A stretch of 64,000 bases of DNA from Thuidium tamariscinum (taxonomy: Eukaryota; Streptophyta; Bryopsida; Hypnales; Thuidiaceae), in contig OX344753.2 of the NCBI GenBank assembly GCA_947034885.2, forward strand, positions 23,762,347 to 23,826,346. Direction: 5' to 3'. Position 1 is the stretch's first letter. Every line of letters starts with the position of its first letter. The position numbers were made by a program, and so were the translations under genes. Below, one piece after another: positions 1-64,000 of the stretch. The notes beneath the pieces were generated by a model. That model was given only the letters and a program-made list of their open reading frames with translations. It searched no databases and was not told the DNA's origin.

Positions 1-384
1 GATTTTTTTTTGAGATATTTTAAATGTACCTCCAATTTATTCCTTCAACATATTATTAAAAATTTCTAGTTGTTGGATCTAGAAATTTTAAAATAAACAA
101 TTTGAAAGATGAAATTTAAGCATATGGGAAGAGCTTAAAATACTTCTTTTGAAATCCAAGCATCATGATTTTGCAATTTTTAAGGTTTTTTATTTTGTTA
201 AAGGATCCTATGATTGAATTTGTTAAAAAAATAAATGTAGATGAAGATTTTAACCTTGCTTTGAAGACTAGTATTTTGAAGCAATTTTAGGTCTCTAAAT
301 ATGAAAGCTTGTATTCAAGTGTTTTAGAAAAAATAACTCATATCATGAAAATACAACAAAATTGACAAGTATTTTTGCAATCAT

Positions 385-838
385 CCAATAACGATTAAAG
401 CTTTTGCCATGTGTAGAAATTGCATAGTAGTATTCATTGAATTTAAAAAATAGGTGGTTTTTCAAGTCTTTGAAGTCTTTAAAGTCTTTGGAATCCATAC
501 CTACCCACAAACTAGAACTCCTCATAACTTTCACTTCATCGATCCAAATGGAGTGATTCAAAGCTTTCCACGTACATATAATTCTAAAGAATCAATCTCA
601 ATTTTATATTTTTTTGAAAACTGATTTTGCAAGAAGTTTTTTGAGCTGCCCAAAGATAAAAGAAAATCACATATCATGCAATAAATTTTTAACCATATAG
701 TCAAATGTTATAAAAAATTGTTGGGTCTTAAAGCTACTCCTTAGGTGCATGATGTATGCAAAATATTAAAGAAAAATAAATAAAAACTCCATTCATAGTC
801 AATTGCCAAAAATCACGGCTTGATCCTTTAGGGGTTAA
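385..838 (-). mobile_element. TTAA-flanked non-autonomous element, family 1, partial copy
   Basis: The right edge carries the terminal sequence CCTTTAGGGG followed by TTAA at 835-838. The inner sequence (Ca-binding-like no; simply a conserved tract with 'catatcatgcaataa' and 'cttcatcgatccaaatgg') matches the complete copies at 3523-5060 and 42297-43173 in reverse orientation. Similarity can be followed by eye to about position 385; the distal end is decayed or lies before the window. No coding potential is seen. Confidence 0.55.
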
Positions 839-1454
839 AGAGGCCTTTCGTATGACAATTTAGATGACATTTTGATAATTCTTTTAATCTTATGTATCCA
901 TGATTTCCATCTTGCCACTAGTAGTTTTAGAAGTTTTGTTGAATTGTTGAAGTATAAGATGCTTTGAAGTAAAATGGTCCGTTACAGTATACAAGTGCAC
1001 TCTAAATGTTGTCTCCTTGCACTACTTTGAATGAATGTAATACTTAAAAACATATTATACTTTAATACATTATTTCATTGGTATTTAAATACTTTGAAGT
1101 ATATACTAGCAAGAGATTAAATTCTAACTACTAATAAGAACCTCATAAAATTGTAAGAAAATTCAAGGATGGAAGTAGCATCTATAGAATCAAATTTTCT
1201 ACATTATGACAAAATAAGAGAAAGGTTAAACAACTTGGAATGGATGTAATTGCAGAATTTCAACATTTGCACATAAAAGGGGTACCAAATACTTCAATGG
1301 TTAGATTTAATCCTTAAAGTCTCAAGTGTCATTGAAGCAAGGTTTTTTCTTTTGACTTTTTGGTCCTACAATTGCACTAGAAAAAAAAAATTGGCTAAAA
1401 AATAGCAACTAATTGTGAAGTTTTTCACCAAATAAATTTTGAACTAAAAAAACT
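839..1454. other. AT-rich intergenic DNA, nothing recognised
   Basis: No open frame of useful length, no RNA gene signature and no terminal repeats are visible here. Confidence 0.6.
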
Positions 1455-1630
1455 CTAAGATGAAATTGCTAGATTGTGTATGAAAATGAATATTATAGAC
1501 GTGTGATATGTACTAATGTGATATTTTCTATCCATTATGTGGTGAATGTTGAAATTTGGAGCACCACTATAACATTTATTTTGCCACTTTGGTACTTCAC
1601 AAAAAATGAATAAAAAAGCCCTATCCTCAA
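1455..1630 (-). repeat. Dispersed repeat R2, partial copy
   Basis: The stretch with 'gatattttctatccattatg', 'gaaatttggagcaccac' and the following 'gccactttggtacttcac' is related to 37485-37760 (same orientation) and, in reverse complement, to 47430-47715. This copy lacks the part that encodes the start of the 123-residue frame seen at 37.2-37.6 kb. Confidence 0.5.
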
Positions 1631-1690
1631 GGGGCAAAATAGAACTCAAGTAGTCTCAAATAGTATTTGTAACTAGTTGTTACAACCACT

Positions 1691-2110
1691 TCATGGTGCA
1701 TAGGCATAGTGTCAAACTATGCACCATGACTACAAATTTTTTTTTAATTAAAATTTTAACTCCCCTACCCCCTCTTATAATTTTGGGAGGGTGGGATTGT
1801 AAACAATCAGTATGGGATAATTCCATATTGTCATATCCATATGCCATTATTCATATGTTGTAGCCGCCCCCTCTAGTATGCAAATATGTATATTCATATA
1901 TAGTAGCATCATATCCGTATCCATATCTATATCATATCCGTATTTCGTATATACATCCAATGGTTGCTCATTTTTCTTAGAAGAGAGGGGTGGAATTTTT
2001 TTTTGGAATGAATTGGATGGCTTTTGATTTTCCTCAAGGGGGGAAGGCCTGGGAATCAAAATAGGTGACAGGCACTTTAGGGTGCATGGGCATAGTCTCA
2101 TATGTCACAC
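1691..2110 (-). repeat. Dispersed AT-rich repeat with ATGGATAC-type core and 13-bp hairpin
   Basis: A perfect inverted repeat (TCATGGTGCATAG at 1691-1703 and its complement at 1717-1729, 13-nt loop) opens the unit. A degenerate direct copy of the hairpin's left side recurs at about 2071-2098. The interior holds a degenerate tract of 'catatccgtatcc' type and a segment related in reverse complement to 48050-48560. It behaves like a mobile repeat of unknown class. Confidence 0.45.
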
Positions 2111-3522
2111 TTGCACTGTAGGTTGGGTGGAAAATAATTTTAAAGATAGATTCTACATTTTTATAGATTATTTTTTCAAAAAAATTTAATGGAAAAAAAA
2201 ATTGTAAAAAAAAAGTTTCATTTTTGTTATAATTTAAATTAAAATAAAGACATTCAATAAAGCCAGTGCACTAATCAATACATACCCTACATTTATAATA
2301 CTCTTGATTTTTGCCACAATTTTTTAATTTTTTTCTAGACAAGTGGAATTTGACATTTGAGTACTTTGCTCGTATAAAAGTTTCATCTAAATTGAGATCT
2401 AAATTGAATTAATGTATTGTTTGGAAGTGATAACTATGTTTTTTGTAAAATGAAGTTTGCAGGATAGATTGAGCATGAAAACAATCTTAGACTTTTCAAA
2501 GGAGAAAGAAAGAAATAAGTGGAAAATTTGAGAAGAGGATGGTGGATGAAGTGATTAGAAAGAATCTAAGGCCATGGACAATATTGATATAGAAACTTTG
2601 AATGCAAATTGCAAAAGTAATTCTTGTTTGAATCCAACAATGAATATACTTTTGGAAAGTTCTTAACATTTGCCCTCTAACATCATATATAAGGATTCTA
2701 GATTTGAGATTGAGAATATATTAAGCCTCCAAAGTCACTTCTTAAAGATTTTATGACAAAATTTTTAAAAGCAAACTATAAGAGAATCTTTTCTTAAAGT
2801 TAAACAAGAAATATGCTACTAAAAAAATCTTCAAATTCTACTTTTGAAAATACAAAATATGCTTCCTAATTTCAAAAATTGAGACCTAAAAGTGCTTTCA
2901 AAATCAAATAAATAAAGAATTGTGATTGCCATTATAAAGATAATTGTAGTTGGAAACTAAAGGAGAACATAATCTTCAATATGGTAGATTTTTAAATTCA
3001 AATCTATGGTACAATCAAAGTCATCTAAATTTTCAAATAGGGTCAAAAATATTTTTTCTTTGCCTTCTATACAATCAAAATTCAAAGAGTTGTTACTACA
3101 AGATTTATAAAAATTTAGTTCAAGATTTTGTAGATTGATTTTTTACTTTTAAAATAATTTTTTTGGCTCAATGCACTAAAAATTATAGTTTTGATTGTAT
3201 TTTTTTACAAAAAATACACCTTCAAACTTAAGGAATTAAGGAATATTATCTAATAAGGAAGTTGTACCTAATGAAATATTGTTCATTTTCATCAAAAATT
3301 TATTGAAAAATTTGTTAAATTGTAATCAATTTGTGCTAGGATTTGTAATATTATAGATGTGTTTTCTATCCTTCAAATCTAAAATACACAAGATTTCACT
3401 CATGATAATGACAATTTTTTGTCATTACAATGTACTTCAATTATACATCAACTTTAAATATATAAGATTCCCCATGTTACAATTACAATTGACCTTCCTA
3501 AATCTTTAAGAAGTAAAGAGGT
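2111..3522. other. AT-rich intergenic DNA, nothing recognised
   Basis: Only short chance frames occur. No splice-consistent coding, transposon termini or RNA genes are seen. Confidence 0.6.
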
Positions 3523-3790
3523 TTAACCCCTAAAGGACCAAATTGCATTTTTTGGCAACATAGCAATTTTGGGCAACTCACTATGGGTGGAGTTTTGTTT
3601 TGTTCTTCCTTTGAAATTTTCACACAACATGTCTCCAAGGAGTATCTTGAAGGCCCAACAATTTTCATAACTTTTGACTACATGGTCAAAAAGTTATTGC
3701 ATGATATGTAATTTTCATTAGTTGGTGGGCAACCCAAAAATTTCTTATAAATTTAAAAAAAAAAATTAATAATTTGAAATTGTTTTTTTA

Positions 3791-3794
<4 letters not shown>

Positions 3795-3828
<34 letters not shown>
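3795..3828. repeat. (TA)n microsatellite
   Basis: An uninterrupted TA dinucleotide run lies inside the family 1 element. The other family 1 copies lack it, so it expanded in this copy. Confidence 0.9.
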
Positions 3829-3830
<2 letters not shown>

Positions 3831-4066
3831 GAAAGATTTGAACCATTCCATTTTGATTTATGAGGTGAAAGTTATGAAGAGATTTAGTTTGTGGGTAGTT
3901 ATGGATTTTCTACTCTAAAATAAACTTTGAAAGCCTATACTTTATTCAATTTTAAATATTTTTGAAAAAACATTAAAATTTTGGATGTTGATTATTTGTC
4001 ACAACATTACAACCATTGGGATTGGCCTTTTCTTTAGTTCTATAATAAAATTTTAACAATTTAGTA

Positions 4067-4646
4067 CTCCCTCTGTTCCACTAAAAAACTCCAAATCAGA
4101 TAGAATCTTTGTTCCACAAAAAACCTCTATTTCTTAATTTTGACCATTTAGTATTAGTTTTTTTTGAAGTTTTTTGTGTCGAATGACCTTGTGAGGGCAA
4201 GTGAAACAATGTGGGAGCAAACCTTAAGATTTGCAAGCTTAGCCTTGCCCATTTAAAGCTCATTGTATAAATTGCTCCTTCAAATACTAGTATTAACAAT
4301 GCATTATGTGCCCACTTTGTACCTATGCAAATTTGATTATAAAGTCAACTAGTTTTTTTTTTTGAATATTTAGGTTAGAGAAGAAGTTTCTAGAATCTTA
4401 GTGTTGCCACCACCCTTTAAATAATTTAAAATAATAGAAGCGGAAACGTTTCCAAACTATGCTAAAAAATTATACTTTGCACATGGATTTTGGATGTTTA
4501 AACGGTAGCACCTAACTAGACATTTTGCATAGATTTGGAGGATGGGTTAATTGTTCTTCAATGCATATATTTCTAGCATTATGACTTAAAAATAGTTAAT
4601 TTCTCAAGGGGAAGATTTTAGGAGGTTTATAGTGGAACAGAGGGAA
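4067..4646. mobile_element. Stowaway/mariner-like MITE nested in a TTAA element
   Basis: The termini are CTCCCTCTGTTCC and its complement GGAACAGAGGGAA, flanked on both sides by TA (4065-4066 and 4647-4648). This is the CTCCCTCYGTTCC terminal type with TA duplication known for plant Tc1/mariner Stowaway elements. The roughly 580-bp interior lacks a transposase frame. A diverged relative lies at 51125-51680. Its position inside the element at 3523-5060 shows that it arrived later. Confidence 0.8.
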
Positions 4647-5060
4647 TACTTGTATCACTCTCTACTTCTTTCCACTCATTAATTTTTTCCTATATGTTGT
4701 ACATTTCTAAATGATGCAAATTTTTTTGAGCATGTAGCCAACTTGCCATGAATAATGAATCCAAAGAAGCACCACCATTTGGGGCATTTTTTCATAGAAA
4801 TATGACCTTGTGAAGTGCAGCTGCCCGGTTTTTTGAAGGGACAAAAAAAGGGTTTTTGTCAATTCAAATGCTAATATCTTGCAATCTACACAGTGGAAAT
4901 TTCTGAAATTTTTTCCACATGTTTTGACACTAGTGTAATAGAAGATCCTATGGTTACATGTGTCAAAAAAAATTTATAAAAAAGTTGGTGCTTATAATAG
5001 AAATGGCAGTTTTAGTGTTTTTCTTTTGTAAAGACATAGTCTCTGACCTTTAGGGGTTAA

Positions 5061-7830
5061 GCATTGTTCAAAATATTGATTTATATCATTTTTTCTTGAA
5101 CAAAGAGGTAATCTTTTCTACGTGCGCACTTTTTATATGACACATCTAGGCTTGTGGCAATTGAAATTGACCCTTCACAAATGGAAGCCCTACTCAACCA
5201 CAAAATAAATGCAATATTTTAAACTACTAAGCAAATAGGCATAAAAAAATAATCTTGTAAAATAAATTTTTTATTGAAAATATTCAAGTATAAATTATAT
5301 TTTCTAAATCTTGATTTCACAATGAATACTTCATTTGATAAATCCTAATCTAGTGAGTGTCACACTAATTTATCAAAGTCACACTACTTTGAATTAACAC
5401 AAGTGATTTGATTAATTTTTTAGGTGATAGTAGTTTCTCTCTTTCAAACAAATTGGACAAATGAGCATACCGATATTGTATAATCATTTCCAATGGTCTT
5501 ACAAATTTTTCTCCTCACATTGTGTCTGCTCTTCCAAAATTGTGTACATTAACTTCTTAAAACGACACATTAATCCATTTCAACACTTGATATATTACTA
5601 ACTCATTGCACTAACCTTTCCATGTTTGTTAAATGGTCTTCCCAAATTCAATCCTTCTTCCATCTTTGGGCATTCATTGTGTTGCCATCATTGCAACTAT
5701 GTTCAATCCAATCTCCATTTTTATTTCAATATTTTTTTAAAAAGAGGCTCACAATCCAATGGCTTTTTAAGTCACCCTTGGATTGATCACAAACTTTGTT
5801 TCATGTCAAACAACATTGCATTTTCATTGTCCACCATTTTGACATACTTTGCATCGAGATTTTTGATGTTATGGACAATTTGAAATCTAGTTTGATCACA
5901 TTCAAATCCATTTTATGATTAAAATTCAATTCAATCTTGTTTAACATCTAGTAAGTTTCTCACTTATAATTCCACTTGTTTGTATTTTTTTGCTGGAGGT
6001 TAATAGTTTGACGCTTATGGGATTTCTTACCCCAAAATTCCACTCTCACAGTGAAGACAAGGACATTGAGCACAAAAGAGAGAGCTCTAATAGTTGTGAT
6101 GTAACAATTTAGGATGAAATTTAAGGACATTGTAGCATGCCATGTTCTGCTTTGTCTAATATTTTGAAGAAGAGGAAGGTGCCTAGTTGCATAACAACTA
6201 AAACAAATCAAGCCATAGGCCTTGAAATTTGTCTAATTGCGCTATGCAAGACTTGTCTCATGAATCTCATTAAACAATTGGAATGCTTGTAGCAAATTTT
6301 CATATGAATTGTTATACTATATATGGAGGCTTAGCTTTGGAAATTGCATTGCTTCTAAAAAATAGTATCTTTCTATTGATCACATTATTAAAAGATTAGC
6401 ATTTATTTGCAAACACTTGCATTGGACAACAAAAGATTGGAGTAGATTGATGAGTCATCCTTAGAATATGAGATGAACTTTCAACATATTTGAATATAGT
6501 TGAAGGCATATAAGAAATATGCATGGAATTATTTAGCCTTCAGTTTTAAGTTTGGCTCAATATCTATCAGTTTGTTACAATTTGGTGTAATTTTTTAGGT
6601 TTTGACAATAGTCTTTTAGTCATTGAGCTTCATATTGAAAGAAATGCAAGTGATTTCATTTATAACCTTTACAAGGGCACATTGAGTGGTTTCTATTTTA
6701 TGCACCATCAACTAAATGAGTTCATGCTTATAAAAGATAGTACTCTAGCCCATTGATATAAATTTCTAGAGATGTGGAGGCAAACTAATGTTATGAAGAA
6801 ATTCGATTGTTCTCCTAATGTACTTGATCTAAATTCCATAGAAAAACTGAATTTGGAAGATTGTTGAAGACATCACTGTGCAAGTCAAAGAAACAAGAAA
6901 CAAATAATGCAAGCAATTTTAGTGTTATGGGATAAACTATCTCTATCTAGAAATTGCAAATCCTCATTTCTAATATGCCCAATAAAATCCAAGATGTAGT
7001 TTCAATAAAAAGTGACAACAATAGATGGAATAAAATTTAAAGATAAGATCCAAATTGTTGTATGATTTTGAATTTTATATTATATATTTATTATGATGCT
7101 CAAAGACTATTCTCTACAATTCCAAGGCAATTTGCAGTTTGAAAATTTGAAATTTTTTAGTGTACTAGAGCTTTATGAAGTTCATGAATTTTTTGAATTA
7201 TACTTAAGAGTTGGGAACAAAATTTGTAAGATTATGAATCCAACTCTACAATAATAAGCTAAAGTACTCTATTATAGGCAAAATGACTATTGAAATATAA
7301 TACTACTATCCAAAAAAATATGGGAATAAATTTCAATAATAGACAAGCAATGAGAAACAATTTTACAAATGGAGAAAAAAAATTTAACTTTATGTGATTT
7401 GAAAAAAATTATAGAAGGGTGTTGTTTTGGGGCTTTCCATGAAAGTTTGTAGACATGTCTATGAACATTAGAAAGATAGCTATTGTAGGACTTCCACCAA
7501 CCTAAGCTTGACTTAATACATGCCTTAAATCAATTTCATGCACAATGACCTCAAAACCAATTGCATAATTCTATTGCCAAAATGAAATGATTTGCATTTC
7601 ATAATGAATTGATGATAGTGTGTAACTATGGCATAAATTTTGTCCATTCTAAACATATAATATCTTCATGCAATAATCTCCCTGAAGCAAGTAATTTATT
7701 CTTTGATTTCTATTTTCTATTTTTCAATACAAATATCTTGATGAATGAGGCTTTTCCTAGATGTCTAGAATGAGAGTTTGAACTAGAATAGGGTAGTTTA
7801 TTTCAATTTATCACTAAGTTAGAAATAGGA
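5061..7830. other. AT-rich intergenic DNA, nothing recognised
   Basis: Short frames only (the longest about 85 codons). I found no domain, splice-consistent exon chain, terminal repeat or RNA gene in this 2.8-kb stretch. Confidence 0.55.
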
Positions 7831-8200
7831 ATTGTGTTAAAACTAGGACTTCAGACCTCATTTAGGCATAGTATAATGTGTTTTTTCAAAAAAAATTGAA
7901 TTAACATTAGTTAGAAAATCAATTAAAGTTTTTCCTACAAAAATCCGTTTGACATTTCAAATTTTTAATCAAAAGTTATGGAATTTCAAAGAGGTGTTTG
8001 AAATTGTTCTTATTATATTTTTTCAAACTTCCTCTTTGAAATCTGTTCATCAATTTTGATTGAAAATTTGAAATGTCAAATGGATTTTTGAACTTGAAAC
8101 TCCAATTCATATTCTAACTAGTATTAGTTCAAATATTTTTGAAAAAAGACATTCTACTATGCTTAAATGAGGTCTGAAATCCTAATTGTAATACAAAATT
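7831..8200. repeat. Foldback element (long inverted repeat)
   Basis: A left arm of about 165 bp (7831-7995) and a right arm (8030-8200) are imperfect inverted copies. Examples are 'cttcagacctcatttaggc' against 'gcttaaatgaggtctgaaat', and 'tttgacatttcaaattttt' against 'gaaaatttgaaatgtcaaa'. Only about 35 bp separates them, so a transcript would fold into a long hairpin. No coding is seen. It is most likely a foldback-type MITE. Confidence 0.75.
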
Positions 8201-9639
8201 TCGGTTTTTAATTTAACTATGAGCTCTCACAACTTCAAGAATTCATATATCCCACATGGATTGGTCGACCTCCTACCACTCCAAATATATAGATGGAGCT
8301 TTACCCCCTATAAACAAGTAATGCTAAGGTATTGATGATGATTGATTGAAGATGATTGGTTGAAGATTGCAATGACATTTTGTATCTAAAATAAAAATTA
8401 TATGTAAAATCTTGTTGGGTTCTAAAAAGACATTAACCTTATTTGTTAAAATTGATTGAGAAATTGAGAAATTGAGAAAAATTTGACAAACAATGCAATA
8501 TTGACAAAGTGCCAACTTTCAAAAATTGTGGCTGTCATTTTGGACATTAGGTTGTCATTTCGGACACTTTTCTGTAAAAAATTCTGTAAATTAGGGCCCA
8601 TTTCCCTTGTAGTGCACCAACAATGCCATGCTCAACTTTACACAAGTGTCAATCCACAATGCCCATAAAATAAAATAAAATAAATAGCCAACTCATATTT
8701 AGAAACAATAATGGTCATGTTTGCCTTTTTCTTTGATCGGAGTCAATATGAGATTCCTTGAGGTTTCAATTGTAGGAAATTTGTTGTGATAAAATTGAGT
8801 GTAATATACTTTGTGAGTGCAAACATGATGTCACAGACATGGAAGGAAGGCCAATGTTGCTTTCTTGTCAATAAACGCCCACACCCAATGATGTCTTGAA
8901 AGGTGGCAAAATAAAGGCAATGTACAAACCTACATTCCTACGTGATTCCACCAAAAGCATAAGGAAAAAAATTAACTTTCAAAGGGGCTTGAGTCTTAGA
9001 CAACAAAGAAAGACCAATGAACCTAGCTACACCATACCACCACCTCTACAATTTTTTTGGGCTAGTGCATGAATTATAGGGCTTAAATATTGTAGGACAA
9101 TTCTATTCAATAATTTTAAATATAAAACAATAATGATTAAAAAAATGAAAAATTACAAAATTTATAGATTTGATGTGGCATTAGTGTGACCACGTTATAT
9201 TGTAATTTTTTTAAATTGTAATTTTAATATTATTTTTATTATCCTCAATTATTTTTCAATATTTTCATTATATTTTTTTATATATTCTTATTATATTTTT
9301 CAATATTTTAAAATCTTCAATATTTTCCTAATATAGCCATGTGAGTGCTTTTTTACCCACCCTTGGTAAAAAAGGAAACACAACCAGGTTCTTTTAACTT
9401 TTTATGGTTTTTAATCTATGGGTGTTGTAATGGTTGTCCATTGTGCCTTCCAAGAAATGGATCTTTTCTAACTCCTACGTGTGAAAAATACACAAAACAA
9501 CAAGAAATTCTAAATAACTATAAGTTTTACCCTTTTATCTCAACTAACTAAGCCACTGTGGTTTTCTATTCAAAATGAATTCAGTCTTGATTTATCATTT
9601 TTAAGTGATAGAACATGTTTTTCCATTTCTAAAAATATA
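8201..9639. other. AT-rich intergenic DNA, nothing recognised
   Basis: No gene, RNA or clear repeat terminus is recognised. Confidence 0.55.
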
Positions 9640-12600
9640 AAACTCGACCTCATCCGAGGTTTCTAACAATAGTTATGGATGGATGAAGTTTGACCGCTTA
9701 ATCGGTTTATCAAACTCCAACCATTGATTTCTACTAATCTACCTTATAATTTTACTTGAGATTTGACTTTTGGCTCTGAACTCTATTTACTATTTGACTT
9801 TCTAATATGGTTGACTTTGGATGATTTATCTAACTTTCATCCATTTTGACCCCTAAACTTCATTCTTCCATATCTTGGTTGTTTTAACTCGGTTTTCTAA
9901 GTGTTATATGTTTTTGGAATCCTCTAGACCTAATCTATAAGTATAAAATGATAAACTTTGACTAAAACATACTCTAGACCCTCTGAATCATGTTTGAAGT
10001 TCGGTTTAATGGTATAAATGCTAAACTTAGGACATCAAAAAGAAATAGGAGAATTTGATTTTATACCTCCGGATTCACATTGTTGGGAAGATTGTTGTAC
10101 AATCCTTCAAATTCCCCATCATTCGCCATCTTCCGCACACTCTTGGTATTTTTGCCCACGGCTTGAAAGTGACTTTTTAATACAAATTTGAAATTTTAAA
10201 CTTCTAACTATTCTTTTTTTTTCTTTCTATTCTCCTTCTTTCTCTTCAACATTATTCTAATTCAATTATTTAGCTATTCCAAGAGTTGACTTGTTTTCGG
10301 AATAATAATTGATTTCAAATCCCTAAACAATAATTGACCTTCCGCCTCCTATCCTATCTTGGTCAATTATTATTCTATCCAAAGGTCTTAGTGGTTTAAA
10401 TTGACTCTTTAAGATTTCCACCTAATCTTATCTCTTCCTAAATTCTCTTCAACCTCCTAAATTGTCACTTCATCTCTCTCTATTTTCAAAGTGGTTTTGA
10501 AAGTTCCAAGTGTTCTACTTCCTATGGTTTTTGAGCCTCTTTTTGCAATGGAAACGTTGCAAATTGAGATTCCTTAGCTTCCTACCTTCTTGACTTTTCT
10601 CCTACAACTTGTCTCTTCACTCTTCTATTTACCTTTCTCTCTTTTTAATTTATTGTTTTCGTTTAAACTATTCTAGTTCCTAGTCTATATTTTCAAAAGT
10701 TCAAGAAATCCAAAAAAAATAAGAAACCAACCGGTCCAGCACAGAGCCAGACCATTCGTTCTAATAGCCACAGCACAGCATAGAGCCAAACAGCACAGAG
10801 CCAGAACAGTTCAGTCATCCGCACGTTCAGTCAGCAGTCCAGTTCAGTTCAGGCTCCCAGTTCAGGCAGTTCAGTAGAACCAGACTAGGCAATCAAGCTC
10901 CCGGTCAAATTCAAGCCTCGCTCAAACTCAAGTCTTGCTGTTGATGCCCAAGTTCAAGCTTTGCTGTTCTGGTACCAACTAGTTTGGTTTCGCAATTTTC
11001 TTCCTTCTTCTTTATAGACTAAAATCATCACCTTTCACAATTTCTCCTAATTGTAATTAGGGATTTAGTTCTAATTTAGAAGCTAAGCTCAACTTTTCCA
11101 AACAAAGGTTTGGAGACTAAACTTGATGTATTAAAAAACACATGGGTTGGAGATTTGTTCTAATTCTAAAGGAAGTTTTTGTGAGGATATTAGTGTTTTC
11201 TTTTAGGGAATAGCAAAGCCAAAGCTTCGCCGTAGTTTGTAAAATTCTCAAAAAACTCTAAGACCCCAAAACACACGAAGTCAAAGCTTCGCCATATTTT
11301 TAAATACGGAGAAAATTCTAACCAAATTCTTCAAGAGCTCCGTTGCTTAGGGACAATTAGAGGTCAAATAACAATACAAAAAAACTACTAGCTAGGACAA
11401 CAAGTGAGTGTTAATGGTACAAAACACTACTACAATTAGTACAAGTTAGAGGAATAACAAGCTAAAGGACTCCCCTAAGCGGCATCGCCGATCACAAGGG
11501 AGAACCTCTAGGATTAGTACAAAAACTTTAAGCTCCAAACAACAACAACAAGGCAAGTTAATTAAACAACAATTTTAGTGAAAGAAACTTGACAAAACTT
11601 GACAAAAACTTACTAACAAGTGCAAAATACAACAAGGAAGGTTTGAAGGGACCCCAATGTCCTTCAAAGCTTCACAAAGTAGCAACAAGAGGAGCTTGAA
11701 TTGTTCCAAAAACAAAAAAAATTGGCAACTTTGCCTTAATGGCCAAAATCCAACTAAATGGACTCAAATGAAAACAAGGTGGTTCAAAATGAATCTAAGG
11801 GGTGAGAAGAGAGGGAAATGAGTGCCCTTTTATACTCAAATCCAAGAGTCACCCCCCCTAATTACCTAATGGGAAACTAGTTTAAACTAGTAAAAACTAA
11901 TTTTTTCCCATTTTTCACTTCTACGTTGATCATAACTTCTAACTTTTGGAGATTAACTCCAAATCACAAACGGATTGCACCATTGGCTTCAGAAGGCCAC
12001 TTTTAGTTCAAACGACCCTCTACCCCCTTTCTCTATCTCAAAAACTCAAAGAATCCTAGCAGCAACTGGAAACTCAAAATGGGATAAAAACCCAAGTTTT
12101 GGAGTTTACCTTTTTTGTAAAAAGTAACTAGCCTAGGCTCCTAAGTAGATTCAAGGGAGTAAGAAAAGACCCTAAATTTATTTTATTCCAAAGTTGTGTA
12201 CTCCCGATATGTTGGTCAACTCGACAATTAACTTTAAAATTGCCAGTTGTAGAGGATGTTGCTAATTTTGGCATCTCCCGCGATCAAAAAGTCACCAAAC
12301 TTGTTGGGGTGCTTTATGAACATAAAAGAACTATACTAATTTTTTGTGAGATTTTTACCGCATCCAAGGTAATTTTCATGAATTTATCATACTGGATTTT
12401 GGTGGTTGACTGCTCGGAAAAAGATCTTTAGATGATCAGAAAAAATTGAGACTTTTTGAGAAACCTCTCATGGAATTCCTCAAGAGATGTGCAAATTTAT
12501 ATTTCCATTTGCACATCTAAAGAAGGAGAATCAAATCCTGCTATCTCCTTTAGCTTCCGGTAATTAGGGAATCTTTCAACCAAAAGGGAATATGGGCAAA

Positions 12601-13250
12601 CCGATTGCGCCGTTGGACTCCTGGAATGATTTTCACCTCAAATCACCGTACTTAGGTCGTAGATGCCCTTCGTCGCTCCATTTGAATTTCTTTCACCTGT
12701 AGGCTAATATTTGGGGTTTCTACTATTTCATCGATGGAATGGGGAAACTGAAACCTATCTTTGGAAATCAATCTTAGGGCTCTCACATGATTCCCTTGGA
12801 CCAAGTTAGCCCTTTTGCGTCTCATTGCACAATAGGTGTAAAGAATTGGACATTTTCTACTATATATGTTTATTTTGTACAATTTCTGGGTTTTTACCCT
12901 TTCTACATGCAGGATTTGGTTACATCTGAAGGAAAATGTCCCATTAGGACCTTTTGTTATATTGGTATGTGACATCTATATTGTGGTTATTCACTCTTTT
13001 TTGATCTTTTTGTAAATAAAACTACACTCAAAACTAATAAAATCCAAAAAAAATAATTTTTGAGTTATGAGTGACCAAATGGGCACTCACAAGCCACTAT
13101 TCATCACTGATGATGAATAGTGACTTTTGTCCTTCAAAGTGGCTATGAATTCTATTGTGGGAAACTCCTTGAAGGGAAGCAAGTCCTTGGAGGGCTAAAA
13201 CATTTCCTAATGTCCACGTTCTCCATGGATTTGATCTCTATCCAATAGCT
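9640..13250. repeat. Unclassified repeat-like region, possibly LTR-element derived
   Basis: Base composition changes from the AT-rich surroundings to a mixed, pyrimidine-rich then purine-rich texture without long frames, as in long terminal repeats or their leaders. A CAGCACAGAGCCA / CAGTTCAG-rich tract lies at 10735-10880 and the pair 'caaagcttcgcc' recurs at 11221 and 11283. No pair of matching LTRs, primer-binding site or protein domain was found, so this is a weak call. Confidence 0.25.
13095..13122. repeat. Perfect 12-bp inverted repeat, 4-nt loop
   Basis: CACTATTCATCA, CTGA, TGATGAATAGTG. It has the form of a hairpin but no U-tract follows, and its role is unknown. Confidence 0.7.
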
Positions 13251-13256
13251 TCAAAA

Positions 13257-13670
13257 ATGGAGAAGGTCTGTAAACAAACTAACCCTGGAGCTTCACGCCT
13301 TCATCCATTATTGAGAAATTGCAAGACAAAACTGCCGGCAGCTCTGATTTATCTAATGGAGGGACACCACGACGTAAGTAGCGCGCTATGCGCGCAATCT
13401 CCGGCCGCAAAGTTTCCCCTGCTTCGCCCTCCGTCCAGGCTTGCTTGTGTGAAGCAGGCACCGGAAAGCCAGTCTCAGTTCCGTCAATGTAATTCTTTGT
13501 CAAGGTTTGCTTGTGTGAAGGCTGACTCCTCTGAGCTGCAGCATGTTGCACTTGCACTTCCATCCGATCCTCAGAAGAGCACTGGCAAGACATCAATCAG
13601 TGAATGGCACTGGACACAGAGTCAGTCGCCCTGCGTCGCATCCTTGTACCTTGTGTCAGAGGGAAGTTAA
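13257..13670 (+). CDS. Hypothetical 137-residue open frame, doubtful
   Basis: An ATG in a good plant context (aaaaATGGag) opens a 137-codon frame ending in TAA, in one of the GC-richer islands. The product is Ser/Ala/Cys-rich. It contains two similar short segments (SRLACVK and SRFACVK, about 30 residues apart) that reflect a nucleotide repeat 'ggcttgcttgtgtgaag'. There is no recognisable domain, signal peptide or membrane segment. Overlapping frames of similar length exist on both strands, which argues against coding. I keep it only because it is the longest ATG frame in this island. Confidence 0.2.
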   Translation: MEKVCKQTNPGASRLHPLLRNCKTKLPAALIYLMEGHHDVSSALCAQSPAAKFPLLRPPSRLACVKQAPESQSQFRQCNSLSRFACVKADSSELQHVALALPSDPQKSTGKTSISEWHWTQSQSPCVASLYLVSEGS

Positions 13671-16600
13671 AGGGCCATTCAAGTGTCGCACGTACGTCTG
13701 GCATAGCCACCCCGGCTACAGGGTCGCAAGGTCGCAAGGTCGCAAGCCCGGTCGCAACTCACTTGCAACCCACACATCGATTAGCACCCTTCAATTCTTG
13801 CTTTGTCTATTCCTTCCACTGCCTTCCCAATTAATTTGTACTCTAATCGGGCTCCGCGCGCAGCCAGCCGCCCCAGCCCAACTGGGGAGTAATGTCAGTA
13901 TCATTCTCTGACATCTTGACCATTGAAACCACCGGTCCTCATTCAGTTGGGTGGAGCCAAAACTTGACTGGACTAAGCTTATCGCTGTGAATGGCAATGG
14001 CAATGGCAATTGCTGCCGTGAGATTCAAACTCTCGCTCCGTCATATGGGTCGAGTGAAATTGAAAATTTTGGGGGGTTTACCACTAATGCACAAAAGAAT
14101 TCAATGCGCTCGAAGAGTACGACTGCGGTTCCCAGTCTGACTGTGCGAGAGTAGGCTGTGCTGCAGAAAGTTGAACTTCCTAACTTATTCCCGATCATTG
14201 CTTTTGACCAGGCAGTTGCAATGGATGGAGGATTGAAGAAGCTGCGTCGTTCACAAGTTATTTGATACAGCATATGGTTACAAATTAATTCCATCAAGCC
14301 GTCATGCAGGGTAAGCTTAACTTTCGGTGGTTTGTAGTTTGTAATAATAAGCTGAAGGCAACCTTCTTGGCAACCTCAAGTGGGCATTCATACAGAAAAC
14401 CAGGACTAAGCTTAACTTAATAAGTTTGAGCACCGAAGGTTAATTTAACAGCCCAGAAGCTTGCTAGAACATTCTGAAAACCATTGAGGTTCCTCGGCAC
14501 CCTGCGAGGAAATGGATATCTGTAGAGAACACAGTAATACTTTTGGAGTGAGGTCAGATTCCCAACATTGACTTTTCAAAGGCACCATTTGTCAACCAAG
14601 CAATCGCAGGTTCATAGATCATAAAGTCCTGACATGCGTATAGGTCCCAAGTGTTGTTAATTTGCTCTCGTATAGGTTAGCATTGGAGTCTATTACTACG
14701 TATAACTTAGGTGGTTCTCATATTATCATCTTCAAGAGTTATATACCAACTCAGGGAGTTGTTGATCGATACAAGTGTTTGTACACCTCTACATTGGTAA
14801 GTGAAAAATAGATCTATTATAGGAAGTATTCTTGTAAATGGAAACAAATGACCAAAAAAGAACTCTTCATTTATCAAGACAATATTACTGTATGTGAGAA
14901 TCAGTTTCTGCAGAGATTGAAGTGGAGAAGCAATTGTAAGTTACCACCTGCAAAGCAATGGATACTGGATTCCAACTTCAACAAACAAAAAATTAACCCT
15001 AGTTAATTTGTGCTGAACCTGACCCTTACATAGGGTAAGTTTTTAATGGGTCAAATTGACACGCGTGAAATTCCTTGCAGAGCTCTCCATCATCTCCAAC
15101 TTAGCTTTCAGTCAGATCCAGTAAGTGGTGCTTGGCATGATGTCTTCCAACTTTCAAAAAGCATCGATTCAATTCCTCAGGACCAGGGAGAACGGAACGT
15201 GGACTGCATGGCCATTGTACAGTACTGTAAAGCCCCGGAAGAATTGAATCCGTGCTGCAAATTGAATCTATTGAGTCTATTAGGAAAGGCCCGCGGGGAG
15301 AATCTGGGCTGCAATAGACTCTATTAGGAAATTAAAGGCCCAAAGTGGGGCGATGGCAGGGAGCAGGGACCGTCTTGCATTTGTTGATCTGCATTTGGAG
15401 GATTCGATCAGTTGCTTGCACACCCTATCCCGCCTGCTGCACTGCACTGCACCTGGAGTATTCCTTTTCTTCCTTAAAGCACTCGTGACTGTTAGTAGCA
15501 CTTGATTCCAGACACAGCATGTATCTTGTTTCAAAAAAGAAAAGAAACAAAACAAAACAAAACAACCCACAGCATGTAACTTAAATAAGAAGCTTAAATT
15601 GACATAAGTTGAGAGAGTTTGGTAAATTTCAACTGTGTGTGTACAGAATCTCGCCAATAACTGCTTCACATGCGGTATCATTGCTTCGCATAGGGTATCA
15701 TAATGGTTTCCATCAATAACAGGTCAAAGCAACCGACTATTTTCACAACTTACCTTTTTACCTGAAGAAATGACAATATATAACTTGCGGCTCTTACTCA
15801 GGTGTTCTCAGTATACCTTGCGTCCACACATTGATTGTCAATTGTACAGCACAACTGAAAGGAGTTTCTACTGCAAGCTCAGTTCTGAGTCTTACAGAGT
15901 AAGTTACCGAGGTCTACAAAATGACTTGATATGAGAGTTCAACATGAAACAGCAGTCCTTGCCAGCCACCATTAGCCAATTATTCAACTCAACTCCGAAA
16001 AAAAAGGAGTTATGGACACGTCTCAAATGAGAAGCATCATTTTTTAAGATAACCTTGCATGAATTATTAGTAAACTATGCTCTTAAATTTGGTTGAATCT
16101 GGTTGGCAATAGAAAGAGGATTTTGAAGCATCTCAGCTTGCAATATTTGGACACAGTAAATGATGGATAAAATATGAATTTTCAAAGAACTGACTAGATG
16201 TGTATCCAAAAGCGAGGGTTTGCATTTTAGACAAGAATATAGATTGAATCTCAACAAAATCTTATTGAGTTCACTTTTGCTCATCGTAATCTCTTTCAGA
16301 TTCCCCCCTAAATGAGAGAGTTTCATGGAGGTTCTCCCAAGTCCCGAGTAAGGTCCACAAACTTCACCGAGCCAGGACAACGGCAGCCTGACTTACTGCT
16401 CTGGACATGTTCAGATCATTGTGGGAACTCAAGAAAAGGAATATTCAATTAAAGCTTTTCATTGAAGCAGAGTTTGACACTGTATCTTATGTTCAAAAGT
16501 TGCAATTGGCCTTCTTGGACTGTCGCCACTCACCACGTGACATATTCATTTCTGAGTGGGACTTGGGACAAATCCACGCTGGTGGCAATTATTGAATTCT

Positions 16601-16738
16601 TACCAAGCACGCTTGACACGGCAGACAGCCAACCCTCACGATCTAATTTCCAAACTTTTAGGTTTCCTATCCCAAGCATTTGGAGATAAAGCTTTGCAGT
16701 AGGGATGTCAAAAAAACGGTTGCACTGCACTCAGGGGG
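13671..16738. other. GC-richer unique-looking DNA without an assignable gene
   Basis: Composition resembles the gene islands rather than the AT-rich spacers, and scattered frames of 60-130 codons exist on both strands. No chain of phase-compatible exons was found. A minus-strand stretch at about 16075-16690 has a Leu-rich texture that could be a decayed leucine-rich-repeat gene, but stops interrupt it and the match is not convincing. Confidence 0.35.
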
Positions 16739-17719
16739 GCTACCCGCTAAATGCGCCACTGGAGACCACAAGTGTCCTCACCTAGTTTCAAGTCCAATTC
16801 AAAGAGCTGTAACTGTTGCATCCAATGTTCAAATTCAATAAAACTTGTTGGGAAATTTGTGCTCGCTCTTCTAGTTTGTGTGGTAAAGACTTTCAGATCA
16901 ACTGAAGATGTACAGAGTTTTTGGAAGCCAATCAAAGTTCTCAGATTCAACTTGAGTACACCACATTGCATTCGATGGCTGCAATTTCAGGGATGTGTAT
17001 CTCCCTCATCCAATGATTATTTTCAAAAAATATTTGATGGGTTATGTTCCCCTTGAAGTCTAGTTATTGTGGTAAAAATTTCATGTCAATTTAAGTTGTT
17101 TTGAATGTTTAGGAGCAATTCAAAGTTTAAAAATTCTAACATTATTGGATTGAAGTGAACTTCGGCATCTTGTTTCTTCTTCATTCACTATCCGTTTCCA
17201 ATCATTTTTTTTGGAAAAGTTGCACATACTAGTCTTGTTTGTGTCCCTAAAATTTCATATCAATCCAAGAAGTCATGAGTGAGTGAGAAGCATTGTGGTA
17301 GGAGGTTCAATCTTAGCTGCATTTTTTGAAACTTCTCTTGCCATTTTGCAGACATTTCACCATTTTGCAGACATCACAAGTAATTTGAAAGATGTTCTCT
17401 TTCAACAATGTGTTTTTATGCTAGTTTTGAATCACTTAATAGCTTAAAGTTTCTTCATTTGAAGAGGTTTAGAAATCAAAATTCACCTCTAACTATGTTT
17501 CTAGGAAAATTTCAGCATCTTTTTTTAAGACTAAAACATTATATTCTTGCAGTCAATAAGGCTGAATGACTCCAAAATTTGATTTTCATCATCTACATCA
17601 CATACACTACAAGATTGTACGGTTGGGATTTCTATACCTTAGTGACATTCAGATCTATAACACTCCATAAGCAATGACGTCTTTAAATCCAAAAGGGCGT
17701 CTGGGCTTGTTGGGGTTAA
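16739..17719 (+). mobile_element. TTAA-flanked non-autonomous element, family 3
   Basis: The right end reads GTTGGGGTTAA (TTAA at 17716-17719). The left end is eroded but recognisable (ctacccgctaaatg against TTAACCCCTAAA). The interior ('tcctcacctagtttcaagtc', 'aataaaacttgttgggaaa', 'gtgaacttcggcatcttg') matches the element at 25427-27337 over most of its length, apart from that copy's nested insertion. No transposase frame is present. Confidence 0.65.
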
Positions 17720-18491
17720 CACTACCATCATGAAGAGTAAAATAGAGAACGTCCAACTGCAGAAGTAGAGAGTCTGGACACACAGGATGAGGCCTCAGCA
17801 ACTTGAGGATCCTTTGCAACAGAGGTCCATCAAAAGTGGGTTTCACAGTAGCCATGTCCACCTGTGAGGCCTGAGGGTTCTCATCATTGGACAGGACTTC
17901 ACATGTAGTGCACTTAGATTTTTCCAATGATTTCTCCAACATTGGAAATGGTCACCAACCTTGAGGTGGATGATGGTTTTCTGCATTGAAAGCTCAACCT
18001 CATGTTTGTGAAAGAAGACTCAATGTCATGCTTCCAAAAGTGGAGACTCATCATAATTGAGAGAAGATGGGGTTTCACAGTACCCACCAAGGTTGTATTG
18101 GTATCATCCAAGCTTCAACGGAATTGGCATCACAGAATTCGAGGCATCAGATATCTTAGAACCTCTATCCAACATTTCCTTGTAGGAATACTGTATTTCA
18201 TACCAATACAACACCGACCACGTAAACTTGCTCCCTCCTACTGCTGTAACACCAATTCTAACGTTGGACGCCTGCACTCAATGCTGGGCGATGGACTTCC
18301 CTACACCTCACGAAGTTCATGTCCAACAATGCATGATGTACCAGTTTTTTCAGCTTACGTACAAGAATTGAGAAGATAAAAATTGTATAGACTACAAACC
18401 AGGATGAAGAAGCTGCATCCAAAATCAAGGTTTTGGTGGTTCCTGCGTCCATAGTTCAAACCAACAACATTTCTAAGCCAACACTAGAACT
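17720..18491. other. Downstream region of the 18.49-kb gene, unassigned
   Basis: Frames of 65-125 codons occur on both strands but none is convincing. The near-repeat of 'gggtttcacagta' at about 17838 and 18069 suggests an old local duplication. Part of this must be the 3' untranslated region of the minus-strand gene that stops at 18492. Confidence 0.35.
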
Positions 18492-21400
18492 TCAAGCTTG
18501 ACATTTGATAGAAAAACAGATGCAGCTGCTCCAAATACTCCTTCTCTTGGACACGTTGTGTGGGCTCTTTGGGCTCAAGGATTTGGGCGTTGTTCCCCTG
18601 ATGCGAGACATGATTTGCTGAATGAAATGACCTCCCTCTGGCGATGGTCTCGAAGCGGAGCTCGGCGAGCATTTGTTGTGCGCATCATCCGCCAACAAGC
18701 TCCTCAGCGGAGTGTGAGGTCTTCCCCTTTTGCCTTTCCGTTTGTGCCGTCCCTTGTCGACACAGCCCGCTCCTACACTGGAGTCGATTATGCCTCTTCT
18801 CAAGGAGTTCGAGGCCGACGCGACTTGGTGGTCGTCCGAAGAGATGGCGACTCCTGGTGATGGGGACTGAAGGAAGACGTTGGCCACTGGGGCGGCTTCG
18901 TCATCACGACCCGGAGTGCCTCGTCCTCCGCTGGAGTAAGCTTCCGCTTGCTCTTCCCAGAGCCTGTCTTGGTGGGAGCTGGAGAACGAGGGGTTGGCCA
19001 GAATCGAGATAGAAGAAGGGGCCAGGTGAAACACATCGACAGAGGAAATGCCAGAAGGGGCTTGCAACCTCGATTTGAAACTTCGGGACCTCTCTCGAGT
19101 AATTGCCACATTGGCGTCCAGTGTGGAAAGAGAAGTGTGTTTAGTCGCATTTCGCCCAAGGGTACTGTTGGAACGTGCTGTTTTGGGACCCTCTGCACGC
19201 AAAAACAAAAACAAAGAATGCATTCAGCTCAACATCCTCATCCTGACCCTGGCTTGGATATAACCAAGCTCTGGGCAAGGAATACCGTAGAAGCTCGTCA
19301 ACTTACCAGATCCCATGTATCTTCTACAATGACCACCGTTACCAACAACAATATAGACTAGGCTGGCCTTCAATTAAAGTGGAGTAAGCATGACTTGGCT
19401 AAATGTCGATTGTCACGGTTCTTTGAACGGAAATGGACTAGCCTACTGTCAATTATAGTGGTCTAAAACCTACCAATTTGAAAGTGCATGAGATCTCCAA
19501 CAGATTTGCCTCTTGCTCCCAAATATCTCTCCAGAGCTCTATAGAACTCCCAAAATTTTCACTCCTACATGCCGAAAGTAAGAAAAATAGGATTCTCCAC
19601 CTTAATTTTTTAAGAAGATCGATATTTAAGCCTACTTTCTGACATGGAGGCATATTATCAAGTTCTAACAAGGAACGTCTTGTGGACAGGGAATCAATCA
19701 CCTGTCAGAGAGTCTGAATCGTAGGAGTTCCTTCCCCGGCTATTCGACTTTTTCCTTGCTTTTCCACCACGTCTTTCATCAGCATTTTCTCCTGCTGATG
19801 CGTTCACACTGCCATTCACAATAATTGTCTTGGTTTGGCATTCAGATTTTCCATCCGGTGTAGTTCGTTGCAAATTAGAGTTCACCCGCGCTACTCTTTC
19901 GTGGAAAGAGCTTCCGATCTCTACCGAAGTAGGGGTCATCTCCTGATGTGAAAAAACAATTCCAGGGTTTGTATTTTCCAGTATGGGAGGATGCCTTGAA
20001 ACCATTTCCGATGTAGTCTGTTGATTTGATTGCCGAGAGTCAAATGTACAATCTGCTCTACAGCCTGAAAGACGTCGATGACAAAGGCCAAGCACGTCAG
20101 AAACTGATATGGCGCACAACTTCCTAGATATGTCAAAAACTAATGATCCGACGGTTCGAAACAACTTGCAGCTCTCAAGAGAACGACTACTACCTCCTTT
20201 CAAAAAGAGTACCAATAATTTCATGAGCCCAGGAAAGCCCCTCCGCCATTTACATATTTGCACTGCGTGCTACCTTCAGTTTAGCAATTTGGACAGAAGA
20301 ACCAACCAGGATATGCTGAGATAAACCCACCTGTGCCATCAGTACCTTCCAGATCATCTTTCGGATGCTTCTCAACCTCAACACCATCGGCTTTAGGGTC
20401 AAGCTCAGACTTGAAGGATATTGACTTTGCCTAATGGATCACCAAAAGAAAAATAATATACACAGGGAAACATTCAACATTCCTCAGTTTTAAATCTTGT
20501 GTAAATAAAGGTTCGTCGATTATACCTAGAGAACAAGAGGAGATATTCAAATGCAACCACGAAAAAATCGTAGATAGCAACACGAATTGGAGTCGAAATA
20601 TGCAAGAAATTTGCTGACATCAAATAGAGAAAAATGACTCATACCATTTCACTTGAGTCACACTGACAGGCAGCAGAAGCAGAAACTGGCGAGGATGACT
20701 CAAGTGTTCGCCCCATAGAAATTTGTGCTGTTTTCTGAAGCACATACTCTCTAGCTCGTATTGCATCTACCCCAGAAATCACTTCAGGTCCAACTTTCGG
20801 CAATCTTCTCGTCAGCAAGGGTCCAGAATCCGACACCCTTACAACTTTGAGCAACATGGCTCCAATCCCAGACGCCGACACACTTCGTCGTCTCTTACGA
20901 GCCTTTGACTTCCGATCGGGTTCGGCTTCGGATGTTCCTCGTGCTACAGGCTCAAAACTCATGCATTTCTTCAGACAAGCGTCAGAGTCACAGGAAGCTC
21001 TTAGACCAGTTTCATTGCGAGCGTCCAGTGATGCTTCGTGGGTGCGCCAGTCTGTCTTCAGTAAATTCTTTTGAGAGTCTTCTGAAGAGAAAAACAGAGG
21101 GCCAGTGAGATAATCCTCACTCATAAGACTTGACCGAACGGCAGCCTCTGTGAGTTCTTCCTCGGTGACTTTCTCGATGACGAAGAGAAGGGACGGGATG
21201 TCGTCGACTGCATAAACCTTCTCCCCCCCAATTTCTTCCGAAGAGTCGGTTTCCATACGTGAGCTCTGTGAGCGTATTGATGATGGTCCAGTAGCCAGGG
21301 AAAATGTGTCTTCAGGAGTTACACCTGCAAAAGATTTGGAGTTACTTTCGAGTGAAGAGCACAACAATTTTCTCATTGAAGGACAGAAAAATCGACTGTG

Positions 21401-23125
21401 TTGTCACATCAGTTTTTATCGTCTAACTGTAAGGGTCGAGCTCACCTAGATGCAGCTCATTATTTGAAGAACCGCTCCGTGATACCAAATGCAAGTTACT
21501 TAATTCACTGTCAGATGCATTTACGAATACTTGAGAATCGTGGTCAGAGAACAGTGCGGAAGGATCTCTTGCGAAAGTCGGAGAATCGACAATTGCAGGG
21601 GATGGCAATGAGTCTTCTTCATCTCCCTTATGATCATCGTCCACCAATGTTGATGTGTCAATGACGCACTCATTCTGCACTGCTGAAGAGCTGGAGATCA
21701 GCGGCTGAGCCGACTCTGAGATCACACAGCAAAAGGAATGTATTAGGACAGTTGAGCCAAGGTAGATGTGGCGACTTCTTGACATTGTCTTGTGGACACT
21801 GTGTACAATGTATAATTAACCTATTGTAAACATCGTCAGCTGGTAATTACCCTATTACGATTGAACATAATGCAAATATTTAAGGACGAGTGCTGCTCAG
21901 GGGAGACCGTTTCACAAATGAGCACTTCTGGTACATTGTCTCCAAAGAACATACGCTGGTTTCTCCTGCTGCAACCTGTAAAACTTTCTCTTTATGATGT
22001 GCTGTCATTTAAAATCTTATTCCTGCATTAAAATTCTTCTCTAAAACTAATAAGTCAAGATGACCCGCAACCTACAAGAGTTCTCGTTTACTTGTGACAG
22101 AGTAAATAAAGGAAGTAGCATTCACATACCTTCGACGTCCTGAGTCAAAGAATGATGACCGCTCCCCTTGCCTCCACTCAGAGGTGCCATTTGAGGTCCA
22201 TCATCCGACGACATTTGAAATTGTTGTCTCAAAGAGACCACTTCTTCTGCTTGAATGGATTTCTGCGTCAGCCTTGACATGGACATGGTGCGCTCAACCT
22301 TAGTGGGAGAGTGAAAAAGTGAGGCGGCAATCTTTGCAACTGCAAACCTGTCTTTCCTGAATGATAAACTTCCTCCTTTCTCTCTTGGTGAGTCCGCAGT
22401 TTTCTCCTTCCTGAATGACAAGCTTCTTCCTTTCTCTCTTGGTGAGTCCGCAGTTTTCTCCTTCCTGAATGATAAGCTTCTTCCTTTCTCTCTTGGTGAG
22501 TCCGACGTTCTCTCCTTCCTGAACGATAAGCTTCCTCCTTTCTCTCTAGGTGACTCCAATGTTTTCTCCTTCCTGAACGATGACTCCAAAGATTTGCAAG
22601 GCGCGACAGTGCTTCCGGATCCGATCCTCCTGTGTCCTGCAAGTTTAGGCACCAACTTCAACATACTTCAGGCAAGGTACGATAGTAACATCTTCAAGAA
22701 CACATGCCAGAGAAAATTGACTATTTCCTCCTTTTCATACCCCCCAAAGACAAGAACATTTTTCTAAATCAAATTTCCAAATCAGTGAGAGAATAACAAC
22801 CTCGGAAGGGATTGAAGCTTGTGGGTTTCCTGTCAGACGACGCCCCTCCATGTAGCTCAATTCCTTTCAAGTACTCCTCAGTCCCACAGAGCGACGATTG
22901 TTTTCTTCTTACAACTGGCTTACTGCCAAGAAACGATGAAGCAGACTTCTCCTCCTTCACCTTCGGGCTGCTGAGTGCACTTGCTGATTTCTTCTTCTCA
23001 CTTGAATTGATGTTGCCCAGCTGCCCAAGCTGTTCAAGCTGAAGTGAGAGAGACTGTCTATGCCTTCTCTTAGACAGGGACATGGGCACTTGAACAGTGG
23101 TACAACCAGAGGAAGGATTCCCCAT
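18492..23125 (-). CDS. Seven-exon gene for a large Ser/Arg-rich, probably nuclear protein of unknown function
   Basis: I read seven coding exons: 23125-22801, 22636-22130, 21715-21446, 21324-20645, 20430-20331, 20064-19702 and 19192-18492. Every intron is GT-AG and all phases agree, giving 981 residues. The start is CCATGGGG at 23125. Residues 129-200 hold four 18-residue repeats built on SFRKEKTADSPREKGR, encoded by a 54-bp tandem repeat. An acidic, more ordered stretch lies at about 398-450 (VYAVDDIPSLLFVIEKVTEE), a basic cluster KARKRRR at 508-514 and an AT-hook-like KRKGKRGRP at about 899-907. The C terminus has SP-rich and Cys-containing tails. No signal peptide or membrane segment is seen. 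Together these suggest a disordered, phosphorylatable chromatin- or RNA-associated protein, but no family was recognised. The role is inference; the gene model is strong. Confidence 0.85.
22354..22587 (-). repeat. 54-bp coding tandem repeat (18-residue unit)
   Basis: Units begin at 22354, 22408, 22462 and 22516, with a partial fifth at 22570. Neighbouring units differ at only a few bases, so expansion is recent. Each unit encodes SFRKEK, then a variable pair, then SPREKG, giving one Ser-Pro site per unit. The length keeps the frame of exon 2. Confidence 0.9.
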
Positions 23126-24940
23126 GGTTTGAGGCTCTCAGCTAAACAGATTCCCCTTCAAATTACAACATCACTCAGAAAAGAGCCGTGGCGCCATTAG
23201 TCACAGTGCCAGCCTCAAGGTCACAAACCACACGATTTTGCTCCATTTGATAATTTCATAGCCTCTGACCTATGAATACAGAATCCGGCATCGACTTGGG
23301 CGAAGCTCTCTTCCCATAACTCAGCAGGCACTGAATATAATAAACAGCAATACAACAGAAGCAACATCAGCACCAGGCGCATGCTGTATCATGTAAAATT
23401 GAATATTCGCTACCGTTGAAATCAGAGAAACAATATCAATTAAAAAGAAACGTTTTGACTGTCAAAGACTCCTCAAATCACATCGAGGAATCTCATGCTC
23501 ACGTTGTAGCTAGACCGACTCATCCTCGGCCTGCAAAAGCATGGCACCCTAATTCTTTCAATAGAGGGTGACGTCGTTTCCTTAACTTGCAGAGAATATA
23601 TATAATCTTGCTACATTGATCACACGATGGCAATCAGAGGGCCACCAAGACCAGAAGGACGAACAAAAGAGCGGGAAAACCTCAACACAAGTATGATCAC
23701 TATTTTGAAAGTAAAGTTCTTTATGGTCGTCAAGGCTAACGCATGCTTGGCCGGGAGTCCATGGCCATTTCCGAGCACTCAGATTCAAGCTGTGCAACCA
23801 GAAAGCTAGCTAACTCTGCTCGCAATCTCAATTGAGTGCATAAAAAGAAAAAAGAAAGTGACAGCAAGAAGAGCAGAGGTAAGACACTGACTACAGCGGC
23901 ACTGAAACTCTCAAGTCTCACTTGCGCTCTGCCTTCATTACACGTAACCCAAGTCACAAAAAAAATCTGGAAACAATTACAAACCTGAGCGCTCACGTGG
24001 TGGCCGTTACGCATAAACAAGCCATAGCCTCACTCCCAATGAGCTCACGGACCAGCAACTGGGACGAACTTCGACTTTCAGCAACGAGCTGAAGGTGTTG
24101 GTACCCAAAACATTAATTTGACAGAGAAGTGGAGAAGTACTACGAAATTGATCGACGTGAAGCTCAAAGCTATGGCGCGGGCAAGCCAGGCGTTTCACAG
24201 GGGGAAGGTGGCCTGGTCTGGCCTTGCATTTCCTTCCCTTGCCTTGCCTTCCCTCGCCTTGGCTTGCCTACAGCAAAAGCACCTGGGCTGATTAAGTTAG
24301 TGATGAGTGATGAGGTCTGTTCAAATTTCAAAACTTGCAAAGGAGGCTGCTGCCAGAGTCATGAGCCTGAGTTGACAGGGAGATCTACACTAGCCTTGCA
24401 AAAGTCAGTCAGTGTCCTTTAGTTGAGACAAACATATATGCATAACTTACTTGTAAATAATACTGGCAGCAGTATTTCAAATTTGTACTTGAGTTTAAGC
24501 TGGCACACCGAACTTAATGATGCCACTCTCCCCCTCTTCCCTGGAAGCGTCATGCCCACGTAGTGACGTAGGTAAGGTATTCTCTTATTAACTTACGGGA
24601 AGCGTTAGCCCCAGGAGCCCTTCATCTGGGGTACAGCACCTTACTTGGAGTCATATGTCTACCAATGAACGGGGAGTAAGTTACTCACCTGCATTTAGGG
24701 ACAAGTTAGTCGGTTGAAATCTAGAATTTCTGAATCATGTTCAAAATTTCAGGAAAAAAATCAATCATTTTCGAGGAAAAAAAGAGAATATTTTTTACTT
24801 TCTTAAGACTTAGGCAAGAGTATACTCTAAACACCCGGTTGGTCCAAGAAAATGTAGGATTTTAGCTGCTTAAGCTAAAATTTCTTCCCAGACTGTGGTC
24901 TCTACCAAACCGACAAACCTTTCTCAACTTCATTATTTTC
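23126..24940. other. Leader, promoter and upstream GC-richer DNA
   Basis: This stretch should hold the 5' untranslated region and promoter of the gene starting at 23125. Frames on both strands are short and mutually overlapping. A CCTTG-rich tract (ccttgcatttccttcccttg and relatives) lies at 24220-24275. No separate gene was supported. Confidence 0.4.
23590..23610 (-). promoter_or_regulatory. Candidate TATA box for the 18.49-23.13 kb gene
   Basis: On the minus strand TATATATATTC lies about 470 bp upstream of the start codon, with an ACGTCA-type motif (GACGTCACC) about 20 bp further down. Distance and orientation fit a core promoter followed by a 5' leader, but no transcript evidence exists. 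Confidence 0.25.
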
Positions 24941-25065
24941 TCAGTTTTTTGTTTTTTTGAAACAAATGAAACAGAATTCCATTGCCAGTAAAATAAGTTA
25001 CTGAACCTGCCAGCCACAGGTGGCCTGGCAGGGACAAAAACGACATATTTTCTTTGTTGGGAACT
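24940..25065 (-). repeat. SINE-like repeat, copy 1
   Basis: On the minus strand the unit ends GGCAATGGAATTCTGTTTCA, then TTTGTTTC and an A-rich tail with occasional C. Upstream of this lies a GCCACCTGTGGCTGG tract. The same 3' module and the same upstream motif occur at 37785-38000, and the 3' module alone at 38085-38125. A shared 3' end with an A-rich tail and a variable 5' part is typical of SINEs; no pol III A/B boxes were verified. Confidence 0.5.
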
Positions 25066-25426
25066 CCAGGGCTTTGCCGCCCGAGTTCTGGTTGTTCTTG
25101 GGTTCATCTTGGAGTAAAATCTGGGTTTCAAAAAATAGGTCTGTTTCATTTCATTTGTTTCCAAAAACTAAAGTTAAAAAAGGTCTCTCTGAAACTGTAC
25201 ATATGGTACCATATTAGTATATTACACTTCAATCTATAGTACAATTTAGGTACTAAAATATGGTAAGATTTCTCTAAGTCTAATAATTGCATGCAAATAC
25301 AGCACCATACCTACAAGTAGAGTAAGTGACCATTTTGGAGCTTGTCTTGCCTACAAGAATTTGTCCTAAATTGATAATGATTTATACTAAGAGTACAATG
25401 CCTATGTCATTGGATTCAGTTCAACA

Positions 25427-27337
25427 TTAATCCCTATACGTCCCAAGGGACCAAAACTGTCCTCACATAGTTTCAAGTCCAATTCAAAGTGCAACTCTGG
25501 AAGGTCCAAGGCCATTTTTCGGTCAAAAACCACTCAAAACTGCCATTTTTGCTGCATTCATCCAAAAGAACAAAAAAAAAGGGGTTTTATGAAATCGAAC
25601 CATAAGATCTTGTACTTTGTTTGTCTAAGATAATGTGGTAAGAATTTCATGAAGTTAGATCATATAGATTGGAAGATATGAGCATTCAAAATTGGAAAAC
25701 ATAGTTTTTTTAAATACTATTGTACTATTTCAGATGACTTTGATTGCCATTTGTTGAACTTTTTTGCACTATAGACTTTGAATTAAAAAATTTATGTGTT
25801 TAAGAATTGAGTTGAAAGTCTAGGAATTTTTTTATTTTTTTAAATGCTTGATTTTAATTCTTTAAAAGATTATTAAGAAGAGGTAGGTCCAAGATTGAAA
25901 GAAAAATTAAATCGTTAATAGCTCTAAGATGGAATTGAAACACAATAATCCCAATGGTGAGATTGTTCTAGCAAGAAAATTTTACCTTGTCAAGCAATTA
26001 TTTTTGAAAAAATGTAAAAATTGCATTCAGAAATGAATTTTGTAAGTTATTTTTTCAAAAAGATGCTCAAACTACCCAAAAAACAAGATTGTTCATAAAT
26101 TTCACATAACTAATCCAAATGGAATGAATCAAAGCTTTACTTATAGACATAAATATAATGTCTAAGCTTACAAAATTAAAAAAACTAAATTTCAAGTTTT
26201 TGTGGATTTATTTTTCTGCCTGCCAAGTAAAATTTTTGGCTTTTTGTGGTATAAATTTTGCTCCTAGGCACCAATTCAAATAAAAAATTATATTCCCATG
26301 AAGATAATCAATTTTCCTATCTTATGAGAAAGTTTTGAAAAAATTCACTAAAAATTGAGGTCATTGGAACCTGCCCAAACTCCAAATTGTCCCCCGAGGG
26401 GACAATGGGCTTTTAGGGATTAAATTTTGTATCTAAGTCCAATTTCAATAAAACCTATTGGGAAAGTTGCGCAATTTCTTGTAGTTTTGGTGGAAAAATT
26501 TTCAAATCAATCCAACATGCATTGATTTTTTGACAGACATTCAAAGTTCACATGTTCAATTTGAGTTCACCAAACTACATTTGATGGCTGCAACTGTGGG
26601 GGCTTATATCCCCTTCACCCAATGTAAGTTCTTAATAAAATTTATCGGGTTTTGTTCCCCTTGAAGTCTAGTTATTGTGTTAAATCTTCATGTCAATCCA
26701 AATAGTTTAGAATATTTGGGAGCAATTCAAAGTTTGAAATCCCAATATTTTTTATTACAATCAACTTTTGTGGGTTGTTTCTTCTTCATATAGTGTCCAA
26801 TTGAAATCATTTTTAGGGAGAAAGTTGCACATATAAGTATAGTTTTGTGTGGTTAAAGTTTCATGTCAATCCAAGAAGCTAAAAGTGATTGAGAGGCATT
26901 TTGTAGAAGGAGGTTCATTTTAGATGTGTTTTTTGTAACTCTTTTTTGCTATTTTTGACATTTCAAAGTAATTTTGGTGACACTTGATACAATGAGTCAA
27001 TTGAATGATATTTCAAATTTTCACCAATGTGTTTGTATGTTAGTTTTGAATCACTTTATAGTTTAGAATTCTTTTTCATTTGAGTAGGTTTAGAAATCAA
27101 AATTCACCTTCATAAGTGTTTTTAGGAAAATTTAATAATTTTTTTTCAACACTAAAACATTATAATCTTACAATCTATTTGCAAATGACTTTCAAATATG
27201 ATTTACATCATTGACAACACATATCCTACAAGATTGTACAATTGAGATTAGTATGCCTTAGTCACATTTAGACTTGTAAGACTTCAAAAGCAATTATGTT
27301 TTTAAACCCAAAAATGTTGTGGGGCTTTTGGAGTTAA
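25427..27337 (+). mobile_element. TTAA-flanked non-autonomous element, family 3, interrupted
   Basis: The left end is TTAATCCCTATACG and the right end GGCTTTTGGAGTTAA. It matches the element at 16739-17719 on both sides of a roughly 930-bp insertion (25491-26423). The right TTAA at 27334-27337 is followed directly by CCCCTAAAGG, the terminus of a family 1 type end, so two element ends share one TTAA. No transposase frame is present. Confidence 0.7.
25491..26423 (-). mobile_element. TTAA-type element nested in the family 3 element
   Basis: The right end reads CTTTTAGGGATTAA and the left end is eroded (GCAACTCTGGAAGG against TTAACTCCTAAAGG). The left interior 'ccactcaaaactgccattt' resembles the reverse orientation of family 1. 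The family 3 element continues on both sides, showing later insertion at an internal TTAA-like site. Confidence 0.55.
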
Positions 27338-29875
27338 CCCCTAAAGGAGGTTGCCCCTCTTCATATGGTGACTAAACAAAGAAAGACTCAAAAATACAAA
27401 TGGCAGCTATTATAGCATAGCATATTGTTTAGGACTAATTTTTTTTTCATCCTTAGAAGAAACATAGGAGAGGTATATTTTGAAATTTGCATAATTTTTT
27501 AGTAAGAGGAAAATGATCAAAGATATTCTTGTATTCCATTTTAACAATAAAGGAAATCAAAATATAGTAGACCACATTGTGATTCCTACTTGCGTTAGGG
27601 GTGAATTAGAACAATATTTTTTTGTCTTGTAACCAAAATTAGGTTTTCCATGCATAAGGGTTAATAACCATAATATTATTCAACAATGAAGCATGGTATT
27701 TTTGGAAGTCATTAACATTTTAGGGGTGATTGCAAGAAACACTTGTACTATTTGTTGCGTTATCATGATTTTTTGGGGAGAACTTTAGAATTAGAAAATC
27801 AATTTTTGAATTTTTTTTAAAATATGACTAATGTATACAACTTTAAGATGAAGGTACCTAGAGAAGGATTTGCATAGAAAAATTCTCTAAGTAGAAGTAC
27901 TAGAAAAGTGCCAAGTCTCAAGATGGTCATTCATCAAAAAAATCACTAAAATAATATTTTATATGCTTCAAAATGCAAGCACAAAGAAGCTAACTTTGTA
28001 GACTTCCACACCACATAAAAATATCTTTAAAAAAAATTCCTTCCCTGGAGAGCTACAAGTCTACTAGAAGAGCATCTCATCCAAATTTTAGCTCAAAATT
28101 CATTTTTGGGGTACTAAATAGTGACTAAAAACCTCCAAACTAGCTAGTGTGACATTCGATCAAGGTCTATTTTTGGATAGTGAACTATTTTTGAAAATTA
28201 TAAAAAAATCAAATAAGGTTTTTGATAGTCATGACTACCTTCCCTACAAATAGTGAGTCAATTGAAGCCAAAATACAAAAGTTATGGCCAAAAAATAAAG
28301 TAATATGCAAGATGTGATGCAAAATAGTACAAATATTTCTTGAAATCACCCTTAGTTCATTTTTATTAATTAGTCATGCATCAAATCACTTCCTTCACTC
28401 AATTGGTAGTTTTTCATTTTATTTTTCAAAACCATGGAAGCCTATTTGGAACACTTTGCCTCTATTATTTAACTCTTAGCAAGAATTAGCCTAGGTCGAA
28501 TTCGTCCCTCAGATGCCAAAATCGAATTTCCGCATCAAATTCTCAAGAATCAACATCCCTTCAGACCATTCACAAGATGACAAGTGTCCCCTTTTCCACA
28601 AAAATGGCTTAATTTCTGCCGAATCTGACCTCCAGTAGGGTAGATTTGAGGTTGAAGAAAAAGTGTCATATTTTAACATCTTTATATTATGTGAGGACTC
28701 ATTATGTAACTCAGTCAGTCAACTGCTGTGCATCTTACAAGAAAAACAACTGCAGTCCAATAAGGGTCCAATTATCTGAACTTTCTGATCAGGCTGACAA
28801 TTCCCCAGACCAATCAACCAGTGAGGCCCAGAATTCTGTTGCCTGAGTGAGTTAAGTTAAGATAGCAGGTCTGGCTTCTTTTTAATAAGCTAAGCTACCC
28901 TTGATTTGGTGGAGAATTGATAAATCCACAGCAACTGAATACAGTATAATTTTATTATGGATGATGGTCAGATAAAATAAACAAATATTCTTTGTTTGAA
29001 TTCAAGGAAATTTCATAAAACGCAAGGGAAGAGTGAGCCATTTAGGATCTTGATGGAGCTTGTTCATGCCAACACTGCATTTTAGTTTTACAAAGAGAGG
29101 CTGCTAAAAATAAGCTAATTTTTATATTTAAAAAAGAGAGCATATGTAATAGTTCATATGGACTATCATATATGTACAGTAGTGGGTTTTTGTTTGGCTT
29201 TTTTGGCTTTTTCTTGTTTTAATTTCTGTTTTGTTAAAGGCCTCCCAGGCACAGCATGTACCTGAGGGGGGAGGGTAGCTGGGGGAGGTGGCAGGGACCA
29301 TCAGACAAAGATACACCACCATGGCACACTCTACCTTAGTAATTTAAGCTTCTTGTGATTCCATTTCCAAACAAAATATTGTCCCTTGCAGTAAAGGTAA
29401 TCCATTATTTGTGTTGAAAGAAAAATGAAATGAAATATTGGGTACGTGGTGAATGATCAATTTAACAGTGGGTACCGAAGGCCTTGTGATGAGATTGACA
29501 TTCAGTTGCAGACGTGACCGAAGGAAGTTGTGGCCTCATGGAGAGTCACAACAACAAGAAGTAGCCACAGACACCTTCAAGGACACTCACAAAGGCATCC
29601 ATGGCAGGCTCTCCGTAGCAACTGCTGAAAGAAAACTCTTCTTCTGACCAGCCCTGGTCATTCTCACCCAACCATGATAGCATCATGTATTGTAAACCCT
29701 TTCAAATCGGTGGTCGATTTGGGGGGAGGAGCCAGTTTTCTCCATTTTCAGGAATGTAAGTTAGTGCACAGGAGATTGCAAGCTGATTTCAGTTTTAGAC
29801 AATCCAATGTAAAGTACTTGGTGATAAACACCTCCTAAACTTTTTGGTAATTGATTGAACATTCTGATTTTCTGT
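27338..29875. other. Intergenic DNA, AT-rich then GC-richer after 28.5 kb
   Basis: A single family 1 type terminus (TTAACCCCTAAAGG at 27334) opens the stretch, but I could not find its partner. Only 60-70 codon frames occur. The 28.5-29.8 kb part has gene-island composition without an assignable exon chain. Confidence 0.45.
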
Positions 29876-29878
29876 TAA

Positions 29879-30016
29879 GGGGTGTTTCACACTATGGCCG
29901 TCCAAGTCGAGAGGCCATGGTTTTCTCAAATCGATTGGTGAAAATCATGGTTTCTCAAATCTGATTGGTGGAATCGATGGCCTCTCGACTTGGACAGCCA
30001 TAGTGTGAAACACCCC
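29879..30016. mobile_element. Tourist-like (PIF/Harbinger) MITE, looks intact
   Basis: A 138-bp element begins GGGGTGTTTCACACTATGGC and ends with its complement. It is flanked by TAA at 29876-29878 and 30017-30019, the 3-bp TAA/TTA duplication of PIF/Harbinger. The inverted arms match over about 40 bp with one mismatch. The centre holds two direct copies of a TCTCAAATC-GATTGGTG motif. The near-perfect arms imply a young insertion. Confidence 0.85.
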
Positions 30017-30170
30017 TAAGAGTAAATTCATTTTTGTTCCACTCAAAGCCAATCAAAATTCTCTACATCCATTCCTTGGGCACCTAGACCAAATATGCTC
30101 ATGATCCATCCACAATTTTGAAAATACTCTCAATTTGACCAGAAAATGGTCAACGAGACTTTAATCCCTA

Positions 30171-31106
30171 AACGTCCAAACTGCATTTTTTGGCCACATA
30201 GTGATTTCAGGCAACTCACTACAAATGCAGTTTTTATTTGTTTTCTTTGAAATTTTCACACAGCATGTGCCCAAAGAGTAGCTTCAAGGCCCAACAATTT
30301 TCATAGCTTTTGACTACATAATTAAAAATTTATTGTAAGATATGTAGTTTTCATTCCTCAGAAGACATTCCCGGCAAAAAAGAAACTTCTTTAAAAATGA
30401 TTTTCTTAAGAAACAAAAATTCGAAATTCATTAATTAGATTTTTATCTAAGTGGAAAGCTTTGAATCATTCCATTTTGATCAATGAGTCAAAAGTTATGA
30501 GGAGCTTTAGTTTGGGACAGTTTGCAACTAGGTATAGAATCTCTATACTACAAAAAAAATTTGAAATTCTTTATTTGATTCAATTTTTAATATTTTTGAA
30601 AAAATAAGAACTATATATATAGATTGTTTATTAAAACATTTTAACCATTGGGATTGGCATTTTCCAATTCCATAAATAAATTATTTATTATTTATTATTT
30701 TGGTTCATTTTCTACTTCTTTCTACTTACTATTTTTTTTCTATATGTTGTATAATTCCAAATGATTTGAATTTTTCTAAGCATGTAGCCAACTTGCTTTG
30801 AAAAATGAATTCAAAGATTAATCACCAATTTGAACTTTTTTTCATACAAATGTGACCTTATGAAGTACAACTTCCTGGATTTTTGCCAAGCGAAAAAATT
30901 TATATTTGTTGATTCAAATGATGATATCTTGCAATCTACATGGTGGAAAATTCTAGGATTTTTTCTACATCTTTTCAAACAAGTATACTATAAGATTATA
31001 GGGTTACATTTGTCAAAAAAAAATTCTAAGTTTTGGTACATGTATTAGAAATGGCAATTTTGGAGGAGTTTTGGTGAAAACATAGTCAAAAACATTTAGG
31101 AGTTAA
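30171..31106 (+). mobile_element. TTAA-flanked non-autonomous element, family 1
   Basis: The left end is TTAATCCCTAAACG and the right end CATTTAGGAGTTAA. The body is colinear with 3523-5060 without its Stowaway insertion: 'cattttttggc-acatag' near the left end, 'ggtgaaaacatagtc' near the right. Length is 936 bp with no coding frame. It faces the copy at 31191-32136 across an 84-bp spacer. Confidence 0.8.
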
Positions 31107-31190
31107 AGGGTTAACTCTTTCTCAAAACTCGTTTGCAAACTAGATAGAGTAAGATTCTAAGGCATGAATATTGTAAATGGTTAATCCTTT

Positions 31191-32136
31191 AAGGATTTTG
31201 ACTATGTTTTCACCAAAAAAATTCCAAAACTATCATTTCTAGTACAAGTACCAACTTTAAGAAGAAAAGAAAACATTTTTGGAGACATGTAATAATACGA
31301 TCTTGTAGTAAACTAGTTTGAAAAGATGTAGAAATTTTTATAGAATGTTCTACCTTGTAGATTGTAAGGTATGAGCGCTTGAATTAACAAATTTTATTTT
31401 ATTTAACCTTGCAAAAAACCAAGCAACTGCACTTCAAATGGTCACATTTGTATGAAAAAATGTCCAAAATGGTGGTTACTCTTTGGATTTGCTCTTCAAA
31501 GCAAGTTCACTATATGCTTGAAATTTTTCTAATCATTTCAAATTGTACAACATTTAGGAAAAAAATAATAAATAGAAAGAAAAAGACTATGATCCAAAAA
31601 ACTAAATTATTAACAATTTATTTACAAAATTGAAAAATGCCAATTCCAATGGTTGTAATGTTGTAATAAACACCCTACATGTAATTCTTTTTTTCCCAAA
31701 AAAATATCAAAAATTGAATTAAATAAAGGATTTCAAACTTTTTTTGTAAAGTAGAGACTCTATAACTACCTACAAACTACTTCAAACTAAAACTCTTCAT
31801 AACTTTTGACTCAATGATCAAAATAGAATGACTCAAATCTTTTCACTTAGATATAAATCTATAAAATCAATTTCAAACTTTTTTTTTTTTTTGAAGTAGT
31901 TTTTTAAGAAGTTTTTTTTGCTAAGTGGGTTGCTTGTTGAGCAATAAAAACTACATATCACACAATAATTTTTTAACTATGTAGACAAAAAATTATTTAA
32001 AAAAATTTGGGACTTAAAGGTACTCCTTGGAATTTTTTTAAAAAATTAAGAAAATAAAAATAAAACTCCATTTGTAGTGAGCTACTCAAAATCACTATGT
32101 TCACAAAAAAATGCAATTTGGTTCTTTACGGGTTAA
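31191..32136 (-). mobile_element. TTAA-flanked non-autonomous element, family 1, inverted partner
   Basis: The left end TTAATCCTTTAAGG runs into 'gactatgttttcaccaaaa', the complement of the family's right end. The right end is CTTTACGGGTTAA. It is 946 bp in the opposite orientation to the neighbouring copy, so the two form a large inverted repeat. No coding frame is present. Confidence 0.8.
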
Positions 32137-33300
32137 AATATGTATTTCATCCTCAGGACTTTGATGAGTTTAGATCATATATAAGAGCATTTGTACACCC
32201 TAACCTATATGGTTCTACACTACTCTACGCCAAACACACCTCTAAAATTAAATGTGCACCTCAATGACTATTTTTTTTTGTGAGAGTCCAATTCACCAAA
32301 TATTACAAGGTGTACTTGCTTCATTACATTGACTAAGAGAACATGAGCTTCCATTTTTGAATTGTTGAAATATAGTTCATACCTCACAAATGGGGCAAAA
32401 GGACAAAGAGACCATATAGAATGGCACATGAAAGACACACTAGTTTCCAATGCCCTCTTAATAATTTGAAGTAGCTGGGCATTTTTGGACGCTTTGCAAA
32501 TTTGTTGTAGAGCAATAAATCTACCTTCCCATGCTAACTCAATGAGTTTGCCCCCCCCCCTCATATGGAGGTGTAGGAATGCTCTAAACTCCTTGAATTG
32601 TTATTGGTTGCAATTGCTTTTCCTTTTTGCATTTATTAGTCCTTCAATAATTTTGAATAGAGAATTTTTCACATATTGAGACTATTTTATAATATGAATA
32701 TTTTTATATTATTATGCTATTCAAAGTATTGTAGAAAGGGAACATGCCTCTTCTTATTCAAAAATGGTATGTATTTGTATTATTTGTTTACTATAGAATA
32801 TTTGCAAAATTTCAACTATTTTAATCACTGTTTTTTTCTTTCAAATTCAATCAAAATCCCAATACTCTGACTTATAAAATTTTGGGTTTAAGAAAATTAG
32901 TCATGAATTTTCAAATATTGTTTGATTAAATTTTTCAATTAGTCTACTACATTACTAGCCAAAGTCTATCATAAGTTTATGGTATTGTTTTCTCAATATA
33001 GCACTTGTACCAAAACAAACTACAAGTGTGATATAGTCCTAAGTTGTTTTTTAAGGTAATTTTGTCAACAGTCCATTAAATAGTCATAAAAATGTCATAT
33101 CTCATAATGCAACCCCTCTTTCTAGATTTTTAGATTTGCAAAAAGTACACATTTGAGGATGTTACGGTGGGCATCATTGTTGACATAAAAACATGTGTTG
33201 CTACATTGGATGTCACCTAAAATCTGTCACCTAAAACATAGATTTCTTATAGTATCATGTAGTTTCCTTTGTTTGTGTGTTTGATGGCTTGAGGTGTTGT
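32137..33300. other. AT-rich intergenic DNA, nothing recognised
   Basis: A C10 run lies at 32551-32560. Frames are short (under 100 codons) with no recognisable domain. hAT terminal repeats were looked for and not found. Confidence 0.5.
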
Positions 33301-33309
33301 TGATAGGGG

Positions 33310-36300
33310 TTGTTTAGACGAAGGACTACAAATATAGGCATTGCTCTCATGGCGCCTCAATTGAAATTATCTGAATTTTTTTGTGTCAAAACCTTTGACT
33401 CCAACCAAAACACAAGCGGTATCAAGAAGTATGTAACTTCTAGCATCATCCATATGTCCAAAATGTGTTTAGAGGAGTTTGCGTTACATCTTGCACCTTA
33501 CAATTGTCCACCTTTGGAGATGACAAGGGACTTTCCAATTGCTTCCACTATGAATGACTACAATATTAATTTTGCAAGGAAGTGAATAAAAATTGTGGCA
33601 AAAATCAAGTGCAAGAAGACAAAGATCAACCCTAGTACAATCACCTATTGTTGGCAAGAAATGTAGGCATGTAAGTTTGCTTGAGTGAAGGTGAATTTTA
33701 TTCCAATGGTGATTTGGTTGGAGTTGTTTGTTGCAATTGCACAACTATCATGGGGAGGTACAAAGTCATGGTGCCAAAATTGGACAACTTGGAAAAACAT
33801 GAGGGCAAGCAGACCTACAAAGAAGATGGTGTCCCAAAACATCACTTGAAAAGGGCAACATTTTCGTCACGCGTGATAGCAAGTACACGCAATTGCGCAA
33901 ACTATGGGCCAGCTGGAAACATCAAGCACTATAATTGAACAGCTCCTTAGAGGTTTGGAAGGCGCTCGGGAAGGTGACATAAGAAAAAGGGAGTTCAATT
34001 CTCAACTTTGTTTCATATTCTTGTACATGGTTGTCCTATGTATGACTATAAACGTCAATAGCACTTGCTTTGGTAGCTTAAGGTAAAAAATCTCCCTCCA
34101 AAATATTGGTCCACAAGTACGGGATGAAAAATGAATGAATACTTGCATGGTCTTGTTATAGCGGCTCTCAAGATTGTTGTTTAATTTACCAACACCATGT
34201 CAATTAGTGTTGATGAGGTTTCAACCGTGGACAATACCACTTGGGTAGGCATCCATGTCTACGCAATGGAGGGTTGCCAGAAAGCAATGCTACACCTTTT
34301 ACACTTGTCTTGTGTTATGGAGAGTGGTACTGCAAACCATTTGATTGATATTATAATGCACGCTCTAATTGAGAAGGGGGATTTGACTTGTGAAGAAATA
34401 GCTTCAAAATTGATTTGTTTTGGTATCAACGGAGTTAGTACATTTGAAGGATTGAAGACAAGAATCACAACCTACATTTGTGAGAAGTAGGTGCCATTTC
34501 TAATTGGTGCTAGTTGTGTGAGTCATTGTTTGAACTTGGTTGTTGAGACAATGTCCAAATTTTCAATGGTGTCTCGACTAGAGGGCTTGTTCCAATCAAT
34601 TACTCCTACTTCTACCAAAGCAATAAGTAGCATACTGAGTTGGAGAGGCTAGCTGATCTCATGGAAACTAAAGAAAACAAGATGGTAAAAAATGTTGATA
34701 CTCATTGGATTTCAATGAGAAGTCTAGTTACAAGAATTTTGTCCAAGTATCAAGCCCTTTTGGTGAAAAGGGGGGTCCATATGACTACTACTCTTGGATA
34801 CAAACCACAAATTGGAGCTGTTGATAGCTTTGACATGTTGGCTAACATTGAGTTTCTTCTCTCACTAGTTGTCTTCATTCTTCTTGTGGATCTTGTGCAT
34901 TGCCTGATAAAACTTTCTTAGGCCCATGATATATTCAAGCGATTTCATGTTGGCAGTGAAGTTATGCTAGGTAGAACTTGTTTGAATGTTCTTCAATGGA
35001 ATCACAATATACAACAAGGCCGATTTCCAACACTACAATGAATTGATGTCTCTGTTGTGTAATGACATCCTTTGGCAACGGCGTGCACTTTTTGGAGAGA
35101 GTAGTATTTCCACTACAAGAAAATGGAGGTAAATGTGATGGCATAGTGACTTGCAATCACAAGCACCTTCCTTGTAATTGTAGGAAATGACTTCTATGTG
35201 ACTCTCCTTCTCTAATTTCAGGCTGTGGACATTAGAATCCATGATTGAATCATTTCCTAGTCATGGCCATGACTAGAGGATGAAAATGCAATGAAAACCA
35301 CACTTTGTAGAGGTGTTTTTATTAAACAATTCATTTATTTTACACTAGTAAAGGTCACAACGATATTTGGTCACTTAACTTCAACTAGTAAATGACTTTT
35401 TCTTCAGTGAAGAAAAGATGGATTTGGATGTTGCCTACATGGATTTTTTTGTGCTAATGTGTCCGTGTACAACTAGGGGTGATTTTTGACTAACTTCAAG
35501 GTGACTTTTTGAAAACTACTATGCAACTTCGAGGAAGTTGTGTTGTGGTGACCTAGCGAGTAGTCCTTTTCACACTAGAGAGTAAGAAATGTGAAGGAAT
35601 ACAACACAAATTAATTATTGTAACTAGCCTACATACGCAATTGAAGTGGATGGTTTAAGCCCTCAAGGGTGAATGATTTTTCAATGAGGGTTTTCAAAGA
35701 ATTGTGGTTTTCAATGACATTTTTTTGCACACAAATGTGCTTGAATTTATTAATTTCAATCATACAAATGTAAAGACTACTTTGTTTAATATACATCAAA
35801 TTAATTGTGGAAAATTTTGACTATTGGATATTTGGATTATAACAATTTTAGATGATCAACTTCATAGTCAAAAAGCACAAATTTTGGAGAAAGAAATTTG
35901 TAAAAGATGGATAATTCTTTTTTATCCCCTCCCCCCCCCCCCCACACACACAAATTGTCTTAGAATCTAAGGCAAATATAAGATTTTTCTATTTTTTATT
36001 TTTAAAATAAAAAACACTCTCAAATTTGTAATCATTTTTAAATAAAAGAAATAGAAAGCCAAAACTAACCAATTTAGATCTAACAAAAAATTTAAAAATT
36101 TAGATATGTGTAAATTTTTGAAATCAAACAACTGATATTTTTATCATATTGTTTGGAACATCTCTAAAAGAATTTGGAATCATTCTAATTATTTTGTGTT
36201 CTAAATCACATTAGATTGAATCTTTTATTTTTAAGATTGTTGAAACTAAAATTGTGAAAAAAATTCTCCAAATCAAAGCTTGTTCAAAGTTATAATGAGG

Positions 36301-36605
36301 GTTGACTGTGATACATCTCTTTTCTACATTAACCCGTCATCAAACTTTGGTGAAAGCTCTCTCAACCACAGCATTTGAATAAGCTAATATTTGAATATTT
36401 TAAACTTGCTGAAATATGGTGTTGGTTAATTTTGGGCTCAAAGGAAGATGAGAGATGTTTCTCTACTCTAAAATTCCTAAAATCTTGCCAAAAGAATAGG
36501 TTAGAGAAATATTTGCCCCTTGATGTGCGCATGTTGGCTAGAAGTACTTTTCACTTGACAATTTCCCTTAGAAGGACACAATTGAGTCATAGAAAAGTGC
36601 CATGA
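33310..36605 (+). pseudogene. Decayed hAT-superfamily transposase gene
   Basis: Four open blocks in changing frames carry the domains of a hAT transposase in order. A BED-like zinc finger at 33681-33938 has CCNC followed by a His-containing LEKHEGK segment. An RNase H-like part at 34197-34490 starts ISVDEVSTVDNTTWVGIHVY and continues past a stop into the LNLVVETMSKF segment. A block at 34640-34921 contains LADLMETKENKM and THWISMRSL. The C-terminal dimerisation region at 36375-36605 contains LGSKEDERCFSTLKFLKS. Stops and frame changes separate the blocks, and about 1 kb between 35.25 and 36.37 kb shows no homology, so the gene cannot make a working enzyme. Terminal repeats and the 8-bp duplication were not identified. 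Confidence 0.85.
35926..35955. repeat. C-run followed by (CA)n
   Basis: A run of 13 C (35931-35943) passes into ACACACACACA inside the decayed hAT region. Confidence 0.9.
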
Positions 36606-37201
36606 AGTTTGATTAGTAAAGGGACATGTGAAGCAACTGTAGACAAATAGGAACACTAAAGCAGTATCTTCCAAACATCATTTGATTTTTTTTAGATTTC
36701 ATGAGGTTAAGCTAGCTCTTCAACTCAAGTTTAACCTGACTTTAAGTTTTAGAAGTGGTACTTGTCATTAATTAGACAACGACTTGGTGAACTAGCCTGA
36801 TCCAACAACAATGCTCACTCGAGTGGTGACTTGGCCACTTGGTTTTCACTCGGTTGGGGGAATTCTTTACTACAGGAGTTCTTCATCATGGGACTGTGGT
36901 GGAGCAACGAAAATGCAAGACAATGACATCAACATGGAGTGGGTGACATGTTTGGTTTTTTATTAACTTTCTAATTTGTCTTGTGTGTTTTATGGTGTGG
37001 CAAACATTGATATTGCAAATTGGGGCAGTCTTAGAGGGTTCAATTCTCTTGTCAATGAAATGCTTTTTACTAGTTTGTGGCTCTTACATGTCTTAGTTTT
37101 CACTATTAGTTTCATTTTATTTTGAATGACACTGTAAGAAGACAATTATGTTATTCATTGTTTGCATCTGTAAATGATCAAGTTTATTTTGGTTACCCCT
37201 T
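36606..37201. other. Intergenic DNA, nothing recognised
   Basis: The 3' flank of the hAT remnant. No terminus of the element and no gene were identified. Confidence 0.5.
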
Positions 37202-37573
37202 CTACACAATATTGCAAGAATGCAACACATTGTTATAATACTTAGCAATTGCAAGCATTGACAAAGTAGAATTTAGCTTCTTGTCTTCCATGTAATCAAC
37301 CCCCATGTCACAAATTTCAGCGTACCATTCAAAAGAGTTTATATGAAATTTGATATTTCTCATGCCAGTTTTTTTGCCCGGGCTCCACAAATGGAAGTAA
37401 GTGTCGCAACAGCTCCACGGTACAACACAGTAATAACCCTCAAGCGATTTTGAGAAAATAGGTTCTGGGCAGTGGGTTTTTTCTGGCGATTTGGAGCAAA
37501 ATTGCACCAAATTTTTTGGCATGGCACCAAGCCTATAGAAAATAAACATTAAAATTTTGGATGAAATCACCAA
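37202..37573 (-). CDS. Hypothetical 123-residue frame partly inside dispersed repeat R2
   Basis: A 123-codon ATG frame with a protein-like, Cys- and aromatic-rich composition (segments PWSCCDTYFHLWSPGKK and FEWYAEICDMGVDYMEDKK). The first 25-30 codons lie in repeat R2. The copy of R2 at 47.4-47.7 kb has a related open stretch on its plus strand (similar spacing of Leu-Val-Gln / Cys-Asn-Phe, then Lys-Asn-Pro). Two related frames in two repeat copies suggest a transposon-borne coding segment. No domain was recognised, and no partner exons are evident. Confidence 0.3.
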   Translation of the reverse strand: MVISSKILMFIFYRLGAMPKNLVQFCSKSPEKTHCPEPIFSKSLEGYYCVVPWSCCDTYFHLWSPGKKTGMRNIKFHINSFEWYAEICDMGVDYMEDKKLNSTLSMLAIAKYYNNVLHSCNIV

Positions 37574-37760
37574 TATACTTCAATTTTTTTTAAATAATGG
37601 ATGAAATTGCCAAATAATGGATGAAAAGAGAATGATATATATGTATTATATCCTAATATGATATTTTTCTATCCAATATACGAGTGAATGATGAGATTTG
37701 GAGCTCCACAATAAAATGAAGTATCACCACTGCGGCACTTCATAAGAAATGAAAAAAACA
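37485..37760 (-). repeat. Dispersed repeat R2, copy
   Basis: Reverse complement of 47430-47715: shared landmarks are 'gcaccaaatt', 'ggatgaaattgccaaataat', 'gatatttttctatccaata' and 'gatttggagctccacaataa'. A third partial copy is at 1455-1630. Confidence 0.65.
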
Positions 37761-37784
37761 AACTGGTTCTGGGATCTGGCTGGC

Positions 37785-38000
37785 TGGTTTGTATTTGTTT
37801 TTTTTGTTTTTTTGAAACAAATGAAACAGAATTCCATTGCCATAAAAATAAAAATAAGATCTCGCCCTGTGCTGTGCCCCGGTGGTCTTGCTGTCTTTGG
37901 CCGCTAGTTTCGTCTGTGTTTGCCTTTAGTCTGTCGTGTCCTCTCCCCCCAGGCCACCTGTGGCTGGGGGTTGTTATTTTATTTCCTGCAATGAAATCCC
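37785..38000 (-). repeat. SINE-like repeat, copy 2
   Basis: Minus-strand unit of about 215 bp ending GGCAATGGAATTCTGTTTCA plus TTTGTTTC and an A-rich tail. An inner GCCACAGGTGGCCTGGGG tract corresponds to that of copy 1. A short 'aaatgaaacgggatttcattgc' tract at its far edge looks like another copy of the 3' module, so composite or tandem copies are likely. Confidence 0.55.
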
Positions 38001-38079
38001 GTTTCATTTGTGCCAAAAATAAATAAATAAATAAAAATAAGATACAAGCCTGCCAAGTGCCAACCACCTGGTTTGTACT

Positions 38080-38125
38080 TTGGTTCTCTGGCAATGGAAT
38101 TCTAGTTTCATTTGTTTTTAAAAAA
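38080..38125 (+). repeat. SINE-like repeat, 3' module only, copy 3
   Basis: GGCAATGGAATTCTAGTTTC, TTTGTTTTT and an A-run on the plus strand, facing copy 2. Confidence 0.5.
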
Positions 38126-39664
38126 ATTTAAAATTTAAATTCCATCCCCTCAGTGCAAGTAATGAATTGTGTGACGGAATTCAACAAAAGACTTGACTAC
38201 TTTGGGCAGTCAATTACTTGAAATCAGAGGTGGACTTTCCAACTTTAGGAGCCCGGGCAAATTATTTATTGAAATCCAATTATCAATTGAATCCCCCTGT
38301 ATTGATGATAATGTAAGTTAACAGCAGTTCAGTTCAGTTGATATGGTCCACTGCAAGGATGAACCATTCTGTTGAACCCCATGGATGAGTTTGAATTATC
38401 ATTTATTATTTTATTATTACAATTATTAATTTGAGGAATGAAAATGGAATTGACGGAGTTAATATTACTATTTGCGTCTGACTCCCGCCGTTGATCATTG
38501 CCTTTCACTGTTGTTGCTGTTGGGGTGAAGACAATGGGTAGAGGTTAAGGACGATAAGCTCGCATTAAACCCCTTCTGTTTCCCAGTGCTTGACCAAAGG
38601 GTTTGGGGATGCTGCACAGCTGCATGGCTGCAGGGTGTGTCCGCCGGAATTCAAAGCAGGACCAGAGAATTCAAATCTCGCACACCCAAAGGCATGGGGC
38701 ATTCCAGGGCTGCAACTTATCTTAGCTCGATTTAACCTAACTTAAGATAAGCTCATGATATCACCAGTTGCAACAGTTGGGTTACAGGTCTGTTCTCCAT
38801 CACTTGGTGTTTAAAGAGTCTGGTTTTCTGAGGGGCTTAGGGATAAATGGAGACCTACTGGTAGACCAGAATCACAGTGCAAACATCATTTCTAATACTA
38901 ATTGCAAACAAAAGCTCATGAGTGGGTTGAGGGAATTTGCAGTCAAGTGCCTGGGAGTGGATTTTCGGAATTGATTTTGGACATGATTTGCCCTTGATAT
39001 TGGGTATGGATTCATATGGGTAGGATTTCTACTTGGTGTTGGAACAACATTGCGATTTTGATTTCTCATGAACTTATGGGTACATCAAATTATTCCTTTC
39101 TTTAAAATCAAAAGAACAAGCACTCTAACTTGTGTAATAAACCCATACCTACAAGTAAGCTTTTTATTTATTCCAATATGATTAGTGTGATAAATAATGT
39201 GAAGAATTTTGTTATGAGGTAATCAAGGAATTTTTTCCAAAAAAGAATCATATAAGGTAGAACCACCCGTAAGCAATCAACACCCTATAACCAACATGTC
39301 GATGGACGTATTTCCAACCAAGGCTGGAATGTGATTTTTTCTCCTTTTCAAAGTTGGGACAAAAAGTTCATGGCACGTGTTCCAAAGTGGTGTGCAAGAA
39401 AGTAGGAAAGAATGAGTAAAAAAAGTTTTTTTTTTTTGCATGATTGGAATTAGAAGAGTCCATAGATTGGCAATGGGTCTCGTGCACCTTTTGCCTTCTA
39501 AAATTCATAGTAATTTCATTTCATGCGATGAAATTACCAAAGTTTTTGCAATCCCCATCATTTTTATCCTTGCACCTCTAAAATATTTGCTTTGCCTTGC
39601 ACTACACAAGATCATCTCTATAATACCTTAAATAATTGGTTATAAGTAGTTCTACTTTAAAAGG
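38126..39664. other. Intergenic DNA with a GC-richer patch, no assignable gene
   Basis: The 38.2-39.0 kb part has gene-island composition with frames up to 68 codons only; the remainder is AT-rich. Nothing further is recognised. Confidence 0.45.
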
Positions 39665-40237
39665 TTAACCCATAAGAATCCAAATTCATCTCCAAAATCA
39701 ATGATTTTGGAAAAATCATCATAAAGTACTATTTGGAAGAATATTTTTGAATTGAGATTCAAATAAAAGTTGCATGGTTTGAGTTTTAGATTCTATCGAT
39801 ATAAATAGATTCACCAATGCTATCACTAATATTTTTCTATAAATTTTGAAAGGAAAAATTCAAAATTCCTTTTTAATTGAATTACAAGCAAAACATTGTC
39901 ATTTTTGAGTAATTTTATTTGAATGGATTTGATAGGAGGTTCTCTTGACATAGTGATTATTTGGAATTTTGTGTTCTTTGATGCTATGACCTCATTTTTA
40001 CAATTCTAAGTTTGAACTAAAGTCAATACAAGTCAACCACTTGACATACTTCCACATTTGTAATTTTAGAAAATATATACTCTAGTAACATCAAATCCAA
40101 CCCTTGGATAGGACAACAACCTCATAAAGTATTTCTAAGAATTAGGATGACTTTCATCCAAGTTGTAATGAAAAAGAAATTTGGTTTTCAATCTACAAAT
40201 CATCCAAAAATTGGATGTTGGAGTGCTTATGGGTTAA
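39665..40237 (+). mobile_element. TTAA-flanked non-autonomous element, family 2
   Basis: The left end is TTAACCCATAAGAATCC and the right end GTGCTTATGGGTTAA, a 573-bp element with CCCATAAG inverted termini inside TTAA. A diverged relative lies at 50526-51103 (shared 'tgattttggaaaaatcat', 'gtactctagtaaca', 'attaggatgactttcat'). No coding frame is present. Its right TTAA is followed at once by CCCTTAAAGG, the end of another TTAA-type element. Confidence 0.75.
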
Positions 40238-42296
40238 CCCTTAAAGGAAAGACCTATAACCACTAATTTCAATCCTCATTGTTCATCACTTAGTTTGTTG
40301 CCATTTTGAAAATAGATATTTATGAATTTTTTTAAATTTATTCTTTAGAGATGAAACCGTAAGTCTTCTCAACTTTACAAAAAAATTAGATTTTTTGAGG
40401 AAAAATGATTTTTATCTGAATTTTTGAAAAAAAAGTGAAATAAAATCATATCAAATAGAAAATTATCTCACAAAATCTAAAATTTTCTCCATGTGTGTAC
40501 ATTACAATGACAAGCATCATAGCGTAAATTCAATTTCTATATCATTCTATAATTAGAATGTAATAGACATTGAAAATACATCCAAAGTTCAAACTACAAT
40601 AAAATATTCATTATTACAAATTTTTCCAAAATTTCAATTTGAATAGGGACTAGATTAGAGTACCTTCATTTCATTAGTTGGGCTCAAACTCAAAAGATAT
40701 CATTTTTGTGGAGAAAATTTCAGATTTACACAACTTCTCAAAATACACTAAAATGGCATATTTTGCCATCCATTTTTCTCAACTACATGAAAGCAAACAT
40801 TAATTAGACTAAGAACTCAATTAGATACTCTTTGTAACTCAATATGAAAGTTCATTAAAAAGAAAGTGGGTGAACAAACTACTTCTAATCTCTTTTTACA
40901 ACCTTAGATTTTCATTTAAACACCATAGAATGGCACTAGCAACAGTTGAGAGTTAAATAAAAATCTTGGATATATTTGAAGAAATAAATTTTGAAAGTGG
41001 TGGGTAAGTAGACTTAAAAGTTAGGTACCAAATCCTATAGTTAGAAGTTGAAAATGAAATTTGTTCACTCCACCTTGTTTTCCACTTGTTTTGTGACAAT
41101 TTCAACTCAAAAACAACATTAGTGCTTGAGGCCATAAATAGATTCCTTGAAGGACTCTTGAAGATTTGGCAAGTTTCCTCTTAACTCATTTCTTGGCTTG
41201 ATTTTCTTAAACTTCATTTCAAGATTAAAAAATTGATTAGGTTTTCAAAAGCCTCATCAAAAGCATAATTTTTTATTTCAATCCTGAGTTTCAATCAGTA
41301 TTTGGGAGCAAAAGTAATATCATTGAAGCAAGAAAAAAAAAAGTTAGGTGAATTGATTTTGATTTTGATTTTGATTTTTGTTTTTGTTTTTGTTTTTGTT
41401 TTCATTTTTGTTATCATTTTTGTTTTCATTTTCATTTGCATTTGTTTTGCTTACAAGTTATATTTTTTCTATGTAAAAATATTTGATTCATTCCATTTTA
41501 TGAGTGATGTGAAAGTTATGGAGCATCTTGTCTTGTTGGCAATCTTAGCAAATTCTTGTTAAAATAATCTACTAGATTCATTTCTTATCTCAATTTGACA
41601 ATTAAAAAAAAATTCTAGGTTGTGTGGTTTGCTTGCTAGAACAACTTAGTTAATTTCTTGGGATTAGTATGTTTCATTAGAGATATTAACAATTTGGTCT
41701 TCTTCCTGTCATGTATCTAGTTTAACTTGCCTAAAGAATTTTTAAAGAATGAAAATTGAAAGGGGGTATCTAGAAGAAAAAAATTAAAGCCCTCAACTCA
41801 ATTCTTGAAGATAAACAATAGTTTTAAATCTATATTTGTCACACAAAGTATTTAAATTAAGGGGATTCAAAGCCTCAACAATCTCATCAAGCTAGGAACA
41901 AAAAAAAACTAAATTAAATTTTAAACACATATCTTGTAATTTATAAGTACTATAAAAAAATTTGAACTTTCATTTAAACATTTTCATACTAGTCTAGTGC
42001 AAGTTCTTATTATTGGATATGCAAAAGAAAAAAGTGCTTTAGATTTTTTTCTTTTACAATGCAAGTTGTTTAGTTGGGTGGTTTGGAGCAAAACAAGGCC
42101 TTGAGTCTTTAAGGAAAAAAGTATTTCATATAAAGGAGTTTTACACTTTGACTAATGGATTTTAGCTTCTTCTATTCATCAATTTCTAGTAACTAAAACA
42201 TCAATGAAAGTTCCTATTTTCCTAACAAATGATTAGAATTTTGTCTATTTTCTACATTGTATTGCCAAAAATATGGAAAACTATAAATCTTAGCAT
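40238..42296. other. AT-rich DNA, possibly interior of a larger TTAA-type element
   Basis: The terminus CCCTTAAAGG at 40238 and the terminus CCTTAAAGGGTTAA ending near 44470 are compatible inverted ends of one 4.2-kb element that would contain the family 1 copy at 42297-43173. A GATTTT/GTTTTT-rich run lies at 41357-41440. No transposase frame was found. The pairing is speculative. Confidence 0.3.
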
Positions 42297-43173
42297 TTAA
42301 TCCCTAAAGGTTTTTGGCTATGCTTTTACCAAAAACACTTTGAAACTACCATTTCTAGAATAAGTACCAATCGTAAAAAAATAAACATTTTTGGACACAT
42401 GTAACCATAGGATCTTGAAGTATGTTGGTTTGAAAAAACGTGGAAAAACTTCCAAAATCAACAAAAATATTTTTTTTGGCCTTGCAAAATTCTAGGGAAT
42501 TGCACTTCACAAGGATCACATTTGTTTGAAAAATGTCCAAAATGGCGGTGCTTCTTTGTATTAATTCTTCAAAGCAAATTAGCAGCATGCTTGAATAACT
42601 TTAGATCATTTTGGAGTGTACAACATATAGAAAAAATAGTAGATAGAAAGAAGTAGAGAATGATTCAAAATATAAATTGTTAAGAATTTATTTATGGAAT
42701 TGGAAAATTCTAATTCCAATGGCGGTATTGTTGAAATAAAAAATCTATATTCAATTATTTTATTATATTTTCAAAATTATTGAAGATTGAATTAAACAAG
42801 TGACTTCAAAATTTATTCTAGAGGAGAGAATCCATAACTACTTGCAAACTAAAACTCACCATAACTTTCATTTCATTAATCAAAATGGAGTGGTTTGAAG
42901 CTTTTTTTAATGGATAAATGTCAACAAAAACAATTTCAGGTTTTGTTCCTTCAAAAAGTGATTTTTTTAGTTGCCTAGAATGGTAAAAAAACTACATATC
43001 ATACAATAACTTTTCAATCAAATGTCATCAAAATTGTTGGACTTGAAAGCTACTCCTTGACCACATGTTGTGTAAAAGTTTTAAAGTAAAATAATGAAAA
43101 TTCCAATTATAGCAAGTTGCCTAAGAGATCTATATTTCAAAAAAACTATTGACCTTGAGACTTTAGGGGTTAA
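42297..43173 (-). mobile_element. TTAA-flanked non-autonomous element, family 1
   Basis: The left end is TTAATCCCTAAAGG running into 'ttttggctatgcttttacc'; the right end is GACTTTAGGGGTTAA. The body is colinear with the other family 1 copies in reverse orientation. Length is 877 bp with no coding frame. Confidence 0.8.
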
Positions 43174-46100
43174 AAATACTAAACCATTCCCTATGTAGAC
43201 AATGAATGTGTTTTAAAAAAGCGTACTTCATCCAGTTAGTATCCATTAAGGAAGCCTTAATTTTTTTTTGAAATGTATCAATGGAATGAAGAATGTTCTA
43301 TATAGTTATTGTATCTAATTGTCACTCCTTTCTAAAACCACCCCCTACACATTCTTGCCTAAAATGTATTGCTTCTATGCATGGGAGCCTAAGGTCACTT
43401 TCAACTAAATCTATTTTCATCACTTTGAAATTTTATAATTTATTCACATGATGTCAAAATGATGAGAATATAAAATATTCTTTTGACTTCCAACAAGATC
43501 CAAACAAAAGTAAGATAATTTATCGTGGAAACATCCAAAAACGTCCAAATAAGGAATTTAGCTGATAGTTGCAGACAACTTTTTCTAAAAACAACATTTT
43601 TCTAATATTAACAAGTAAAAATCATGAATATTAAAAAAAATTTCAGATGCTATATGTAATTTCTATGATTTTCCAAAGTCTTGGCTCCCTACACCAATGA
43701 AATTGTTCAATAGATGCTCCCAAATCTGAATGTTGCTAAAATCAGCAATGAGCCAATGAAATTTTGGTATGTGTCCATAAATCAATCTTTTAAGGGCTAG
43801 AATTGAATTTTGAAGAGGTGGAACATCTTTAAATATTTTTCAGTAAATTTTTCTCAAGAGGCAAGTAGAATAGGCATCTAACTCAAGTCGTTTCATATTT
43901 TTTGAAGCTTTTTGAAATTAGTTACAAATTTTTGAAGTTCACAAAAAATGGTCATGTGGTCATCAAAAACAATACCCTTCTAAAATGTGCAAATTTGGTA
44001 CATTGAAGAAAGAAAAATGTACCTCAAAATCATGTTTGCTTTTAGAGCCTTGTTGGAATTTGAGTTGTTTCCCTTAATCTTCAAAAATCAATGACTTGAA
44101 TGACCCTTTAGAATTTGTGCTATATAAATTTCAATGCATAAGTTTACTTTGGGCATTCATGAGATTACAAAGCAACACTTATGCCTTGTCAAGACATCAA
44201 GATACAAAAAAATCTCACAAATTGGTTGATATTTTTTTGTATTTTTGTTGAACACTTCCCATTTTAGGGTCCAAGCCATTTGAGTTTGCAACCTCATAGC
44301 TAATGCATTAATGCTCCAATTCTCTTGAAATTGGTTTTGTTTGAAGTGCATGAAGACACTCTAATTGCGTCACTCTTTGAGATTTTTGCAATCAAATGTA
44401 TTTTGAGCAATATTAGACGGAGAGTGCAAAAATCAACCCAAAAGTGGTCGACCGGTCCTTAAAGGGTTAATATGTGTTAGTGAATTAGAATCAAGCATTT
44501 GGCAAACACATTAATTGAAGTCTAGGGACAGTTTTGGATGAGTGTAGGGTCCAATGTAAGGTACAGGTGTGGTATTGGGTGTTTCTCCCTTAATAATAAG
44601 AACAATGCACAATTTGCTTGTTCACATGCAATTTGGTTATATTACCTTCCCCAAAATATAGACAATTTGGAGGAGTCACAATTATTTTGCACAATTTTTT
44701 TCCAAGTGATTTTCTTATCATTTGCCTTTTTTTCAAAGCACTTGGGAACTCAGTTTGCATTCAGACACTTTGTAAACCGAACTCGCACAAATCAATTGCA
44801 AAGACACGCTCTGGCTGCCTCCATCAAATGAATGTCCCGCCCCACCCAGCCCTCGGATCTCCAGGCAGTGTCATGTCATGTCATTTAGCACCTAACTCAC
44901 TTCTTGGCTCACTGTTCGTGTGCGGGCATGGAGTTGGTAGAAAGCAAGGTCTAGTTGTACCCAGATTGCTCGCACAACCACATCAAGAAAAGACCGAGAG
45001 AACCGACGGGGCCACGGGGAGATGGGGACGGGGACATGGATTCCAAAGTTGGAAAATAGTGACATTGTGTAAGATATTATGCCTATGATTGGTCGCAAGT
45101 CAACGTGCGAGCCCCAAACCACAAACATTTGGCCTTCCTGTGTCCGCAAACACCTCCTGATCAGTGATCCCAAAACTGGTTAAATTTTGCTCACTTTCTA
45201 CTTAATTTTTTCATGCCCAAGGTGTAAATTTATTTTGTAAATCTTCTGAAAATGAACTTTGGGCTAAAAACCCTAAATCTATTTTGAGACTGCTCCTCCA
45301 AGTTGTCTATATTTGTGAGTTGGAAAAGGAACTCGCCAGTGGCCAGGGCAGGGATATCTGTGTCCAACTGCAAAAGAATAATTTGCTCAAATCCTGAAGA
45401 ACTGCAACCATGTCATGCTTGGAACCAACTGGTGGCAAGATTGAGATTCAGTGAGTCCATCTGCTATTAAGTTAGAGCACCTGCAATGCATGCTCTATTA
45501 AAGGCCTGTCATGGCAAATGCAAGGGCATTCCAGGAGACCCATGGTTTTCGGGGGATAATTCAATCCATTGCAAAGCTGACAATCCCAACATCAAATGGA
45601 CTTTTTTGCATTATAATAAAAAAGAAAAGAAAAAGAATCTACGTTAAAAGAATTGTTTATACAAGGTTGAATTCATTGGCACATATAAGGTAAACTTGCT
45701 TATGACAGGCAAATTGAGTGGTCTATCTTGTTGCCATCAGTAAAAGATTTGAGTTTTTTTCCCATAAAAAGACAAATGTGAGAAACAAAGGAATGAATCA
45801 AAATTAAGGAAGGAGTCAAAATTTTATTTTTTGGACAAAGTAAGAATATTTCATAAATTTTTGAAGTATATTGTCCAATTGGCCCAAAAGAATTTTTAGA
45901 GTACCTTAAGTCAACAAAAAATGTTTTCATAATGGTCATCTTATCACCTTAAGTAGGCACAACATTTTCTAATGTGGCTACAAGATTTTCTAATATGGCA
46001 AGGACATGAAGGAATAAAGAAAAGAAACTTTTCATAACTAATTTACACTAGAAAGTGTAAATGTCCTATAACAATCTTTAGTGACTCCATAACCATCTCC

Positions 46101-46320
46101 CAAACCATTGATTATGCCCACAAATCAACCTAATGTGGTTCTAATCCCAATTATTAAAAAAATAAGTCTACCATAATTTGATACATAAGCCTTTTATAGG
46201 TAGTTCTATAGGAACATGTAATGAAAGATTTGCATGTCATAGGCAAGTTAACCTTACAAATGCTTGAATAGGTATGACAACATAGACAATTCATGTAGTG
46301 AGCTAGCTTGCAAGCCCTTC
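43174..46320. other. Intergenic DNA, nothing recognised apart from one orphan TTAA terminus
   Basis: CCTTAAAGGGTTAA near 44470 is an element end (see 40238-42296). A GC-richer patch at 44.8-45.2 kb has overlapping frames on both strands and no supported exon chain. Confidence 0.45.
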
Positions 46321-46324
46321 ATAT

Positions 46325-46580
46325 TATGCAAATTTTTTGGTTTGGAAAACGATTATGATAGGCCCCAAAATAAAAAGAGATTTATGCTAATTGCATTGGA
46401 GATCATTTTTTGGAGGTGCCCTTCTATTAAGCCAATATTGACATGAAAGTTGATGCAAATTTGTTGGTTTGAAAAAGGATTATGATAGGCCCCAAAATAA
46501 AAAGAGATTTATGCTAATTGCACTGGAGATCATTTTTTGGAGTTGCCCTTCTATTATGCCAATACTGATATGAAAGTCAA
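46325..46580. repeat. Tandem duplication, period about 127 bp
   Basis: Two adjacent copies share 'gattatgataggccccaaaa' (starting at 46351 and 46478), 'gagatttatgctaattgca' and 'ggagatcattttttggag'. Differences are few. Confidence 0.85.
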
Positions 46581-47429
46581 ATGCATTGCAAATGCTTTTA
46601 CAAGGGTAAGGGCTAGACACAAGTTTATAAAATCAATAAGTATATGATTCTATCACCTACATTGACTGTGGAGTGATCACCTTTACCTTGTAAAAATGTT
46701 ATGAATGAAAGTCTTCCAATAGATGATTTCATTGTTGATTGTCAAAAAATAAAATACAACTACTAATCTAAGAATTAGAAAACTTTGGTGACCACCTTAG
46801 TTGTGGAGGTTGTTATCTTTTTTTCTTAAATTAAAAAAAACATGTTTGGTCTAAGATATATTGCATTCACATATATGTTCTTTTGTATTTGTTGGATTCA
46901 ATTAGAACTGTTGTGGTAGAGCATGAAGAACATTGATTACAAAATTCATTTGCAAAGTACTACAAGAAATCCAACAACAATTTTGAAATTTACAATCATT
47001 CAAAAATATAGATTTGGTGGTTGAAACAGTGGAACTTCATATGTGCCAATAGAAAGGTGCCATAATATAAAAGTACATTTTCGCAATTAGATGTAGTTTA
47101 AGTTGTGGTTGAAGTGTTACTAGAAGAGAAGAGGCAAAAGTTGAATTGTTGTTTTTCTTTTAGAACAAAGTTTGATGCTTCATGTACAACTAGGAATATT
47201 TGCACATTTCTATCTTTGGGGGATATTATCTTCTAATAATGATAATTACTGAAGTCTAAAATAAAAAATATCTTTTTTACATATTTCTTTTAACTCCAAT
47301 ACTTGACCTTTACCAAATACTCATTTAGAAGTATAGTTACTTGATGTTCACATGTCATATAATTAATCCCTAAAGGACTAGATCCATTACAAAGTAATCA
47401 ACTATAATTAGTTTGTTTTTTTCCATTTC
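46581..47429. other. AT-rich intergenic DNA with an orphan TTAA terminus
   Basis: TTAATCCCTAAAGG at about 47374 is a family 1 type end without an identified partner. Nothing else is recognised. Confidence 0.45.
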
Positions 47430-47715
47430 TTGTGAAGTGTCAAAGTGGCGATATTTCATTTTATTGTGGAGCTCTAAATCTCAACATTCATTCATATATT
47501 GGATAGAAAATATCATATGAGCACATAATACATATCTATCATTCTATTTTCATCCATTATTTGGCAATTTCATCTACTATTTAAATTTTTTTTGGAGTTT
47601 ATTGGCGATCTCATCCAAAATTTTACCGTTTTTTTTCCGATAGGCTTAGTGCTAGGCCAAAAAATTTGGTGCAATTTTGCACCAAATTGCCAGAAAAAAA
47701 AACCCTGACTATAAT
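47430..47715 (+). repeat. Dispersed repeat R2, copy
   Basis: Plus-strand copy of the repeat at 37485-37760, covering 'gtcaaagtggcgatatttca' through 'caaattgccag'. It lies about 60 bp inside an orphan TTAATCCCTAAAGG terminus. Confidence 0.65.
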
Positions 47716-48049
47716 GTGTGAACTAAATTTGGCCTCAAATAGTATTCATATTTCAATCTAATATTTCTATCACATGAAAATATGACCTATCTATTATTAT
47801 GAAACTTTTCACTTTGTTTTGTAAAAAATAGTCATTGTAATAATTTTGTAGATAAAATTTGAAATAAACTAGTAAATGTAGGAAAAATTCCAATTAATTT
47901 GAAATAATATCAAGAGGTACAAGTAGAAATAGAGACTAGTGTGAAATTTCTCAATTACTTGTTTTAGCTTTCATATTGAAAACATCCCAACAATGACATT
48001 CAAATCAAATTTCACAATGTGACGAAAAGAGGTAGTCACTGGTGTTTGA

Positions 48050-48618
48050 TTAATTTTCCTACCCCCTCTCATCAGAAAAATCAACAACCATTGGATTTGA
48101 ATTAAAAAAACTCCCACCCCTCCTCCAAGAAAAATCAACAATCGTTGGATACTAATATTGGATACAAAAATGGATATTGAATATGAATACAAAATACAAA
48201 TATAAGATATGGATACTAAATACAGATACAGAATATGGATACAAAATATCGGTATTGGTACTGAATATATATACCAATACTTAAAATTGATGCAAATACA
48301 AACACTTATATTGTATATGGATACGGTATACAAATTATCATATCATTTATCCAATATCCTTTGTCTCCAAGCCCACCCTCTGAGAATTATAAGAGGGAGA
48401 GGGAGGAAGGTGGATTTACAAGTTTAAAAATTTTAAAAATTAAAAATTGAATATTTATATCAAATTGGGAGGGGAGAAGGGTTAAAAAGTTTAATATTTA
48501 AAATTTAATGTTTAAATCATTAAATCAGATTGGGAGGGAAGGAGGTGCTAAATTTAAATTTTTTTTAGTTTTTGAGCTCATTGTAACACAGTTTGTCACA
48601 ATGACAATGAGCTCAAAA
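48050..48618 (+). repeat. Dispersed AT-rich repeat with ATGGATAC core and 15-bp hairpin
   Basis: Related in reverse complement to 1740-2075 (shared 'caaccattgga', 'ctcccacccctcctcc' type tracts and a degenerate ATGGATAC/GGATAC-rich core at 48150-48320). It ends in a perfect inverted repeat, TTTTGAGCTCATTGT at 48570-48584 with its complement at 48604-48618. Confidence 0.5.
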
Positions 48619-50525
48619 GAGGCAATCACTGCCTCACAATCAAGCTAAACTTATACTATTACATAACATAAAACCTTCATACTTTTTCCTATTGAAAAAA
48701 ATTATTTTCTGTTTATGTTGACTTTTTTATTATTTGATTTAAAAAATCAAATAAATATAATAATTAAGGTGAAAGGTAGAAATAAAACTATATCAATTAT
48801 GATATATATTAGAATAATGTGGGAATTTTACCAAATATAAAGGTTAGAATGAAAAATATTATTTTTTAGGTTTTAAAAAAAAATTAATGGAAAAACGTTG
48901 GACAAAAAATATGCAAGGTTGTGTAATTTGAATTTTGATACTAAGAACTTGCAATTTCAATCATTCTTTCATTTTAAATTTGTTTTCCAATGTTTTATGA
49001 TGAGGTAGGAGCAAAACTTGTCAAGCTTTGTTTTTAATTTTAAACTACGTACTAAAAATGAATATTTTGAATGTAATTATCAAGACATATTCACTTTTTA
49101 GATGTACAAACCTTTTAGGATTAAGAATAAACAATATGTTAGTGAAGGTCTTGGGAATATGATTGGATACACCTTTGGATCATAATCATTTTGCTAGAAT
49201 CACATTTAGTTCAAATGTGAACATTCATTTTATTCCCTAAAAAACTAAAAAAATCCACTTGAGTTTCTTAAGAATTTGAATAGGCTTTGCTAACTTTATA
49301 ATTTGTAATTTTTGTGTAAATTTTTATGATGTTTTCTAGTTGTCCTTATGTACTTAAAAAGCTTCGTTCAAGGTCATTTTAGTAAATATTGCAAAAATTA
49401 GGAGTTTTTTATTTTTTAGATTTCAATATCAAACTAGGTAGCTAAATATTCTAAAAGAAGATAAATTAATTTTATTAGATTGTATAGATGATGCCTATTC
49501 AATTTGAACTATTCAAATAATGAGATGAAAGTTATGGTTTTAAGAAATAATTGCAAGCGAAGCAAGTAGAAAATAATACTAAGTTATTTTTTGAACTCAA
49601 TTTTGAAAATTTTCATATAAAAACCAAAAAAGAAGGTAAAATTTTCTTACTAGAATATTTTCATCATTGGGATCAACAATTCCCAATTTCAAACAAAAGT
49701 TATAAGTTGCTCAAATTTTTCTTTCATTCAATACCATCTTCCACTTTATAATTTTTTGAAGATAAATACAAAAGTCTTTTTGGTTATTTTTTTAACATAC
49801 ATTCTTAATCCATTTTTCAACATATTGAATAAAATGCACAAGTTATGGGACATATGTATTTCTTTCAAAAAATGTTGAAAGATGAATCTTTTGTGACTTG
49901 GAAAGAGCTAGAAAAACCTACATCTTGAAGAATAGACACAATGAACTTGTAAAATGTTAGGAGGAACTAAAAGATGTTATGGTTAAATTCACGGTTGCTA
50001 GTATGTGAGCATAGAAGTGTGAGCTTATGAGCCTCAAAGATGATGCACCTATAGAATAGGTGCTTATACTATAGAAACCTTTTATGATAAGAGTATATTT
50101 ATACTATAGGTACTTATATTATAAATATTTTACTATAAACTCCTTCAAAGGTGGTGGTATATCTACTTATATACATATTAGAAGCTCACATGCTCACATG
50201 TATGATTTTTTTTCTACATATTAATGTCATTATGATATTTATTTGTAATTTTTTTCAAACAATTTTGAGGTTTAGAAAAAAAGATATGAAGATGAGAAGT
50301 GATGACATACATTGTCTGGTCTATTCTCAAAAAAATTACTAAAAATCACACTCTTGATCATTTTTCAATTGAATTGTACCAATGGATTTAGTGTAAAAAA
50401 TCATCTAAGATTTCTTTGTTGTTATTAGTAAGGTTAACATATTGAATTTTCTGCAAATGTAGTTACAAAAACCATGTAGTGGCTTTATAATCATTTAGAG
50501 GTTAATTGTGTATGGATACTCATTT
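48619..50525. other. AT-rich intergenic DNA, nothing recognised
   Basis: No frame over about 70 codons, no termini and no RNA genes are seen. Confidence 0.55.
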
Positions 50526-51103
50526 TTAACCCTTAAGCATCCAGATTCTTTTGTAGAATTGATGATTTTGGAAAAATCATTATAAAATACTATTTGGAAG
50601 AATATTTTGGAATTGAAATGCTAATAAAAATTGTAGAGTTTGAATTTTAGATTCCATATACTTGTATGGTTAGATTCACCAATGTTATCACTGATATTTT
50701 TCTACACATTATAGAAGGGAAAATTCAAAATCCCTTCAAAATTCAATTACAAGCAAAATATTTTTATTTTTTGAGTAAATTTTGTTGGAATGGATTTGAA
50801 ACAAGATTTTCTTAACATGGTGATTTTTTGGGATTTTTGTGTTCTTTGATTTCTTTTTGCAATTCCAAATTTGAACTAGAATCAATGCAATTTTGGCTTC
50901 ATCAACTAGTTGACATACTTCTACATTAGTAATTTTAGAAAAATATGTACTCTAGTAACACCAATTTTAACCTTGGATAGAACAACTACATAAATTATCT
51001 TTAAAAATTAGGATGACTTTCATTCAAGCTATAATGAAAAAAAAATCTAATTTTCAATATGTATATTGTCTAAAAATTGGAAGTCAAAGTGCTTCACAAT
51101 TAA
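50526..51103 (+). mobile_element. TTAA-flanked non-autonomous element, family 2, diverged copy
   Basis: The left end is TTAACCCTTAAGCATCC. The right end 'gtgcttcacaattaa' is eroded but aligns with GTGCTTATGGGTTAA of the copy at 39665-40237. The interior is colinear with that copy; length is 578 bp. Confidence 0.65.
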
Positions 51104-51124
51104 ATGGATGTAGAATGATTATTA

Positions 51125-51680
51125 CTCCTTAATTGTATTCCTCTAAAAACCTCCAAATCAAGCACAATTCTTGTCCCACTAAAAATCTATTGATTTTGAC
51201 TCTTGAGTGGATGTTGAATGACTCCATGTGAACAAGTGGCAAGTGATTTGGAAGCATTCCTTTCCTAGCCTTGCCCATATAAGGCACCTTGTACTTGTTG
51301 CTTCTTCAAATAGTCATGTTGACAATGGATTCCGTGACTACTTTGGCACTATGAAGATTTGTGCATGAAATAGGCCAAGGTTCCTTCTTGCAATAATTAG
51401 GTTGGGAGTACATATTTCTAGAATCCTATTGTTGCCAACCAAACTTTAAATCATCAAGAATGATGAAGTAGCAACATTTACAAATGATGCTCAAATATGA
51501 TACTTTCATAATGGATTTTGAATGCCTCAACAATGGCACCTAAGTTGGAAATTTTGCATAGATCTAGGGATGGGTTACTAGTTTCTTAAGTGCATGTATC
51601 ACTAACACAAAGACTAAAAATACAATTAATCCCTCATGGAAAAGGTTTTAAGAGGTTTCTAGAAGAACAGAGAAAGTATC
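51125..51680. mobile_element. Stowaway-like MITE, diverged copy
   Basis: A relative of 4067-4646. The left end reads TTACTCCTTAATTGTATTCC and the right end GAACAGAGAAAGTA. Interior matches include 'gccttgcccatataaggc' and 'tagaatcctattgttgcca'. It lies just upstream of the first exon of the plus-strand gene at 51720 and could contribute to its promoter or leader. Confidence 0.6.
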
Positions 51681-51719
51681 ACTTATTGTGGTTTCCAAAC
51701 TAACAGGTTGAAAGTGCAT

Positions 51720-52469
51720 ATGACTTCAATACACAGTGATAAAGAATGTATTCTCAAGAAATTTACCTCTCATACCCCCACCAAAGTGAAGCAAATAAGC
51801 CTCGAAGATGCAGTTGACAGCATGAAGCGACTCGCAATCCCCTCGCGGCATCTTTATCGAAAAGCTACTGTAGAAGTGAACACATCCAGAAGAACCCTTG
51901 TCTTGCAGGACATGATTAACTATTCCTGGACAACCGGAGAAACTCAGTAAGCTTAGCACTAGGGATGAGATAAGCACGGATGTAAAATCTGCCATAGCCT
52001 TCACTGAAAGAATACAACAAATAATGCGTTGATTCATCACACCATTATAGAATGTAAAAAGAAAATTGCTGATTGCTACATAAAACTGTTAGTTCTGCGA
52101 TTTTTTGACCAGGTTTACAGATAAGGAACATGTTGAGGCGGCGTCCACTCAGGCCTTGACAGCACAATCTGGCTTCAGAAGTGCTCAGGAATACTATCCA
52201 GTAATTCTATTCAAGTATCACTACAATTCTCTGTTCAAACACATTGACTTGATCTAATTTGATACGCAGAGGCAAGCTTAATGTCCACCTTCAAGAACGA
52301 AATTACAGTTACATGTTTAAATTGAATGACTATTCAGGCAACATTGGGCTAATCACTGCCACAACCGCCATCTGGTTGTCCATAGGATGACACAACACCA
52401 AAGCGCTTCAAAGCTGCTGCTGAATGCAATCAATCAACCCACCACACACCTGGTAAGAGCTGCATATAG
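51720..52469 (+). CDS. Three-exon gene (or gene tail) for a short protein of unknown function
   Basis: Exons 51720-51946, 52113-52200 and 52386-52469 are joined by GT-AG introns (CTCA|GTAAGC, gaccag|GT, CCA|GTAATT, ccatag|GA) with agreeing phases. They give 132 residues from the ATG at 51720. The product is hydrophilic, with segments ISLEDAVDSMKRLAIPSRHL, FTDKEHVEAASTQALTAQSG and DDTTPKRFKAAAE. It has no membrane segment. The frame is also open a few codons upstream to an acceptor-like aactaacag at 51707, so further 5' exons may exist. Upstream DNA is a MITE, so these could be missing or far away. The last stop lies 131 bp from the stop of the convergent minus-strand gene. No family was recognised. 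Confidence 0.55.
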
Positions 52470-52599
52470 AGAACCAACCACCAAAAGTAGCGCTATGACA
52501 ACTGGGATGTTTGACAAAGCTTCAATCCATGCATTGCACTTGGTATACTGGGTCCACACAAGCTGGACCAAAGAGTTGACGACATCCTTTTCAATGTTT

Positions 52600-55500
52600 T
52601 TATCTATAGATATGACTATGAGAAGAGGTATGATAAGCGTGATTGTCAAGAGCCAAGAATATTTTGGGAGGAATTGACACCCTTTCCTGTGGACCACAAG
52701 TATTCTATAATGGAAAGTTGGAGATTGATTGGACACCATTATCACTGAATGGACAATTTAGGTTCTAACTTTTCCAAGGGTTAGAGTAGTAGAAATAATC
52801 AAGATTATTGCAACCACCGATCATAATGTTTGCTAAAACCAACTTCTAAAATAAAAGGAGAAACAAACCAATCCAAATATTGAACCAAAATATTTTTCGT
52901 AGTGACATGATGACAATTTGTGAACGTGCCCTTTCACTTGCAAGTGCACAAGTAGTTGAAACTGATGTAAGATAGCTCATTGCCAGAAGATTTTAGACGA
53001 ACAAATAACTTTCTTGAACATAGTACGTGTTACGCACCTTTTCAATCCAAGCCTTGTACTTTCTCAGACCGTCCTCTGTAACTTTTTTAAACTCAGCTTC
53101 CAGTTCTTCTTTCTTGCTTCTGAAATCCTTGGTGAGGTTGTCAAGATTCGGCACATTGTCCAAGCCTACCATCCACAAATTTAACCTTATGCATGTAAGC
53201 AGCAACTTCTTAAACTGTGAGTTGACAAAATCCTGCTGTTCACCGTCTGCAGAGGATAAAATAACACCAACGGCCAATCCAAGGGAAATACACTAGTGCC
53301 CTTGTAAAAGTTAACATCTGATTTGATCCAGCACAGAAAAAGTAATGTTTAGTCTACATCCATCTAAGGTGTGGATCAAAGTTGGAAGTGTTCACAGCTA
53401 CGATTCTTCAGGGAAGATTCCTTAAATCAATGGATTAACAGTTGGGGCATAACCAGTAAGAGAAGACTCTTCTGAAGATCTGTTTTTTCTCAACCCCTTG
53501 GGCTGTTGGGCACGAAGAATCAGGGTATCAATGACAGCTCCAGGTGGCTCCCAGAGGAATTCAAAGTGGCTCAAAGAAAAATTAGGGTGCTCAAGATGCT
53601 CTAATTCTCTGACTTCTTTCTTTGGCACAATCCTTTGGTATCTTGAGTTCAAGAATGAAAACGTTGCTGATTAGCCAACTATTAGAGGCAAGTGTAGTTA
53701 CTGGTCACCGACAATGCAACTACAGTGAAAAGTGTGAGCGGCCAGTACTGCTCAAGAATGATATGCACGTGGCATGTATCACAACAAAAACTCCACAAAC
53801 ATTGCATGAATGCAATGTCATTTCAAGTACGTATAGAGTAGCAGGAGAAGCAGAAGAAGTACTCAAACCAAGCGCTGTTATCCTGGATGAGGAGGAGTAA
53901 ACGATCCACCAGTCTCCCAGCACCCCAACTATAGTGGCATTGGAAGTAAGATAGGTAACCTTCGCCAGGCAGAAAAACATATAATCTTGAACTTCCACGT
54001 GCATGACAGTTGCTGCAGAATTTAGCTGCACAGTAAAATAAGAATCTTCAAACTCGGATTCCAATTCGTTTCAGTATTGTTATAGAGGTGCAAAGCAATT
54101 CAACAGCTCTCCTCAAGAAACCAAATAGGATAAACATGCCATTGATCACACGCATCCCTAGTCCACACACTAACCACACACCAACTACCTGGAATGATTA
54201 CGAAAAACGTTGATCAAATTGCAAGAAAGTTGGTTTCCTTACTGTATACTCTATCCACGTAGCCATTACTTGTAGAATTGCAAGAATCTTTCTTGCTATA
54301 CCAACTTTTGGTCTCCAGGCACGTAAGATTACCAATGAGCAGTGGATGTGTAATTGAAGGGATACCACTTTCTTTTATGAAATTTTGGATGTTCACCACT
54401 AAATTACAAGTATTGTAGAAAGCTTCAAATCAGTCAACACAATTTCGAATTCGCAAAGCCATTTGAAACTTGAGGTGAGAGGTCAATAGCATGTGTACTA
54501 CACTAAATGCTTGAATGTCCAGAGACATGTTAACTATGTGAATCATACAACATGAGAAGACAGTTGACACGTCAGTTCCAGAGAGGTTACCTTATTTTTC
54601 ATTTGATCTAGAGCACCTTGACTGGTTTGTGAAGTTTCCCTCCTCTAGCAAGCCATATTAAAGTTTTCACAAGGAAGTTGTCAGGCCTCGACAGTCGTTC
54701 AGAATCCCAATAGCACAGAATTGACACAAAACAGACAACTATAGCATTGCCACATATTCACATATTGCCTTTCACTACAATCCAACTGGTTAACCAAACC
54801 TTTTTCAGCCAAAGATAAATGGATGCAGGGTATGGCTTGGTGCTCCACATTAATAATAGAGTGTTTGGAAGCAATGACTTCGGGCAAGGATACCCCACAA
54901 GCACAGTAAGTAGAAATATAGTCGGCCACCAATATCTCTTTATGAAATTCAGTAGTTTATGATGCGGTTCCATCTCCAAAGAGTCTTCCGCAATAATTTC
55001 AGTAATTTCTGGTGTCTGCTGACCTGTATGATAAATTCTGTTTCAATTATATACTTTGCAATAATATTGTACTGACCCTAGTGATAACACTTCAAACAGT
55101 GATGAAATTTGTCTTTCCCTCTTAAGATTTGCAAGAATTGGACACAGTTGAAACCTCATGCCAATCAATATCAATTGACCAATCGATTAATTTGGAAGCT
55201 TGTTAGCAACTTAATTGTTCCAGATACTGGCAATAGGCTAGCATTCGAAGGCAGCCATTGAGACCTTCTGTAATGATCGTACACCGACCTGGAGCTTATT
55301 TGGCTCATACATATTTCCAAATACTGCAAGTTTGTGATTAACATGCAGATGCTTCTTTGCATTAAGGCAGAGGACACCCAAAACATTAGGGACCTGATCC
55401 TGTCTCCTATACTGACCCGTTATCAACAGAAACTCATATATTCATGTCCTTGATTAGATTTAGTAGCAAGTGCTGAAAGCATGACTTCACTCAACTTCTC

Positions 55501-56731
55501 TTGCCATTGATCTTTGAATGAAAACGGGGATCCTGTAACCAAAGACTTTCCACAGCTCTATATCATATGTGTCAAAATGCTTAAGGTGACGCACTTATTA
55601 TCCTCTACCTTCCTGGCTGTGGAAAGAATTGAAACTTACTTCCTTTAAACCCGTCGAAAACCCCGTCGTGACTATCACATTGAATGTTTCCTTGCTCTGT
55701 TGCTGCCAAGAAGCTCGTCGCATATGAAAACCCTAAAAATGTCCATGTGCAAGTTTTTAAACCTGCGACCAGCACAATTTGCAATCAAAACGGATTCCAC
55801 CCCCGAACTCAAGCATGAAATTGACACAGATACAGTTCAGACAGTTTGTTGGAAAGCAGATTCACAAGGTAGTAATCTATCAATTTGATTGCTAAGTCCT
55901 CACCAGAAGCTCGCTGCAAATTCTCTATCGACTTGGGATAATAATGTTCCCAAATCACAGAACGAGCACCAGAGCTTTGGTGAAGACATGGAGTTGCTTC
56001 AAGTGTTGTCTGAATTGCGCCATTCCCTACAAGAAAAGAGCACGCTCGAACTGAAAAAATCGTACAGTACTGAACCACAAAGGAAAGTGCAGAGTGCTCT
56101 ATAAGTAAAAAACATACGGCAGAGATGATGGAAAGGAGGCAACCCTCGCACAAATCTGAATTAGGGCCCCCTCCTAAGAAACGTAATAACCCCTAAAAGA
56201 CCAAGAATTCATGGTTTTAGAATGATCCATGTTATTGACCATATTGTGAAAAAGTATAACTCAGATGGAGCCAATGTTTTCAATTTACCAAAATCAGTGA
56301 AGAGAATTGCATGTGTTGGTCAAAAACTTTGAAAAACTGGACAAAGAAAGTCCTCACATGACCTACTCAAAAGTGCTAAATACTCCGTTACACGTGAGGC
56401 TCAATTTCGGCTTCTTGGTCGTTTAGGGTTAAAAGCAAAACATTCCACTCAGGAATCAATATTTACTGAGAACAATTGGCAAATCCGGGTTAGAAAAGCA
56501 CTGAAAAACTCATTAAAGCAGACCTCTCCTCTGGATCACGGACCGGATTGTATTGGCTTCGTGAAAAATCGATGCAGTGGAAGCCCAGGCTCCTCCTGAG
56601 GACAGAAGTCTTCTTGCAACTCGCATTTCCCGCAAGGAATACATACCGCACACCTCACTGCAACGTAAAACCTCGTACAGAGGTAAAACGACCACGATTT
56701 TCTGCGACAACAAACTGCAGCGTCTGCCCAT
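52600..56731 (-). CDS. Multi-exon gene for a membrane protein with glycosylation sequons, family unknown
   Basis: Supported exons are 56731-56647, 56050-55904, 55762-55640, 55532-55434, 55323-about 55280, about 55027-54800, 54644-54591, about 54415-54225, 54188-54105, 54025-53831, 53666-53454, 53246-53038 and 52686-52600. The first four and the last five join in perfect phase with good GT-AG sites. Junctions around 55.05-55.28 and 54.4-54.6 kb remain uncertain; an extra exon or small damage is possible. A clear membrane segment (YWWPTIFLLTVLVG) follows an acidic stretch. A later part has the sequons NLT and NST, then aromatic- and Cys-rich segments (CDQWHVYPIWFLEES, WFEYFFCFSCYSI). The tail is charged and coiled-coil-like (KKVTEDGLRKYKAWIEK), ending SHSHIYR. 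An in-frame stop lies just upstream of the ATG at 56731. I could not name the family. Confidence 0.65.
56186..56432 (+). mobile_element. 247-bp TTAA-type mini element in intron 1 of the membrane-protein gene
   Basis: The left end reads ATAACCCCTAAAAGACCAAG and the right end CTTGGTCGTTTAGGGTTAA, an inverted pair of about 18 bp with one or two mismatches. Its left TTAA has become ATAA. It lies wholly in the intron between 56647 and 56050, so it is transcribed with the gene and spliced out. Confidence 0.75.
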
Positions 56732-59700
56732 GCATCATTGTGTTTGCCGCAACCTGAAGCATCTTAATCATGACGACCTCACCACGATCCCCTAGATCTT
56801 CGGTTTCAGAACCACAGGTAGTCGAAGTCAGGGCTGAAATGACATTCTCCAAAGTGCGCACAGGCAGGCCTTCTTCCCCAAACACGTGATTCGCTGTAAG
56901 CCTGCTGTGGCCAGGCACAACCCTGCTCTTGGGAGTTGGGACCGTGCTTAGGTGTGAAGGGGGGCAAGGTAAGCGGCAATCTGAGTAATGTTTGATCATC
57001 CCAAGGGACTTTAAACAGTTAGGGACCTGACCTAATCTCCTACACGGAGCCTCGTTACGAACTGTAAACCATCTACTCATACACTTGGCTGAACTTATTT
57101 AGCAACTGGCGTCAGCTGGCCTGGCCAATGTCTCAGACCAATGGGTGTTTACGGTTTTTCAAATAGTGATCTCCGACCTCCCACTTGGAGCAATTGCACA
57201 CGAAATACATGCATTGTGATTCAAAAATTCAATCTCAAGAAAGTTTGGGGCTTGTACCCAATGTGATCTCTCAAGAGCTCGATACTGATCTTTCAAGTAT
57301 CACTCTCCGACAGATGCTGAAACGATTGATGTAATGCAAATAGTATCCTTAGAAAGAAACTGACGTGAAAACAATTCATGGCTGGAAGCATTCGCAGTGG
57401 TGAAAGCGTATAATTCGGATTTCGTGTGTTTCTTCTCTGTTTCCGTCTGCGATTCCGTGTGCGACGAGTCGCATTTCTGCAGTAACTATGGTAATTATCT
57501 TGTCACTGAAAGAGACGAGGAAGCAATCGAGGGCGAGAGTACTCTGAGAACTGGGGCAAGACTAATGTTGAAGATCTACTGTAACAGCATTGAACTTGCA
57601 TACTTAGAATGTCATTATATTAGTAGGCATACATCAACAAAGATTATTCAGAGAAGGATTGCAATTGAAAGCATTATATTGCAATTCGACCTGGGAAGCT
57701 CACATGCGCCCCGCGACATTGAGCCGACAACAAAAAGACACCTCCAGAGAAACCCTAATACGCAGCTCAAACAAAACCCCTCAAATTCTTCCTCCATATC
57801 ATTATTCTGCAGTTGTAAGAACGCACCCTCCTCTAAAATAGATTATAACCACAGTCTGACATTCATTGCACTAACGCGCGTCTTCTGGTCATCTCTGGTA
57901 AATCCTGTTGCCTCCCACGGGTTGTGCACAAAAAGGATCCGGAAGTTCTATATGAATCGCCCAAGTTGAAATTCTGTTCACACACAACCAAATTGGCAAA
58001 AACTCAAATTCTCCACTCAAAAGTCCAACTCTCCGACCTGCACCCTAAAACCCTAATGCAACTCTAATGCTGGCTAGACTACCTGTCCTGTCCCAATTTC
58101 CCCATCTCACACAGATAATGTGCTGATTATAATACAACAACGCCAAAGAAATCATGTTCTGGCAATTTCCTCCAACATCTGCTGCTTGCCATCTAGAAAG
58201 AGCTCAGCAACTGTGTATACCTCCAAAACAGTGAAGATTCAACACGCTGCCAGCCTGAGCCCTGTAGTTGAAAGCCGCCCTATGTTGACCTTGTGCGACC
58301 AAGAATAAGAAGATGAATTATTTGGTCCCAAGACTACAGTAGAAGGCCAGTGTGAATGCCTGAAGAGTCTGTTGAGTTACTACTTACCTGTGCCCATGTG
58401 ACGCACATTTGGGTAAACAAATATAATATTTCCCCCCCAGATGATGGATTTTCCATGAGGAATCAACTGTTTTCAAACAACCACTTGGCGTCATCAACTT
58501 CAAGCTCAGCACTCAGTTTCTTCATTCTTGTGCTGATTCGTGGGCCTCAACTGAGTGCGCAAGTAAGTTATTCTTGATCAGATCTTTCACATAAAACAGT
58601 TGAGGGGTGGTACTCATGCTGTACAGTACTTGGCACATCTTAGGTAGCTCACTTGGTTGTTGGCCAAAGCTTTCAGTTGATGTTTGTCAACTTTACAACC
58701 TCCTTCCTTTTTTCTTTGGTGGTGGGGGCAACTTTTGGGTGAAAACCAATCATGGACGTTATTTGATGACAGCAGTGACTCCAGTGAGAAGAGACAGTAA
58801 CTTAGGTACTGTACTTAGGTTAAGTTTGGTCCATTTGACGGAAAACCCTATTTTGTCGTGATTGATGCATAAATTATTGATTTTGTTGCCTGCAAACTGG
58901 GACAAGAGTGGCAGGAGAATTTCCATTAGAGAAAATTTGGATTCTTTAGAAGGCCTATCTATATCTATACATCTATGTATAGATATAATTTTAAAAATCA
59001 TGTGTTATATGATTGCCTTGAATGCCACATTAGATTGTGAATTGTTCTTTTTAATTTCAAAATAAAATTTATTTTTTGTATTTGCATATAAGGCCACCAA
59101 GAATCAATCCTTTAGAGAGTTTAGATTTTCATTAAATAATGGGTCTCTATTTGAGGCTTGTGTGTGATTGAAGAGTGTGATAGTTTTTTAGTTTGAATTT
59201 GTTTTCACTTGGAAAAAATACAAAAAACAAAATTTTTAAAAATACTCCATGATCAACTTTGAACATCTTTATGTTTGAGATCACAAATATTCAATTTTTG
59301 TGGTTTGGTCCTAAATGTAAAGTTGACCTTAGTATTGACATGATTGGGGAACATCACCCTTTAAGATTAAGAAATTTGCTATTGAAAGATAAGCTAACAC
59401 TAGTAGGCGAGCACTAATTGTTACAAGTTAGAATGAAATATTGGCCTCTTTTTGAGACCACTCTATACTAAGAGATTCGTTTATTTGATGCAACACCTCA
59501 TACTATATTTTTGAGTCAACAAGATAGACATTTAGATATTGGGATCCATTTTGAAGTAGTAGTTTAGAGGAAATGAATTATCATTTACATCAAAGTGTTG
59601 GAGGCTCAATTATTATATACAATTGTTTTTTCTAAGGTGATGCAAATACTAAAATAAGGTACTAAAAAACATATATATATAATTGTAGGATACCACTTTT

Positions 59701-59763
59701 CTAACGGATGAAATTGCAAAAAAAATCTCAAGTTTTGAGACGACATTGCTAGAAATTACAAAT
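56732..59763. other. Promoter side of the minus-strand gene and unassigned GC-richer DNA
   Basis: The tract at 57.0 kb ('ttagggacctgacctaatctcc') and one at 55.39 kb ('ttagggacctgatcctgtctcc') are related, marking an old dispersed repeat. Telo-box-like AAACCCTAA sites occur at about 57751 and 58049, a motif common in plant promoters. A frame at 57397-57969 (190 codons, no ATG start) is open but not protein-like. The region beyond 58.9 kb is AT-rich and empty. Confidence 0.4.
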
Positions 59764-59935
59764 GTATATGTATATGTGTATATGTATATATGTGTATATG
59801 TATATATGTGTATATGTATATATGTGTATATGTATATATGTGTATATGTATATATGTGTATATGTATATATGTGTATATGTATATATGTGTATATATGTG
59901 TATCTATCTATCTATCTCTATATATTTATATATGT
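59764..59935. repeat. 16-bp minisatellite passing into (CTAT)n
   Basis: About eight near-perfect units of GTGTATATGTATATAT, then a short CTAT tetranucleotide run at 59903-59917. The repetitive frame of I/Y/V/M/C residues seen here is a by-product of the repeat, not a gene. Confidence 0.95.
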
Positions 59936-61641
59936 GTGCACATATGTGTGTCAATGAATGAAGAAATGACTCTTTTATTCATATTCAATAAATTCTACTA
60001 TGCCATCATGATGGCTTTGAATCTAAGAATTAAATAAATGAAGTGCCTTTTCTTACACAGGTTCCATTCTAATAGACTTACAAGCTTTCATCACCATATA
60101 AATATCCTAAACAAAGTTATGGAAGATAAATTTTGTAGATAATTGATCAATTTGACCTTCATTGATTGTCACTCTTCAAAAGATTGTCTGTAATCTTAGT
60201 ATTCCATAAAATGTGCATTACATTCTTCAACTATTTTTAGGGCCATTTTGTTAGAAAAATCAATGAAGAGGCTTACTTGAAACCATTTAAACCATTTATT
60301 AGAATGATAGAGATATGAGAAAGTAGACAATGATGAAAGAATCACATGAGTAGTAGAAGAAAATAAGAAAATAAGAATAATCAAAATGATGTTTTATAGG
60401 CAAAATAAAGAATTACAATGAATAGTTTAGTACCATAAAAGTATAGTGTTATGTATAAGAATGTTATGTAGGCACACATAATCATTTTGCAATGCAAAAT
60501 ATAAGATTGTCAAGGTGCTAAGAGCAAAGAATTTTCTTCCAAGAAGTTGAAAAGTGATCAACTTCCTATTTAGGATATGAAAAGCATTGACTAGCTATTA
60601 GTAGAAACTTTGTCTATGTGCTCACTACTCATGAACACCAAGGCCACATTAGTTATAACATTCAATTAGGACACATGAAGAATTCAAATTTGTCTTTGTA
60701 GAATGAAGAAGAAGAAGAAACTATATTCAAGGGTTGATATAATCACTCCACCACCGATTTAAGGAATGTAATTTAGAGTTCTTGTACAATGAATTGAGTT
60801 TAAAAATTGTGAATTTGAAATAGGACATAAAGTTTAATTGTAAAAAATCAACATAATTATTTTTAATCCAAACAAATAAATCTCAATCCTTGCTTTACAA
60901 ACTCTCTATTCTCAAATGCCATTTGAAAAAAGATACTAAGATAAAAGAAAAGAAGGCAATTTGGATGAAAGGTGCAAAACTTGACATACTAACATTTTTC
61001 CTATATTTTGAAGAGTCCTCAAATTTTTTGTCTTCCACCCTTGCTCACCAGATATACTCTATATATAGTCAATTAACAATGGATTAAAAAATAGAGCTAC
61101 TCAAAACTTAATTTTGAAGGGTTTTTGGATGGCACTCTGGACTTGAGTGCAAGGAGGATTTTTTGATTAGTAGGTTAAGTTAGGTTGTTTGTTCTATTTT
61201 GCTTGTTACATTGAGATCTCTTAGACCATGCATCCCTTGGTTGTGTTCTTGGTACTATCAAAAAGCTCTTGGGGAGTCATGGTGATTGTAAAAAAGTTAT
61301 TGAATTTGAAGTTGTCATGAATTTAAAAATCTAGAAAATTACTATTACTTTTATTTTGGCTATGGCAAAAGCACAAGGCAACAAAAAACATCTATGTTTG
61401 ACGGGTCTGAAACCATTTGAAGACCATGTCATTTCAAAATTGTGTTTCAGACCCTACCGAGGAAGAAGAATTACCATATAGTATGGCTAAATAATTTAGA
61501 AACAAACTTGCAAGTTGTGATTCTGGCAGGGTGTGAATGTGATTCAGCATTTGAACCCCAGATCCACTAAGTTTGTACCAATGACTCCAGAACCTAACTG
61601 AATCTCAAAGGAAACTCATCTGTTTAAATTTTCTTTAAATT
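59936..61641. other. AT-rich intergenic DNA, nothing recognised
   Basis: Only short chance frames; no termini or RNA genes are seen. Confidence 0.55.
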
Positions 61642-61928
61642 TTTAATTTAATTTAATTTAATTTAATTTAATTTAATTTAATTTAATTTAATTTAATTTA
61701 ATTTAATTTAATTTAATTTAATTTAATTTAATTTAATTTAATTTAATTTAATTTAATTTAATTTAATTTAATTTAATTTAATTTAATTTAATTTAATTTA
61801 ATTTAATTTAATTTAATTTAATTTAATTTAATTTAATTTAATTTAATTTAATTTAATTTAATTTAATTTAATTTAATTTAATTTAATTTAATTTAATTTA
61901 ATTTAATTTAATTTAATTTAATTTAATT
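61642..61928. repeat. Pure (TTTAA)n pentanucleotide array
   Basis: About 57 uninterrupted copies of TTTAA with no visible substitutions over 287 bp. The purity implies recent expansion. Confidence 0.97.
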
Positions 61929-62003
61929 TTTAACCTTAATTTAATTCTTTCAAAGGAAATCTCAAGGAAGCAATCTCACTCCGTCACTGCAGATTAAGCT
62001 TAA

Positions 62004-62399
62004 GAGCATCCCCACACCTGGCTCGGGCAAATGGCCCGGCCAGGGACTACTTGCCGAGCCATTAAGAAAGCCCGGGCCCGGCTAAAAAAATTTGCCCCAC
62101 CCCAACACGGCCAACGAGACGGGGAAGGAAGGTATTTCGGACTTCGAGGTGCCACCTAAGGAGATTCCGACATGAGAAAGCCTTTTTCTAATCCAAGTGC
62201 CTCGGAAGTTGGAAAAAAGGCAAAAACAAACACATGCCGGGTGCACTTGATGGCTCGCCATTTGGCCGAGCCATCACCAAATTTGGCCGGGCCCGGGCTT
62301 ATTTTTTCTTTCCCCGTACGTGCCGTGGGGCAATTCCCATGGCCGGGCCCGGCCAATTGCCCAGTTTGCGTCTTTTTTTGCGGAGGTGTGGAGATGCTC
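62004..62399. mobile_element. GC-rich PIF/Harbinger-type MITE
   Basis: The termini GAGCATCCCCACACCT and AGGTGTGGAGATGCTC form an inverted pair with one mismatch. They are flanked by TAA at 62001-62003 and 62400-62402, the 3-bp duplication of PIF/Harbinger. The 396-bp interior is unusually GC-rich (several GGCCGGGCCCGG tracts) and largely self-complementary, and sits in AT-rich DNA. Overlapping frames inside it on both strands are judged chance. Confidence 0.8.
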
Positions 62400-62573
62400 T
62401 AAGCTTTGCATCTGCCACGCCATCGGCTAATCGGCTTGCCCTGATCTCACTGGTAATAAGTATCATAATGCCCAGCTTTTGTGCACTGGCCATTAACTTA
62501 AGTTCATGAGTGTTAAAATAAAGATGTTAACATAAACTAAGTGAACACTAGTTACTGCCAGTCCAACTAGTAG

Positions 62574-63527
62574 TTAACCCCTAAAGCCCTGAGCTGCGTT
62601 TTTTGGCAACATAGAAATTTCGGGCAGCTCACTACGAATAGAGTTTATACTTTTTTTTCTTTGAAAATTTGATATAACATGTGTCCGAGGAGTATCTTCA
62701 AGGCCCAACAATTTTTGTAACTTTTGACTACACGGTTAAAAAGTTATGGCATGATATGTTGTTTTGTTTGAAGTGAGGGCAGCCTGGGCAGCTGAAAAAA
62801 CTTCTTTAAAAAAACTTTTTTTTCAAAAGTGAAATTTCAAATTGATTCTTTAGGTTTATACAGGAATGGGAATATTTGAATCATTCCATTTGGATGAATG
62901 AGTCAAAAGTTATGAGGTTTTTTAGTTTGAGGTAGTTTCGGCTAGTTATAAAATCTCTACACTACAAAAAAAGTTTGAAATTCTTTATTTAATTCAATTT
63001 TCAATATTTTTGAAAAAAAATAAAAACATTGGGTGTATATTGTTTAACACAACATTACAACCATTGGGATTGTCTTCTTTTAACTTTATAAATAAATTGT
63101 TAATAATTTAGTATTTTGGCTCATTTTCTACTTCTTTCTACTTACTATTTTTTTCCTATATGTTTCACAATTCCAAATGATGTGAAAATTTTCAAGAATG
63201 TAGCCAACTTCACTTGAAAAATGAATCCAAGGAGTTACAATCATTTTGAACATTTTTCCACACAAATATGGTCTTCTGAAGTGCAGCTGCCCGGATTTCC
63301 GCAGTGGTAAAAAACTGATTTTTGTCACTTCAAACACTAATATCTTGCAATCTACACAGCGGAAATTTCTGAAATTTTTTCCACATATTCTTAAACTTTT
63401 TCTCTAAAATATCCTACGGTTAATTTTGTCAAAAAATGTTTTTTTTTAAAATTTGATAATTGTCTAAGAAATGACAGTTTTGAAGCGGTTTTGGTGAAAA
63501 CATAGAGGTTAGGGGTTTAGGGGTTAA
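62574..63527 (+). mobile_element. TTAA-flanked non-autonomous element, family 1
   Basis: The left end is TTAACCCCTAAAGCCC and the right end GGGTTTAGGGGTTAA. Length is 954 bp, colinear with the copies at 30171 and 3523 and without any insertion. Outer flanks (gtag / actc) show no duplication beyond TTAA. This is the cleanest reference copy of the family in the window. Confidence 0.85.
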
Positions 63528-63540
63528 ACTCAATTCCCAG

Positions 63541-64000
63541 TGGGAGTTATGTATATGTAACAAGCCTTGATAGGCTCACCCATCTTAGTATATAGATGGA
63601 CCATCCTTATTGGTGGAAGACAGTTGAATATATTTTGTTGTATTGCTTTGTAGTATTGCTTTGATCTCTTTGCTCTCTATTTTTCTTTCTTGTCACAACA
63701 CGTTATCAGCACGATAGCTAGTCTCTCTTCCTCTGAATTCAATTGCCTTTTGCCTTTTCTTTTGTTTTTGCTATTAGACTTGCAAGACCATGGCTGCATC
63801 AACCTCGAAGAATTCGCCAGAGAAGAAGAAGGCTCCACGCTTGCAACCGTTGTTATTTGGACCATTGGAGGCTGACGGCAACAACTATATGAGGTGGAGC
63901 ATCGATGCCAGGACACATATGACTACGGAGGGGTGGGAAGGCGCCCTGATTTCTCCAATACCGAGGGGCATATCAACTGCAACAAAAAGCTGGGCGCTGG
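63541..64000 (+). mobile_element. Ty1/copia LTR element, 5' end, cut by the window edge
   Basis: A short LTR of about 157 bp (about 63541-63697) is followed by the copia-type leader CGTTATCAGCACGA. From 63791 a gag-like N-terminal region follows, whose start fits the copia family (a PLEADGNNYMRWSIDA-type segment). Only the first part lies in the window, so whether it is whole cannot be judged. No break is apparent in the short part seen. It begins 13 bp beyond the TTAA element ending at 63527. Confidence 0.75.

What the first reader, a model, noticed from the sequence alone, without database searches (positions are those of the whole stretch)
3523..63527. A set of plant elements with TTAA target duplications and CCC...GGG termini (piggyBac- or Kolobok-like MITEs)
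At least eight elements in the window end in TTAA+CCC(Y)..., with GGG+TTAA on the other side, and show no other flanking duplication: 3523-5060, 30171-31106, 31191-32136, 42297-43173, 62574-63527 (family 1); 39665-40237 and 50526-51103 (family 2); 16739-17719 and 25427-27337 (family 3). The families share only the terminal 10-14 bp, as expected if one transposase mobilises unrelated interiors. TTAA duplication with CCY termini is the diagnostic combination of piggyBac; such elements are not generally reported as common in land plants. What is seen is the structure; the superfamily and the missing autonomous source are inference.
Basis: partly seen in the sequence, partly recalled or inferred. 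Interest (0 to 1): 0.8.

Follow-up and report, generated by a model that had tools for sequence, protein, structure and literature searches.

The report
Recently mobile piggyBac family in moss
The short repeated elements in this stretch of what is almost certainly a moss genome are non-coding offshoots of piggyBac, a "jumping gene" family best known from animals; full-length copies with intact transposase genes are spread through the same genome, some so alike that they must have jumped recently.

Summary
The structures are real, with corrections. The genome (363 Mb, almost certainly a moss) holds many piggyBac transposase loci: 116 of 116 scored matches over the Pfam cut-off, from 658 candidates. 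All 20 loci fetched with long flanks lie between TTAACCC...GGGTTAA ends 5.0-7.9 kb apart. Eleven copies of one subfamily have TTAA on both sides and different flanks; the four read in full are 99.94-100% alike. Four catalytic aspartates are invariant in 11 of 11 aligned domains. Empty sites carry one TTAA, one of them for the window's own element 62574-63527. Window family 1 (subfamily B) shares ends with autonomous element L028, sister subfamily A with L027. TTAACCCCTAAAGG occurs 8,526 times against 2 for the reversed control. New: an upstream ORF1 unknown to Pfam and PDB in 13 of 14 distinct elements, long transposase frames, and a near-constant ~930-bp MITE length. The paper listings I saw hold no piggyBac described from a moss genome (lists partly cut).

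The parts
3523..5060 (+). Family 1 (subfamily B) piggyBac MITE with perfect 14-bp ends TTAACCCCTAAAGG; interrupted by a Stowaway-type MITE
4067..4645 (.). Stowaway-type MITE (CTCCCTCTGTTCC...GGAACAGAGGGA, TA target) nested in the element above; not piggyBac (the type name is recalled)
30161..31106 (+).
31181..32136 (-).
42297..43173 (-). Family 1 (B) MITE, 877 bp
62574..63527 (+). Family 1 (B) MITE, 954 bp; paralogous empty site with a single TTAA in C2:4887449-4887633 (L078); matches L028 at both ends
492..838 (-).
16739..17719 (+). Family 3 MITE, left TTAA decayed to GCTA
25427..27337 (+). Family 3 MITE carrying a nested family 1 (A) element; family 3 copies at five other loci span the insertion point without it (a sixth row, L003, overlaps L010)
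25491..26423 (-). Nested family 1 (A) MITE, 933 bp; both ends match the autonomous element L027; left TTAA decayed to GCAA
39665..40237 (+). Family 2 MITE, 573 bp
50526..51103 (+). Family 2 MITE, 578 bp, right TIR decayed (AATTAA)
27334..27664 (.). Unassigned candidate: TTAACCCCTAAAGG... to ...AAGGGTTAA, its left TTAA shared with the family 3 element's right end

Best explanation
The elements are non-autonomous piggyBac elements (MITEs) of a moss. A piggyBac DDD transposase made by full-length elements elsewhere in the same genome cuts at TTAACCC/GGGTTAA ends and pastes into TTAA, duplicating those 4 bp (ends, duplication and empty sites shown; catalysis inferred from homology). Family 1 MITEs look like internal-deletion derivatives: subfamily B, the one in the window, shares ends with autonomous element L028, and subfamily A with L027. 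Several autonomous subfamilies exist, and at least one has moved recently.
For: PF13843 in the same genome: 116 of 116 scored matches over cut-off, 0 of 14 control genomes. 20 of 20 fetched transposase loci have TTAACCC...GGGTTAA ends around the transposase (I chose the pair of ends where more than one motif was present). 11 of 11 copies of one subfamily have TTAA at both ends and different flanks; pairwise identity 99.94-100% over about 5,096 bp among the four read in full. phmmer to piggyBat 9c0f (3.4e-27) and the 6x67 transposase (1.2e-21) aligns the D, D, D and D motifs; the four D are invariant in 11 of 11. Both-end matches: subfamily A to L027 in 8 of 8 fetched copies; subfamily B to L028 in 3 of 4 fetched copies and in 1 of 5 window copies (62574-63527), the other B copies matching at one end or inside only; the other 12 distinct elements gave two stray matches of 39-45 bp (L024), L020 simple-repeat hits filtered out. 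Single-TTAA empty sites. Genome-wide end counts 8,526 v 2 and 1,159 v 3.
Against: The window family 1 copies are old (68-77% alike) and their match to L028 is 71-86% over short end stretches, so L028 is a relative of the source, not the source itself. 4 of 5 window copies match L028 at one end or inside only. The source of families 2 and 3 was not found. The L016 empty-site paralogue reads TTCA. At the nested family 3 site relatives read GTAA, ATAA or ATTA where the filled copy has TTAA. One of two relatives of the L053 junction has a gap there. 42 of 116 transposase domains carry stops (my count). No expression or transposition data.
Confidence: 0.95

Rival explanations
1. The elements belong to another TTAA-targeting superfamily such as Kolobok, and the resemblance to piggyBac ends is convergent.
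For: TTAA duplication alone does not separate the superfamilies (recalled).
Against: The two subfamilies of family 1 share end sequence, beyond the TTAACCC core, with elements that encode PF13843 transposases. No Kolobok search was made.
Confidence: 0.02
2. All three window families are moved by a single transposase that tolerates unrelated interiors.
For: Families 1, 2 and 3 share only their terminal bases.
Against: The genome holds many transposase lineages (38-73% identity to the first sequence in the domain) with different TIR extensions, and the two subfamilies of family 1 track two of them.
Confidence: 0.12
3. The piggyBac loci are contamination or an assembly artefact rather than part of the plant genome.
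For: None seen.
Against: Matches on all of contigs C1 to C10, near-identical copies in different flanks, and MITE copies nested in other repeats in the window and elsewhere.
Confidence: 0.01
4. The conserved upstream ORF1 is a first exon of the transposase rather than a separate accessory gene.
For: ORF2 of L022 has no Met before element position 1736, although a region conserved in its group starts near 1580. AGGTGAG, a splice-donor-like word, has its GT exactly 76 nt from the start of the DGAR motif in 5 of 5 elements of one group.
Against: In 3 of those 5 the ORF1 frame meets a stop before that word, and the DGAR to EVVSVQR distance stays 130-133 nt, which a spliced intron would not require.
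Confidence: 0.5

Closest known systems
piggyBac of Trichoplusia ni (solved transposase 6x67; that this entry is the T. ni protein is recalled)
   Same: TTAA target; CCC...GGG termini; DDE_Tnp_1_7-type domain; aligned catalytic aspartates. T. ni element: 2,472 bp, 594-aa transposase, 14-bp TIR (passage of PMC10140906).
   Different: Moss elements are 4,954-7,936 bp; the longest transposase frame is 847-1,214 aa in 8 of the 11 elements listed, and 13 of 14 distinct elements carry an upstream ORF1.
piggyBat transposase (solved structure 9c0f)
   Same: Best PDB match to the moss DDE domain, E 3.4e-27.
   Different: 578-residue chain against the longer moss frames; ORF1 as above.
piggyBacs of bees (PMC10140906, passages read)
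   Same: TTAA duplications; mostly short TIRs.
   Different: About 2.23-3.52 kb and 580 aa for complete elements, mostly low abundance, CAC rather than CCC common at the ends.
piggyBac-class MITEs listed for angiosperms (PMC10004981, one passage read) and piggyBac repeat labels in a fern (PMC6890710, one passage) and a grass (PMC8319324, one passage)
   Same: The superfamily has been named in plants from MITEs or repeat labels.
   Different: Those passages give only a class name or repeat totals (1,230 fragments, 122,417 bp in the fern; 1 fragment of 75 bp in the grass); none of the passages describes an autonomous transposase, empty sites or a MITE-to-source link.

Membership tests
piggyBac superfamily | DDE_Tnp_1_7 (PF13843) transposase encoded between the ends | tested here: met
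   20 of 20 fetched loci have ends on both sides. The MITEs themselves are non-coding; the link is by shared ends.
piggyBac superfamily | Catalytic DDD (plus a fourth D) aligned with known piggyBac transposases | tested here: met
   D144, D249, D365, D368 invariant in 11 of 11; 3 of the 14 distinct elements (L019, L020, L022) were left out because one search shows a stop in their domain.
piggyBac superfamily | TTAA target duplication with single-TTAA empty sites | tested here: met
   exceptions: L068 reads TTCA, the family 3 nest site has GTAA/ATAA/ATTA in relatives, and one relative of the L053 site has a gap there.
piggyBac superfamily | Terminal inverted repeats beginning YCC, ending GGG | tested here: met
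   20 of 20 autonomous loci; 5 of 9 window elements at both ends, 4 of 9 with one decayed end.
piggyBac superfamily | C-terminal cysteine-rich zinc-binding domain | tested here: inconclusive
   Cys-rich C termini are visible by eye in L016, L028 and L014, but no Pfam zinc-finger model was reported at E up to 0.1 in 8 proteins scanned.
piggyBac superfamily | Footprint-free excision | not testable with these tools
   Needs excision products from tissue or other accessions.
MITE of piggyBac type | Short non-coding element sharing ends with a coding relative | tested here: met
   Family 1: A to L027 at both ends in 8 of 8; B to L028 at both ends in 3 of 4 fetched and 1 of 5 window copies. Families 2 and 3: no coding relative among the 14 compared.
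Kolobok | Kolobok transposase with the same ends | not tested
   No search made.

The most novel reading that the evidence does not exclude
Moss piggyBacs form a separate two-cistron lineage: an ORF1 protein of a new domain family is a second, selected component of the transposon, expressed together with a long-form transposase whose frame lies in the +1 phase (11 of 13 elements with both ORFs, overlapping ORF1 in 9 of those 11; phase 0 in 2 of 13). The system has been amplifying and splitting into subfamilies for a long time and until recently, with MITE partners held near 930 bp that co-diverge with their transposases.
Probability: 0.35. Interest if true: 0.78.

Novelty: new variant of a known kind. 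Interest (0 to 1): 0.64.

Why it matters
piggyBac is a widely used gene vector known mainly from animals. A moss with 116 scored transposase matches out of 658 candidates, thousands of exact MITE-type ends and copies 99.94-100% alike shows that the superfamily can be a major and recent force in a land-plant genome. It gives natural material for asking how piggyBac copes with plant cells, where it came from (old inheritance or transfer), how MITEs follow their transposase as it diverges, and what an added ORF1 does.

Tried and rejected
ORF1 against Pfam (13 members, one hit at E 0.15 to an unrelated family) and PDB (none at E up to 1): no identity found. Viral contigs with the DDE alignment: 13 pattern matches, none confirmed; with the ORF1 alignment the tool found no stretch conserved enough to search with. 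Rfam at gathering thresholds and a tRNA scan of the window: nothing. Pfam on ten window ORFs: nothing. Literature searches on piggyBac with moss or plant terms: (1 paper; 6, 5 listed; 15; 1; 12, 11 listed; 33, 25 listed; 5; 2; 3), 78 (179, 40 listed). No listing names a piggyBac described from a moss genome; most were seen as listings only, including the Physcomitrella papers. In PMC10619864 the only passage shown with the word is 'piggybacking' (its second occurrence was not shown). Unlisted papers, preprints outside the library and subscription papers were not seen; two papers looked up by DOI are not held. A gapped pattern for whole family 1 elements was rejected by the tool.

Interpretations dropped: 3523-5060 as a longer subfamily (it holds a Stowaway-type insert); 25427-27337 as one long family 3 element (it holds a nested family 1 copy). 
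Full report
Where the window lies. The window is C5:23762347-23826346 of a 363.2-Mb, 19-contig genome. NB-ARC genes are numerous (126 matches). One chlorophyll-binding protein (C1:32826606) matches chain 9 of structures 8htu and 7xqp at 440 and 422 bits, against 222 bits for the best match outside those two and the polyprotein entry 9vfj (353 bits at best). I recall those two structures as Physcomitrium photosystem I supercomplexes and chain 9 as Lhcb9, a moss antenna protein; these labels come from no call. A second antenna protein is less telling: 9vfj first, then 8htu and 7xqp a little ahead of other plants. The genome is therefore almost certainly a moss; the species is not known to me.

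The observation. Nine listed elements were checked. With corrected starts TTAA stands at both ends of 8 of 9; strict CCC...GGG ends hold for 3 of 9, YCC...GGG for 5 of 9, and 4 of 9 have one end further decayed; two starts were 10 bp late; two elements are composites. The end motif TTAAYCCCTAAA is 11 against 0.02 expected in the window. Genome-wide, TTAACCCCTAAAGG has 8,526 exact copies against 2 of the reversed control, and TTAACCCYTAARCGYC has 1,159 against 3. Among the first 100 listed sites there are 18 adjacent inward pairs under 2 kb, and 16 of these 18 span 915-939 bp.

The autonomous elements. PF13843 gives 116 scored matches, all over the cut-off, out of 658 first-look candidates; by my count 74 of 116 have no stop in the domain. 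I fetched 20 of the 116 with long flanks. All 20 have TTAACCC...GGGTTAA ends around the transposase; with near-duplicates merged they are 14 distinct elements of 4,954-7,936 bp (L012-L014 99.6-99.9% alike, L015-L018 99.94-100%, L021 and L027 97.5%). For the L015-L018 subfamily I also fetched junctions of seven more copies whose HMM score (269.4 bits) equals that of three of the four: 11 of 11 have TTAA on both sides and 11 different flanks; the interiors of those seven were not read. The DDE domain aligns with piggyBat and the 6x67 transposase, and four aspartates are invariant in 11 of 11 domains aligned (L019, L020 and L022 left out for stops).

Empty sites. Joined flanks of 21 autonomous insertions were searched in the genome (40 of 4,955 candidates scored, 44 rows): 39 rows are near-full matches without length change to the L027 junction, one to the L016 junction, and four rows are partial. 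Of eight fetched, seven L027-type sites show exactly one TTAA, while the L016-type site reads TTCA. Joined flanks of 12 genome MITEs and 9 window elements were searched (40 of 5,602 candidates scored, 42 rows): 39 rows match the L061 junction (four fetched, four with one TTAA), two are short partial matches to the same junction, and one matches the window's own element 62574-63527 (L078, 160 bp ungapped, 4 mismatches, one TTAA). The other eight window elements and eleven genome MITEs gave no empty site among the scored candidates. Within the fetched sequence, MITE L053 has a relative of its joined flanks inside the L028 locus with one TTAA; a second relative, at window 27811-28068, has a gap there. 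In the nested case 25491-26423, family 3 copies at five distinct loci span the point without the insert (six rows; L003 overlaps L010), reading GTAA, ATAA or ATTA in place of TTAA in the four shown.

MITE to source. Family 1 splits into A (L051, L053-L055, L057, L058, L060, L061) and B (L052, L056, L059, L062 and the window copies) (these 12 were picked by their end motif and spacing, so their TTAA ends are no independent test). Against the 14 distinct autonomous elements, A matches L027 at both ends in 8 of 8 (for example 1-106 and 4871-5173 at 79% and 72%). B matches L028 at both ends in 3 of 4 fetched copies (1-217 or 1-124 at 77-78%, 7872-7932 at 79-80%) and in 1 of 5 window copies (62574-63527); L052 and the other four window copies match L028 at one end or inside only. 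Elsewhere L024 gave two stray matches of 39-45 bp, there are weaker cross-matches of A to L028 and B to L027, and a set of simple-repeat hits to L020 was filtered out of the listing. Families 2 and 3 matched none of the 14, apart from the nested A copy in 25427-27337. A and B are mostly collinear with each other, at 65-81% identity in aligned pieces over 40 bp. The simplest reading is one old MITE family whose two branches followed two transposase branches (inference). The near-constant ~930-bp length is unexplained.

ORF1. Upstream of the transposase frame, 13 of 14 distinct elements (none seen in L027) encode a similar stretch of about 90 residues around a LGW motif; three columns are invariant in the alignment. 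Codon positions differ as in coding sequence: in the five-element group 965, 793 and 1,484 mismatches at positions 1, 2 and 3 over 2,367 pairwise codons, with the third position highest in three pairs from other groups (pairs are not independent). No Pfam or PDB relative. ORF2 is in the +1 phase relative to ORF1 in 11 of 13 and in phase 0 in 2 of 13 (L009, L028, where the ORFs lie far apart); the frames overlap in 9 of the 11. AGGTGAG stands at a fixed distance from DGAR in 5 of 5 elements of one group. Whether ORF1 is a first exon or a separate gene is open.

How it most likely works. A transposase from a full-length element binds the shared ends, cuts out the element and inserts it at TTAA (homology and insertion structure shown; chemistry, expression and present activity inferred). 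Near-identical copies in different sites mean recent movement. The window copies are old relics of the same process.

Standing against what is known. It is a piggyBac by the defining features I could test, except that the C-terminal zinc-binding domain is inconclusive; the long frames, ORF1 and abundance in a moss set it apart from the members I could compare. Papers seen only as passages state that piggyBac occurs in plants (PMC10140906; PMC10004981), so presence in plants as such is not new; no listing I saw describes a moss case (listings partly cut).

Noticed in passing
25427-27337 with 27334; 39665-40237 with 40234; L017 around oriented position 6481: Elements or candidate ends abut and share one TTAA, as if an insertion went into the TTAA at another element's edge.
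   Followed up: partly
L051-L062 and 25491-26423: Family 1 MITEs keep a length near 930 bp although subfamilies are often only about 70% alike.
   Followed up: partly
61642-61929: 57.6 perfect copies of TTTAA, a strikingly pure 5-bp repeat.
   Followed up: no
4067-4645 and about 51266-51672: Two related stretches; the first has Stowaway-type ends (TA target, CTCCCTCTGTTCC), the second is known by similarity only.
   Followed up: partly
18495-22667 (minus): A run of open frames, rich in Ser, with a 54-bp tandem repeat (22354-22581) and no Pfam match; may be one spliced gene.
   Followed up: no
autonomous elements, 5' end (e.g. L015-L018, L021, L023, L026): Directly inside the left TIR several elements carry a short hairpin-like inverted repeat (for example GACCATTTTCTGGTC), also seen in family 3 MITEs; by eye not seen at the right end.
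   Followed up: no
L010, L011, L016, L019, L022 (after the ORF1 DGAR motif): AGGTGAG with its GT 76 nt from the start of DGAR in 5 of 5.
   Followed up: partly
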